Source of the DNA: Heliocidaris erythrogramma
Taxonomy: Eukaryota > Echinodermata > Echinoidea > Camarodonta > Echinometridae
Reading direction: 5' to 3'
NCBI GenBank assembly: GCA_025617745.1
Contig: CM046856.1
Location: forward strand, 44,569,049-44,633,048
DNA length: 64,000 bases
Shown here piece after piece: positions 1-64,000 of the stretch (position 1 is its first letter; each line of letters begins with the position of its first letter). The notes under the pieces are model-generated. The model saw only the letters and a program-made list of their open reading frames with translations. It did no database searches and was not told the DNA's origin. The position numbers were made by a program, and so were the translations under genes.

Positions 1-663
1 TAATGTCGAGTCTTTGCTTCACATGACTTTATGACATTTTTGCTGCAATTACAGTCAATGCTCTGTACCCCCCCCCCCCTCTCTCTCTCTCTCTCTTCCC
101 CTCTCGCCTTATTTTAAAAATTTTGATTGTATCCATCGCACACTCTTGCTTAACTGGTATCATATATATTACTGTGCTCTTATAATTATAAATTATGGAG
201 AAAAAAATGACTGAAAGAAAATAAATGTTACTTGTATTTTGATTCTCTCTTTTTGTCCTCTTTTACCGAGTGTTTATTCCATTGTCATGCAATGATTTCT
301 TGCCACTTCGAATACTTTAATAGTGAATAAGTACAAAACATGTATCTTGACTAAAAAGCTTCCTTATCCTCCATAAGAAGGTTTTTGTTAAATTCATAGT
401 TGCTTTAAATGAGATTTGGTTAAGGATTATAGCATTTTAATACCTCTCCTATACAGAAGAAAAATCATCATTGAAGCCTTAGATGAACTGACGGAATTCT
501 GAGTTATCTTAGATTTACAAATAAACATTAAGATAAATATTTGCATATCTGTTTAGTCAAATGAACTGATTCAAGGACAATATAGACAAAAAGTTCAACA
601 TAGGCTATAGCCATCAGAGAACAAAGTCTTAGATTACCACCCAAACAATCAAAGTGATATTAA
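1..663. other. Flank without gene; short C/CT microsatellite
   Basis: AT-rich sequence up to the first TTAA element. A run of C followed by about ten CT dinucleotides lies near 68-100. No open frame, splice-bounded exon or RNA gene could be supported. Confidence 0.6.
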
Positions 664-855
664 AGGTCCCCTTTTATGAAATTATAATTCTTGGTATTTT
701 GTACATGCATCTCATCTAAATTGAAAAATGACATCCGTTTGCAATAAATACGTATCAAAATATTTTTTTAAATAATATTTCCCCCAGGTATTCATGTCCA
801 AAACAGTCTGCTAAGCTCCGCCCCCTTTTAAACCCCGAATTCTCGTTCCGCGAGC

Positions 856-1213
856 ATGATTGACGTGTGTCGTCACAAACCGACATTGCCGATGCTTTTT
901 TATAATATTGCCTATGTATTACATGAGCAAACTAACTTGCTGTTGTGTATACCACCTCTAAAGCGAAGTATGCCGCAACGCTGCGTTGTTGCAGGTTGCA
1001 GTAACACCACAAAGGAGGGTGTCAGTCTACATTTATTCCCTAAAGACCCAAATATAAGAAGGAAATGGACCGCAAAAGTAAAATTAACTCGCGCCCATTG
1101 GAAGGGGCCGAGTGAGCACAGTGTTGTGTGCTCCGAGCACTTTTGTGCGGAGGACTTCGTCGATAGCACGGGGCTGCGTATGGCATCAAGAAGAGGCCGT
1201 CCCTGAAACAAGT
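856..1213 (+). pseudogene. THAP zinc-finger exon, frameshifted at its end
   Basis: THAP is a C2CH DNA-binding zinc finger used by P-type transposases and by domesticated host factors. The likely start is the ATG at 970 (protein begins MPQRC); the ATG at 856 opens 38 residues upstream that look unrelated. Counting from 970, Cys5 and Cys10 form the first ligand pair and a Cys-x2-His pair follows near residues 54-57. Between them lie a SLHLFPKD segment and a conserved Trp (RKW). Near 1175 the frame appears to slip by one base: the other frame continues with YGIKKRPSLKQ, the usual THAP exit sequence, but it stops soon after. Thus only the DNA-binding module remains and no catalytic domain follows. 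The gene lies just inside the left TIR and faces the P2X7-like exons. A degenerate relative lies at 62757-63088. Confidence 0.8.
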
Positions 1214-1382
1214 TTGATCATACATGTATCAATAATATGAAATTTGGCGACTCTGAGCTTTACCTCACAAGCACCTCTCTCAATTGGTCTTTACTATTAA
1301 AAATGATTTTTTTTTTTTTTTTGTTCTTGATGAAGAAAAAGATCTTTCTCCATAAAGAGTGTTATAAAAATGTTTATCATGG

Positions 1383-1564
1383 TAGAGTGGAAACTCAGTA
1401 TAAAGAGGTCTGATACAACAATATTCCTGATATAACAAGGCAATATTTTGGTCTCAACTCTTTATATTCTTTTTTTTAAAACTGATATAACGAGATTCTG
1501 GATTTAATGTAACCAGGTAATTTTAATAGTCCCAAGGACCTCGTTATACTAAGTTTCCACCGTA
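1383..1564. mobile_element. Small TA-flanked MITE, pogo/Tigger-like
   Basis: The left end reads TAGAGTGGAAACTCAGTATA and the right end is its imperfect inverse, GTTTCCACCGTA preceded by GACCTCGTTATACTAA. Both sides end at TA, the target of Tc1/mariner/pogo elements, and the interior repeats TATAACGAG-like motifs. It is about 180 bp, non-coding, and nested in E1. Confidence 0.6.
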
Positions 1565-1748
1565 TATTTAATATTGATTTTTGTTACCACCCTGAATGTA
1601 GTGAAAATGTAACGGGCAATTTTCAACCTACAACCCCCCCCCCCCCCTCCTTCGGCAGGAAAAAGGGGTATACATCACAGTTACAGGTTGATTCCTACTT
1701 CTCTACCTTATACATGTAGTTCATTTGACAGAAAATCTGTTTTCCAAT

Positions 1749-2005
1749 GATTCCCTCTCTCTCTTTCACCATTTCTTCTCTTGTGCTTTCCCTCCCTTTC
1801 TCCCTCTTTATGCCCAAAATTCTCCACTTACACACATCTTCCCTCAACTTTTTTATCTCTCCCTTTTTCCCCCAGTGATTCCCTCTCTTTTTCACTATTT
1901 CTTCTCTTGTGCTTTCTGTCTCCCTTTCTCCTTCTTTTTGCCCAATATTCTCCAATTACACACATCTCCTCTCAACTTTTTATCTCTCTTTTTTTTTCTT
2001 TTTTC
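1749..2005. repeat. Pyrimidine-rich tandem duplication, 128-bp unit
   Basis: Two diverged copies starting at 1749 and 1877 (GATTCCCTCTCTC...). Both contain TTTCTTCTCTTGTGCTTTC and later TACACACATCT and CTCAACTTTTTATCTC. The strand bias creates long spurious open frames; nothing suggests coding. Confidence 0.7.
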
Positions 2006-2947
2006 CATTCTGCCAATTGTTGGTTTTGATCTCATTCACGCACTCACACCTTTCTTTTCAATTGTTAGTTTCATTCACGACAAGCCTTGCATAGTAAATG
2101 TGTTTGAGCTCTTCCAGAGATGACAAAAATATTCAATTGATTTGAAATATATTATTACTTCTGGAGAAATGTAAATATAGATGTTGTATCCAGGAAATGG
2201 TTGTCTTACAATTGAACATCAAAAATTCAATAGGAGAATGCCCACCCCCCCCCCAAAAAAAAAAAAACCATAACAAAACAAAACAAACAAAACTGATAAG
2301 CTTCCAAAGTGTGTTTCATTAACAAATTAAACAACAAATGCCATAAAAAATAACAGACCTCATATGCCATTAACAATAGAGTTATCATTCTTGACTGAGA
2401 TACAAGCATCTTTACAACATCAATTACAAAAAATGCTCTGGGCAAATACTTAGATGTGAACTCAGTTACCCAATTCCAATTTTATTTCTGACAGTGAAAA
2501 TGAATATTCAAAATAAGCCTCCTAGACTCCTCTTTTCCTCTGATACTTGAAGCAAAAACAGCAATAAAATTTTTACCACATTGTCACAGTGTAGCACACC
2601 CTCATGTAATAAACCCAACTTTCAGGGAAACTGATATCCATGTATAGGAATTAAATATCACTGAACAATGACGTACTAGCATTTTAACATTTCTTATAAA
2701 CAGTTATATACATGTACATGATAAATGTATATGCTATCTAAGCGTTATCAAGTTAACAACTAGACCAACATATATAAGTACATAATAATAAATACAACAA
2801 TAAATCAAATGAAAGAAGAAAAAAAAATCTGTAGAAAAAAAAAATGTCAATTTCAAAAGAAATATGATGTGAAGCAACAATAATGATGATCACATGAATG
2901 GCAAAAAAATAAATTCGCCAAACCTTCAAAAATCGCTCAGTAAGGGG

Positions 2948-3066
2948 TTATTGGGATCCAGTTTCCCCTCCATAATTCCCTGACAAGCAACAAAAAAAAT
3001 CATACTTCTTTTCCAAAGGGGGGGGGGGGGGACCGGGCCGGCTGTGCCCCCTGGATCCGCCAATGG
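2948..3066. mobile_element. hAT-like MITE interrupting a coding exon
   Basis: Ends are TATTGGGATCCAG on the left and CTGGATCCGCCAATGG on the right, imperfect inverse copies. The interior has a G run and a TCCCTGACAAGCAA segment that recurs in the MITE at 26035-26211. It abuts the P2X7-like exon ending at 3067, so it probably inserted in that exon. No clear target duplication was found. Confidence 0.55.
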
Positions 3067-4296
3067 TTCTGATGGAAATGCTGCACGGATTCTTGTCACG
3101 GCACAAGATGGGAGAGGAACACGTCCTGCCCTGCCTGGCTTTCCTATAAAAGATTTTTTTTTTAAGAGTACAAAGGAAACTATGATTAGACAACTTCAAA
3201 ACAATGCACAGTGTAGTCTATGATGTAGGTGATAGTGAGGTAACTTTTACTTTGAACTTCACAAATAAACAATAGAAGATTAGCTAATAATTTAGTTGTC
3301 AACACCGCAGTGTAAAATGTTGTGATGGGGAAAGAGGAAACAAACGTTAATCTGCACATAGGACAAGAAAATACATGTACACTGCAAATAGAATAATCTT
3401 CCTCTATTTACATTAAGGCTAAAACATTATTTTCTTTTATAGAATATCGTAATATTAATTTCATAAGGAGCCAAATTGGCATTTTGCATCCAAACTGCTT
3501 TATATAATACAGGAATACTGCAGTAAGGATTAAAACAAAAAATATGGTGTACTCACTGATTTTCAGTTGCATCCTGCCTTGCCTGTCCGCCATACTGCTG
3601 TCGATACAAATAGTAAGCAGTTTCCATTACATACCGCTCCATGCAGACACACTGGATGAAACCCTGGGTGGAAAAGAAGAAGAAGAAGAAGAAGATCATA
3701 TCTATTGTCAACTATAACGGTAGCTACACTTACTTAGTGTAGCAGCACAAAGAAAACAAGCAAGATAACAGGAGAGCTAAGAGTTTTCTGGATATCAATG
3801 TTAGATTTTGAATTTACTAGAATCAAACGCTACCACCCTATGCACCAGTAAAACTGCCCAAGCGCAAGCCCAGGCAGGGTCAGCAGGCGAACAACCAAAC
3901 GGCGCGGCGTGTGCCCCGGCCCTGCGCACATCGAGCTCACTGCCTCGATCAGTGAAGTATCAGCTCAGCCTCTCGGGCAATTTGCAAGAGTAAACAAGAT
4001 TCATAATACGTGGATATGCGTGAATTAAACTTTAATCGGTAATTTATTATCAAAAAATAATTACCAATTGTTATTCCCCAAGTCTCCCGTCGATATCCTC
4101 TCCGTTATTAAAATCAGGGACGTCTCTGACATCATCAGAATCTTGCCCAGAATCCGACATGTCTGGCTCAAACATAGTGTACGGCCGTGCCCCTAATTCC
4201 TCTTCAATTTCTTCTGGGACCTGATGCTCCAAATCAGATATATCTGATCCTGAATAAGTGTCCTGGCTGAAGAAGATGATGCCATCGTTGATGTAG
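3067..4296 (-). pseudogene. P2X7-ballast-like gene, three recognisable exon pieces
   Basis: The C-terminal (ballast) domain of the P2X7 receptor also occurs in many free-standing invertebrate proteins of unknown function. Exon A (about 4296-4072): an Asp/Glu/Ser-rich stretch, then the family signature LGARPYTMFEP, then DGRLG; an extra G near 4076-4079 shifts the frame so that a stop follows. Exon B (3663-3557): preceded by a pyrimidine tract and CAG, followed by GTGAGT; it encodes VCMERYVMETAYYLYRQQYG, like the family's VCL..VLETA.Y.YRQQYG. Exon C (3143-3067): preceded by TTTTATAG; it encodes GRVPLPSCAVTRIRAAFP, the family's PSCAV.KIR..FP block, then stops at a MITE. The phases of B and C do not fit, so an exon between them is missing or unrecognised. 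The Cys-rich block expected after exon A was not found. A homologous fragment lies in E7 at 62560-62619. Confidence 0.7.
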
Positions 4297-4428
4297 GATT
4301 TTGTCTTTAAAAAGCTAAAATGAAGGGCTGAAATGGCACGAAGTCGAAGGGATCTACACGAAGCTCAATAGCCATAACACACACACATCGATACTGATCC
4401 AGCTTGTGTGAGTCAAGCGTTCTGTGGG

Positions 4429-4446
4429 TGACGTCACATGACGTCA
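4429..4446. promoter_or_regulatory. Pair of palindromic CRE/ATF sites upstream of the P2X7-like gene
   Basis: Two perfect TGACGTCA octamers start at 4429 and 4439, ten bases (about one helical turn) apart. They lie roughly 130 bp upstream of exon A on its strand, inside the transposon's right end. TGACGTCA is the CREB/ATF consensus. The promoter role is inferred. Confidence 0.5.
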
Positions 4447-4689
4447 TCGATCGCTTGACCGATTTTCCAAAATTTTTAGGGGCGTTCCCAGTTATTTTTT
4501 TATTTTCAAGGTTACAGATTAATGAATGGAATTCAGGTAATATGATTGACAGATCTGGATTCACAGTAGAAAAGTCTATTAAATGAAGTTCCTTTGTAAT
4601 TCCATAAAAGGGGACCTTTAAGCATGTTTAAACAAATGGTATTTGAACACGACCATGATGGATAAATAAAGTGAAAATATGCTGACATA

Positions 4690-5390
4690 TTGATAGCAAT
4701 AATGTCAGACTGATAACTGACCAAGAAGAAACAGCTGATTCATTTTACAACTATTTTACAAGCATTACACCTGATCCAGATAATTTATTACCTAAAATTG
4801 CAATCAACTACAAGTACGTTTTTAAAAATGCTTGTTCTAATACAATAGGTAATATTGTAAAATTATGTTAACATTGAAATAATGATGATGTTGATGGTGA
4901 TGGAAACAGTTCAAGACTTCTTAAATATTTTATGAAGCAATATATCAGTATGAAAAGAAATTTTCATGCATGAAATTAATATTGTCAAAGTTAAACCAAT
5001 TCTGAAAAGTGCGGACAAAAATCAAAGACGTGGGAACGAAGTATTCAATCTGAAGATTGATGCGGTTTCCACAATAACTATACTCCACGTCAATGACCTT
5101 GAAAGAAAAGGCTAAGAAATGTAAATGCATTCGAAAATAACTCCCGTTTAATTCACATTGTGATAGATCTGTCAAAAGCATTTGATACATGATACATGAT
5201 ATTTTGCTGTCCAAGCTGCATTACTACCGTATGCGGCAGTGTAACCAAAGATTTTTAGTTATCTTCAAAATGAACACTTCTTATTACACCTCTTATTAAA
5301 AAACCTAGTGTGTTGCATAGATGAAGGGTCTTTGCAAGGTTCTCTCCTTTTCATGTCGTTTAATGATCTACAACTAGATTGAGATGATGA
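4690..5390 (+). pseudogene. Degenerate non-LTR retrotransposon RT fragment
   Basis: Scattered RT-like blocks in shifting frames on +: ADSFYNYFTSIT near 4735, VIDLSKAFDT near 5160, HDILLSKLHYYRMR near 5195 and a worn GSLQGSLL near 5325. The order matches the thumb-to-palm layout of CR1/Jockey-type reverse transcriptases. Many indels and stops; no YADD box could be read. It is an old fossil lying between E1 and the Gypsy element. Confidence 0.55.
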
Positions 5391-5775
5391 TGATCTCTTT
5401 ATCGTGTTAACATATTTTAAGCATTGATAAGGTAAAACTTGAACAGTGCCATCTTACAATGACTGCTAAATTAACATTATAATTTGAATATTAATTGCAT
5501 TTTATTTGGAATATTGACAAACAGCTTGTTTGGATAACAGCACATTTTATATTTCAACCTAATATTTTTTTACTTTGCAAATGTGGAAAATTTCCTACAG
5601 GTACATTCTAAGCTTCTAAAATCTAGAATGGGACATTACGGGAAAATTAGAGGTACAGACACTTTTCAAATGCTGTTAAAAGATGGCGCTATTATGAGCT
5701 TAATCAGCTTATTTTGAATGACAGCGCCGTAAGAAGCAAAAACAACAAAGCTTCAGTTTACTGTCACTTTAAGAG

Positions 5776-8067
5776 TGTTGGCGATGTTTAAAAATTATAT
5801 AGGTGGGAAAAGAAATTTGTTATCTTGTTTAAATTTCAGAAATCAATCAGAAATCAATCAAACAATCAAATGAACATCAATTCCACACGGCAATCAGCAT
5901 CCCAACATTTTAATGGAACAAAAGGCTACGTGATCTACAAGATAAATAAATAAAATACGCAGAAAACAGAATAGTTAAGGTTCAATGGTTTTGATGTATA
6001 TTATTGCATATCTTGACTATTTACACATTTGATCAAACATATTTTATTCAAATAAAATTCAATGTCTAACTGATCAATGTATTGAAAACAAATTATCGGT
6101 ATAAAGACTTATATTGGTCGACTCAAATTACATTGTATCGAAATAAGGCAGTGAATAATACGTAAAAAAAATTATCTTTAATACAGAATCATGGAAAGTT
6201 GACGAGTGTTGAACGTAGTTGAAAAACGAAGACTGTCGAAGAAAACGAAGATTGTGGCGAAGAGTTGACTGGTGAAAACGGTGAATTATGGGTGTCTGGT
6301 GTGAGATCTGGGGTGATGACCCTTGTCAGTTTGTGTAGTGACACTGGTGGTAGAAATGACCCTTGTTCGGATGTCACTTGGACCTATTACCAAAAAGATA
6401 ACGATACATCGTTGTCCCTTAAAAATCAACTCGTCCTCGAAAGGTATAAAAATTCACTGCGACGTTCAACATATATATATATATATATACATACATACAT
6501 ACATATTGTGACTATACTTATCACATAACTGCCTTATTCACTTCCATCAACAAGATTATTATATTGCCATGAGAATTATCAATAACGTATAGTGGTACAA
6601 GTTTAACCTTTAACAAAAACGTCAAAGACGAATAACAGTTTGTTAAATAAAAAATCATGACAACTGCTATCACTATTAAATCCTCAAAATAGGAAACCTA
6701 TACAAATCAGTTTCTACAATTGTAATGATTATATCATTTTTGAACCAATTAGAGAAAATATGGTCTAATTATATAAAACTCAATTGTCATAAATCAAATA
6801 ACTTGGTCGATCCATTCCATGTTCGTTCTTTTCTATGTACAATAGTTGAATTAGCAATAAAGTATATAAATAATTATAACTACCAAAGTACATACCCGAT
6901 ATATATCAGGAAAATGACCCGTGCTTTAGAGGTTTACCAAAAACCAGGACAGCTAGGAGAAGGTAATTAGCCGGTTTGGCTCTCCAGCTCGGGTAAACGA
7001 AGGTTCAAAACCACGTAAAAATAATGCTGCTGTAACTTTTGGAGCAAAATCTGCGTCCTGCAGCGATCAAGGTTGGATGTGATCTGGTGACTTCTCAAAA
7101 TACGAAATGAAATCTCCGACACCACCCAAAAATGGTTAATTCTGATTGGTTACTTTACGTTACCAAGAATAACAAAATTTACATAACAGTAATCAATTAC
7201 AAGAGTGCACATGAATGGATATGCACCTTTAGAAATAATGTCTTTAAAATGCTGTCTTTAGAATTAAGTACTTTGGATTTTTTTCTTTTTTAAAACACAG
7301 GTGGTGGACGTTGCTTTGTATCCAAATCAAATAAATAATGTTCACACGACATTATATGTCTTAAAGGACAATTAACCCCACGTGATATTCTAGATGCACC
7401 TATTGTCTGCTACGTCTTTCCATGGAGGCTGCCATTTTGTGCATGACACGGATCATTAGGTACCATATGCATTGATAATAGCCTACCTTTACAACAGATA
7501 CGTCGCTTTGTTCTGATTGTATTACGATTGTTATTGGCCATGGGCCTAGATAATTGACGACCCATGAGTTCTAATAGCCATCCTGTAAAGCAGATTCCTC
7601 GCTTTGTTTTGGTATTGTTACGATTGTCTCCGTCCTTGACGTCAATTCTCCGTCCTTGACGTATATTTTTTATGAAGTATATTTTTTATGAACAAATTAA
7701 GACCTTTTAAAAAATATATAAAACTAAACTTACATTTCAGAATATGTGACTTTATCTAATATATATTTGTCCTCTAAAAATCAATTACAAGTTAACGATG
7801 AAGGAAATTTTACTTGGGATGAAAAATATGTTCGTGTACACATAAAGTAATGGCAGCCCCCTTATTATTGCTAGCAGACGATAACTTGGCTGGAAAATAG
7901 TGATTTATATCTATATCCTGTGTTTTTACATGAAATTGCATGTATCAAATAAGAGGCATATACTACACCATTCAAAATAAGCTAATTCATACGCTGAGGT
8001 TAATTTCCCTTTAAGTTGTGTTTATATAGTGCATTAAATCGTATTAAATACTTGTTTGGACACTACA
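5776..8067 (-). repeat. 3' LTR of the Gypsy element, with nested MITE
   Basis: Matches 12434-14076 almost base for base except for a 650-bp insertion at 7361-8010/8014. An (AT)n/(ACAT)n microsatellite sits near 6470-6503. Small open frames in it are duplicated in the other LTR and are not genes. Confidence 0.95.
7365..8010. mobile_element. 646-bp TTAA MITE inside the LTR (E2)
   Basis: TTAA at 7361-7364 and 8011-8014 bounds termini AGGACAATTAACCCC and, inverted, AGGGAAATTAACCTC. The sister LTR has the empty site with one TTAA (TGTCTTAAGTTGTG near 14018), which proves insertion and target duplication. Subterminal inverted motifs (GTCTGCTA and TAGCAGAC, GGCTGCCAT and ATGGCAGCC) recur in E5 and E6. 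Non-coding. Confidence 0.95.
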
Positions 8068-8072
8068 TTAAA

Positions 8073-8080
8073 TCCCCCCT
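8073..8080 (-). promoter_or_regulatory. Polypurine tract of the Gypsy element
   Basis: On the minus strand AGGGGGGA lies five bases from the inner edge of the 3' LTR, where plus-strand DNA synthesis is primed in LTR retrotransposons. Confidence 0.75.
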
Positions 8081-8159
8081 AGTAAGTAAGTCATGAAATG
8101 TCTTGCTTACGACTTTTGACATAAGGTGAGAAAAACAATATAAATTATACATATTTTCA

Positions 8160-10730
8160 TTAACATGCAATATAACGATCTGGAAATCTGACATGCCTTC
8201 CGGATCTAGTCCTTCGGATAGGTGGAGTGGTTGTACTGGTCTGCTGCGTATGCGCGGCACATTCCTCCACCTTGATTGGAGTCTTTGCCTTAGCAAAGCT
8301 GGTCGAATTTGATATGCTTTCGTCCAGAATTTTCTTCTCGACATGCGCTACTTTCAATCGATCAATGCAAATTTGATCGCGTTTGCCATTGATATCGAGC
8401 GTAAAGAACCGTTCTTTTCGCTTAAGCACCTTATAAGGTCCTTTGTACGGTTGTTGAAGGGGTTTCCGCACCGAATCTACTCTAACAAATACATGCGAGC
8501 ATGATGATAGATCGCTAGGAACATGCGTCATTCCTTGCTTAGCTCTAGAAGGGATAAGTGTAAATGTGGCCATGTGTTTACGTAATCGGGAAATGTAGTC
8601 ACTCGGGTCTACTTCAGTTCGCTCAGGCGCAACGAACTGTCCGGGTAGTCTCAATGTTGTCCCGAATACTAGTTCTGCGGGTGAACATGACAAATCTTCT
8701 TTGATGGTAGAACGGATACCAAGAAGAGTTAACGGTAACTGTTCACTCCAACGGGAAGGATCCTCGTAGGCCTTCAAAGATGCCTTGAGTTGACGGTGAA
8801 ATCTCTCTACCATCCCATTTGCCGCGGGATGATATGCGGTTGTTCGGATACGGTTAGTCCCTAATAACTTAGTCAATTCCGTAAACAGGCGGGATTCAAA
8901 CTGCCTTCCGCGATCTGTCGTAACAGAAATAGGTGCGCCAAAATTAGCAACCCATCTTTCTACGAAAGTTTTAGCGACAGTTTCAGCAGAAATATCGGCT
9001 ATAGGAATGGCTTCCGGCCATCTTGTATAACGGTCTATACACGTGAGCATATACTTCTGACCATTCGAATGAGGTAATGGACCAACGAGATCCAGGTGAA
9101 CGTGTGCGAATCTTGCATCCGGGGTACTAAAAGTCCCTAATGGGGCTTTGACATGCCTGTGAATTTTTGACCTCTGGCATGGTAGACATTCTCGAGACCA
9201 TTTGCGCACATCTTTATTGATTCCGGTCCAAACGTAACGAGAAGTAATCGCACGCTGCGTTGCACGGATTCCTGGATGAGAAAGTCCATGAATAGCATCA
9301 AAAACTGACCTTCTATAAATTTTGGGAACGAAAGGTCTGGCAAGTCCAAGGGAAACATCGCATACAATCGAGTCTCCTGTGGTAAGCCTTGGTACTTTTT
9401 GGAGCACCATACCAGTTTTGGTTTCAGAATTGAGCAGTTCTTGAAGCTCTGAATCGGTTTCTTGCGCTCGAGCTATATCCGAGAAATCTATCCGAGATTC
9501 GGTATGCAAGGTACTCATAACCGGCCGGGATAAGGTATCAGCTACCACGTTGTCTTGACCTTTGACGTGCCTAATGTCTGTGGTAAACTGGGATATGAAA
9601 TCCAAGTGCCTGATTTCTCGCGGGCTATGACGATCGGGTTTCGCATTAAAGGCATAAGTCAATGGCTTATGGTCGGTGTATACGAAAAATGGTCTGCCTT
9701 CTAATATGTAACGAAAATGTCTAATTGACAAGTAGATGGCTAGTAACTCGCGTCCAAATGCGCTATACCTTGTTTCAGCAGGTAGTAATTTGCGCGAGAA
9801 AAAAGCGATCGGTTCCCAAGCATTATCATGGAGTTGTTGAACGACTCCGCCTACTGCGCGGTCTGATGCGTCAACCATCAAGTTCAAAGGGTACTCAGAA
9901 TTAGGGTATGACAAATTTGCACTCTGCGCTAGTGTCTCTTTAATTTCCGCAAAAGCGACTGTACAAGCCGGCGTCCAATCCAACGGTTTCTTGGATCGCT
10001 TTTTACGATTGCGCAAGAGGTCTGTGAGTGGCATGAGGATTTGCGCACAGTTTGGTATAAACCTGCGGTAAAAATTCACTAACCCGAGAAATCCTCGTAA
10101 TTGCTTCACGTTAGTGGGAATATCGCAGTTCCGAATCGCATCCACTTTTTCAGGGAGTGGATTAACTCCTTCAGCATTGATCCGGTGCCCAAGAAATTCT
10201 AGCTCCGATTGGCCAAAAACGCATTTGTTTGGGTTAACGACAACACCAAACTCTCTAAGCCTTTCAAAGAGTAGGCGTAAATGGCGCTCATGCTCTTTCT
10301 CGTTCTTGCTAGCTACAAGTAAGTCATCTATGTAAGCATATACGCACGGTAGTCCACGAATGACCTGGTCTATGAACCTTTGGAAGGATTGCGCTGCGTT
10401 GCGCAAACCGAACGGCATTCGTTCGAATTCGTAGAGACCAAAAGGTGTGCATATAGCTGTTTTGCATATATCATCAGACGCGACAGGTATCTGATGATAG
10501 GCCCGAACTAAATCTATCTTGGAAAATATGCATTTCCCATTCAAGTTCGCAGTAAAGTCTTGAATATGCGGCACGGGATAGCAATCAGGCACGGTAGCCT
10601 TGTTAAGAGCTCTATAATCGCCGCACGGTCTCCAATCGCCAGCGGTCTTTTTTGGTACCATATGCAATGGTGAAGCCCATTGGCTACTAGACGGCCTAAT
10701 TATGCCTAAATCAAGCATATGCTGGTTCAT
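8160..10730 (-). CDS. pol: Gypsy pol: reverse transcriptase, RNase H, integrase
   Basis: An 856-codon open frame. RT occupies roughly residues 1-230, with RMPFGLRNA near 104-112 and catalytic YIDD at 133-136. RNase H follows, with [10 protein letters not shown] and the TDHKPL block. Integrase begins with a zinc-binding region ending CLPCQRSK and then the DDE core: [16 protein letters not shown] and [10 protein letters not shown] carry the three acidic residues. The C-terminus has [10 protein letters not shown] and DRLKVAH, common in Gypsy integrases; no chromodomain was seen. The ATG at 10730 is not a natural start: RT should be the continuation of the protease frame, which ends at 10711 because of a small indel. 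Translation in life would need the intact parent. Confidence 0.93.
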
Positions 10731-11336
10731 TCCGAGCTATATCCAGCTTTTCTCCCGTGAGTCTGCGCGGTCTAGCTTTAGCGGGTTGTCCATGAGTCTC
10801 AATGTGATGTACCACATTGTGTTTTACGTCTTGCGAACGGTAGACGGGTATGGTTATATCAGCGTATTCGTCACGCAACATCTTCGTGTACGCATCAATA
10901 GCTTCAGGTGTGTCATATACCGGGCTTAGTGACGCGACATTCGTATGTCTGCCTGACACTTGCATGTTAGTAAGAGGGTCAATGAGCCTCGGCCTAGTCA
11001 TATCAACCAGAAATTGAAAATGGCGCAAAAAGTCTGCACCTAATATAGGCATAGTTACGTCTGCTATAATAAATATCCAACGACAGCTGCGACGTAATCC
11101 TAGATTTAGCGTAAGTGACTGCTGCCCATAAGTGGTAATGCGCGAACCATTAGCTGCACGCAGTCTCAATGCAGAAGGTTTTGCCTTTTGTTGCTTGGTC
11201 GGCAAGATTACCGACACAGCCGCACCTGTGTCAACCAGAAATCTCTTTCGCGAATTATTATCTGTAATGTAAAATAGGCGACTATCCGGTTGACCAGTTG
11301 GGTTTGTCGCCCCAACCCTCTGGTCTATGCGTTTCC
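10711..11336 (-). pseudogene. pol: Gypsy pol N-terminus: aspartic protease and linker to RT
   Basis: This frame is -1 relative to gag and is reached at the slippery site 11331-11337. The retropepsin active site VDTGAAVS lies near 11240-11215, about 30 codons after entry. Later ILGADFLRHF is the conserved Gypsy protease C-terminal block. The linker before RT ([13 protein letters not shown]) is typical. The first ATG at 11217 falls after the active site, so protease cannot start there and depends on frameshifting. The frame stops at 10711 beside the RT frame, a net 1- or 2-base indel. Confidence 0.85.
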
Positions 11337-11337
11337 C
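11277..11337 (-). promoter_or_regulatory. Predicted -1 ribosomal frameshift signal with pseudoknot
   Basis: The heptamer GGGAAAC (11337-11331) sits in the gag frame as G GGA AAC, one codon before the gag stop TAG (11327-11325). After a 5-base spacer, GACCAG (11325-11320) can pair with CTGGTC (11297-11292), and GGGTT (11318-11314) with AACCC (11304-11300). The 9-base loop contains GGCGAC (11311-11306), complementary to GTCGCC (11282-11277), giving an H-type pseudoknot. Slipping back one base enters the protease frame. Heptamer, spacer and structure agree with known -1 sites. Confidence 0.75.
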
Positions 11338-12239
11338 TGACTATTCCAACTACAGGGAAGTTTGCAACGGTGAGCATTCTCGGCATACTGGTTATGATAC
11401 CAGCAATAGCTATTGTCATTTGTCGGTTTAGCAACGGGCGTGGACTCACGCTTGTTACGCGATTTACTTTGGCTACGATTTCGGCCACGACTACGGCTAC
11501 GATCGCGCTGCAACTGAACTACGGTGGTAGTTAACTCACGAACGAGCTTGGTCAACTCAGCGATTTGACCTACAAGATTAGGATTCGCATCTTGCGCTGA
11601 ATTTCCAGATTGGCTAGCTGTGATAGCATGTGCTCCAGCATCGGTGGCAGGCGCGACAGTGTTCACGACTGGAACGTGCGCTTCCAAAATTCTATCAGCC
11701 AAGGCAGCGAGGTCAGTTAGCACGAGCGATTCACTCGTACTCGCTAAGATCATTCTTACGTTATGAGGTAAGCGCTGTAAAAATAGCTGCCTAAGTATGC
11801 CGCTTTCTAGTTTCTGATCTCCTACGAGTTGTTCCATGCGCCGCAATAGCTGCGAAGGCTTTCTATCGCCCAGCTCCTCTTCTGTGAGTAGCATTTGCAC
11901 CCTTCTTTGTTCCGACTCAGTTGTTCGCGCGATAAGTTTCTGTTTTAGCGTCGTATAGGGCTCGGTAGTCGGCGGGCATATTAATATATCGCGAATGTCT
12001 TGCGCTACCTCTGGTGGGAGTGTCGCTATAACGTGCGAGTATTTTGTACTCTCAGAGGTTATGTTCCGGGTGGTAAACTGCGCTTCTGCTTGCGCAAACC
12101 AAACTTCTGGATCATTTCTCCAGAATGGCGGCAACTTCACTGCCACTGCTCCGAGCATGTTTCCCGAGTCTGACTGCGCTTCCGAGTCGCTTTGTGGCAT
12201 CGCGAATGCGCGCGGGTGTACAACCAACCCACCTTCCAA
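11325..12239 (-). CDS. gag: Gypsy gag (capsid and nucleocapsid)
   Basis: A 304-residue frame. Residues about 35-190 resemble the Gypsy capsid region, with KLPPFWRNDPEVWFAQAEAQ and LFLQRLPHNVR. A basic Arg/Ser stretch (RDRSRSRGRNRSQSKSRN) near 245-265 precedes a zinc-knuckle-like region CWYHNQYAENAHRCKLPC. The protein would form particles and bind element RNA. Start: first ATG of the frame, about 190 bp downstream of the primer site. Stop: TAG overlapping the frameshift region. Same strand as pol, in a different frame from protease. Confidence 0.9.
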   Translation of the reverse strand: MEGGLVVHPRAFAMPQSDSEAQSDSGNMLGAVAVKLPPFWRNDPEVWFAQAEAQFTTRNITSESTKYSHVIATLPPEVAQDIRDILICPPTTEPYTTLKQKLIARTTESEQRRVQMLLTEEELGDRKPSQLLRRMEQLVGDQKLESGILRQLFLQRLPHNVRMILASTSESLVLTDLAALADRILEAHVPVVNTVAPATDAGAHAITASQSGNSAQDANPNLVGQIAELTKLVRELTTTVVQLQRDRSRSRGRNRSQSKSRNKRESTPVAKPTNDNSYCWYHNQYAENAHRCKLPCSWNSQGNA

Positions 12240-12407
12240 GTTACGAGTTCCAATATCGTATGCAACTATAAAAAGGGTTATGCTCTACATAGAATATATA
12301 ATTCTTTCATATACTGCTTTATCTATCATGTAAGATCACGTAGTATACCATATATATGATATAATTTGTATCACCGATATGAGGGTATACGCCTTAAGAT
12401 TGTCCCT

Positions 12408-12430
12408 TTCGAATCACGTCGGGGTCACCA
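12408..12430 (-). promoter_or_regulatory. Primer binding site matching tRNA-Trp
   Basis: The + strand here reads like the 3' end of a tRNA including CCA: TTCGAATC, ACGTCGGGGTCA, CCA. It fits what I recall of metazoan tRNA-Trp 3' ends (AATCACGTCGGGGTCA). It lies three bases inside the 5' LTR (12434), as expected for a minus-strand primer site. Confidence 0.8.
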
Positions 12431-12433
12431 TTT

Positions 12434-14076
12434 TGTTGGCGATGTTTAAAAATTATATAGGTGGGAAAAGAAATTTGTTATCTTGTTTAAATTTCAGAAA
12501 TCAATCAGAAATCAATCAAACAATCAAATGAACATCAATTCCACACGGCAATCAGCATCCCAACATTTTAATGGAACAAAAGGCTACGTGATCTACAAGA
12601 TAAATAAATAAAATACGCAGAAAACAGAATAGTTAAGGTTCAATGGTTTTGATGTATATTATTGCATATCTTGACTATTTACACATTTGATCAAACATAT
12701 TTTATTCAAATAAAATTCAATGTCTAACTGATCAATGTATTGAAAACAAATTATCGGTATAAAGACTTATATTGGTCGACTCAAATTACATTGTATCGAA
12801 AAAAGGCAGTGATTAATACGTAAAAAAAATTATCTTTAATACAGAATCATGGAAAGTTGACGAGTGTTGAACGTAGTTGAAAAACGAAGACTGTCGAAGA
12901 AAACGAAGATTGTGGCGAAGAGTTGACTGGTGAAAACGGTGAATTATGGGTGTCTGGTGTGAGATCTGGGGTGATGACCCTTGTCAGTTTGTGTAGTGAC
13001 ACTGGTGGTAGAAATGACCCTTGTTCGGATGTCACTTGGACCTATTACCAAAAAGATAACGATACATCGTTGTCCCTTAAAAATCAACTCGTCCTCGAAA
13101 GGTATAAAAATTCACTGCGACGTTCAACATATATATATATATATATACATACATACATACATATTGTGACTATACTTATCACATAACTGCCTTATTCACT
13201 TCCATAATGAAGCAAATTATATTGCCATGAGAATTATCAATAACGTATAGTGGTACAAGTTTAACCTTTAACAAAAACGTCAAAGACGAATAACAGTTTG
13301 TTAAATAAAAAATCATGACAACTGCTATCACTATTAAATCCTCAAAATAGGAAACCTATACAAATCAGTTTCTACAATTGTAATGATTATATCATTTTTG
13401 AACCAATTAGAGAAAATATGGTCTAATTATATAAAACTCAATTGTCATAAATCAAATAACTTGGTCGATCCATTCCATGTTCGTTCTTTTCTATGTACAA
13501 TAGTTGAATTAGCAATAAAGTATATAAATAATCATAACTACCAAAGTACATACCCGATATATATCAGGAAAATGACCCGTGCTTTAGAGGTTTACCAAAA
13601 ACCAGGACAGCTAGGAGAAGGTAATTAGCCGGTTTGGCTCTCCAGCTCGGGTAAACGAAGGTTCAAAACCACGTAAAAATAATGCTGCTGTAACTTTTGG
13701 AGCAAAATCTGCGTCCTGCAGCGATCAAGGTTGGATGTGATCTGGTGACTTCTCAAAATACGAAATGAAATCTCCGACACCACCCAAAAATGGTTAATTC
13801 TGATTGGTTACTTTACGTTACCAAGAATAACAAAATTTACATAACAGTAATCAATTACAAGAGTGCACATGAATGGATATGCACCTTTAGAAATAATGTC
13901 TTTAAAATGCTGTCTTTAGAATTAAGTACTTTGGATTTTTTTTCTTTTTTAAAACACAGGTGGTGGACGTTGCTTTGTATCCAAATCAAATAAATAATGT
14001 TCACACGACATGATATGTCTTAAGTTGTGTTTATATAGTGCATTAAATCGTATTAAATACTTGTTTGGACACTACA
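12434..14076 (-). repeat. 5' LTR of the Gypsy element
   Basis: A 1643-bp LTR that keeps the empty TTAA site filled in the other LTR. The clearest differences from 5776-8067 are a cluster near 13205-13217 versus 6547-6560, two substitutions near 12800, and a 1-base T-run change. The promoter should lie here; no TATA box was assigned with confidence. Confidence 0.95.
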
Positions 14077-14080
14077 AGAG

Positions 14081-14589
14081 ATATAAAAATTCATTTAAAC
14101 AAGATCAAAATCCAAATGAAACAATACATTTATGGAGTTTACTTGCAATCAAAATTGTCTCGAAATTGTGAAAAGAAGGTTGCAGAAAGTATATGTAAAC
14201 TACGGAGGATATTGCCAAAACATAATTTTATATAAATATGATTTCTTCCGGTGAAGTTCACAAAACTAAAATTTGACATTCATTTTTAACGCTCGTTTCG
14301 AGCGATTTTGCTCATCCTGTTTGTTCTTTCGGTTCAATTCAATTTTAGTGATTCAAATTCATTCTCCATCGTGCAAACATGTACTTTCAAAAAAACAGCC
14401 AAATTCAAATTTTAGCAGTTCAAAGTGGCAAAGGCGTCATCTACATTCCTTGGATGCCGACTCTTGCTCGAGTTTTACTCCCCTCTTCATTAACCATGTT
14501 AACAGGCAGTCCAGTTAGTAATATTCTTTATTTTTAATGAAAAAAGTACAGAGAGCAGAGGGGCTTGACTTTTTTTGTGGATACTCCCC
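14081..14589. other. Unassigned AT-rich flank
   Basis: Sequence between the Gypsy insertion and the next LINE remnant. An 81-codon frame at 14273-14518 shows no recognisable domain. Nothing else supported. Confidence 0.4.
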
Positions 14590-16208
14590 CTACCCGTAAA
14601 AATTCAATCCTGGACAAAGTTTTCACCAACTCGGCAAGCCTCTTAATCCTGCCAAGTAGACTCACCCCCTTGGAAACAGCGACCATTGCTCCATTTTGTT
14701 GAAGCCAATTCATGAACTAGTTAGAAAGAACCAATAATATTTACCTGCCCTCTCAAAGACACTTCCATTACAGAATTTGGTCAATGGATTGTTAACCATG
14801 GTTGGGATAATGTATATTGTAAGTTGTCAAGCAATGATGGTGTAAGTGTTTTCAATAGTGTACTGAATAGTGTTTAAATTTCCCCCTATCTAAGTCTGTG
14901 CTCAACAATAAAGACAAACCTTGGATGACTTGTAAAATCAAGCAACTCTTATAGGGAGAAGGCTCACAAAAAGAATGACCATACTTCTTTGCGTAATCAG
15001 GTGCCATCAGAAATCAGTAAAGCTAAAGCTAATTATTACAACCAAACTATTCAGGATCTGAAGAGTTCCCAACCAGCGTAGTTGCATAAACACATTAACC
15101 CGTTGACTACTTAATTTCCTTATTCCCATAGGCTTAGTACAGGAGCTACCCGGCTTCCGTACACAATGGGTTAAGAAAATAATTATGTAAACTAAGTAAT
15201 AAGAGAGTTGCTATACCTGGTGCTGACAACGATTCAGTTGGTACAGCATCAATACCCACTTTGCGACAATAAGCAATCAATTACCACCTCTTGATCAACT
15301 TACTCCTGGCATAACTACCTGCGAATTCCCCTCCACCTACCATCTATCGGGGACAAATTTTGTCTGCTCTGAGAAAATTAAAAACCAATAAATCAGTCAA
15401 TCACAATGACTTACCTACTCTCCTTGTGAAGGAGGTTGCTGTGTCTACTTACTGAAGTTCGTGTTGGAAGGCCTTGATAAACCCGGCCATTATGCCTATC
15501 TTACTACCATTGACTTTACTTAGGCGTTTGATAGGGTAATATAAATCATTCAGTTTTAGTCAAGAAGCTCATCCTGTTAGGTGTACGCAGATCGATCGTC
15601 CCGATTATTTGCAGCTTCCTAATTGCACGTACTCAGAGCACCAAAGTCTGTAATTACTACTCTCCCCTACTAGAGGTATCCTGTGGCGTACCACAAGGTA
15701 CCAAGTTGGATCCGGTATTGTTTCTGAATCTTGTTAATGATGTTGTAAATGATTGGGAGGCTCGATGGAAATATGTTGATGAGTTGACACTTGCAATCTG
15801 TATTAGATCGTCTTTCAATATGGTGTATAATGATAATGACTTGCTCCCCAAACCATCCAAATGTAACCTCATGACCATATCATTTTTAAGGAACTTAAAC
15901 CCAACTCAAAGTTGTTCAAAATCTCAAACGACTCGGAATCACAATTCAGAATGATCTAAAATGAAACCTACATAATTTTCTCAGATATTGTGTCAAATGC
16001 ATCCAGAAGATTGTACACACTATGCATCCTTAGAAAATCTAAGGCAAGCCTGGTGGATATGGTAACTGTCTGCACTACGTACATAAGACCCATACTCGAA
16101 TATGGTTCCCCTGTTTGGCACACCTCATTTACCCTAAATGAGACTAATAAATTGGAATTTGTTCAAAAGCGGGCCCTCAAAATAATTGTAAGCTATAACG
16201 TGACTTAG
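14590..16208 (+). pseudogene. Decayed CR1/Jockey-like LINE (endonuclease to RT)
   Basis: Fragments in order on +: LDKVFTNSASL near 14610 (endonuclease end), AFDRV near 15525, SVLVKKLILLGVRRS near 15560, CGVPQGTKLDPVLF near 15685 and YVDELT near 15773, where the catalytic second Asp of YxDD is replaced by Glu. The 72-residue frame 15990-16208 matches the RT thumb/C-terminal region (TYIRPILEYGSPVWH, LEFVQKRALKII). Many stops and frameshifts. It is incapable of activity. Confidence 0.75.
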
Positions 16209-16344
16209 GTCAGTGCCCTTGCCATAACTAAACTCATCACTCTATCTGATAGAAGAGATTCCCTATTGCTAAGCTTTGGATAAAAACTAAAAAAACTATG
16301 ATCACCACAAACACCTTCTTCCCGTCCCTAGATGTAATTGGAGG

Positions 16345-16912
16345 CTCCAACTTGTTAGAATGCTGCTGCCCGTCTAGTTACATGTACGCACAAGTATTCT
16401 CACATCACACCAGTCCTTAAGTTCCTTCATTGACTTCCTGTTGAACATCGTCTCACGTATAAAACCCTTCTGATTGCGTATCGTGCCCTGACGTTCTCCT
16501 CTCCACAGTACATTTCATCTCTTCTTGACTTTCACAAGCCTGGTCGTCCTGGTCTCCGCTCTTCCAATACATCTACTCTTGATCTTTTCATTCCCTAAAC
16601 CAGACGGTCATGGGGAGATCGAGCATTTATATCAGCAGCTCCCCGTTTGTGGAACAGTCTTCCAACTAAACTAAAGGACTGTAAATCAGTAGAACATTTC
16701 AAGTCCTGTCTGAAAACTCATCTAATGGCCCAATATTATTGTAGTAATTTGCATTAACATGAATTTCAATGTCTTTATACCCTAACCTGTAATGTTATCA
16801 TTGTAATTGTATTTTAGGTTAAGTTTATATGCAATTGAATTGTAAGCGCCTTGAGCACCCTTTGGGTGGATATGTTTTGCGCATTATAAGTGTCTATATT
16901 ATTATTATTAAT
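16345..16912 (+). pseudogene. L2-like LINE 3' end with (ATT)n tail
   Basis: The frame reads PVLKFLHWLPVEHRLTYK with errors, then PRLWNSLPTKLKDC, the conserved C-terminal block of CR1/L2 ORF2. The 3' UTR includes TTGTAAGCGCCTTGAGCACC and GCGCATTATAAGTG, then ATTATTATT at about 16899-16910. This hairpin-like end is typical of L2. It is a separate copy joined to the LINE fragment upstream. Confidence 0.75.
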
Positions 16913-18325
16913 TAATTCAAATGTAAGACAACTTTGGAACATGACTGGCTTCCCTACAATTAAATGCAATACAGGACGATATCAAAAATCCACCATTCAT
17001 CACCTTGTCAGAATCTTCAAATAAACTCCCCCACGCTTTGCATCGCAAAACCTTGTCACTTCTCAGATTGCATGTCTAGATGTAATGGCTCATTTTGCAT
17101 GATTATGGCTTTCTGTGTAACTTGGTTATATTTATGTATTCCTCGCAAATCTTCTCCTTTCTAACGTACTATCTCCTTCTTTCTTCTCCTTCCCTACCTC
17201 TTTCCTATTCCTGACTTTTCTTCTTTTTCTCACTTTTCACACTTGTTACCTTATTATTTGTGTAGCGTAAGTCTTTGTATCTTTGTTTTGCTTCCAATTA
17301 TGTATCTTTTCTATATATTTGATGCGATTCTATTGTATATATACATGTATATCTGATTGTAAATTGACCCCTTCAGCCCCTATGCTGCATGGTCAATCCT
17401 CATATGCCATAATAAATAAATATTTTTTTTTTTAATCTAATGTTTTGCTCATGTATTCATGTACTCATCTAATTATACGGATTTACAAACACATTTTCTA
17501 TTAACTCCTTTTTATCCATCTTTTTAAGTGTGTACAACGTTTGCATAACCTATCATGGCATATTGTCTGCGTCTGTAAATATCTTAAACATTTGTAATGC
17601 TCATTTATTCTTCTTCTTTTTCGTTATTTTTGTTTTGGTTCATCGCAAGGGGAGGGGGCTCAGGGGTGCTAGAACACCGATGGCAACTTTACTGAATTTG
17701 AGCATCCCCATTATAATTATATGAACAGTAACTGGTGAATACTCCGACCTAGAGCTGCAAAATCGTTCCGCCTGCATCTTGTTTGTTGTTGTTGTTGATT
17801 TATATCCTATAATTCTCTCCTTTCATGGCGCATGTAGTACTGATAATTATTCCCTGCTAATGATTCCCGAAATTGAAAGAATATGATATTTTAAATGTTG
17901 TTTCTTCAGCCTTTTGCTGAAACAGATCCAAAATCCGTAGGAAAATGAGCATTGCATTATTAAAGCCGTAGCTAAAGCTATGGTCACAACCCAAAAACTT
18001 CGCCTGCTCGGCGGCCGGGCGGCGAGATTTGAGCCAATTTCGCCCGGTCACCGCCTATTGCTAAATTGTTCGCATTCCGATGCTCTAATGATTTTGAATA
18101 TTCTGTGATTATGCACTTGAATACGCATATCGATCATTCTATCAAACTACATGAAACAAGTATATATGCGATCACTTCCTCCAAAAATCCAACTGAACGT
18201 TCATATAGGTGACTGATTAACACTTCAATTCAAAGGAAACCAAAGGACTATACATCAGTTAGGCCATGCCATGATGAATTTTGCAGAAAAAATCTACACT
18301 CTACTCTCAGTCTACTGTACTCTTG
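16913..18325. other. Unassigned; possible further LINE 3' UTR
   Basis: A CCTCATATGCCATAATAAATAAATATTTTTTTTT tract split near 17398-17432 resembles a retroposon tail, but no coding block is attached. The rest is AT-rich with no supported gene. Confidence 0.35.
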
Positions 18326-18654
18326 TTAAAGGGAAGGTAAACCCTGGACTTTTGGCCTACTGAGAGTGTTAAGAGCACAATTCTTGACATTACTGTGAAA
18401 ATTTACCTCTTATGAACGCTTGACGGTGGAGTAATTCACACTTTTGTGAGCAATGATCGTCTGCTACAGCCTGCTATCGGGGTTTAGTCCAGTAGAAGTT
18501 TTTGAGACCTGGAAAAGTTGTTAAGTACAAGGTTTTTTTGTTGATTCGTATTCTAGATGGATATTGAGGTAAATTCAGCTTGGTTGCCACCTTGGCAACC
18601 TTGAGCAATTTTTTTTATTAGCCTAATTAGCATAATCATCTAATTAGCATAGGC

Positions 18655-19200
18655 CTATATGCAATATATAATATGTTGCTAATCTTAACCCAGAAAGCCT
18701 GAAAATATAAAAAATACAACTTTTCTAGGGGTTTCTATGACGAGGAATTCATTTATGACATCGATTTTTATTTTTAAGTAATGTAATTGTCGTGAATAGC
18801 ATAATTAGCATAATGAGCTAATTAGCATATGTGCAATATATGGACTTCTTTGTCATTGTTTATCCACAAAGCCTGAAAACAAAAATAATACAACTTTTCT
18901 AGGGTTTTCTATGACGAGGAATTCATTTATGACTCCATTTTTTATTTTTAAGTAATGTAATTGTCGTGAATAGCATAATTAGCATAATAAGCTAATTAGC
19001 ATATGTGCAATATATGGACTTCTTTGTCATTGTTTATCCAGGAAGCCTGAAAACAAAAATAATTCAACTTTTCTAGGGTTTTCTATGACGAGGAATTCAT
19101 TTATGACGCCATTTTTTATTTTTAAGTAATGCAGTTGTCGTAAATAGCATAATTAGCATAATGAGCTAATTAGCATATGTGCAATATATGGACGACACCA
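18655..19200. repeat. 174-bp tandem repeats, left arm of E3
   Basis: GTGCAATATA recurs at 18831, 19005 and 19179, exactly 174 bp apart. Each unit has TAATTAGCATA clusters, ACTTTTCTAGGG and GACGAGGAATTCATTTATGA. Confidence 0.9.
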
Positions 19201-19878
19201 GTTTTTATTATTAAGTAATGCAATTGTCGTAAATGGCATTATTAGCATATTTGCAATATGTAAACTTCTTTGTCCTTATCTAGAAAGCCTAAAAATGGTG
19301 CAATGCAACATTTTAAAAGTTTTTAAAGACAACAAATTAGTTTATGAGAAGATGTTCCATGTAAATGTAGTATAATTAGCCTAATTTAATGTGTTTACAT
19401 TTTTATAATGACCAATATTTACCTCAGAGGGCAACCATGTTCAATGTGGCAAAGGATTGTAACTTTGTAAATTCATTCCCTACGCGTATGGGTAGAAGCA
19501 CTATACCTTAGACTGCCATGTACTATGCCCAGACAATACATGTATACAACAAATTCTCTTAATTCTGTCCCAAACACCTATAAACTCAAAGAAGAAAAAG
19601 AACGAAAGAACAAAATTCTAAATATACTTTACCATCATTACCATCTTTCAGTCGACCCAAACATTTTCTTTATATATTTAATAACTTACTGGTCTGTTCA
19701 TTCTCTTATCACTGGTACAGTGGGAAATTACAAATGAATACCTACGTATTCTGTCCTGTCAGAGAGAAATTCAAGAGGCCACTACGCAATTGCCTGATTA
19801 ATATGCAATTATGCTAATAAGGGTAATTATTATTCGTGTCAACATGGTTGGTCATAATAAAAATGTATACACATTAAA

Positions 19879-20051
19879 CAAGGCCGTACGCAGCGGGGGG
19901 GGGGGGGGGGGGCAGAGGGGGCAGTTGCCCCCCCCCCCCCAGAAATTTCAAAATCACACTTTTTTTTAATCGGGTTTTAGACTTCAAGTTATGGGTTCCT
20001 TTGAAAGCGATCATCTTGCCCCCAGGAAAAAAATTTCTGCGTACGGCCTTG
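19879..20051. mobile_element. hAT MITE, 173 bp, perfect 8-bp target duplication
   Basis: The inverted ends CAAGGCCGTACGCAG are identical on both sides. ACATTAAA occurs at 19871-19878 and 20052-20059. Eight-base duplication and a CA-start fit hAT. The interior has long G and C runs. Confidence 0.9.
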
Positions 20052-20246
20052 ACATTAAATCTGTCATCCCAGAATTTTCTGGATTAACTATATCAATAAA
20101 TACAAATATGCGAATTTACTTATTATGTTAATTGGGCTACTTATACTACATCTGCATGGAATATCTTTTCACTAACTAATTTGTTGTCTTTAAAAGGTGT
20201 TTTCAGGCTTTCTAGATAAACAGTGACAAATAAGTCTACATGTTGC

Positions 20247-22119
20247 TCCTATATAGCGCATTTGATACCATAGATCAGTCTTCCTTTTTTTATTGGAAAC
20301 GCTGATTGTTGCTCGTTGGCACATCTAAACGGGTATCCAAACTTAATTTCGATTGGATATTTGTTGGAAGTTCTGTCATTAAACCATCCATGAATGCTAG
20401 ATATCTGGTAGTGCATTTTGACAGTCATTTGAATATGGAAGCACACATTACCAATGTATGTATATCATCATATTGCATTTTATATAATATCAGACATATT
20501 AGAAAATATATTGATCAGGATAGTATGAAAACAACTGCTCGTGCATGCATCACTAGTAAGTTAGATCATTGTAATGGGTTATTGTATGGACTCCCTGACT
20601 CTCAAATAGGACGACTGCAGCGGGTCCAAAACCTTTGTGCAAGACTAATTTGTGGATACTCCAAAATTCTCAAGGATCACCCCTGTTTTGAGAGATCTGC
20701 ACTGGCTACCAGTGCGACAAAGAATATCTTTTAAAGTCATGTTGATTGTCTATAAAGCTCTAATTGGTCAAGCCCCTAAATATATTGTAGATCTGTTACA
20801 ACTCAAAGCTTGCAAACATACCCTCACCCTGCACAGTTCTCGAGATACTTTAATACTGCCAACCCCATCATATAAAACAAAAATAACCTTTGTCTGCACA
20901 GCCCCCAAATTGTGGAACAACTTACCATTAGAAATCAGGAAATCCCCAACTGTAAATACTTTCAGATAAAAATTAAAAACATATCTTTTCATTTAATTAC
21001 TCCTCTTAGTTATAAGTACATCAGGAGCTCTTGCAGCACAGTATAATATACTGGGCGTTAAAAAAAAAGGAAAACCAACTTTGAAAATTATACGAGTGGA
21101 CTAAATATTTACCGGAGTTTAATTTCATATCATATGAAAGAGTAATTAATTTGCTTTCCAATGGTAACTTGTTTAGGTTTCCACAGTCAAGCATCAGTGA
21201 ACACCATTGTCTTCAAAATTCTGTGCAAAATTCCAGTTGGTTCACTTTCTTGTAAAACGCAATAGGCATGGTTTGGGTTGAATGGCTTTGTCAACTAGCT
21301 TGGTAGCTCTTTATCTGTTTATGGCCATCCGTTAGTAAGCAAATCTCATAATGATTAATTTTACGCCTTAACAAAGGGTCTTATGAACTTCGCAAAGCAC
21401 GGAACGAGATGTTAGTCATAACCTTATGACCAAGAGGAAGTGAGATCTTCCGAGAACACAGAAAACATCTTCGTTTGTCTTGAGTGCTGCAGGGGTCTCC
21501 GTCAATTTTCAACTAAAGTTGAATTTTTTGAAAATCAGCAAAGTTAAATCTTCAACCACACGCATGAGTTTTTGATTTTCCTTATTTATACTCTTTGTTT
21601 TTGATTTGCAATTCTTAGTGATATTGCAATCCTTTTGGTTCGCACTGGTTTTTTGGCATGCACCCTTGTTAAAATTCACCGAGACTGTCTTCTTTGCAAA
21701 ATGATTTCTATCTGAAAAGGGTTTTATAAAGCAAAAATCCTGAATCACGGGTGAATAACATCTCATTAACACAAATTTGAAAAAGAAAAATATGCACAAT
21801 GGGGATTGGAGCAACCAGGCCATTTCACAAAAGGCATCTCCTTAACATCATGCCTATTGTGTTTTACAAGAAAGTGAACCAACTAGATTTTTGCACAAAA
21901 TGTTGAAGACAATGGTGTTCAATGATGCATGACCCTGGAAACCTCAACAACTTACCATTGGAAATATGAATTACTCTTTCATATGGTATCGATTTCATTG
22001 TTGGTAAACATATAGTTCATTTACAGGAATTTTGCAAAGTTGGGTTTCCTTTTTTTGAAACGCCCAGTATATACATAATTTCTGTACTTTATGAATTATT
22101 ATTATTATCATATTATTAT
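20247..22119 (+). mobile_element. 5'-truncated CR1/L2-like LINE inserted in E3
   Basis: TGTTGC at 20241-20246 and 22120-22125 may be the short target duplication. Two overlapping frames (20306-20734 and 20652-20969) carry the RT C-terminal region: KLDHCNGLLYGLPDSQIGRL, LHWLPVRQRISFK and KLWNNLPLEIRKSPTVNTFR. A frameshift near 20690 splits them. The 3' UTR is interrupted by the MITE 21051-22067 and resumes to an (ATT)n tail at 22095-22119. Confidence 0.8.
21051..22067. mobile_element. 1-kb MITE with very long inverted repeats, TA-flanked
   Basis: Ends are CTGGGCGTT... and its inverse, flanked by TA (or TATA) at 21047-21050 and 22068-22071. Similarity of the arms extends about 235 bp inward, including TTGGTTCACTTTCTTGTAAA on one arm and its inverse on the other. 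The interior has a 104-codon minus frame without recognisable domain. Superfamily unresolved; Tc1/mariner-like is possible. Confidence 0.8.
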
Positions 22120-22129
22120 TGTTGCATAT

Positions 22130-22990
22130 ATGCTAATTATGCTAATTACGTCAATTGCATTACTTAGAAATTAAAAAATGGTGTTATAAATGAATTCCTC
22201 ATCATAGAAAACCCTAGAAAAGTTGTATTATTCATGTTTTCGACTTCTGGATAAACAATGGCAAAGAATTCAATATATTGAACATATGCTAATTAGCTCA
22301 TTATGCTTATTATGCTAATTACGTCAATTGTGTTACTTGAAATTAAAAACTGGTTTCATAAATGAATTCCTCGTCACAGAAAACCCTAGAAAAGTTGAAT
22401 TATTTATGTTTTCAGGCTTTCTGGATAAACAATGACAAAGAATTCCATATGTACATATGCTAATTAGCTCATTATTAGCTCATTATGCTTATTATGCTAA
22501 TTACGTCAATTGTGTTACTTGAAATTAAAAACTGGTGTCACTAATGTATTCCTTGTCACAGAAAACCCAAGAAAAGTTGTATTATTTATGTTTTCAGGCT
22601 TTCTGGATAAACAATGGCAAAGAGTTCCATATATTGTACATATGCTAATTAGCTCATTATTAGCTCATTATGCTTATTATGCTAATTACGTCAATTGCGT
22701 TACTTGAAATTAAAAACTGGTGTCATAAATGAATTCTTCGTCACAGAAAACCCTAGAAAAGTTGTATTAGTTATGTTTTTAAGTTTTTCTGGGTAAACAA
22801 TGACAAAGAATTCCATATATTGCACATAAGCTAATTAGCTCATTATGCTAATTATGCTATTTATGTCAATTGCATTACTAAAAAAAAAAAATGATGTCAT
22901 AAATGAATTCTTCGTCATAAAAACCCCTAGAAAAGTTGTATTATTCATGTTTTCAGCCTTTCTGGATTAAGATTAGCAACATATTACTTA
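22130..22990. repeat. 174-bp repeats, right arm of E3 (inverted)
   Basis: About five units on the opposite strand relative to 18655-19200, recognisable by TATGCTAATTAGCTCATTA and AAACCCTAGAAAAGTTG. One or two units have an extra TTAGCTCATTA. Confidence 0.85.
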
Positions 22991-23580
22991 TTGCACATAT
23001 GCTAATTAGATGATTATGCTAATTTGGCTAATTAAAAAAATTGCTCAAGGTTGCCAAGGTGGCAACCAAGCTGAATTTACTTCAATACCCATCTAGAACA
23101 CAAATCAACAAAAAAACCTTGTACTTAACAACTTTTCCAGGTCATGTACATGGTATATGGTACCGTCTACTGGACTAGTTGGCCATATTTTTGATTCACC
23201 CGCGCTATGATGACGTTTTGTCGGACATGCCAAGGGGGAACTGTGATTGGCTGAAATTCGGAACGTCTTGTTCATTTTTATTATATTGGAGCATCCGAAC
23301 GCCTGGCAGTACACCATTTTGAAACGCGTAATAATGGCGGCATCCGGGTACTTCTGGTCAGAGAGGTCCGACAAAACGTCACAGGGCGGGGCTTATCTGT
23401 TCAAAATGGCGACGCACACGATCGATATAGGACCTTCTAGCAGACGACAAAATGATATTTCTAACTACTTGTTGACGGCGTTAGGGGGGCCCAAATGTGT
23501 TGAAATTCGACATATATAATCAACAATGTGCCCTTCAACTAAACAGCTAACTAAATCGCCAGGATTTACTTTCCCTTTAA

Positions 23581-24477
23581 CCTCATATATGGCGACATGC
23601 CAAATTACTGAAACATAGAGTTCACAAAATGAAATAGTTCGTGCGAAAACATAATGTACTAACAATCCCCTGTACCGTTTATTTGCATATAAATGTATGT
23701 GTATATCAATTTCTTAAAATTAGCTTATTTAGCACGTCATCTAAATCTATGAATTCTTCAAATTACACTTTTAAAATTTTCATGCATGTATATTGCTTTT
23801 TAAAAAAAAATCCTTTGTTACATCTGCCGAAGCATAGAACATTCTCATTCCAATATAGTATACAGGATAATAACAATGAGTCCATGATAACTGTGGAATG
23901 CTCGGGATAACGATGACAGACATTCCTAACCCTTAAACCATTTCAAACTTGGGTTTAAACAAGGCATTAGCAAGATTGTGTCTCGCCCACTTGCGAAAAC
24001 TGGAAATATCGTGATCTCCGTTGCCACGCAGAAGAATTGTATCTCTGGGTATCTGCCACAGAATGTAATATCCCATTAATGAGAAGGACTATTCACAAAA
24101 TACTACTTCCGTCCATCGACTGCCCCCATCCCCCCTTTTAGAGATGGAATAAAAAGTTACAATGAAGTCCTATTAGATTACACAAATACAAAACAGGATG
24201 ATAATCAGTTGTACAATAGAGGCGAAGTAGAGTTTGTCTCTGGGTGGCATAAAAATGCAAAAAGGTTAAAAATAGTGCTAAGGTTGAAAAGTGGAAATGA
24301 AATAAGGCTTTTAAAATCAATACGTTCATATGAGAAAGTTTGTCAACGAATATGAATAATGGTGAACATTATAATTGTAATAAGGCATGCATGTAAATTG
24401 AACAAAGTAGAATCATATTTTGGGGACTTGATAACCTGTCAGGGGTAAAGTGAATGATTAGAGAGAGTGCATCTATC
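23581..24477. other. Unassigned flank
   Basis: No gene seen. TGTCTCGCCCAC near 23981 resembles the inverse of TTGGCGAGACA at 25436, so the tandem array downstream may belong to an element starting here, but the evidence is one short motif. Confidence 0.35.
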
Positions 24478-25330
24478 ACCCAAGTTAGGTTGTAATCCAA
24501 GCAAGTGATATGAAGTTATTTGTCACAAGAGAGTCTTGCAGGTAAACTTTAACGTATAGCCTCAAATGACCTTTGACCATATCATGTGACATCCAAAGGC
24601 AACATAACGTGAAGGTATCCTCAGTGCAAATATGACCCAAGTTAGGTTGTAATCCAAGCAAGTGATATGAAGTTATTTGTCACAAGAGAGTCTTGCAGGT
24701 AAACTTTAACGTATAGCCTCAAATGACCTTTGACCATATCATGTGACATCCAAAGGCAACATAACGTGAAGGTACCCTCAGTGCAAATATGACCCAAGTT
24801 AGGTTGTAATCAAAGCAACTGGTGTGAAGTTATTTGTCAAAAGAGAGTCTTGCAGGTAAACTTTAACATATGACCTCAAATGGCCTTTGACCCTATCATG
24901 TGACCTCCAACGGCAACATAACGTGAAGGTACCCTCAGTGCAAATATGACCCAAGTTAGGTTGTAATCCAAGCAACTGATGTGAATTTATTTGTCAAAAG
25001 AGAGTCTTGCAGGTAAACTTTAACATATGACCTCAAATGACCTTTGACCCTATCATGTGACCTCCAACGGCAACATAACGTGAAGGTACCCTCAGTGCAA
25101 ATATGACCCAAGTTAGGTTGTAATCCAAGCAACTGATGTGAAGTTATTTCACAAAAGAGAGTCTTGCAGGTAAACTTTATTATGAAAAGAGAGTCTTGCA
25201 GGTAAACTTTAACATATAACCTCAAATGACCTTTGACATCATCATGTGACCTCCGACAACACAATAACATGGAGATGCCCCTAGTGCTTCTATCACCCAA
25301 GTGTGGCTGCCAATGCAGTAACAGTTGCCA
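24478..25330. repeat. 157-bp tandem array
   Basis: ACCCAAGTTAGGTTGTAATC begins units at 24478, 24635, 24792, 24949 and 25106, exactly 157 bp apart. A sixth, diverged unit starts near 25295 after a 33-bp internal duplication. Each unit includes GAGAGTCTTGCAGGTAAACT and TGACCTTTGACC. The array ends in GACGGACG iterations and TTGGCGAGACA (25380-25445). Confidence 0.9.
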
Positions 25331-25445
25331 AGTAATGCATCATAAGAGAGTCTTGCAGGTAAACTTTAACGTTTGTGACGGACGGACGACGGACGGACGC
25401 CATTTGGATCCCTTAGTCTCGCCTTCACCTCCGGTTGGCGAGACA

Positions 25446-26034
25446 AAACAGGAATACATGTATAGAAACTACTCTTCCAAACAAGAATGGGTGCTCGTGT
25501 TGCTTCGTTGATGACACTACCATTACGCCCTCTTGAGTACTAAGTCATTCAGAATTCGAAAAAAGAAAAGGACGAGACGGGAAAGTTGAGTATAAATAGT
25601 AACATGAAGGAAACTATGGGGAGCAAAATAATCAAGAACCCGAAGAATAAGGTGACAATAATGAAAACTCAGATGTTATGAAATGGAATTTTAAAGATTA
25701 AAAGTAAGGAATTTGTTAAGAAATATAGCAATGGAAAGCAGATGCAGCAAAACGTAGGGCTCGGACAATGGGACAAAGTGGAGGGGCACCTTTTGTCCTC
25801 CAAGCAAAAGGTGCCCCTCCACTTCCATTGTTTGAGCCCAACGTTCCGCCGCCTCTGATGGAAAGTGTAAAGAGGGGAGATTTAGCAAGTGTCATAATGG
25901 AAAAACAATTACAGGGGTTCGCTATAACATTTTGAATAGGAGATTTTAGGGTGTGACACCCAAATTTGCCGACAAACATGCACCCTAATCTCCTCCGGTC
26001 TCCCCACAAAAATTATTCACAGAAAATCGCAGAT
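25446..26034. other. Non-genic, with local inverted repeat
   Basis: GGAGGGGCACCTTTTG near 25781 and its inverse CAAAAGGTGCCCCTCC near 25804 make a short hairpin. A GGGTGTGACACCCAAATTT segment near 25950 recurs at 36374. No gene. Confidence 0.5.
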
Positions 26035-26211
26035 CAGTGGTGGATCCAGGATTTAGTAAACGGTGGGGGGCACACACACACACACAAAAAAAATTCCTTC
26101 CAAAATTCTCTGACAAGCAAAAAAAAAAAAAAAAAAAAGGTCCTCAGTATTTTTGTGTCACTCCGGACAAGCAGAAGGGGGGCACCCCCCCCCCCCCTGG
26201 ATCCGCCACTG
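26035..26211. mobile_element. hAT-like MITE, 177 bp
   Basis: Ends CAGTGGTGGATCCAGG and, inverted, CAGTGGCGGATCCAGG. GCAGAT flanks both sides (26029-26034, 26212-26217), shorter than the 8 bp usual for hAT. The interior shares the CTCTGACAAGCAAAA block with 2948-3066 and has A, G and C runs. Confidence 0.7.
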
Positions 26212-26269
26212 GCAGATGTAGATCTTCTTATTCATATACTGGCATATTTTCACAACGGGGATGGGGGTT

Positions 26270-26500
26270 GACACCTTTGCCCGAATCAACTTTCTCAATT
26301 TCTGCGAGCGAGCGATGCGAGCGAGCAAATTTTGTTTAACATTTCGTAGTGAAAATGAACAAAAGCTACTATAATCATCCGGGAACATCGCTGCCCTAAT
26401 ATGTGGATATCCTGGCACCTCGCTGCCCGAATATCGGAACTTTGAAAATCATCGGGGAGAGGGGGGGGGGGCAATAGGCTGCAGCCCCCCCCCCCCCAAT
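26270..26500. repeat. Dispersed repeat with GCGAGCGAG motif, copy 1
   Basis: Contains GCGAGCGAGCGATGCGAGCG, ATATGTGGATATCCTGGCAC, CTCGCTGCCCGAATATCGGA and a G run. Related copies are at 36310-36680 and 47785-47885. Confidence 0.7.
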
Positions 26501-26833
26501 ACATCTATTGTTACATGCCTAAATGACCCATTTATGTAGGAGACTGAGATAACTGTCCAGCTTTTGGTAATAAATAGTCCTTATCTTCTTTTTTTATCAT
26601 GGTTTTTTTTTCCTGTACATGGTATGTCAGGGTAGCAAATATGGTATGTTATATTTGCGAGCGAGCGATCAAGAATTTTGATACTCTTATTCCTACGAAT
26701 AGTTATTATGATGTGTCATGTATCCACATATTGCATAAACCAAGAACTGGACATCGGTTTTTGTGTGGATTAAAAAAAAAATTTAATAGACACGTTGACG
26801 GGCCGGATTAAATCGTCTCTTTTTTCTTTTAAA

Positions 26834-26905
26834 AATAATAATAATAATACATAGCATTTATATTGCGCTTAATACAGTGTTTCTAAGCGCCGAAGTAGTA
26901 TTAGT
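26834..26905 (-). repeat. L2-like 3' tail, inverted orientation
   Basis: AATAATAATAATACATAGCA then TTTATATTGCGCTTAATACA and TCTAAGCGC match the hairpin and (ATT)n end of L2-type retroposons on the minus strand. No coding part is attached. Confidence 0.55.
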
Positions 26906-27394
26906 AGTATCTTTTCCGTCATTGTTTTTCTAATTCTTTCCTCACCACCTTTTATCTTTACCATTCTCATATTCTTCTTCCGCATGACTGTATCCCCTTT
27001 TGAAGAAAAAGAAATCACCTATTATCAGAGTGGTAGATTGTATTATTCATAAATTTGTTGAATACCTCTAAAGTTATGCATCATTATATTCATAGAAATA
27101 TCTCCTCTCAGCATATTTCATTCAACATAAGCAAGCTAATATTGGTTGTTCCACCTAGAAAGAATAAAGTCATTACTAGGCACAATTAGAAACGTAGTGA
27201 GATAATCGGCTAAACAAATAAAGATTTCAAAAAGATCATAAAGATAAAGAAAAGTAATCATGCCTGATCTTATATGGGCGTATTAGATTTACAAATAATA
27301 CCATAGCTGCCTGTTTATTATATCTACTCAAATTTACACTGAATTCTATAAGCATTTTTTTTTAATGTTAAAAATTACATTTGCACGAATAACG

Positions 27395-27802
27395 GTTACC
27401 ATGGCAACGGAAATTCATACAAATATATTTTTATTACTTTAAATCATGAAAGATATCATTCTGAACAGAATATCCAAGTTTCGTTTAATAAGGATTTGGA
27501 GATGAAAAGTTATGGCCTATATGGTAACTGTTTATGTGTTCAATATGTTTACAGATGTCAAAAAATCTAAAAATTTCCCCAAACGAAGGTTTATATAATA
27601 CTTTGTAGGGTTCTCTACTGATAAGCAATTAAGATAACCATTATTAAAATGGTGTTTATATACACCGAAGAGATGCACAATATCTTTCTTATGTCTAAAT
27701 ATTGTATCAAACCCATATTAAAACTGAAGTTTCAGGCCAGATTAGCAAACACTTCTCAAATCCGTGTTCGTTTGTATTGAAGTAGACGGTTGCCATGGCA
27801 AC
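27395..27802. repeat. Two diverged repeat units each with an X-box palindrome
   Basis: GTTACCATGGCAAC (27395-27408) and GTTGCCATGGCAAC (27789-27802) are near-perfect palindromes matching the RFX X-box consensus. Downstream of both are AAGTTTC and ATAAAATTTAATA-like motifs, so they are probably diverged copies of one ~390-bp unit. Confidence 0.55.
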
Positions 27803-27959
27803 AGTCAGTAAGATACATACGTTTGGTTGGTATCAAAATGTGCGGAATATAATTTTAAATAGGATGACTAAGTTTCAATAAAATTTAATAATCATTAAAA
27901 AAGTTACAGGGAAGATGTCAATAGGGTACAATTGGACCCCCTGAAATTGAAAATTGAAA

Positions 27960-29430
27960 TTTAATAAAACCCCATTTTCATCACCTTTGACGCCATCTTG
28001 ACTTTCAAAATGAGGGGCCACTTCATTTTCTTGTTAACATCTTGAATATCTTAAAGTACTTTATGAAAAATTTACAATACGTTTGTTTCGTTTAGTCCTG
28101 TGGGGGTGCACGGATACCCCTCTTAGATACATTATTTTATGTATAAAGGTGAAACACGACAAAGAGGACAACTCATTGCCTGTCAAAAGTTGCGATCTTT
28201 TACGAGGGACCATTCCTTTTTTTCGACTCCAAACCGACTCTATACCGATCAATTCTTGGTTATTCGAGGTAACGTAATTATTTTCGGTCTGGTGTCGCTC
28301 TTGTTGGTGTGACTGGGTCTGCACGTTTTTGCCAAGCACGTAGGAGCACGCAGGACAAGCAAGGAGGCTGTTGGACCGGTTGGACATGTCCAACAATCTC
28401 TGCATGTGGCTACGTGTTCTGATGAACGCACCTGACACGCGCAGCCATCGTACGTCCTGCACGGGCTTCTTGCGACCATCGCACGCGCTCTTTTCGGAGG
28501 TATCACAAAGCACATGGCTCCATACGGAGTCGTGACATGTCGCGCATCGGTTGCACGTCGGTTGCACGTAACTGTGGGGGCTGTACGTTCGCCTCAAGAG
28601 TTCTTGCAGGTAAGAGGAAGTATATTAATGAGGAGGGTGCAAGAGAGGTGCGCGACTGGTTCTGACCATGACGAGAGAAGGACGTACTAATCGCAGGAGT
28701 TGGCCCACAGCCGATTGCAGGTGCGGGCACGCACGTGCAAAAACGCGCACGATCAGTTGTGACCATAGCATTAATTAAGAAAAAAGCATTCGCTTGTTTG
28801 TTTCAAGCCTGCGTACTACTGATTTTTTTTTGGTGTCTTTATTCAACTACAGCTTATCGTCTGTCAAAGTTCAAAGTTATTTTTATACCTGCACCTGCTC
28901 GATTATCTTACCTATCAAAGGAAAACTATTATGAAGAAGAAACAAAACTTAATTTTTCTGAGATTCATGTATTGATGCCCATAGACTCCTAATTCTGCTT
29001 CTACTTAGAGTATAATAATAGATGAAGTTTCGTCTATTAGAAATAGAACATTAGTGATATATCGATCGCCGAAGAATTTCATCAACATGAAGTTCATTTT
29101 ACTTCATTATCATATATATTATATATATATTTTTTTTTTGTTTCAATCGGATGTATATTTTTAAGTTATGGAAAGATTGTAAGGCGTATTCCGATTGAAG
29201 TGATTGATTCTTCTTAGTGGCTGGTACAGAGCAGCTGCGTCTACAATAGCAGTTCATAGACCACATTAACTTATCCACTCTTATCCTGAGGATACCATAC
29301 GGTTATAAGCACGCCTAATGTTATGTTAGTTATTTGATTGTCGTGATAACAATGTACCTCTTTGTTAAGTTTTATCCAAGCTCCATGCATTTTGCCGTAA
29401 ACCTGTTGTCCTTTGAATGAGCTTCGTTTT
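27960..29430. other. Unassigned, with GC/CpG-rich block at 28300-28750
   Basis: A locally CpG-rich stretch gives a 178-codon minus frame at 28061-28597 (many Cys and Arg). I see no domain, and overlapping frames on both strands are open as well, so composition explains them. TTGCACGT-like words repeat around 28548-28568. An (AT)n tract lies at 29112-29130. Confidence 0.4.
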
Positions 29431-29439
29431 ATTCATGCA

Positions 29440-31575
29440 TACACGAGGCATGAGTAAGGCAAAATAAGGCCAAATAAAGATTGTTCCTAGTTTCTCGTCC
29501 CCGCCGCATACTTTTTTTGCGCCGCCTCCTTTTTTTGTTATTGATATTTTAGTATAAGTTTTCCCGTCCAATTTCGCACTTAGTGCAAGTAAAGATAGGC
29601 CACTCAATTTTGCCCATAGTTCATGAGAAAAAGTAAACAGGTGTTTCAATTTCGCGGATAGGGCAGCCAACAGCACCAATAGCCATTCAAATTCGCTAGA
29701 GTGCAGCCAAGATGGTCAATTGCCATTCGTATTCGCTTTAGCGCAACCACATTCGCCAATTGTCATACAAATTCATACATATAGTGCAACCAAGTTCGCC
29801 CGTGAAACCCCCTCGAGCTAAGTTAGAGCATTCTTTTTCGCCATTGGGCATCCAGTTATACAATTTGTGCATCCTATTTAGCACATGTATTTTTTTTTCA
29901 CTTGCTTTTTCATGTTTACACATACTTTATGAGCTTACTCTTCTTTTAAGCTTGGGGGGGGGGGGGGTTCATTCTTTTCATATTCATCACATGGCCCAAG
30001 GAGCGGACAAAAGCAACTGTATCAGCTTACTGTCGTGCTCTTTATTGGGCTAGTTGATAAATTTAAGCAAATTTTGTATGTTTATATGTTATTTCATATG
30101 TCTTTTTATCTTTATAAGTTTTCTTTCATAATGTGCATTGTCTTGTGTTATTTTGCATCATCTCATCAATTACATGCATTGATTAGAGACATAAATCATA
30201 GGATGTGAACGATATAAGGATTTTCTTTATTTACTTTTTCTGTTTTTAACTCATAGACCTTCATCATGTAAAAGAATCTTTTCATCAAAATGTTAAAGTT
30301 CAAAGCTCAAAACTCAGTCTCTTTTTCAGCCATTGATGATTGTAACGCTGGGATTGGTGGTACCAATTCCTACACTTTTCTTGGGTGATGATGTCGATGT
30401 TCCGTTGAGCAGCTGTTGTAAGCTGCCTGCATCTCCATTGCTGGAGGTTGTCTCCAACCTCACGTGCAGCCTCCCGGTCAGCAAGACGTTGCTGCATCTC
30501 CGACCTAGATCCCGCTTCACAGCAGCCTTGAAAGCACTGTGCGCCATTTCAGTTGGATTCAGAAACGGGCTGTGGGGCGGAAGCAGATAGAAAATAGAAC
30601 GTTAAAGGGATACACCACCAGGCGGCCGTGGGGAAAGTCATTATTGCGTAAGCCCCATTCACTCGTACACAAAGTTTGTGCGTCGAACGCGTCCGTCGGA
30701 CTGCTGGGATTATATTTCGGACTGCACGAAGCCGACCGAATCTCGCACGAGAGCTCGAGCTCAGGCGGAGCGTGCATGTTGCGCGGCGACCAGTCTGTCC
30801 GAGGCTTGCTCCCCGCGGGGCAACGGTAACGATCACGGTGCCCTCTCGCGGCATAAAAACGTCCACAATCTGCGGTTGAGTATCCCTTTAACAATAAAGT
30901 GTTAAATGTTGCGCAAACAGACCTTTCAAACATAAATAATGCAGAAACTCGACAAATAAAATATGTTTAAGAAACAATGTACATAATTATAATTATTCTT
31001 ATATGTATTACTGTTTATAAGTCATGTGAATACAGAGCTAAATTGAATGCATTAGTTAGGAACATGAATACCCTATGGCGAAATTGAATGCTCTATCTTC
31101 AGTCACGTGTTCTTCCGTGCTAATTTGAATGCACTGTGGCGAATTTGAATGATATTTTTACACTTTTGCTTCCTCAATGGCAACTCTGATTGCCCATTAC
31201 GAATTTTTGGCTGCCCTATGGCGATTTTGAATGACTAGTTTGAATTTTTGAATGACCTATAACGAAATTGAATGAACTATTTATACTCTTGCATGCACAA
31301 AGTGCGAAATTGGACGGGAAAACCTTTATTTGAAAAAAAATTCAACGACCAACATTTTGCTGCAGACTCCTAAAATTATAACTTGATGCCTTTTGGGGGT
31401 TTAAAGGGACTTCAGAAGAACATAGATGAAAAGGGAAGGCGTGCCTTGTAGCATTTGTTAGTGCGCCAGTTTGGAAATTTATCAAATATCAAATAACATG
31501 GTACCCCCTCCTCCTCATTTTCGAAATATCCGGACGAGAAACCAGGAATCAATTTTACTTGGCCTAATTATTAAG
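29440..31575. mobile_element. Foldback element with diverged long inverted arms
   Basis: The left arm has GGCCAAATAAAGATTGTTCC, then TTTCTCGTCC, then TTTTCCCGTCCAATTTCGCA (29562). The right arm has the inverse of these: TGCGAAATTGGACGGGAAAA (31303), GGACGAGAAACCAGGAATCA (31532). Both arms iterate ATTCAAATTCGCC-like words. Exact ends and target duplication were not resolved. A TTAA MITE is nested inside. Confidence 0.65.
30606..30887. mobile_element. 282-bp TTAA MITE (E4)
   Basis: TTAA at 30602-30605 and 30888-30891; termini AGGGATACACCACC and, inverted, AGGGATACTCAACC. The interior is GC-rich, which opens spurious frames on both strands. Confidence 0.85.
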
Positions 31576-31837
31576 ATGGATTAATAAAGCGGATCATAAA
31601 CTGAACAGTCTCTCTCCATCACACACAAACTCAACTCACGCACCCGCTGCTACATTGTTCAAGAACTATACTCGCCAATTGATCATCCATTGTTCCATCA
31701 GAACTTCACATGGGGTGCGCGTGTCCCATCTCCCAGTCGCGTGGCAAACATACACAAAAGCAAATACTATACTGAAAACGAACGGGGAGAATATGTTTAC
31801 ATTACAAATCCACGTTACGATAGTTATGATAGTTTTT

Positions 31838-34095
31838 AGCTCACCTGAGCCTATGGCTCGAGTGAGCTATTGCGATGGAAATTTGTCCGTCGTCCGTCGT
31901 GCGTCGTCCGTCGTGCGTCGTCCGTCGTGCGTCGTCCGTCGTCCGTCGTCCGTTAACTTTTTACATTTTCATCTTCTTCTCCAAAACCCATGATCGGAAT
32001 TCAACCAAACTTGGTAGGAATCATCCTTAGGGGTAGGGGACCCAAAGTTGCTAAAATGGTACATGTGGCCCCCAGGGGGGCCCAGGGGGAGGGCCCCCAA
32101 TTGTAAAAGCTATGTAAATTTCAAACATCTTCTTCTCCAGAACCAGGCATAGCTCAGACTTGGTATTTTGTATGGAGATACCTCTATAGATGAAGAATGA
32201 ATGTTGTTCATGAAATTTCTCTGAGTGGCCCTATAGGGGCCCTGTGGGGGTAACATACTGGAGGGGGGGGGGGCGCCGCCAGGCAAAATGTACATTCTGA
32301 TCTTCTTCTCCAAAACACATGATCGGAATTCAACCAAACTTGGTAGGAATCATCCTTAGGGGTAGGGGACCCAAAGTTGCTAAAATGGTACATGTGGCCT
32401 CCAGGGGGGCCCAGGGGGAGGGCCCCCAATTGTAAAAGCTATGTACATTTCAAACATCTTCTTCTCCAGAACCAGGCATAGCTCAGACTTGGTATTTTGT
32501 ATGGAGTTACCTCTATAGATGAAGAATGAATGTTGTTCATGAAATTTCTCTGAGTGGCCCTATAGGGGCCCTGTGGGGGTAACATACTGGAGGGGGGGGC
32601 GCCGCCAGGCAAAATGTACATTCTGATCTTCTTCTCCAAAACACATGATCGGAATTCAACCAAACTTGGTAGGAATCATCCTTAGGGGTAGGGGACCCAA
32701 AGTTGCTAAAATGGTACATGTGGCCCCCAGGGGGGCCCAGGGGGAGGGCCCCCAATTGTAAAAGCTATGTAAATTTCAAACATCTTCTTCTCCAGAACCA
32801 GGCATAGCTCAGACTTGGTATTTTGTATGGAGTTACCTCTATAGATGAAGAATGAATGTTGTTCATGAAATTTCTCTGAGTGGCCCTATAGGGGCCCTGT
32901 GGGGGTAACATACTGGAGGGGGGGGGGGGGGCGCCGCCAGGCAAAATGTACATTCTGATCTTCTTCTCCAAAACACATGATCGGAATTCAACCAAACTTG
33001 GTAGGAATCATCCTTAGGGGTAGGGGACCCAAAGTTGCTAAAATGGTACATGTGGCCCCCAGGGGGGCCCAGGGGGAGGGCCCCCAATTGTAAAAGCTAT
33101 GTAAATTTCAAACATCTTCTTCTCCAGAACCAGGCATAGCTCAGACTTGGTATTTTGTATGGAGATACCTCTATAGATGAAGAATGAATGTTGTTCATGA
33201 AATTTCTCTGAGTGGCCCTATAGGGGCCCTGTGGGGGTAACATACTGGAGGGGGGCGCTGCCAGGCAAAATGTACATTCTGATCTTCTCCAAAACACATG
33301 ATCGGAATTCAACCAAACTTGGTAGGAATCATCCTTAGGGGTAGGGGACCCAAAGTTGCTAAAATGGTACATGTGGCCACTAAGGGGGCCCAGGGGGAGG
33401 GCCCCCAATTGTAAAAGCTATGTAAATTTCAAACATCTTCCTCTCCAGAACCAGGCATAGCTCAGACTTGGTATTGTGTATGGAGATACCTCTATAGATG
33501 AAGAATGAATGTTGTTCATGAAATTTATCTGAGTGGCCCTGTAGGGGCCCTGTGGGGATAACATACTGGAGGGGGGGGGGGGCGCTGCCAGGCAAAATGT
33601 ACATTCTGATCTTCTCCAAAACACATGATCGGAATTCAACCAACTTGGTAGGAATCATCCTTAGGGGTAGGGGATCCAAAGGTGCTAAAATGGTACATGT
33701 GGCCCCCAGGGGGCCCAGGGGGAGGGCCCCCAAGTATAAAAGCTATGTAAATTTCAAACATCTTCTCCAGAACCAGGAATAGCTCAGACTTGGTATTGTG
33801 TATTGAGATTTTTTTCTGGGTGGCCCTATAGGGGGTCTGTGGGGGTAACATACTGGAGGGGGGGGGGGGGTGGGGCAAGTTGTCCGCCATCCATAAACTT
33901 TTTAACATTTTCAGCTTCTTCTCCAAAACCCATGATTGGAATTTAACCGAACTTGGTAGGAAGCTCAGACTTGGTATTGTGTATAGAGATACCTCTATAG
34001 ATGAAGAATGAAAGTTGTTCATGTGCTAGAGAGAACATGCACCAGATGTGAATTGATCCACCTCAGGTGAGCGTCGTGCCCCCTGGGGCTCTTGT
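31838..34095. repeat. AGCTCACCTGAGC repeat element
   Basis: Starts with TAGCTCACCTGAGCCTATGG and GTCCGTCG iterations and ends CTCAGGTGAGCG then GGGGCTCTTGTTT. I recognise the same ends from repeats common in marine invertebrate genomes. Most of the interior is the 327-bp array listed separately. Confidence 0.75.
32000..33870. repeat. ~327-bp tandem array, five full units plus partial units
   Basis: CATCTTCTTCTCCAGAACCA and relatives recur at spacings of about 329, 326, 332 and 321 bp. Units differ mainly in the length of one G run before GCGCCGCCAGG. Minus-strand open frames repeat with the unit and are not genes. Confidence 0.9.
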
Positions 34096-36300
34096 TTGGT
34101 GATGCCGACCCTTCTTATTTCTTTCATTCATTATCAATAAAATAATGAAAAGGGTCTGTTTTAATACTAGGAATAAATATTTTGTCAGGAAGCTTTTCAA
34201 ATTTGTGTTCCTATTCACCCCGTTTTACGGTACCGTGAACGTTTCATACTGTGTTCCATAATCGTGTTTCAAAACGCTGATTTTGGCTTCACCGTTGGGC
34301 TGTAAAGCACACTTGCATTTGTTTTTATCTTATTTTTGGACTGCATTGTACATGCAACACCTTTCAAATTGGTTTTAGCCACTTTAATCACATTTCATAC
34401 ATCTTGCCTCACCTAAGCCAATTAATGCACTAATCTCAGTTTTGGTAGCAATAATCTCGCAATCGTTGATTTCGTGCGAAGTAAAAATACTTTCTTCCGA
34501 TATCAACGATCAGTTTTAAAATTGTTTAAAAATAAATAAATATTTGAATGGTACATAATAGGTGTCATTTAAAGTTCAGTGACTCTGTCAATATCAAGAC
34601 TATATTGACAAAGATGAAAAATATAGAGTCGCATTCAATATTTTGCACCTGTCGCTTGTTGTAAACATTTTATGGTTTTATCAAGCATGGTTGAACGCGT
34701 TTACAGTATAATCATCGGAAGTCATGAGGGAGGATTCTTTTTAGATATGAGCACTAGCATTTGAAGAAGGGCAAGGGGCGATTTGTCCCCCCCCCCCCCC
34801 CCCGGGTCAAATATTCAACTACGAAAAAAAAGGATAAATGACGTTTTTAATCATTTTGTTAAGCACTAAGAAGAAATTATTTTAAATTAAACTATAATAA
34901 ACATGCTCTGAAATCCTCATAAGTTTTTATATTTCTCAGAAATTTACTCACTCGACCAAGCAAAACCATAAAGCCAACTTTAAAAAATGAACCTCAAGAT
35001 GATAAGGGGAACATTGTATCAAACCCCAAAAGAGGGAATCATGAACACCATTCTAATTTTAAGAAAAACAGGATAGTGAAAGTTTGAAAGATATCGGACG
35101 AAGAAAAAGAAAATAATTATGAATGTCTGAAAAATGAGATCACTATATGCAAATCTCAAATTGGCAATTTGGTGAATTGACTGTGGGTCAACTTTAGGAA
35201 TAGAATCTTGCTTCATCTGGTTTGTCTGCTGAAATCAGATTCAAGTCTCACTTTAGGCAGGTTCTCTATGTCCTGACGAAGTGTTATACTAGGTAAGGAT
35301 TAATTGGTGGCCGTTCCGTTCTACAGTATTCATAATACCAGGAGTTATTTTTGACGGAAACGAATCACCTACTTTGGATATGACAAACCATAAAACTCAG
35401 GCAGCATGGTGGATATTGAGACGATGTTCCGACGGATCTGGTATGGTTAAAAAGCGAGGGTAACAACTGATCTCCACGTAAAATTTACGTGGAGATCAGT
35501 GCCCTTAACACAAAGGTTTGCAAATAATCGCAGATTTCAAACAACCGTTCTGATTTGTCAGGGGGTCATCATTTTGTATGAGATGTTCATGAGACAATGG
35601 CCGGTATCGATAAAACCAAGCAAATGCTTTTTCTAACCTTTTGCTTGCATTCGTAGTTGTTTAAAACAAGCAAATACAAGCAAGTAAATAATTCCAGATT
35701 CAAGAAAAAGCTTCTACTTGCATATGCCAAGCAAATGCTTCTGAAGACAATTATTTGCTTACTAGTAGAAATATCATCCTGGAAACAAATTTTTTAAAAC
35801 TTTCTCTTTTATTCAGAACAGTAAGTATTTGCTAACAAGAACAAGCATTAGCTTTGGAGAAAAAGGCAAGCAGATGCTAGATTGAAATTTTAAAATTGTG
35901 CTCTGGTCATCAGGCATTAACTTGATGTTTTCAAGCTCCTCAAATTGTAGCTTACGCTTTTACTTATCAAAAAAGATTAGCCATTTTTTTCTTTGCATTT
36001 TCCATTGCTTTCAACATTTCGTTGTTGAGAATAGGTAGTGACACTCTTTTGCATGTTACTCCATTTTTAAAAGTAAGTAAAACCCGTGTAATAACACTTT
36101 AATAATGGTATAATCAAGATCACTCTCCAAACAATATTTTGAAAGTGTCTCAGAATATACGAGAGAAACCTATACGGATGAGTTACAGTACATTTGTATG
36201 AGTACGGTATCTTTTTTCAGTATTAAGGGCTACACGGCATTTGCAAGCTTTAGAAAGACAAATACGAATCAAATCAAATCAGGTAATTACAAATATATTT
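34096..36300. other. Unassigned; one perfect palindrome
   Basis: No gene seen. A C run lies at 34788-34803. A 35-bp odd palindrome centred on 35483 spans 35466-35500 (arms ACTGATCTCCACGTAAA and inverse). The 35600-35880 stretch repeats the words AAGCAAATGCTT and AAGCAAATACAAG without clear periodicity. Confidence 0.5.
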
Positions 36301-36309
36301 CCTTCTTAT

Positions 36310-36680
36310 CAGGGGCGTCGCTAGAACATTTTGAATGGAAGGGGTGTAACACCCGAATTCGCCGACAAATCTTTAGGGTGTGACACCCAAATTTTCCGGC
36401 AAAAATGATGCACGCTAATTCCCCCGCCCCCCCCCCCCCACGAGCGAGCGAAGCGAGCGAACATATTTTTTTCTACTTGTCGTAGTTGCCCAAATATGTG
36501 GATATTCTGCTACCTCGCTGCCCGAATATGAAATGGTGGTTGCCCGAATATCGGAAGTTTGAAAATCCTCAGGGAGAGGGGCTGCAGCCCATTTCCGAGG
36601 GGGCGCCTTTTGCCTGAATATTAACTTTCCAGTGTTTGCGAGCGAGCGAAGCAAGCGAGCAAAAGAACTTGGCAGTTTTT
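36310..36680. repeat. Dispersed GCGAGCGAG repeat, copy 2
   Basis: Begins CAGGGGCGTCGCTAGAACAT, contains GGGTGTGACACCCAAATTTT, two GAGCGAGCGAAGCGAGCG blocks, ATATGTGGATATTCTGCTAC and CTCGCTGCCCGAATATG. Parallels 25913-26500. Confidence 0.7.
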
Positions 36681-37432
36681 CCTTCGTTATATTTCCTTCC
36701 CTGCTTTTTTTTTGCCGACAGAGGTGGTGCATTTTCCCACAGCAATCTGTGAGACTTTTGTATACGTATCTATCATATTATATTTTCCCCTTGCATAAAT
36801 TATGTGTTTATCTCATAAGTCTTGCTTACCTCTTTCAATACCTGTGATTTTCATACACTTACCATTTAAATATTTGCATGACTCCTGCATGAGCTGCTTG
36901 TCCTGATTTCTCTGCAATCTCCGTGTTACTCATGCATGTTATATCCACCTTCTAAGTTCTTGTGTTATATACCCATGCATGTTATCTAATTACCATCCTT
37001 TGAACGGTGTGACTGTTACTCATGTATGCCATGTTTACTGTTACAGACCCTGTGGTACCCCCAAGTGCTACTCATTGCATAAATACCCACTTTAGTCATT
37101 CGTGCATTAGTCACCCCTGTCACAGTTTAATCATGTTTATATAATTGTCTATTTATTGTCCTTCTATAAATATACACCTTGCTCACTATTCGATTAGTTC
37201 TTAATTCTGATGATCAGACGGTCATAATTCCAAATATTTCCAAATATATAACTATTGCCCTATACCCCCCTCATTAAAAAGAGCCTTAAACGTTCTCGTT
37301 TGTTATATTATCATTCATTGAAAAACAATCTGTATATGATAATTCCGTATTTTAGTATAGAATTTATTCATTGGCGCTAAACTGTTATTGCTTATGATCA
37401 TATAGTTTCATTTTTTTTTATTATTTTCATTA
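36681..37432. other. Unassigned AT-rich stretch
   Basis: No gene or repeat structure recognised before the truncated LINE. Confidence 0.4.
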
Positions 37433-39288
37433 TTGTCCTCCTTTTCTAAAATTTTGGAAAAAATTGTTCATACTCGTATTATTTCATTTTGTAAAAAGTT
37501 GGATATATTTACATGCACGCAATTTGGTTTTAGGGGAAAGCACAGCACTGTGCACGCTTTATTATCTTTCATTGACAAAGCTGCTCATTCTTTTGATAAT
37601 TCCTCTCACATGGTTGGCATCTTCCTGGACTACTCCAAGGCTTTCGACACAATTGATCATGAAATATTACTTTATAAATTATCACATTATGGTATACGAG
37701 GGACGGCCTTGGAGTGGTTCAGGAGCTACCTGACTAGTAGAAAACAATACGTCTCTTTAAATGGTCATGATTCTGACTCTAATTTCATTAATTTGCGGAG
37801 TTCCTCAAGGTAGTCTTCTCGGCCCCCTTTTATTTATTTTTTACCTCAATGATTTTTCCCGATCATCTGACGTCTTATCATTTATTCTCTTCGCCGATGA
37901 CACTAATTTGTTTCTCTCGCATGATGACCCCCTCTCATTAGCCGAAATTGTCAATAATGAATTAATTAATGTTTTACAATGGATACAAGCAAATGAATTG
38001 TCTTTAAATTTCCAAAAAACAAAGTACATAGTGTTTAGTAATTCTATCCATTCATTACCGATAGACATTCGTTTTGGTGATTCTATATTGGAGTGCGTAT
38101 CTTCTATTAAATTTCTTGGGGTAATTGTTGATAATAAATTACTTTGGAAAAATCATATTGATAATATCTGTAAAATAATATCTCGAAATATCGGTGTTTT
38201 AAAAATAGGGTTAAAAAAGACCTTCCATTAGAATCTCTTTTGACACTTTATTCTTCTATGATATTACCTTACTTAAATTATAGTTTATTGGTTTGCGGTA
38301 CGGCTAGCGAACGTTTTTTAAATAGATTACTTTTCTTACAGAAAAGGGCAATTCGGATAATTACTAACTCTCATTGGCTTGCCCACACTGACCGTTTATT
38401 CTTTAATAATAAAATATTAAAAATTGATGATTTATATTCATTTCAATTGGGACAATTCATGTACAGTTATGTTAAGAATAATTTACCCTCTCATTTTCAG
38501 GATTTGTTTGTGAAAAATGATAAAGTACATACTTATCCCCCAAGACAATCCGACGAATTTCATTTACCACGGCTGAGAACTCAATTTGCGCAAAATACTT
38601 TTTTTTTATGAGGGGCCCCAAATTTTGGAATAGTTTAAGTGATGACATAAAAAACTCTCCGTCTCTTAATTCATTTAAAAAGAAATTAAAATTAAGTTTC
38701 TTGCAAACGTATACTATATAATTTATTAGAGGTTGTCTCTTTCTCATTAATCTCACAATATGTGCGCTTATCTCTAATTAATATTCATTTTAAATCACTG
38801 TCTCTCTCTCTCTCCTATACGCTTCATTACTTTCTTTACCATGCAGCTGTCCCTCTTTTAATTGTATTGTCCTGTCCTGTCCAGTCCTGTCCCGTCCTTT
38901 CCTATCCTGTTGCATTCTGATCTCATTGTTAATTGTCCTGCGTCATGTTTCTGTTGGTGAATATCCTTAATCAGTAGTTTATATTAATAGATACAATTAC
39001 TGAAGTTGTAGCCTCGATATAATTTTTTTTTTTTTTTACTACGTTTAGTATTAAAGGTAATATTATTCAGAGGGTACCACAATCTACAAGCAATGCTTTT
39101 CAGTGGATCCCTCCATTTCTTCAGAAAACAGGGTACAATCTTTTGATTTCTTGTACAATAATTTTACATAATGAATTTCGTGATGTCAACAAAAATCATT
39201 CTCGTATTTTATTCTGTTATATACTTAAAATATTGTATGATTCTGATGAAATGAAAAATAAAATTGAATTGAATTGAATTGAATGTAG
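37433..39288 (+). pseudogene. 5'-truncated CR1/L2-like LINE with (TTGAA)n tail
   Basis: Begins abruptly inside RT at FSKILEKIVH. Frame 37433-37813 includes FGFRGKHSTVHALLSFID and LDYSKAFDTIDHEILLYKL, with the first catalytic Asp. Frame 37761-38231 has CGVPQGSLLGPLLF and FADDTNLF, the catalytic core. Frame 38240-38611 has the C-terminal region (LPYLNYSLLVCGTA, LLFLQKRAIRIITNSHW), and RGPKFWNSLS resumes after a frameshift near 38610. Three frameshifts at least; otherwise well preserved. The 3' UTR of ~560 bp ends in TTGAATTGAATTGAATTGAA at 39265-39285. Non-functional. Confidence 0.85.
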
Positions 39289-40695
39289 TTTCGATTGTGT
39301 TTCTTTTTCAGATTTTCCTTTAAGATTGGGGAGTTGACTCCTCTACAATCATGCCAATACTTTCAGGAGCAGCTATTTCTGAATTTGAACCATCACGATC
39401 AAGATTACATTCAGAATGAAATTTGAAAATTGCTTTCAGAGTATCTGTTCATGCCATTGTATTCCTACTTGTGCCATTTGCAAATGTTTTCTAAGGAAAA
39501 GGAGACTTGCTAGCTTTGCCTGACATAGATATAACTATGCTAATGTATGAAAGGTTGTTTGGTAGTATCGTGTGACTTTGTCAGTGCCCTTGTCATTGCT
39601 TGTGCACCTGCAAGGTGCTCTGAGGCATCTGAGCATGCTTCGGCGCACATTTCGATATCCCAACTAATTGTTTGAACCATAAGCACGAGCTCAAGTATTT
39701 GCTCAAGCATCAGCTGTCAGGTCAAGGAAAAGGTTGGGTCAGGTAGCTGTTGCTAGAGCATTTGAGTGTCCTTCGTCAATATCGTTTAAACTACGGTATA
39801 GGCCCCACCTTCCCAACACCACACCCCGTGATGAACACATGGACCTTTCTGCATACAAACTGCAAAGTCCTAATCTACATGCTAGATCTGCACAATTATC
39901 TGAAACTAAAAGTTTGCACTATAATTGCAGCAATCCCGATCAGACTATCCCACACATAGTAAAAATACCGACAAATTTTCATTGCTTGTGCACCTGCAAG
40001 CAAAAGAAATCCGCAATCATGATATTTGACATTGCTTTTCAACATGCACCTTTACATCAATTTTTTAAACATCTAAGAAAGATACTGTGTTATGGGATTT
40101 TTCGTTCTCGGATAGAAGAGCCACAATCCAGTATTATCCATTGGGAAGATCACCATGTTTTCCTGTCGAGCACCTCTAATTAGCAATATTATTTGTAGCA
40201 TCTGAACACTTAAGGTGATGCATTTCCTTTAAGTGTTCAGATACTACAAATAATATTATTGCTGATGAGAGGTACTCCACAGGAATAAAATAATTTGTAG
40301 TATCTGAACACTTAAAAGTATCGTGTTGTAATAGTTCCAGATGTTTATTCCTACAAATTAAAGGGCTGTGCTATTTCTCAAATAGCCTGCGACAGCTCAT
40401 TTCGCCAACTTGGATTTGCGGCCCAGGGATAAAATTGAACTTTGACCTGACCTTCCGTTTGTGAACTCGACTTAAATTGAAAATATAACATCATCAAGGC
40501 ATTCGGCACCACATACCCGTCAAAGATGAAATCAAATCAAAGTACTATCCATTATATCAAGTTCAATTTTGACATTGAATTGACCCCTTCTGACCAATGA
40601 ATAAATGAATTATTTCAGAGATTAGTTCTACACACTCAAAACCCCTTCATTTAAACATTAGACATCTATAGCAGTTTAAAGCATGCACTGTCATG
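39289..40695. other. Unassigned; imperfect palindrome at 40168-40275
   Basis: CACCTCTAATTAGCAATATT-like sequence and ATCTGAACACTTAAGG are mirrored by CCTTTAAGTGTTCAGAT and AATATTATTGCTGATGAGAG with almost no loop (centre near 40221). A third partial copy, GTAGTATCTGAACACTTAAA, lies at 40298-40317. No gene supported. Confidence 0.5.
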
Positions 40696-41428
40696 GGCTT
40701 GTCTCGAATGGGTGGGTTGCGGGAGCGGGATGGGAGCGGGAACGGGCGCACCCTTTCGAGACAAGCCCCCCGGTTATCCCAGCGAGACGTTCAATGAACG
40801 CGCCACTTCGAGACAACCGGGGGAGGGGGGCTTTCCTCGAATGGGTGTGTTGAGTAGACTTTTGTAACAGACGTTTTAGAAATTTTTGAAAAATGTACTC
40901 TTGCTGGTTTTTTCGTTTTTCTTTTGTCTAAGATGTAGAAAATATAATAAAACAGTATCTAAAAAAAGCTTTTGACAAGGAAATCATTATTGGGGCAAAA
41001 TAAATAGGAGAATTGAATAATTATGCATTAAAACACACGGGGACGAAAGGGCAAGTGGCGTAGCTAGGATTTTTTATTTATTTATTTTTATTTTTTTGGC
41101 GTGACCTGTTAAATATTGTGAAATTGTGTTACAGACATGTGCTGACATAAACCAGAGTTTGCGAAAATTGACCCCTATTTACATTTTCCCGGGAATATTT
41201 TTTCATCTTCCGCACTCATCTTCCTATTTTCTTACTACATTAGCAAATATCTTGTTAGTCTTTGTTTTTGGTCAGAATCAAATGAATGTATGAGGTTGCA
41301 TGAATTCATAATGGAATGTTCATTTAAAATTCAAAGGTCTGGTCGGGCAGACAGTCCAGAATAGAAGTTAATTCACTGCAGCGTATTTTTTTTAAGGGGG
41401 GCACAAGATGGCCATGCCCCACCCCTTA

Positions 41429-44400
41429 TTTATTTATTTATTTATTTATTTATTTCTGATTTTATACAGGGTGGCTCATATCACCAATTTGGTGGTCTTC
41501 CATGAGGCCCTGTTTGGTAACAATAAAACAAATAACATCAACAATAATCAATATATATAAATACACAAGCATAAACACGTATAATACACATTAATCGGTA
41601 TCCTCATTAGTTCAGTAATCATTCAGTAATATTCATTGACTATTTACAAGAATTTTCGAATCGAATTTTAAATTAAGGATTATTAGCATTGTAAACTGTG
41701 AAATAATCAAATTAAAATATGGATGATAACCACACATCAAAATGAGGGGAAAATAATTAATTAACAACACATATACCAAAGAAGTTGCTATGCATAATAT
41801 CCCCATATAGTTCACAGCTTACATCTCCTCTGCAGCTAACAGAGCTTTTAGAGTGTATTTGAAACTGTTTAAAGTAGGCAACATTTTGATAGAAGTTTCA
41901 AGTTAGTTCCATACTGCAATTCCAGATATTAGGGGACTATGTTTGTATGTGTCCGTCCTAAATTTAGGTACACGCAATGTATCTCTTACAGCATGTCTTG
42001 TGCTGTGATCATGTAGAGAGCTGACATGTTGTAAATCTTTTTTTAAGTATTCTGGTGCCACGCCATGCATTGCTTTATACATCATCACTGCACGTCCAAA
42101 CTGGAAACGTGTCTGAATAGGCATCCAACCTAACCGACTAAACATATCTTTTGAGGATACATCGAATCCTTCTCCCAACACTATACGGGCAGCCCGTTTC
42201 TGAACCTTTTGTAGTTTAATAGTTTGTCTTTGAAATCTTTCGGACCAAACAGAGGAACAATAATCAAAATGAGGAAGGACGATGGAATTATATAGAAGTT
42301 TCAGAGACCTAGTTGGAACATAACTTTTTGCTCGCTTAATTACACTAATATTTTTTTGAGCAGTCTTAATAACTTTTTCCACATGTTCCGTCCATCACTT
42401 GGCAACTTTAACTCTTTTCAGACAACTGCCGTTTAGTGTGACAGAAAAATCCTTTACACTATTAAGAATTGATCGTGGTCCAATAAGCATCACATTTGTC
42501 TTATCAGCATTAAGAACTAGACGGTTTTTTGTTACCCACGAAAAAACATTTTCTAAACCTTTTGTTAGCTTTCGCTCTACTTCTGCAACACTTCTTCCGT
42601 TAACTGTTAGAGTGGTGTCGTCGGCATACATATCAACAATACCTTCATCAATACATTTTGGTAAGCTATTAATGTAGATAGAAAAAAGTGGCCCAAGAAT
42701 TGAACCTTGTGGGACACCCATCACAATTTTTGAGGAACTTGAAGTGGTCCCTTTAAAACAAACCGTCTGTTCTCGGTTAGACAGATATGATACAAACCAC
42801 TGAACACTCCTATCAGAACAGCCAATGGCTTTCAGTTTATGTAACAGAATATCGTGATCAACAGTGTCAAATGCTTTCCTCAAATCAATGAAAGCAACAC
42901 CTGTTAATTCATTGTTATCAATATTCAATGACCATTGGTTAACTAATTTCATAAGAGCTGTTGCAGTAGAGTGAAGGGGACGAAAACTTGATTGGTTAGC
43001 ACACAATATTTCATATTTGTCGAGAAAATCACATAGTTGGAAATGCACAGCTTTTTCTAGAATCTTGCTTACTACGGATAATATCGATATTGGTCTGTAA
43101 TTACTGGGAGTGGACATATCACCAGCCTTGTAAATTGGAATAACTCTCGCTTTTTTCAAGATTTTAGGCACTTGTCCTGTTGCAATTGACTTATCGATAA
43201 GGCACGTTAAAGAGTCAACAATGACATATTTCGCCATTTTCAAAAGACGGCAACTTATTCCATCATCACCTGTTGCTTTATCGTCACTCATGTTTTCAAT
43301 TTCTTTTAAAACAAATGCGTTCGTGACTTGATGTAGTTCAAACTTTTCTTCAGTATTAGCTAGCTCATTTTCTTCTAGAATGATTTCAGCGTGTTTTGGG
43401 ATATCACGCGTAATATTTTGAGCACAAGTAACAAAATATTCATTAAATGTTTGAGCAATACCTTTGTCATCAGTAATTTTGGTCCCATTCACGTCTAGGC
43501 TGCTGGGTAAGACATGATTGGATTTAGGAATAATGTGCTTGATACTCTGCCACATTTTTTTGCTATTCCCTTTACTCATATCTATCTGAGAACTGTGATA
43601 ATTTCTTTTTTCTTTTTTCAGAAGATAATTCACTTTGTTCTTCAGTTCTTTGTACCTAGCCCATGATGTGTCACCACCTTTCTTAAGCGCCACATCATGG
43701 GCATGATCTCTTTCACGCATTGTTTCAATTATATCGTCATTAATCCAAGGGCACGCATTATTTCGTATTCTTTTTTCACATAACGGCATATGTTTATCAA
43801 CAACATGCATAAATAATTTATGCCACGTCTCCCATGCAATGTCAATATCATCAAAATTTACATATGATCTCCATGGAATTTTTTGAAGATCATATAGAAA
43901 ATCTTTGAGATCGAGGTTTTTTAACGAACGAAATTTAGCAGATTTGGCCTTAGCGGATTTTTTATTGTTATTGAAACTTCTCACAGTATAGACTAGATAA
44001 TGGTCACTAATGCTAGTCTTAAAAACACCAGTCTCAGAAAACAACTCGGGATTAGTGACAAAAATCAAGTCAATGATTGAGTATGTATTTTGAGTTATAC
44101 GGGTAGGCATGTCAACCAATTGCTTAAGACCATATAACTCAAATAGGAATTTGTATCTCTTTTTATCACTGATAAAATTACAGTTAAAATCTCCCAAAAT
44201 AGCACAACTAATATTTTCAGACATTACTTTTGCAAGGCATGTATCAAGTTTCTCAAAATAATCTATCGTCGAATTCGGTGGCCTATAAATTGAACCTACC
44301 AATATAGGAGGTTTGTGGGGATGACAGAGCTCCAGCCACAAACATTCTAAGTCATTACTGTTTAAATCATGCCTTTGCTTGAAATCATACTTATTGGATA

Positions 44401-44885
44401 CGTACATAGCAACGCCACCGCCATGTCTGTTTCGGTCTTTACGAAGCAATCCAAAGCCATCTATGTTTAGTTCAGAGTCAGGTATTGATGAGTCACACAG
44501 TGTTTCATTCAAACATACTATATCAAAAGGCTCATTTTTAAGTAAGATTTTCAGCTCATCAATCTTATATATAAGACTGTGAATGTTTAAGTGAGAAAAC
44601 TTAATGCCCCTTTGCTTTATTGTGGGAATACATCCATTTACTAAATCCTTTAATTTGTCGGTATGTGACTTGTCGGTATCAACATTTTAAGAACTGACAT
44701 CAGTACTATTAAACGAAGGTGACTTTGGCATTACTTCAAAAGATCTGTCATGTTCATTCTTTTTGTTATAATCAATTAACTGTTCATGACCGATCGAACA
44801 ACATTGAGGTATTCGTACCACTCCTCCTTGGTAGTTTTGAGCCGGGCCCTGTTGGATGCTTGGGAGTGGACATATCACCAGCCTT
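41429..44885 (-). mobile_element. CR1/Jockey-like LINE inside the foldback
   Basis: Minus-strand LINE with endonuclease-RT ORF and a 3' end of (AAATA)n, seen on + as TTATT repeats at 41426-41455. Upstream of the ATG at 44512 the frame stays open with endonuclease-like residues (LNIHSLIYKIDEL). The 5' boundary coincides with a 25-bp repeat of RT sequence at 44861-44885. Confidence 0.8.
41903..44620 (-). pseudogene. LINE ORF2: APE endonuclease and reverse transcriptase, with nonsense codons
   Basis: Endonuclease motifs in order: GGGVAMYVSN, SIYRPPNSTIDYF, ILGDFNCNF, SISDHYLVY. The RT follows: YRPISILSVVSKILEKAVH, FRPLHSTATALMKLV, FIDLRKAFDTVDHDILLHKL, GVPQGSILGPLFSIYINSLP and catalytic MYADDTTL. 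The 705-codon frame (44512-42395) ends at TGA, but the same frame continues at once with WTEHVEKVIKTAQKNI and the C-terminal domain (42382-41903). The stop seems to come with a small deletion of the usual LGV.ID block. A second stop after AVWN precedes a last in-frame stretch (LETSIKMLPTLNSFKYTLKA). Copy nearly intact but inactive. Confidence 0.88.
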
Positions 44886-45690
44886 ATTGGTGGGTGAGTA
44901 AGAAAATAGGAAGATGAGTGAGGAAGATGAAAACATATTCCTGGGAAAATGTAAATAGGGGTCAATTTTCGAAGACTCTGGTGGTTTCCTCCCCGGGGAT
45001 AGGAGGGGGGTAAAACAAATTCCAACATCTCCGGGATAGGGGGTCACTTTTGAAAAGGAGGTACGAGCATAGGCCTACCCCTTGTATGGGTAGTTGGGGG
45101 CCGGGTATAAACGACCTTTTGATATACGTTTTAACTTTTGATAGTGGGTATTGATAGAATGATAGTGGTATTAAAAGGTGTTTCTAACTTTGGAAAGATG
45201 ATAAACACACCTTGGCTTATGTCAGCACATGTCTGTAACACAATTTCACAATATTTAACAGGTCACGCCAAAAAAATAAAAATAAATAAATAAAAAATCC
45301 TAGCTACGCCACTTGCCCTTTCGTCCCCGTGTGTTTTAATGCATAATTATTCAATTCTCCTATTTATTTTGCCCAAATAATGATTTCCTTGTCAAAAGCT
45401 TTTTTAGATACTGTTTTATTATATTTTCTACATCTTAGACAAAAGAAAAACGAAAAAACCAGCAAGAGTACATTTTTCAAAAAATTCTAAAACGTCTGTT
45501 ACAAAAGTCTACTCAACACACCCATTCGAGGAAAGCCCCCCGGTTGTCTCGAAGTGGCGCGTTCATTGAACTTCTCGCTGGGAACGCGTCCATTCGAGAT
45601 AACCGGGGGGGGCTTGTCTCAAAAGGGTGTGCCCGTTCCCGCTCCCATCCCGCTCCCGCAACCCACCCATTCGAGACAAGCCCTGTCATG

Positions 45691-46408
45691 TCTACAGGTT
45701 ACAAATTTGATCTTTATGACCGCAGAAGTTGCGTTAAAAATGAACTCTACGTCACTCGAAACCCCTATATACATACATAATACACTGGTATGTAACATGT
45801 ACTTCAAAATGGGTTTCAATATGGCTACCATACGCCATTTGGGATTTATGCAAATTATGAAAAATTAATCAAGTTTGCACCTTGGGAAACAAAGATGAAA
45901 TTGTTCTAGGACAACATAAGACCACAAATCATCAAAAACAATCTCTAGGTTTATAAATTGTCAAGCAGATTAAACCATAGATTTGAGCCTCTAATGTCTT
46001 CGTTATCATGCCTCCACAGTATAAGGCATGATATTATAGAAGCCAACCGTCAAAAGGTAATATTGGGGCACGTGTAAAGCAAAACAGAGCGAATTTGAAC
46101 GTCTCTCTTATAATTAGGCATCGAAATAAAATCTGAAATATCTTCAAACATACAAATTTATGCACGAACTATAAAGAATAAATCCGTCCAAACACTCTCA
46201 TTCAAAATGCAATATGACAAAAATTTGCTCGTTCACAAATATTTCACCCATTGTGCTTTTGCTTAATATGACACTAAATGAAGAAATGAAGATTAAATCA
46301 AAATCAAATTAAGAACAGAAAGGAACACCGGACATCCAAACCCCCACCACCACCCTCTCTCGCCTCTTCTGACGCTTAAAAATGTTGGGGTTTTTTCTGG
46401 TGCACCAT
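45691..46408. other. Unassigned flank
   Basis: AT-rich sequence between the foldback and a tandem array; no gene recognised. Confidence 0.4.
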
Positions 46409-46712
46409 ACTGGGACACTATTACACTATAAGTGCTCATTTATGAATAAAAATCATGATTACATTCTTCTCAACATACTGTAGCAAAAATTTAGAGGATA
46501 TTGTTTTTCTACTAGTACTGGGACACTATTACACTATAAGTGCTCATTTATGAATAAAAATCATGATTACATTCTTCTCAAAATACTGTAGCAAAAATTT
46601 AGAGGATATTGTTTTTCTACTAGTACTGGGACACTTTTACACTATAAGTGCTCATTTATGAATAAAAATCATGATTACATTCTTGTCAACTTACTGTAGC
46701 AAAAATTTGCAC
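46409..46712. repeat. 108-bp tandem repeat, 2.8 copies
   Basis: ACTGGGACACTATTACACTA begins units at 46409 and 46517, and a variant at 46625. Near-identical over TGCTCATTTATGAATAAAAA. Confidence 0.95.
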
Positions 46713-48620
46713 TTGCATAATGTTTAATTCAAAAGATATGCTCATTATGAAATTTCAAAAAAAAATCCAAGATGGCCTCCTAAATAGCCAAATTCGAACC
46801 CATGTGACACGATTTGGCAAATCATTAACTAGACACTTCAGGCCTTGGTTTAAAAAATGTATCTCGATGGTGCTCGGGGACCCCTATTTCCGACTAGACT
46901 ACATATACATCATCTGAGATGACTGGTATGAATAAAGAGTGTCAGAATTGTGAATTTCTGTTTCTCAGAGGTCAAGTCAACAAGAAAGAGTGTTCAAACA
47001 ATGGGCATGAAGGGTGGATACTATATTATGTAACTCTTAGCGAGCATAATTTGGGATTCAAAGTTGGGATGGATTGATGTTATATCATGATTTTTAATTA
47101 CGCAAATCTATGACATCCAGGTTTATTTTCAGTTCCGACCACAAAGTTAGTAGGAAAGAGAGTGTTCAAAAAATGGTTGGGCACTGATAATATAACTCTT
47201 CGCTGGCATAAAGGGAATCAAAAAAGTTGAGGTTGGTTGGTGTTGATATAGTCATGATTTTTAGTTTTGCAAATCAAATGTGCCATAGAGGTTTCTTAAC
47301 TTACTTGAAATTGAAAAAAAAGAAGTTTGATTTTAATTACAGAGGACAGACTGTATTCAATCAAATACAGTATAAATTCAGTAAAAATCCTATCCTCTGT
47401 CTAGAAATCATCATGTTCATTCAGATAGGATGATTTACCAGTTAGAGGGACACACAAAGCGCAATCTTGTGTGTGATAACTTGTATTTACATTTTTCACC
47501 TTGCTACCGGGTGACTGAATTCCAGAAAACGAGACTTAGCAATTACACTGATGCAGTGTGCATTCCTGGTGTAAAAGCATGCATGTGCCAGGTCTCTACT
47601 TTAGATTTTTACTCAGAATTTGAAGATGAGTTTACAAATAAGAACATTAGCTATAGATACATGCCACTAAAACTTGTAGTCTTTTTAAAACATTTCCTGA
47701 AATACAACTACAAGTTTCCCTTTCGACATTTTTCTAGTGAAAATGTACAAAAATTACATGTATTCCAGTATTGAACTATCTAAATATGAGCATATTGGAG
47801 CACCTCGCTGCCCGTATGACGTGATAGTCGAGCCAATATTGCCCTTCTCAAAATCCTCTAGGGGCTGCAGCCCTTCGTACGCGTATATCCCCCTCCAAGT
47901 TATCTACGGAATATACAAGCTGGGAGCAAAACAATTTTTTTATTCTGGCATTTTTAAGGTGCAAAAATGTCATATTTTATTCGATGTACTAAGGAAAATT
48001 CGCAAATAACCACTGCGATCTAGGCCAAGATCCAAATATTGAACACTGATGAAAGTCCCTTTTCTGACTTCTTTCTCAAATGGGGGCATAACACTGACGG
48101 AACAAGTGAGAAAAAATCAAGGAATTTAGGAAGGCCACCGAAAGTTGATATTATAGTCACATGTGGTATGGGGCACGTGCCCCGCAAATCAGATGGGGGA
48201 AAAGGAAAATAATGAAAGAGGAGAAGAGAAAAAAGATGGAGGAGAGGAAAAGGAAGAGAAAAAAAGACAATAATTGGACCCCTTTTATGTTTTGCTTTCT
48301 TTTTGTTTTGTTCAAGCGGACCCTGCTCGCCAGCGCCCTCTATAATAAGGGCCTGTGTATCATGGATTTTCTATGCTATGAACTAAATACAATTCAACCC
48401 AATTTTATTCCCATTTCCAGCAAAAACAATTCCAAGAAAATTAATCAAATTAGACATAGAAACAATATGATACATTCTGCACAATCTGAGTTTTAGAACT
48501 ATAGCTTTGAATTTATCATGTACATGATGTATACAATTATTTAGTGTATAAGATTTCTTTAAACGTCAGCATGAACATCAACCTGAAATTATTCCATCAG
48601 TGCCAATGGTATAATGTAAA
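46713..48620. other. Unassigned; third copy of GCGAGCGAG repeat fragment
   Basis: At 47785-47885 GGAGCACCTCGCTGCCCG and AGGGGCTGCAGCCC match part of the repeat at 26270 and 36310. A 114-codon frame at 47430-47774 and a 111-codon Lys/Glu/Arg-rich frame at 48161-48496 show no family resemblance; the latter arises from a purine-rich AGGAAAAGG tract. Confidence 0.45.
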
Positions 48621-48624
48621 GCAT

Positions 48625-48765
48625 ACTGCTTGTATCTAAACAAAAATAGGACCAACAGCTTTAAGTCCTCTCCGAGGGACTTACCAAAGGACACGAGTGC
48701 ATCCTGGTTTCGAACCAGGGTCCTTCAATTACAAAGCCACTGCTCGACCACACGCAAAGCGTGCG
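48625..48765 (-). repeat. tRNA-derived SINE
   Basis: On the minus strand a tRNA-like head has an A-box-like TGGTCGAGCAGTGG and a perfect B box GGTTCGAAACC within a T-arm CCCTGGTTCGAAACCAGG. It is followed by a non-tRNA body (TCCTTTGGTAAGTCCCTC...). The head is too short and irregular to be a working tRNA. Pol III promoter boxes spaced ~30 bp apart support a SINE. Confidence 0.6.
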
Positions 48766-49081
48766 AATTTGGTGATGAGCACGCTCCCCCAGAGGGTAGG
48801 TGCAGGGAGGGGAGTTTTACAGCAAATTTTTGCTAGTAGCAAACAATTCTTTTTAGGCGGAAAGTTATAGGCATAGATCGACGCCCAGACTGGTTTACAA
48901 GTTTTCCCCTTCCCACGCGAAGCGCGAAACCTCTGAGGATTTATAGCAAATTTGAGAATAAGTTAGCGACTTGTACATGTAGCAGCTTATTTTAGGCGGA
49001 AAGTTATTTCGACACCCGGACTGCTTTTCAATTATTGGACGCAATACTGCACTGTATGTATCAGGGGTGGGTGCAGGGGGG
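48766..49081. repeat. Diverged direct duplication, ~130 bp unit
   Basis: TTTTAGGCGGAAAGTTAT occurs at about 48851 and 48990, each preceded by ACAGCAAATTT or ATAGCAAATTT and followed by CGACGCCCAGACTG or CGACACCCGGACTG. Confidence 0.6.
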
Positions 49082-49240
49082 TGTTTCATAAAGCTGTTCG
49101 TAAAGTTACGAATGACTTTACGAACGACTGGAACATGTTCTTGGGTGCTGTACTTACTAGATTCTCAATCATTTAGCGCAAGAACTGATCACCAGTCGTG
49201 CGTAAAGTCGTGCGTAACTTACGAACAGCTTTATGAAACA
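49082..49240. mobile_element. Hairpin MITE, 159 bp
   Basis: Ends TGTTTCATAAAGCTGTTCGT and exact inverse. The arms continue with AAAGTTACGAATGACTTTAC paired to a slightly different inverse. No clear target duplication. Confidence 0.75.
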
Positions 49241-49481
49241 AATTTCGTAGCGCCTTTTTAGCCTTTTCTCTCTCACATCCGCCACTTTTTCACTCTCGCC
49301 TAAATAGGGGGGGGGGGGGGAGGGGCATGGCCCCAGGGGTGTAATTGACCCTCCCCATTGACCTTCCCCATATTGCTTCGACACAGCCGTTGGGGTGTCT
49401 CCCATCCAATATTATAATTTTGTTTACTAATTTAATTCTTTCATATCTGATCATTGAAAGTCATTTTCCAATATTCGATTA

Positions 49482-50000
49482 TGAATAGCGACCCTCTTCT
49501 CTGATTATGAATTGCGACCCTCTTCTCCGATTATGAATAGCGACCCACTTCTCCGATTATGAATAGCGACCCTCTTCTCCGATTATGAATAGCGACCAAT
49601 GAAATACACTGTAAATCATAACTGTAAAACTACAAGCTTTTTGCCCCTTGAAATTACAAGTTATATTGCCGTTATTTCAATTTTACAGTCTGTTTCCTGT
49701 AAAATAACAGCAAGTTTGTTGGTTTACCGGAAATCAGCATATATTTACAATCGCCCGACATAAAACACTGTTAAAAAACATTTTCTCATATTTAAACCAC
49801 GGTCTATGTACTGTGGAAAGACGTGCATTTCCGGCATCCTGACTGCCAGGAATTTCTCGCGAAAAGCGGCAATTTTTTTTTAGAGTGTAGCGACCCTCAT
49901 TTCGTATTATGAATAGCGACCCTTTTCTCCTATTACGAATAGCGACCCTCTTTCTATATTATGAATAGCGACCCTCTTCTCGCATTATGAATATTGGTCC
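49482..50000. repeat. 26-bp tandem array split by a MITE
   Basis: GATTATGAATAGCGACCCTC units recur every 26 bp at 49485-49597 and resume at 49888-50000. A 281-bp TA-flanked MITE (49607-49887) with ends CACTGTAAA and CACTCTAAA separates them. Confidence 0.75.
49607..49887. mobile_element. TA-flanked MITE inside the 26-bp array
   Basis: TA at 49605-49606 and 49888-49889. The terminal inverted repeats are short (CACTSTAAA). The interior has several TTACAG/CTGTAA words. Non-coding. Confidence 0.5.
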
Positions 50001-50149
50001 TTATGAGTTATGACCCTCATTGGGCATAGCCAGTCTCATCTCACATTATGAATAGCGGTCCTTATGAATAATGGTCCTTATGACTTTATGAATAGTAACC
50101 CCCCTTTTCCGTTTTATTTCAGAGGTACATTTTACATGACGGAAGGGCA

Positions 50150-50287
50150 CTTCTTCTTATACTTCTTCTTCCTCTTTTTCTTCCTCCTCCTCCTCTTCTC
50201 CTTCTTCCACTACTACTACTACTACTATTTCTTCTTCTCCTTCTGCTTCTTCGTCTTCTTCTTCTCCTCCTTCTCCTTCTTCTTCTA
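50150..50287. repeat. CTT-rich microsatellite
   Basis: Imperfect (CTT)n with TCC and ACTACT interruptions; its Phe-rich open frame is an artefact of the repeat. Confidence 0.9.
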
Positions 50288-51127
50288 GTATTCAAAGTAT
50301 ATTGTTACAATATATGTACTTGCAGATCACACCTATGCAGTTAATTGGAGGCAAAGCTGGAGAGACTGAGAGTGAAAGTGTAAAAACTAGAGACTAAGCA
50401 CGTCACCCCTTTCCTTAGATTTGTTCAGATATGCAATTACCGTTATGGTTGGTAATAGACATCAAAAACTGCACAAAATATCTTATAATGTTATTTCCCT
50501 CTGCATGCTCAGAGTGAAAGTTGATTGAGCCTTCGTTACATCTGTTAAGTACGTCCAGTATGAGAGGATGAAAGCTTATCTTCGTGGTGCTGTCTCTTTG
50601 CAGAATCTTTGACAATATTAGATAAAGAATAGGAATTTTTCTGCTGGTTTGGTTACCCATTCAAAAAAGTTACAAATGATCGTCGAAATTTATTGAGTAA
50701 TTCTAACGACATACCTATACCATTAATTGTAAAGCGGGTATATCCTTTTAAACTTAATAAATAGTAAAAGCATAGTTTAGAGATATTAGCGAATTCACTG
50801 AGAGCAAAAGTACCATGATTTGCAAAAGATTAAAGTAGATATTCAAAGAAAATCACAAATATGGCAATTAATGTATCACTAGAAACTGGGAAGCTTACAG
50901 ATGGCAATCGTATAAGTTTTATGTCAACTGCGTATCTGATGATTATAAAAACAACACAAATAAAAGCTCTTCTCAGCATCTGGAATATCCGAGGATTCGC
51001 CAGAAATATAGCGATGTTTTGATGTCGTCACACTCGGGATCGATCCTGCTTAAGCAGACGACGTCCTATAATGAATGAACGTAATTGCAATGCAATTATT
51101 TATCAAATTATAAAGAGTTTGGTGTAT
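50288..51127. other. Unassigned flank
   Basis: No gene or repeat recognised between the CTT microsatellite and E5. Confidence 0.4.
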
Positions 51128-51131
51128 TTAA

Positions 51132-51777
51132 AGGACAATTAACCCCACGTGATATTCTAGATGCACCTATTGTCTGCTACGTCTTTCCATGGAGGCTGCC
51201 ATTTTGTGCATGACACGGATCATTAGGTACCATATGCATTGATAATAGCCTACCTTTACAACAGATACGTCGCTTTGTTCTGATTGTATTACGATTGTTA
51301 TTGGCCATGGGCCTAGATAATTGACGACCCATGAGTTCTAATAGCCATCCTGTAAAGCAGATTCCTCGCTTTGTTTTGGTATTGTTACGATTGTCTCCGT
51401 CCTTGACGTCAATTCTCCGTCCTTGACGTATATTTTTTATGAAGTATATTTTTTATGAACAAATTAAGACCTTTTAAAAAATATATAAAACTAAACTTAC
51501 ATTTCAGAATATGTGACTTTATCTAATATATATTTGTCCTCTAAAAATCAATTACAAGTTAACGATGAAGGAAATTTTACTTGGGATGAAAAATATGTTC
51601 GTGTACACATAAAGTAATGGCAGCCCCCTTATTATTGCTAGCAGACGATAACTTGGCTGGAAAATAGTGATTTATATCTATATCCTGTGTTTTTACATGA
51701 AATTGCATGTATCAAATAAGAGGCATATACTACACCATTCAAAATAAGCTAATTCATACGCTGAGGTTAATTTCCCT
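51132..51777. mobile_element. 646-bp TTAA MITE, apparently identical to the LTR insertion (E5)
   Basis: TTAA at 51128-51131 and 51778-51781. Same length as 7365-8010 and no difference found on reading through, which implies recent copying. Confidence 0.95.
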
Positions 51778-51781
51778 TTAA

Positions 51782-53002
51782 ACATGACCTTATTTCACAC
51801 CATTATAAAGGGAAAGTGAAACTGATTCTGATAGCTAAAACCGTTTGATTGTAAATACACAGGAGAAGGGTCAATGATCAATGAAATAAACCCAACTTTC
51901 AAATTGAAAAGCCCTCCGAATAATAGCAGGATGGTATTCGTTCCCTCTTGAAACGCCGAACATGCCCCGGTGCAAGCAGCTGAAAATACAATGGCGTCTT
52001 ATTTTGTTTACAAGTGACTGATTCCTTTATTTTTTGAACGCTGCATTTTTCATCAAAATAATACCATACACGAAGTTAAGAGTGAGGCAACAGACTAACA
52101 TTAAGACTGACGCTAGTGAAGGAAGAGAAATAAGTGAAAAGGAGATGACAAAATAGGCTCTGAAAAATGTGTAAGATGTTATGGGATATCGTCTGCTTAG
52201 ACAGGACTGGTCCATGGTGTGTCGTCACATATCTCAGCAGCGTTCGAGGAGCTCTTCAGCTGCTATATCGGGGGCTGTATTTTACCGTTTTATAATTGAT
52301 AATAATCATTACTTCAAATGTTTCCAAGCGTTGAATTTGGATAACCTTGTTTAATTTATGCCATCTATGCAATAATAAGTATTAAGCCAATATTTAAAAT
52401 CATCAAAGTTCTACTTTAAGACCACTATTCCAAAAGGCAATAAGTCAAAGAAAGACGAAAAATTTAAAAACATTATTCGCTCCACTTTCAGACATACAAT
52501 TATTTTCATGGCATAACCTATGTATCATACTGGAACTATAGGCTCATACCATTACTCTTGTGCTACTGATCACTGTAGTAAACATGTTATGTAATCATTC
52601 AATGAGACAAAAAGTATTCCAAATTATTAAAATACCCACAAATCCCTAGGTGGTCTTAAACTTTTGCAGATGATGGTAATATAGCTTATATGATGATCAA
52701 GCAAGGATAATAAGCAGTGCAGAATTACTGAAGTTCCCGAAAAGTACGTCATAATTATGTTCATTGGCGATTCAGTAAACTTTACCATATTAGTCTGTAC
52801 GTTTTTAAGAAGCTTAACTTTATCAATCTTCCGCAGAAGTGGCAATGGAACGTCTGATTTCGAATCTCTATTAAACTTGACATACCAGGATTATAGACTG
52901 CATAATTCAGGGGGAAAGAACTTTTGAATAGATAAGTAATACCAATTCAGGGAAGTTTATAAAAAAAAAAGAAAAAGAAACATGTCTAGTGGCTTTAAAC
53001 TA
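51782..53002. other. Unassigned flank
   Basis: AT-rich; no gene. TAAAGGGAAAGTGAAACTG near 51806 resembles a TTAA-element start but has no partner in the window. Confidence 0.4.
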
Positions 53003-53006
53003 TTAA

Positions 53007-53908
53007 AGGAGAATTAACCCCTGATTACAAATTTACTTATATATGAAGGTGTAATATATTCCTACTTATTGGCCTAAATCATTTTCTAACAAGATCAGAA
53101 AAGGGTATAAATAAAGATATTCCAACACCCGGTATCGTCTCCTACTCATTTACATGGGGGCTGCCATTTTCTTGCTGATTTGGAGTTGTACATGAACCAT
53201 TGGGAAATGTTCCAGTCAGGAATATATTTTGAATCCAAATCCTTAATTGATTTTCTTCATTACCTAAAATCCCATATGTGACGAAAAAAATATAAAGTGG
53301 GTGTTTACATGTATTATAAAAATTAAATCTTTATAATGATACTTTTAAATTGTCTGGTTTTGCTTAACAAAAATCTATTTTCTTGGGTTTGCCAAACAGA
53401 ACAGAACATAATATATGCAGCATGCATTCCGACTTTTCAAGTCCATTATCCGAAAGCAGGTGAATGCATAGTTTGCCGCTATAGATGCTCAGGGAAGAAG
53501 CATCCATAAAATTTGAATTAATTTGCTCCGTCCCATACGTCCAGTATCGAGAAAATAGATTTCTATTAAGCGAATATCGATTTTCAACAGAAATATATAA
53601 GGAAATCTTCAGTTTAAAAATAAATTGACACATCTATTCTATATTATTAATCTCAAATGGGTTTTTAATTTTGAAAAAGGCAACTGAGCATTTGGATTAA
53701 GAAAATCTTCTTGTACACATAAACAAAATGGCAGCCCCCATGTGCTGCTAGCAGACGATACATATTGCTAGCAGATGGTAAATTTTGCTCAGAAAATCTT
53801 GATTCGTATCGGTCTCGTATATGTTGACGCGAAGCCATATAGTCTAACAAGTAGGAATAAATAACACCTTTGAACACTATCGTTTTTATTTTTGAGCGTA
53901 ATTCTCCT
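53007..53908. mobile_element. 902-bp TTAA MITE, relative of E2/E5 (E6)
   Basis: TTAA at 53003-53006 and 53909-53912; termini AGGAGAATTAACCCC and, inverted, AGGAGAATTACGCTC. Shares GGGGGCTGCCATTTT and CTAGCAGACGATA with E2/E5 at matching places, but most of the interior differs. Confidence 0.85.
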
Positions 53909-54279
53909 TTAAACCATTTTTAAAATGTTTTAATAGCCTGTTTTCATACAAAATTAATAACCCTACTTTTCTTTATACGGATAATCTTAAAGATCGAATC
54001 ATATTCACATTTAATGAAAAAAATTCAGTGGTCAAATAGTTACCCATTGCTATACTCTCGTCATATCAGTTGTTGTGGATCAGTGGATTTGCCACTCTCA
54101 TCCCAGGTGTTAAATGGGTACCCGGTAAGATGCGAAAGTTAATGTCGTTTGTTTAGCAATTTGAGCGTCACTGTACTGCCCATTGCTGGTATACTCCCCA
54201 GGGAGCGGATCATGTGCATCATTGTGTGTGGCCATGTCAGAATCCGATGACCGGGGTAATGTAAAGCGGTAATGTAAAA

Positions 54280-54327
54280 CTAATTGCTTGCCTAATGCAC
54301 CTATGTAAGATCAGTTATTATGACATG
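54280..54327. repeat. Dispersed repeat, inverse copy at 61722-61768
   Basis: TTGCTTGCCTAATGCACCTA followed by TGTAAGATCAGTTATTATGAC is matched in reverse near 61722-61768 with few changes. Confidence 0.65.
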
Positions 54328-54329
54328 TA

Positions 54330-54542
54330 CAGCCCTGGAAAAAATTATTAGACAAAGCTTCTGTAATAAAGGTACTATAATATGCATTCCACTAATGAAA
54401 ATTATTTGTCTTTGTATTTAATTGAATGAATAACAAATTCCAGCAATTGTACCTTGCTTTTATGATATTTTATTTAATTCTTACCACAAATACAACACTT
54501 TCACTAAAAATTCTTGGTCTAATAATTTTTTTTCCATGGCTG
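54330..54542. mobile_element. Tc1/mariner-like MITE, 213 bp
   Basis: TA at 54328-54329 and 54543-54544. Ends CAGCCCTGGAAAAAATTATT and inverse with CAGCCATGG plus a longer A run, then AGACC/AGACA. Both TA target and CAG start fit Tc1/mariner. Confidence 0.85.
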
Positions 54543-55769
54543 TATGTGTGTGCGTGTGTATGCATGTGTGTGAGGTCTCCTGACCATTAAAATCCTTCAA
54601 ATATCGGAAGACTCTTTACCACAAATGAACAGCAATTTATATTATCAGTCTCAAGAGGGTGCTTCATATAAATTAAATTTGAATGTAATTTCTAGTCTTT
54701 ATTTACACGATTTTTAATGATGAAATATCGAATGGTTGCAGTAAAATTAAGTGCCTGAAACATGCATGTTATCTTTTCAATCTCGTGATAATCAAATATA
54801 AAACATAACTACACTTACACTATACGGTGCACGTATAAAATAATAAAATATTAAAATAGAATATAAAATAAAATAAAATAAAATCTGAAATCCGATACAC
54901 TACATGAGGGGTGTGGATATTAAAATATTTAGTCAGCAGAACAAACAACAAAATTAATTTTAAAACACTTTAAAAAAATGAATCAAATCAAAATGAATGA
55001 TGCGGTATCAGTTGAAATGACGTAACTTATACCCAGGTGCGTCATGGTAGGGTAATTAGAATAAAAGCTGTGACCCATACAATGCGCCATTTTTCACCCT
55101 CTATCTTAGGAAATTTTGAATAACAATTTAGTTTCCAACTTTTGAAGAAAAAAACTTAGTTACCTTGTCCCTAGTAATTTTTATTATAATGCAATAATTA
55201 TTTTTTTTAAAGAGTTGGATATTGCTATTGGTATCACTTTTCCATGTACTTGACGGCAATTTTGTAAATTTAAAAAATACAATTTGTAATGGATTTCTTC
55301 TCGGTACAAGGTCATGTGACATGTGCATCATTTTTGTGACACAATCATTATTTTGGGGAGGCATAAATGTTATTCAAACATGCCCATTGTTCGTCCTTTT
55401 TTGTGACTGTGATGTGGGTCAATTTTAATCGTTTTACCAGTCACAAAACTGAAAGAGGTGTGCCCAAAGTTCAATTTCAATTTGACAAATAACACACCAT
55501 AATAATTATGTGGGGGTATAGGGTGCGTCATTACCATTGGCATGGGCATAATTTTCTTGTAAGTAAAAAATGTGTCCTTTATTCTGAAATCCAAGCCATC
55601 TTCGGTTAATAATACTTACACTTTTTTTATACACACACTTATATTAATTATCACCATGGACGTACTTTGCAGTTTTACAATGTTTGGGAGTGAAAATTTT
55701 TTAAATGTGGCACTTTATGTAATCTCATCATCAAAATTACATATCCGAGAACCTCGATGCCAAAATAAA

Positions 55770-55985
55770 AGGACATTCGTCTTGAAGACGTCTTATATTG
55801 AGGTAATTTTGACGTTTTTCTAGTCAAAGAAGACGTCTTTATGACGTCCTGAAGACATGTTTATTTACCAATTAAAGACGTCATAAAGAGGTATCTTTTA
55901 CGCCGTGTGCTATTCATAGTGACGTATTAGAGACGCCTTAAGGACGTTTTAAAGACATCTTAAATACGTCAAAAATGATATGTTA
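55770..55985. repeat. GACGTC-rich repeat, copy 1
   Basis: Many AAGACGTCTT, GACGTCATAAAG and TTAAGGACGT words; resembles 60905-61205. A short relative is at 56308-56330. Confidence 0.6.
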
Positions 55986-57525
55986 TATCATCATATCCTA
56001 CAACAATATCTTATACCTAGCTACTATACCACTGTATCTACTTTACTATATATAGGGACTATAGTTTAGCACTTGTAAAAATGGTTGAAGATTGCAATTT
56101 TCTAATGTATTTCTGAAAATACCTCCTCGTGACATTGACTGAAGTATGTACAACATAATAATTAATGGAAGTACATTTCCATCACAACTAAAAGGGCAAT
56201 TATTGCATAAAATCCTCGAAATCAAATATCATCTATCTATTTTTGTCGTTTCTGGTCATTCAGGAATATTCACGATCGATTATTATACTCGGATCACGAA
56301 GTAAATATGACGTCTTTTTGGCGTCTTTTGACTTCATTAAAAACTAAAATAGTGAGGTATTCTTATATTATGAGGAGGCATTTTAAATCGAACTGGTAAG
56401 TTGTAAATGGTATTAATAGTACTACTACTACTACTAATAATAATAATAATGGCAACAATAATGATAAGAGGGGTTTGCAAAATACAAGCTTTGCTTTTTA
56501 GCATTCCCCTCCATTTTCAGCATTTATTTATTATAATTATCTTTGAAAATTACACTGAATGAAAATTATTGTTATTACATGCATTTTGTTCATGATATTA
56601 TGAAGGATGTATTCACGTTTGTCTTTATATTGTTGAAAATGGTTCATGATATTATTTATGATGTAATAACGTTATATTTTGTTGAAAAATGGTTCATGAA
56701 ATTATGATGTAATACGATTATTCGAATCAGCGAATAATTACATTTGCGAGATAATACAGGGTAATACACGGTTAGGGCGGTGTGCACTGCATTAGCTTGC
56801 TGTATTCGGTTTCCACGGTTTTGCAGACGACCAAATGTCAAAGCGCGCGCTTTTGGGCAAACGCGGGAAACCGCACTGCAAAGAACACGCCCCCACCGCA
56901 TGCCTGGGATTGGTGGACAACTGCGCATTAAACGCCGTATAACGGCGTCCTTGGAGACGGCCAATCAACTTGTGCGCAGGCTCGGGTTAGCACCACCCCT
57001 ACGCGTAGAGTAGCCAATCAAAGGCGCTAATCAACAGAAGGAACGCGCACATGGTTCTCCGAATCTGAATCATGCTTTTAGTCTCAACTCAACCTCTGGG
57101 GACAATGGATGTTATTTTGCCCTCCCTCCCTCCCTGTATAAAATAGAGTAACTGGTAGGGCATAGGATAAGTGCATTACCAAAACAAGGTTAAGGTGGAG
57201 GAAAAAGTGTTACATGTAAATCTCAGGGAAATAGTCAGTCATATAGCAAATAATGTCAGAGGGAAGGAATTGAAAAAAAAAAAAAATAAATAAAATAAAT
57301 AAATAAATAAATGAATAATTGGAAATAAAGGTGTAAAGAAAAAAGAAATCATAACATGGTGCACTTGCAAATTCAGCAGGAACGAATGATAAAAGGGTGA
57401 CATGATTCCCTTTTATAAACGAAACACGAATTGATGACTGCCTGGAAGGGCCCTCGCGACAATGAGTGGGCCTCATGTTTTTAGTTGAAATACGTTGTAT
57501 CTCAATACCTAGATTAGTTGGGTAG
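55986..57525. other. Unassigned with microsatellites
   Basis: (CTA)n/(TAA)n tract at 56420-56455, CCCTCCCTCC at 57121-57136 and (AAAT)n near 57270-57320. A GC-rich block at 56800-57010 opens frames on both strands without recognisable domains. Confidence 0.45.
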
Positions 57526-57529
57526 CCAC

Positions 57530-59520
57530 GAAACTTTCATTCAATCGTTGGCTGGTTGGTTGGGCTTGGAAACCTAAACATTTTTTGGACAAATGTATGT
57601 GTATTTCTTCGTGAGGATATTGTATTTTGTCATTCATTCATTGGTTGGTGGGTTAGGCTTGGAAACCTAAATAATGTAAAAATTAATAAATAATTAAAAA
57701 AAAATAATAATAATAATTGGATAATGGGACATCCAACCCTCACTGTTTGATGCTTTTAACTGATATTTTGTAATTCAGTTGAATATGATGCATGTATAAT
57801 GTGATCGATGGGATTTGGTCCACATAGAGAGAAATCATATTTTTTTTGAAGCCCCACCCACAATTGATGGGTGGGGCTACAAGTTCAGCGTGTCAGACGG
57901 GACATGAATTTATCAAGCCTTTCCCGCTGATACTCATTACAAATCTATGCTCATAGGAAATGCGTGTATTCATATTATTACTTGTCTGTGCCTTCTTGAA
58001 ACCTTTCATTATACGTTTAAAATTTCGCCAGGCTTTTAGGGGGAAAATGCCAAAAATGTGACTGTGACAGTCGGGCACATTGAGATTGTACACGAAATTT
58101 AATACTTAAAGATGACTAAATTTCCAGCATTTAATAGCCTATTCTTCTGTTCTAAAGGGGCTAACTTGTTTTTTCATTGATATGATGAAATATAAAGGTC
58201 AGAGGATTTTAATTTCCATCCATCAGAAAATTTTGTTTTAATCCCACGCATATAGTTTTTGCTGTAAATGAAAAACGCGACAAAGGGACATCAGTTTATG
58301 ATTGATCATTTTCTTCACAATATTGTATTCCACCAATTTAGCAGAAGAAATGAACTTCCCCCTAAAAAGAGCAAGAGTGCAACATTTTATTCCAAATCAT
58401 GGATCCAGTTTATTGTAAAAGTTATTTAAAAAATAGTTTTAAAAACGTGACAGATGGGACAAATATCTATCTGACCTTTGACCTCCTTTAAATCTAAAAA
58501 TTTATCATATTTTGAACTTTTTGTAAACAGATCCGAAATTCACCTTAGCCCCTCTGGCATTTTTACCACTGGCATTTTTACCTCTGGCATTTTTACCTCT
58601 GGCATTTTTACACCGAACCCAAGTGACATAAGTAAATGTTCAAATTACACTTTGCACTTTCACCCTAAGTTGATTTTTGTATGCATATACATGTATTTTG
58701 GCGAGGATATTGTATTTCTTCATTCATTCTGTTGTTGGTTGCCTGGGCTTGGAAACCTAAAACATGGCATACAGTGTATGCATATTTGGTGAGGATGTTG
58801 TATTTTTTCACTCATTCATTGGTTGGTTGTTTGGTTGGGCTTACATGTATATCTTGGTGAGGACATTGTAGTTCTTCGGTCAGTGGTTGGTTGGTTGGGC
58901 TTGGAGACCTAGAAAGGTTAAATAGTGGTTGGTTGGTTGGGCTTGGAAACCTAGACAGGTTAAACAGTGGGTGGTTGGTTGGGCTTGGAAGCCTAAAAAG
59001 GTGGTTATACAATGTATGCATATATGTTGATGATGATATTGTCACTGGTTAGTTGGTTTGGTTGGAAACCTAGACAGGTTAAACAGTGGTTGGTTGGTTG
59101 GACTTGGAAACCTAAAAGGGTGGTTACATAATGTATGCATATTATGTTGGTGAGGAGATTGTCAATGGTTGGTTGGTTGGGCTTGGAAACCTAAAAAGGT
59201 GGTTATACAATGTATGCATAAAATTGGTGAGGATATTGTATTTTTCACTAATTAATTGGTTGGTTACCTGGGCTGGAAACCCAGAAAGGTTAAACTTGTA
59301 CGTACATGTGTTGTTGATGATATTCTTTTTATCATTCTTCCATCGGTTGGTTAGACGGGCTTGGAAAACTATATGCATATCTGTTGGTGAAGATTTCAAA
59401 CTGGTTGTTTGATTGGGCTTGAAAACCTAAAAATTGGTCTGGGCAATGTGTGCATTCATGATTACCGGTATATATTTCATTCATTCATTCATTGGTTGGT
59501 TGGTTGGGCTTGAAAACAAA
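57530..59520. repeat. Irregular minisatellite of TGGTTGGTTGGGCTTGGAAACCTA units
   Basis: More than ten copies of GGTTGGTTGGGCTTGGAAAC-like sequence alternate with GTGAGGATATTGTATTTTTC and TTATACAATGTATGCATA. Unit length varies from about 60 to 130 bp. Four short CTGGCATTTTTAC repeats lie at 58553-58610. Confidence 0.85.
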
Positions 59521-59732
59521 AACTAACAAAAAAGAAAAGAAAGATGGCTGAGCAACGTACATGTGTCTATTTTCTTAAGTCAGTCAGGAGAGTTGGCGGG
59601 TTAGGCTGAAAATTATGAAGGTTTAGGGCTCTTGGCGGTACAAAGTTTGGATGGGTTTGTAATTGTTTTCCCATCAGTTCAGGTCAATCATAGGGGGAGG
59701 GGTTCTATATATAGGTAAAGAAAAACGGGAGA

Positions 59733-60012
59733 TGGGAATCAGTGTCCCTGGAAACGCCTGTCCCGGGACGCCGGCTGGATGTCTTCCTCCCGGCAGGTCA
59801 CGTGACCAGGTTCCCCTCCTAGAATTCATGTTCACGTCTTGAAGCCTCTCTCCCTCCTACATGTACATGTGTATATTCTGACACATTTGAGAAGTTTGTA
59901 TTGAATAGATGATAACTGTTTGAGGGGAATCCGCGCCCCAGGAAACTCCTGTCCTGGCATCCCGGCTGGATCTCTTCCTCCCGGCAAGTCATGTGACCCG
60001 GATTCCCCCCCT
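59733..60012. repeat. Direct duplication with CGGCTGGAT and CTTCCTCCCGGCA blocks
   Basis: Two ~95-bp copies at about 59733-59822 and 59919-60008 share CCTGTCC..G, CGGCTGGAT, CTCTTCCTCCCGGCA and TCACGTGACC / TCATGTGACC. The order is the same, so it is a direct repeat. Confidence 0.75.
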
Positions 60013-60904
60013 TTCGTCATTTGATGTCAATTGAATACTTATTGCACTATTACGCATCTTGTGCTAATGAAAATATGATGGAAATTGGTTTTAATACCTG
60101 GGAATTGTCCCCAGTGGAATAAAGTTGAGAAAATGGCAATTTCATGTGTGAACTGTATTTATTCTCGCAATTACGTTGTTATATTCTGTTGAAAATGGAA
60201 AATAAATGAAATGAAATGATATTACATGTAGTAATATTAATGATAGTGATAATAATGATAATGGCAATGAAAATAATTTATTTTCGAATACAGTTATATC
60301 TCATTTATTAGCCCCTGATTTTTTTTTCAATATCGCGCCATTTCTACGAATTACTTCATATTAAGGTACCATCAGTGACAAAATATCTCAAAATAACTGA
60401 CAATATAAAATATTTACATGTCTGGTAAAGCATATCATCATCTAATGATCATACAAATACTGAAAATATCTCGTAATTGATTGAACATCACGTAATAATA
60501 TTGTCCTACAAAACTGGCAAAAGGTCTTGTAAATTATACTGACGTAAATGTCATAACATTGCCCTACATTACTGATGTCATTTTGATGTCAGTCTGTGAC
60601 CTGTTGAAGGGAAAGTCCACACGGAAAATAGGTTTTAATATGGAAGCAGAGAAACAGTAGGAACAGCTAGGTCAGTGAAAGTGTTAACAAATTCCGATTA
60701 AAAATTTAGGTTATTTATTCCCAATCACCTATCCCTCCTTTCACAATGGCAACACATCAGAATAAATAATTTTATTTATTTTATTTGATATTATTTTCAG
60801 TATCATGGAGGCCAACTGAAAACCGCCAGATCGTACCAGCTTTTGTAAATGGCTATGACAAAAATTGCTCCCCAAAAGTAGTACATAGTGTCGGAATACA
60901 GGAT
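60013..60904. other. Unassigned flank
   Basis: No gene seen. TTGAAGGGAAAGTCCACACG near 60612 recalls a TTAA-element end with a mutated target; no partner found. Confidence 0.4.
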
Positions 60905-61205
60905 GCCAAATCTTGTCTTTAAAAGACATCAAAAAGACGTCTTAAAAATGTCGTTTATTTGGTCATACAAATTGGCTAAAAAATGACGTCGTACTGTCGT
61001 TGTTAATTTTGGCTACAAAAATGTCAAAGTATTGTCTTTGAAAGACGTCGTAAAGACGTCATAATTACGTCGTCTTTACCGTAGATATATGACGTCTTCA
61101 CAGGACGTTATTAAGACGTCGTAATGATGTTGCATACATGACGTATAACGAGTTGAACAGTTTAGATCAGTTTACGACGTCTTGAAGACGTCAGTCTGCT
61201 ATCAG
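60905..61205. repeat. GACGTC-rich repeat, copy 2
   Basis: AAAGACGTCGTAAAGACGTC, GACGTCTTGAAGACGTCAGT and TCTGCTATCAGGGC at the right edge. CpG-containing palindromes every 10-40 bp. Confidence 0.65.
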
Positions 61206-61605
61206 GGCTTTTAAGATTAAAGTGCGTCATTTTGACTTACCAACGGCTTTGACTGCCGCACCTTATTTTTAATCAAAACAGCATGCAGCGTGCGAAATAT
61301 AGTGTACTGGACTATCATTAGATTGAAACGATAACATGTTTCATTCATTTTAATTTTCTTCACCCATTGATAGTTCATTAAAAATCGCGTAAATAAAAAG
61401 TAAAAATTACGTTAAAATTCAATTTATATGAGGCGCCCTCTTGAGACTGATAAAATGAATTGCCGTTCTAATGCTACTACATCTTGTATGTAAATTTTTC
61501 CTGCCAAGTTTACGATCAGCTCTTCGACTCTGCCCCTCCCCGCCCCTGTAAAGGGTAAACTGATCATAAAAAGGGAAAACATTAGTAAACCACTAGTTTT
61601 TGATT

Positions 61606-61802
61606 TGTTTACATTTGCAGTTGGCATGTTTTTACATTTGTGGTAAAGGGTCTTTCGATATTTAGGGATTTTGGTAAGGAAACCTCACACACAAGCATAC
61701 ATACGCACACACACATACATCTCATAATAACTGATCTTACATAGGTGTATTATGCAAGCAATGAGTTTTTGTCGTTTGCGGTTGACATGTTATGACATTT
61801 AA
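61606..61802. repeat. Degenerate ~20-bp repeat array, left of E7
   Basis: TTTACATTTGCAGTTGGCAT, then TTTTTACATTTGTGGTAAA, then GTTTGCGGTTGACATGT. The array resumes at 63475-63580 (TTTTTACATTTGCAGGCG, TTTTTACATTTGTGGTTAAA). Confidence 0.6.
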
Positions 61803-62439
61803 AGGTTGACTAAATTAGAGAGAAAATGGGTGCTCTTTCCATGTAGTTTTGCCTTCTAATCACGAATCTGCCAATCGATTGTCCAAAGTATGTCTCGTTT
61901 TGGCGAAAAGGGGGGGAAAAGTAGAGGTTATGGGACCGTTCCTTAAAACTCGTGAGCTGATTGGCTAACCCCCATGTGACGTATGAAAAGTAAGAGGAAC
62001 AAGATCTGCAGGCTGCAGCATATAATATTGTACACAGAATGCGGTATTTGACCCCTCTGTTCAACGGACAATTTATGAAAAAAGGAAATTAATCAATATA
62101 ATCTTAGGAGTGAATAATCATTAGCAATATATTTTCTACAAGATCAGAAAACGATTTTACCCAAATATACAGCTCTTGTTTTGTTTTTAGTTCTCATCCA
62201 TCTGAGCTTGCCGAACGAAAGTTTTGCATTGGTCATAAACGCGTGCACAGCCGTTTTATGCGTCTGTATGACAATGTCATACACATCTATAGTACGGCAG
62301 TGACTATGTTCCCCTCGTACATAGCGACTGGTGAACGCTTTTGTTTTGTTTATTTCACTCACAGCCTTTTTTTTACTTCGCTTTACATAGTACGTTAGTA
62401 ATGACTTAGATTTTGGCTGAATTCGAGTAACTTATATAG

Positions 62440-62619
62440 AGAGAGGAAAAGTGCCCGAGATTCCGATTTGGAGGACTTTTCTGAGCCATGCAGATACGAA
62501 CTCTGATTTATCAGATGATTTATCAGACCCCGAAGGCAAATATGCTCGAGTGGTAAGGGGAAATTCGACCAATTATGTTTGAACCCCTCGCAGAATGCGG
62601 TGAAGGGCCGTGGGTGAAG
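62440..62619 (+). pseudogene. P2X7-ballast-like exon fragment
   Basis: An acidic stretch (TNSDLSDDLSDPEG) is followed, after a frame change, by IRPIMFEPLAECGEGPWVK at about 62563-62619. RPxMFEP is the signature also read in E1 exon A, where it likewise follows an Asp/Ser-rich stretch. No downstream exons remain: the sequence runs into hairpins. Similarity is short but the position, orientation and acidic leader agree with E1. Confidence 0.6.
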
Positions 62620-62742
62620 TAACTCCAGGGAGCTCCAACGCGTTGTCCTCCCTGGAGTTACGGGTGAAGTAGACCGAAAATTCTGTCTCTCGTTCGTTAG
62701 GTCGTCTTAGCTAACGAACGAGAGACAGAATTTTCGGTCTAC
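62620..62742. repeat. Two perfect hairpins at the junction of two gene remnants
   Basis: Hairpin 1: 13-bp arms 62620-62632 and 62648-62660 (TAACTCCAGGGAG). Hairpin 2: 32-bp perfect arms 62669-62700 and 62711-62742 with a 10-base loop. GGGTGAAG precedes each hairpin and follows the last (62612, 62662, 62743 region). Confidence 0.9.
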
Positions 62743-62756
62743 GGGTGAAGCTGCTG

Positions 62757-63088
62757 CAGCTGCTGCAGCTGCTGTCGTTGAAAAACAGATTGGAAGACTT
62801 GACTCCAAGTCTGATCGTTGGAATTGCTGAATCTTTTAGCTAGCTTATCCTTCTCTTCATGCCAAATTCGGAATATAGGCCAGGATCCTCAAAATCATCT
62901 TCGGCAAAGTGATCGCTGCAGATTGTACTCCACTCACTTTGCCGGCCCTTGCCACTCTGCCCGCGTGAGCTTTACCTTTGCGACCCACAATTTCCGTAGA
63001 TTTTCATCTTTAGGAAAATGGTGTAGGCTTACACCATCTTTAGGGGTCTATAATTGCTACAGCCCGCAACTATACACCGATTAGGCAT
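62757..63088 (-). pseudogene. Degenerate THAP zinc-finger gene
   Basis: From the ATG at 63088 it reads MPNRCIVAGCSN, then after a frameshift DGVSLHHFPKDENLRKLW and VAKVKLTRAEWQGPAK, then after a second frameshift ICSDHFAEDDFEDPGLY. The C-x4-C and C-x2-H ligands and the Trp are all recognisable. A TAG at 62842-62840 follows KRRIS, after which the frame continues LKDSAIPTIRLGVKSSNLFF, matching the LKPDAVPTIF-type exit box of THAP domains. It is clearly related to 970-1211 (shared GVSLH.FPKD, KVKLTRA.W.GP). The coding then runs into a CTGCTGCAG-rich stretch (62750-62775). Confidence 0.8.
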
Positions 63089-63474
63089 TATTGATGAAAC
63101 TGTGTCCCAAAATCAAAGTTATTGTGAGGAATTAAACACACGAAAATACGCAATGCAAATGGTCGATGCGGTGAATATCATGCTCGGCACCGGGCTGGGC
63201 CTCCCGGGGGCCTCCTGGCGCGCACGGTATAGGTCAGTGGAATATTTTCCCTTACTTTTCATGCGTCACAGATCACGTGATCACGATGTTGCTTCGATGG
63301 GTTTTTTTTAGGGGCGGGGCTTATGACTGTGTAAATCAGCAAAAATGTACTTTTCAAATGATTATAAAATATGACTGAATGCATAAAAAATTGTGTGATG
63401 GATATTTTTTGGCTCCTGATGACACCTTCCTACGAAAAATGGACAATTATTTTTTTATTTTAGTGACCCTTTAA

Positions 63475-64000
63475 GGTAAAAATGGAAATTTTTACATTTG
63501 CAGGCGAAATGTTTTTACATTTGTGGTTAAACAGATTTTTATATTTGTGGTTGAAATTTTATGACAATTGTGGTTATTTTTACTTTGTGGGCTCTGCAGG
63601 GGGCACAGAGGCACGTGTTTTTCTTAGAATCCCATTGGAAATTAACTTATCATAAGATTCTTGTCAGAAAACATTTCGAGTTATTTACATGTATTTCATT
63701 CCACTGCAATTCATTTATTGTTTTAATGAATGTAGACCTGACGAATGAAATAAAATAAAATAAAATCAGACTGGACACACTCAAAATCATTACAATTTCT
63801 AAATGATGAATTAAGATAAGTAACGTACGGTTTCCTGCGTCTGTCTGTCATGACTGCCTACACAATGTTCACGGAATCATATTACACCCTAGCTCTTTCG
63901 GTGTCCACAGAGGAAGAGATGCAGTTATAGGATACCCCTCCCCCCCCCCCCCCCCCCGAATCTATGTTCTCCGATGACCAAATTACCCAAGTTATACCTC
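63475..64000. other. Degenerate 20-bp array, then unassigned flank
   Basis: ACATTTGYGGTTRAA-like words to about 63580. AAATAAAATAAAATAAAATC at 63749-63768 looks like a retroposon tail. A C run lies at 63938-63957. No gene. Confidence 0.5.

Follow-up and report, generated by a model that had tools for sequence, protein, structure and literature searches.

Two probable Kolobok-like remnants with opposed THAP and KolX/ballast-like exons in Heliocidaris erythrogramma

Introduction

Kolobok transposons are recognized by TTAA target site duplications in combination with 5'-RR ends; the TTAA target is shared with piggyBac, and it is the RR ends that separate the two (Kojima and Bao 2022, PMC9587614). 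According to the same authors, the Kolobok transposons of the Kol0 lineage encode a second protein, KolX, that has the ballast fold, and P2X7 originated by a fusion with KolX. The Kolobok transposases themselves usually contain DDE, THAP and H2CH motifs, and the listed full-length XKol ends begin with AG (PMC6004289). The main text of PMC9587614 holds no occurrence of the term THAP, and the strand of KolX is given in none of its nine passages that contain KolX, Kol0 or 'complementary strand'. Rump et al. 2020 found that each species has fewer than 10 ballast genes, which do not form large families, and describe an 'ancestral synteny' as well as a THAP-ballast protein.

We have analyzed a 64 kb stretch of sea urchin DNA (the window), for which an initial annotation had proposed that two TTAA-flanked elements, E1 and E7, carry the same pair of genes, and that one of these, a P2X7-ballast-like gene, is the second gene of a Kolobok-like transposon, which could account for an expansion of ballast genes in invertebrates. 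E1 and E7 are, most probably, dead and internally deleted copies of two different Kol0-type Kolobok-like families; the defining DDE core was not found in the nine interior frames scanned. The proposed connection between the ballast-like protein and Kolobok is sound, yet it was already in print and as such is not new. The anatomy of the elements fits and agrees with the published KolX, but the family match is sub-threshold and none of the scanned frames yielded a DDE domain.

Results

The two elements are delimited as follows.

660..4621 (TTAAs included), no strand: E1, an internally deleted Kolobok-like element with TTAA on each side and inverted termini
61799..63474, no strand: E7, an internally deleted Kolobok-like element of a family other than that of E1, with TTAA flanks and TTAAAGG ends

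The TTAA flanks are located at 660-663 and 4618-4621 for E1 and at 61799-61802 and 63471-63474 for E7, in line with the target site duplication of the Kolobok superfamily. Immediately inside the TTAA both elements begin with AGG and finish with CCT, which is the 5'-RR...YY-3' arrangement of Kolobok. The first terminal bases of E1 form an inverted repeat in which 26 of 28 positions match, TTAA counted, and past the TTAAAGG 14 of 15 bases are inverted, the highest score among all 154 TTAAAGG x CCTTTAA pairs in the window. The inverted repeat of E7 is weaker, with 10 of 15 bases past TTAAAGG, a score of at least 10 being reached by 11 of the 154 pairs, including those of E1 and E7 and seven pairs among the ends of the elements at 7361, 51128 and 53003. 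The TTAA-flanked termini that had been described for both elements were thus recovered. A comparison of E1 and E7 by blastn yielded no match longer than 18 bases.

A THAP domain, as is usual in Kolobok transposases, is present in both elements, and its membership in a transposase would follow from that association.

970..1203, + strand: E1 THAP zinc-finger exon (Pfam PF05485, E=5.1e-14; PDB THAP2 2d8r, E=1.2e-09)
62843..63088, - strand: E7 THAP exon, split across three frames (Pfam THAP pieces; homologous to the E1 exon)

The E1 exon probably represents exon 1 of a transposase that is otherwise missing. The THAP exon of E7 is recognizable but frame-broken: two of its three frame pieces were taken into the Pfam search, the third being too short, and these matched THAP with E=4.9e-05 (62937-63047) and E=0.055 (62843-62938). 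The exons of the two elements are clearly homologous at the DNA level, with an alignment score of 103 versus a mean of 20.0 (sd 3.2, max 41) in 300 shuffles. Mismatches between them amount to 22/76, 13/76 and 41/75 at the first, second and third codon position, respectively, and this third-position excess points to past coding selection. A loose THAP pattern was also encountered at 15958-16083, 17942-18127 and 21897-22025, where all three stretches contain internal stop codons and were taken as chance. The initial annotation had in addition noted a shared GC-rich block upstream of each THAP exon (CTAAGCTCCGCCCC at 811 versus ATAAGCCCCGCCCC at 63311-63324). The similarity was equalled in 119 of 300 shuffles without gaps and in 40 of 500 with gaps, and the block was dropped as a candidate common promoter, being no better than chance.

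The exons of the second gene are found on the strand opposite to THAP.

4074..4247, - strand: E1 KolX/ballast-like N-terminal exon, acidic, with RPYTMFEP (sequence motif; no P2RX7_C match)
3556..3663, - strand: E1 KolX/ballast-like middle exon (canonical-looking splice flanks; no Pfam match)
3064..3144, - strand: E1 KolX/ballast-like exon with VPLPSCAVTRIRAAFPSE (Pfam P2RX7_C, below the cut-off)
62493..62619, + strand: E7 remnant of a KolX-like N-terminal exon, an acidic stretch followed by RPIMFEP in a different frame (no Pfam match)

In both E1 and E7, THAP is located close to one terminus, and an RPxMFEP-type exon close to the other faces it from the opposite strand, so that the convergent pair, in mirror orientation between the two elements, stands as originally described. 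In a six-frame translation of the window, the sequence MFEP, which we take to be typical of KolX-like proteins, is encountered only twice, once per element. The middle exon of E1, which presumably resembles a ballast helix, is preceded by a CTT-rich tract and CAG and followed by ATCAGTGAGT. Pfam P2RX7_C was the sole family matched by the last ballast-like exon of E1: the open frame 2929-3195 gave E=0.081 and, when trimmed post hoc to 3067-3144, E=0.012 at 15.9 bits (cut-off 23.5), covering profile positions 164-184 of 192. P2RX7_C did not match 4074-4364, 4074-4247 or 3556-3663 of E1, nor 62493-62579 or 62557-62619 of E7. A search of the PDB with two of the three ballast-like exons of E1 returned no P2X7 chain and one weak unrelated match for each.

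The third cysteine cluster of the ballast has been published as (L/I/V)PSC(C/S)x3IRx2(F/Y)Px5Y(S/T)G. The E1 exon at 3064..3144 fits this motif up to FP, with A in place of C/S and with the final Y(S/T)G absent. WCxCxxC was absent from all six frames of the whole window, CC..CIT did not occur in E1, and looser patterns for the first two zinc-cysteine clusters gave nothing at the expected place in E1. Compared with the zinc-binding cysteines of a working KolX/ballast (ZCD) protein, which form three clusters, E1 displays most of the third cluster only. Since the first two clusters are absent, the ballast-like gene of E1 is classed as a remnant. E7 keeps only an N-terminal fragment of the gene, in which the short motif RPIMFEP and the acidic sequence before it are the basis of the ballast assignment. 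The likeness of the second gene to P2X7 is accordingly the weaker part of the identification, being derived from the sub-threshold family match in one E1 exon and otherwise from motifs; of the P2X7-ballast-like gene that was proposed, the RPxMFEP motifs and the single match stood, whereas that match is below the cut-off and the other pieces remained unmatched.

Nine interior open frames (three of E1, six of E7) were compared with Pfam, where shorter or stop-broken frames lay outside the scan. These contained no match to a DDE transposase, although Pfam may miss Kolobok cores, and none to a piggyBac transposase; two matches to other families were at chance level. For the MFEP exon and the THAP exon of E1, relatives were sought in viral contigs, and none of the 30 and 17 pattern-matching stretches, respectively, was confirmed. 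The whole window gave no Rfam match and no tRNA gene.

Discussion

Given that the family match is sub-threshold, one could argue that the elements carried THAP only and that the reading frames of the ballast-like exons arose by chance, as five of the seven ballast pieces lack a match to P2RX7_C in Pfam and the other two represent one overlapping frame below the cut-off. We consider this improbable, however, as MFEP appears just twice in six frames of 64 kb, in each case on the expected strand, as RP-FEP-type strings arise in just one of 1000 shuffled versions of E1 and in two of 1000 for E7, and as the one family matched by the last E1 exon is precisely P2RX7_C. The elements could also be of the piggyBac type and carry a KolX-like gene. 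The TTAA target is identical, and a few piggyBac families encode a KolX-like protein that misses most of the 7 cysteines (PMC9587614), just as E1 misses the first two cysteine clusters. Nevertheless, the ends of E1 and E7 start with AG (5'-RR), the very feature that sets Kolobok apart from piggyBac, THAP is usual for Kolobok transposases (PMC6004289), and an N-terminal KolX-like exon is present and not the C-terminal part alone, which makes a piggyBac origin about equally improbable. Finally, domesticated Kolobok transposases (PMC6004289) and a domesticated KolX, Nanor (PMC9587614), are on record, but we give very little credence to the alternative that the genes are a pair belonging to the host, or a THAP gene after domestication plus a ballast gene, and that TTAA insertions simply landed in or beside them, considering that the opposed pair was found twice, the two being mirror images and each enclosed by inverted TTAA ends, and that both copies are broken.

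The reading as Kolobok-like remnants implies that an intact parent would have two genes facing each other, one for a THAP-headed transposase and one for KolX, the latter a zinc-binding protein with the fold of the cytoplasmic ballast of P2X7. The middle of E1 and E7 would have been lost through internal deletion, and the copies may formerly have been mobilized in trans by a full-length relative, the THAP finger of which would bind near the ends while its DDE core inserts at TTAA. KolX could then act as an accessory factor in the assembly or the targeting of the complex, a putative role. The broken copies bring no advance on the function of KolX. They are consistent with the derivation of the P2X7 tail from a transposon protein, as published, and to the known kind they add two decayed copies that display both genes face to face.

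That deletion derivatives of two diverged families retain the first exons of transposase and KolX face to face, with the middle lost in both, might even point to a conservation of this layout, the two outer segments acting in cis in mobilization. In that case, what Rump et al. 2020 reported as 'ancestral synteny' and as a THAP-ballast protein would represent Kolobok gene pairs and not host gene order. We offer this extension as a speculation that is unlikely to hold.

The closest described relatives compare as follows. E1 and E7 share the TTAA target duplication, the 5'-RR ends and a candidate KolX/ballast-like gene with the Kol0 lineage (Kolobok-1_XT type, PMC9587614), and THAP with other Kolobok transposases (PMC6004289). 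They differ from Kol0 in that both lack a recognized transposase core and are truncated or frame-broken, and from its KolX in that the first two cysteine clusters are absent from E1. Most of the third-cluster motif, in one E1 exon, is held in common with the C-terminal ballast of P2X7, with NANOR and with the invertebrate ZCD proteins (PMC7016195); unlike these, no P2X channel part was seen, clusters one and two are missing from E1, and the third has a single deviating residue and is without its final part. The TTAA target, the AG/AGG ends and a THAP-bearing transposase in the autonomous relatives are also features of XKol and T2-MITE of Xenopus (PMC6004289), where the T2-MITE ends read AGGRR versus AGGTC in E1 and AGGTT/AGGGT in E7. 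Whereas the T2-MITEs are taken to be nonautonomous members, exons from two genes are retained in E1 and E7.

Two TTAA-flanked remnants with THAP exons

On the basis of their ends and THAP exons, we classify both E1 (660-4621) and E7 (61799-63474) as Kolobok-like remnants. E1 is bounded by TTAA at 660-663 and 4618-4621, and its ends, which begin AGGTCCCCTTTTATG, form an inverted repeat of 26 out of 28 bases including the TTAA. When every pairing of TTAAAGG with CCTTTAA in the window (154 in total) was scored over 15 further bases, this one ranked best (14 of 15 inverted). E7 has TTAAAGG ends bounded by TTAA at 61799-61802 and 63471-63474, and its inverted repeat is weaker (10/15, where at least 10 is reached by 11 of the 154 pairs). 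The initial annotation proposed that in each element a THAP gene faces a gene resembling the ballast, the cytoplasmic C-terminal domain of P2X7 (Pfam P2RX7_C), and that E7 mirrors E1. The THAP exon on the + strand of E1 and the mirrored layout of E7 were both confirmed.

Coding features of E1 and E7
970-1203, + strand: E1 THAP finger (Pfam E=5.1e-14; THAP2 in the PDB, E=1.2e-09)
4074-4247, - strand: E1 acidic exon with RPYTMFEP; no P2RX7_C match in Pfam
3556-3663, - strand: E1 exon, CTT-rich tract and CAG before it, ATCAGTGAGT after it; no P2RX7_C match in Pfam
3064-3144, - strand: E1 exon reading VPLPSCAVTRIRAAFPSE, part of an open frame matching P2RX7_C below the cut-off
62557-62619, + strand: E7 RPIMFEP; no Pfam match
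Just upstream of RPIMFEP in a different frame, + strand: E7 acidic stretch; no Pfam match
62843-63088, - strand: E7 THAP exon over three frames (Pfam THAP E=4.9e-05 and 0.055 for two pieces, the third being too short for the search)

Since blastn matches between the E1 and E7 regions reach 18 bases at most, the two elements represent different families. Their THAP exons share 66.5% DNA identity with an alignment score of 103 (300 shuffles: mean 20.0, sd 3.2, maximum 41), and the mismatches at codon positions 1, 2 and 3 (22/76, 13/76 and 41/75) fit a divergence of the exons under coding selection before the copies died. The end of the E1 THAP frame looks frame-shifted relative to that of E7. 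MFEP is found twice when the window is read in six frames, once per element and on the expected strand, and the wider RP-FEP string appeared in 1 of 1000 shuffles for E1 and 2 of 1000 for E7. The GC-rich block that was thought to be common to both elements could not be upheld, as its 12 of 14 matching bases were equalled by 119 of 300 shuffles and its gapped score by 40 of 500.

Adjoining the RPIMFEP fragment, E7 contains two consecutive short palindromes of differing sequence (62612-62750), one measuring about 43 bases (arms of 14 bases) and one 74 bases. They are bounded by GGGTGAAG at 62612, 62662 and 62743, the sole + strand occurrences in the window, and look like tiny hairpin insertions at one spot with a short duplication.

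The ballast-like exons of E1

The P2X7-like exons claimed for the - strand of E1 were recovered in part. The open frame containing the exon at 3064-3144 matched P2RX7_C with E=0.081, and the stretch 3067-3144, trimmed after that first search, matched profile positions 164-184 of 192 with E=0.012, under the curated cut-off. The other two exons found no match and are presumed, by their position and motifs, to belong to the ballast-like gene.

The published motif of the third cysteine cluster of the ballast ends in Y(S/T)G (PMC7016195); the exon at 3064-3144 fits it up to FP, with A for C/S at one position, and is without the final Y(S/T)G. E1 lacks the segment in which the first two cysteine clusters would be expected; none of the six frames of the whole window contains WCxCxxC, and looser cysteine-cluster patterns gave nothing at the expected place in E1. 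Directly after the PSC exon, a GC-rich stretch (3000-3062, - strand) reading LADPGGTAGPVPPPP occupies the expected place of the end of the ballast gene, and may be a separate insertion.

Probable relation to Kol0 transposons and KolX

The combination of TTAA duplication and 5'-RR ends sets Kolobok apart from piggyBac (PMC9587614), and Kolobok transposases usually combine a THAP domain and an H2CH motif with a DDE core (PMC6004289, on Xenopus). The second protein encoded by transposons of the Kol0 lineage, KolX, clearly resembles the C-terminal region 476-595 of P2X7. The authors derive P2X7 itself from a P2X4-like gene fused with KolX, and state that ballast-like proteins, found in diverse animals, had until then gone unrecognised as parts of Kolobok families (PMC9587614). 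The core idea of the initial annotation, a ballast-like protein as the second gene of a Kolobok-like transposon, has been in print since 2022. The observation is real and the core of its interpretation correct, but the idea was not new and both copies are decayed. Because the KolX match is sub-threshold and a Pfam scan of interior open frames (3 of E1 and 6 of E7) revealed no DDE family, Kol0 membership of the two elements is likely rather than proven. Since the main text of PMC9587614 makes no mention of THAP, and none of the nine places where it has KolX, Kol0 or 'complementary strand' gives the strand of KolX, the facing layout is not matched to these parts of the publication.

In the most likely scheme, a living parent would express a THAP-DDE transposase from one of its ends and KolX from the opposite end. 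The transposase would cut at the element ends and insert at TTAA, with KolX possibly acting as an assembly or targeting partner. E1 and E7, having lost the middle, would have moved only in trans.

According to Rump et al. (2020), each species has fewer than 10 ballast (ZCD) genes and large families are absent, a finding at odds with the suggested expansion in invertebrates (PMC7016195). The same article describes an Ixodes protein with a 'TAHP' domain, which we read as THAP, and a C-terminal ballast, as well as two markers whose linkage to ballast genes extends from sponge to sea urchin. Should these markers be transposase genes, the ancestral synteny of Rump et al. would be a transposon gene pair.

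Other mobile elements of the window

The window looks like animal DNA full of mobile elements, whose names were read from translations and not from a family search. It also contains reverse transcriptase frames resembling those of LINEs, as well as tandem arrays.

Gypsy-type element
5776-8067 and 12434-14076: long repeats (LTRs)
8160-12284: reverse transcriptase and integrase frames of Ty3/gypsy type, between the long repeats

The second-ranking of the 154 pairs, a 5.25-kb pair of TTAAAGGGAA ends at 18326-23580 (13/15), encloses tandem arrays and a LINE-like frame of 142 aa; MFEP was not found there in the six-frame scan, and a loose C2CH pattern match with a stop inside (21897-22025) was taken as chance. 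Further short TTAAAGG-ended candidates lie at 30602-30891 and 53003-53912 (ends matching 9/15 and 10/15). Finally, a 654-base TTAAAGG...CCTTTAA element is present in two copies that are 100% identical (7361-8014 and 51128-51781). The gypsy-type element contains one of these copies within one of its long repeats, and its other long repeat shows the unoccupied site with one TTAA (14020-14023). These observations demonstrate the TTAA duplication directly and point to recent activity.
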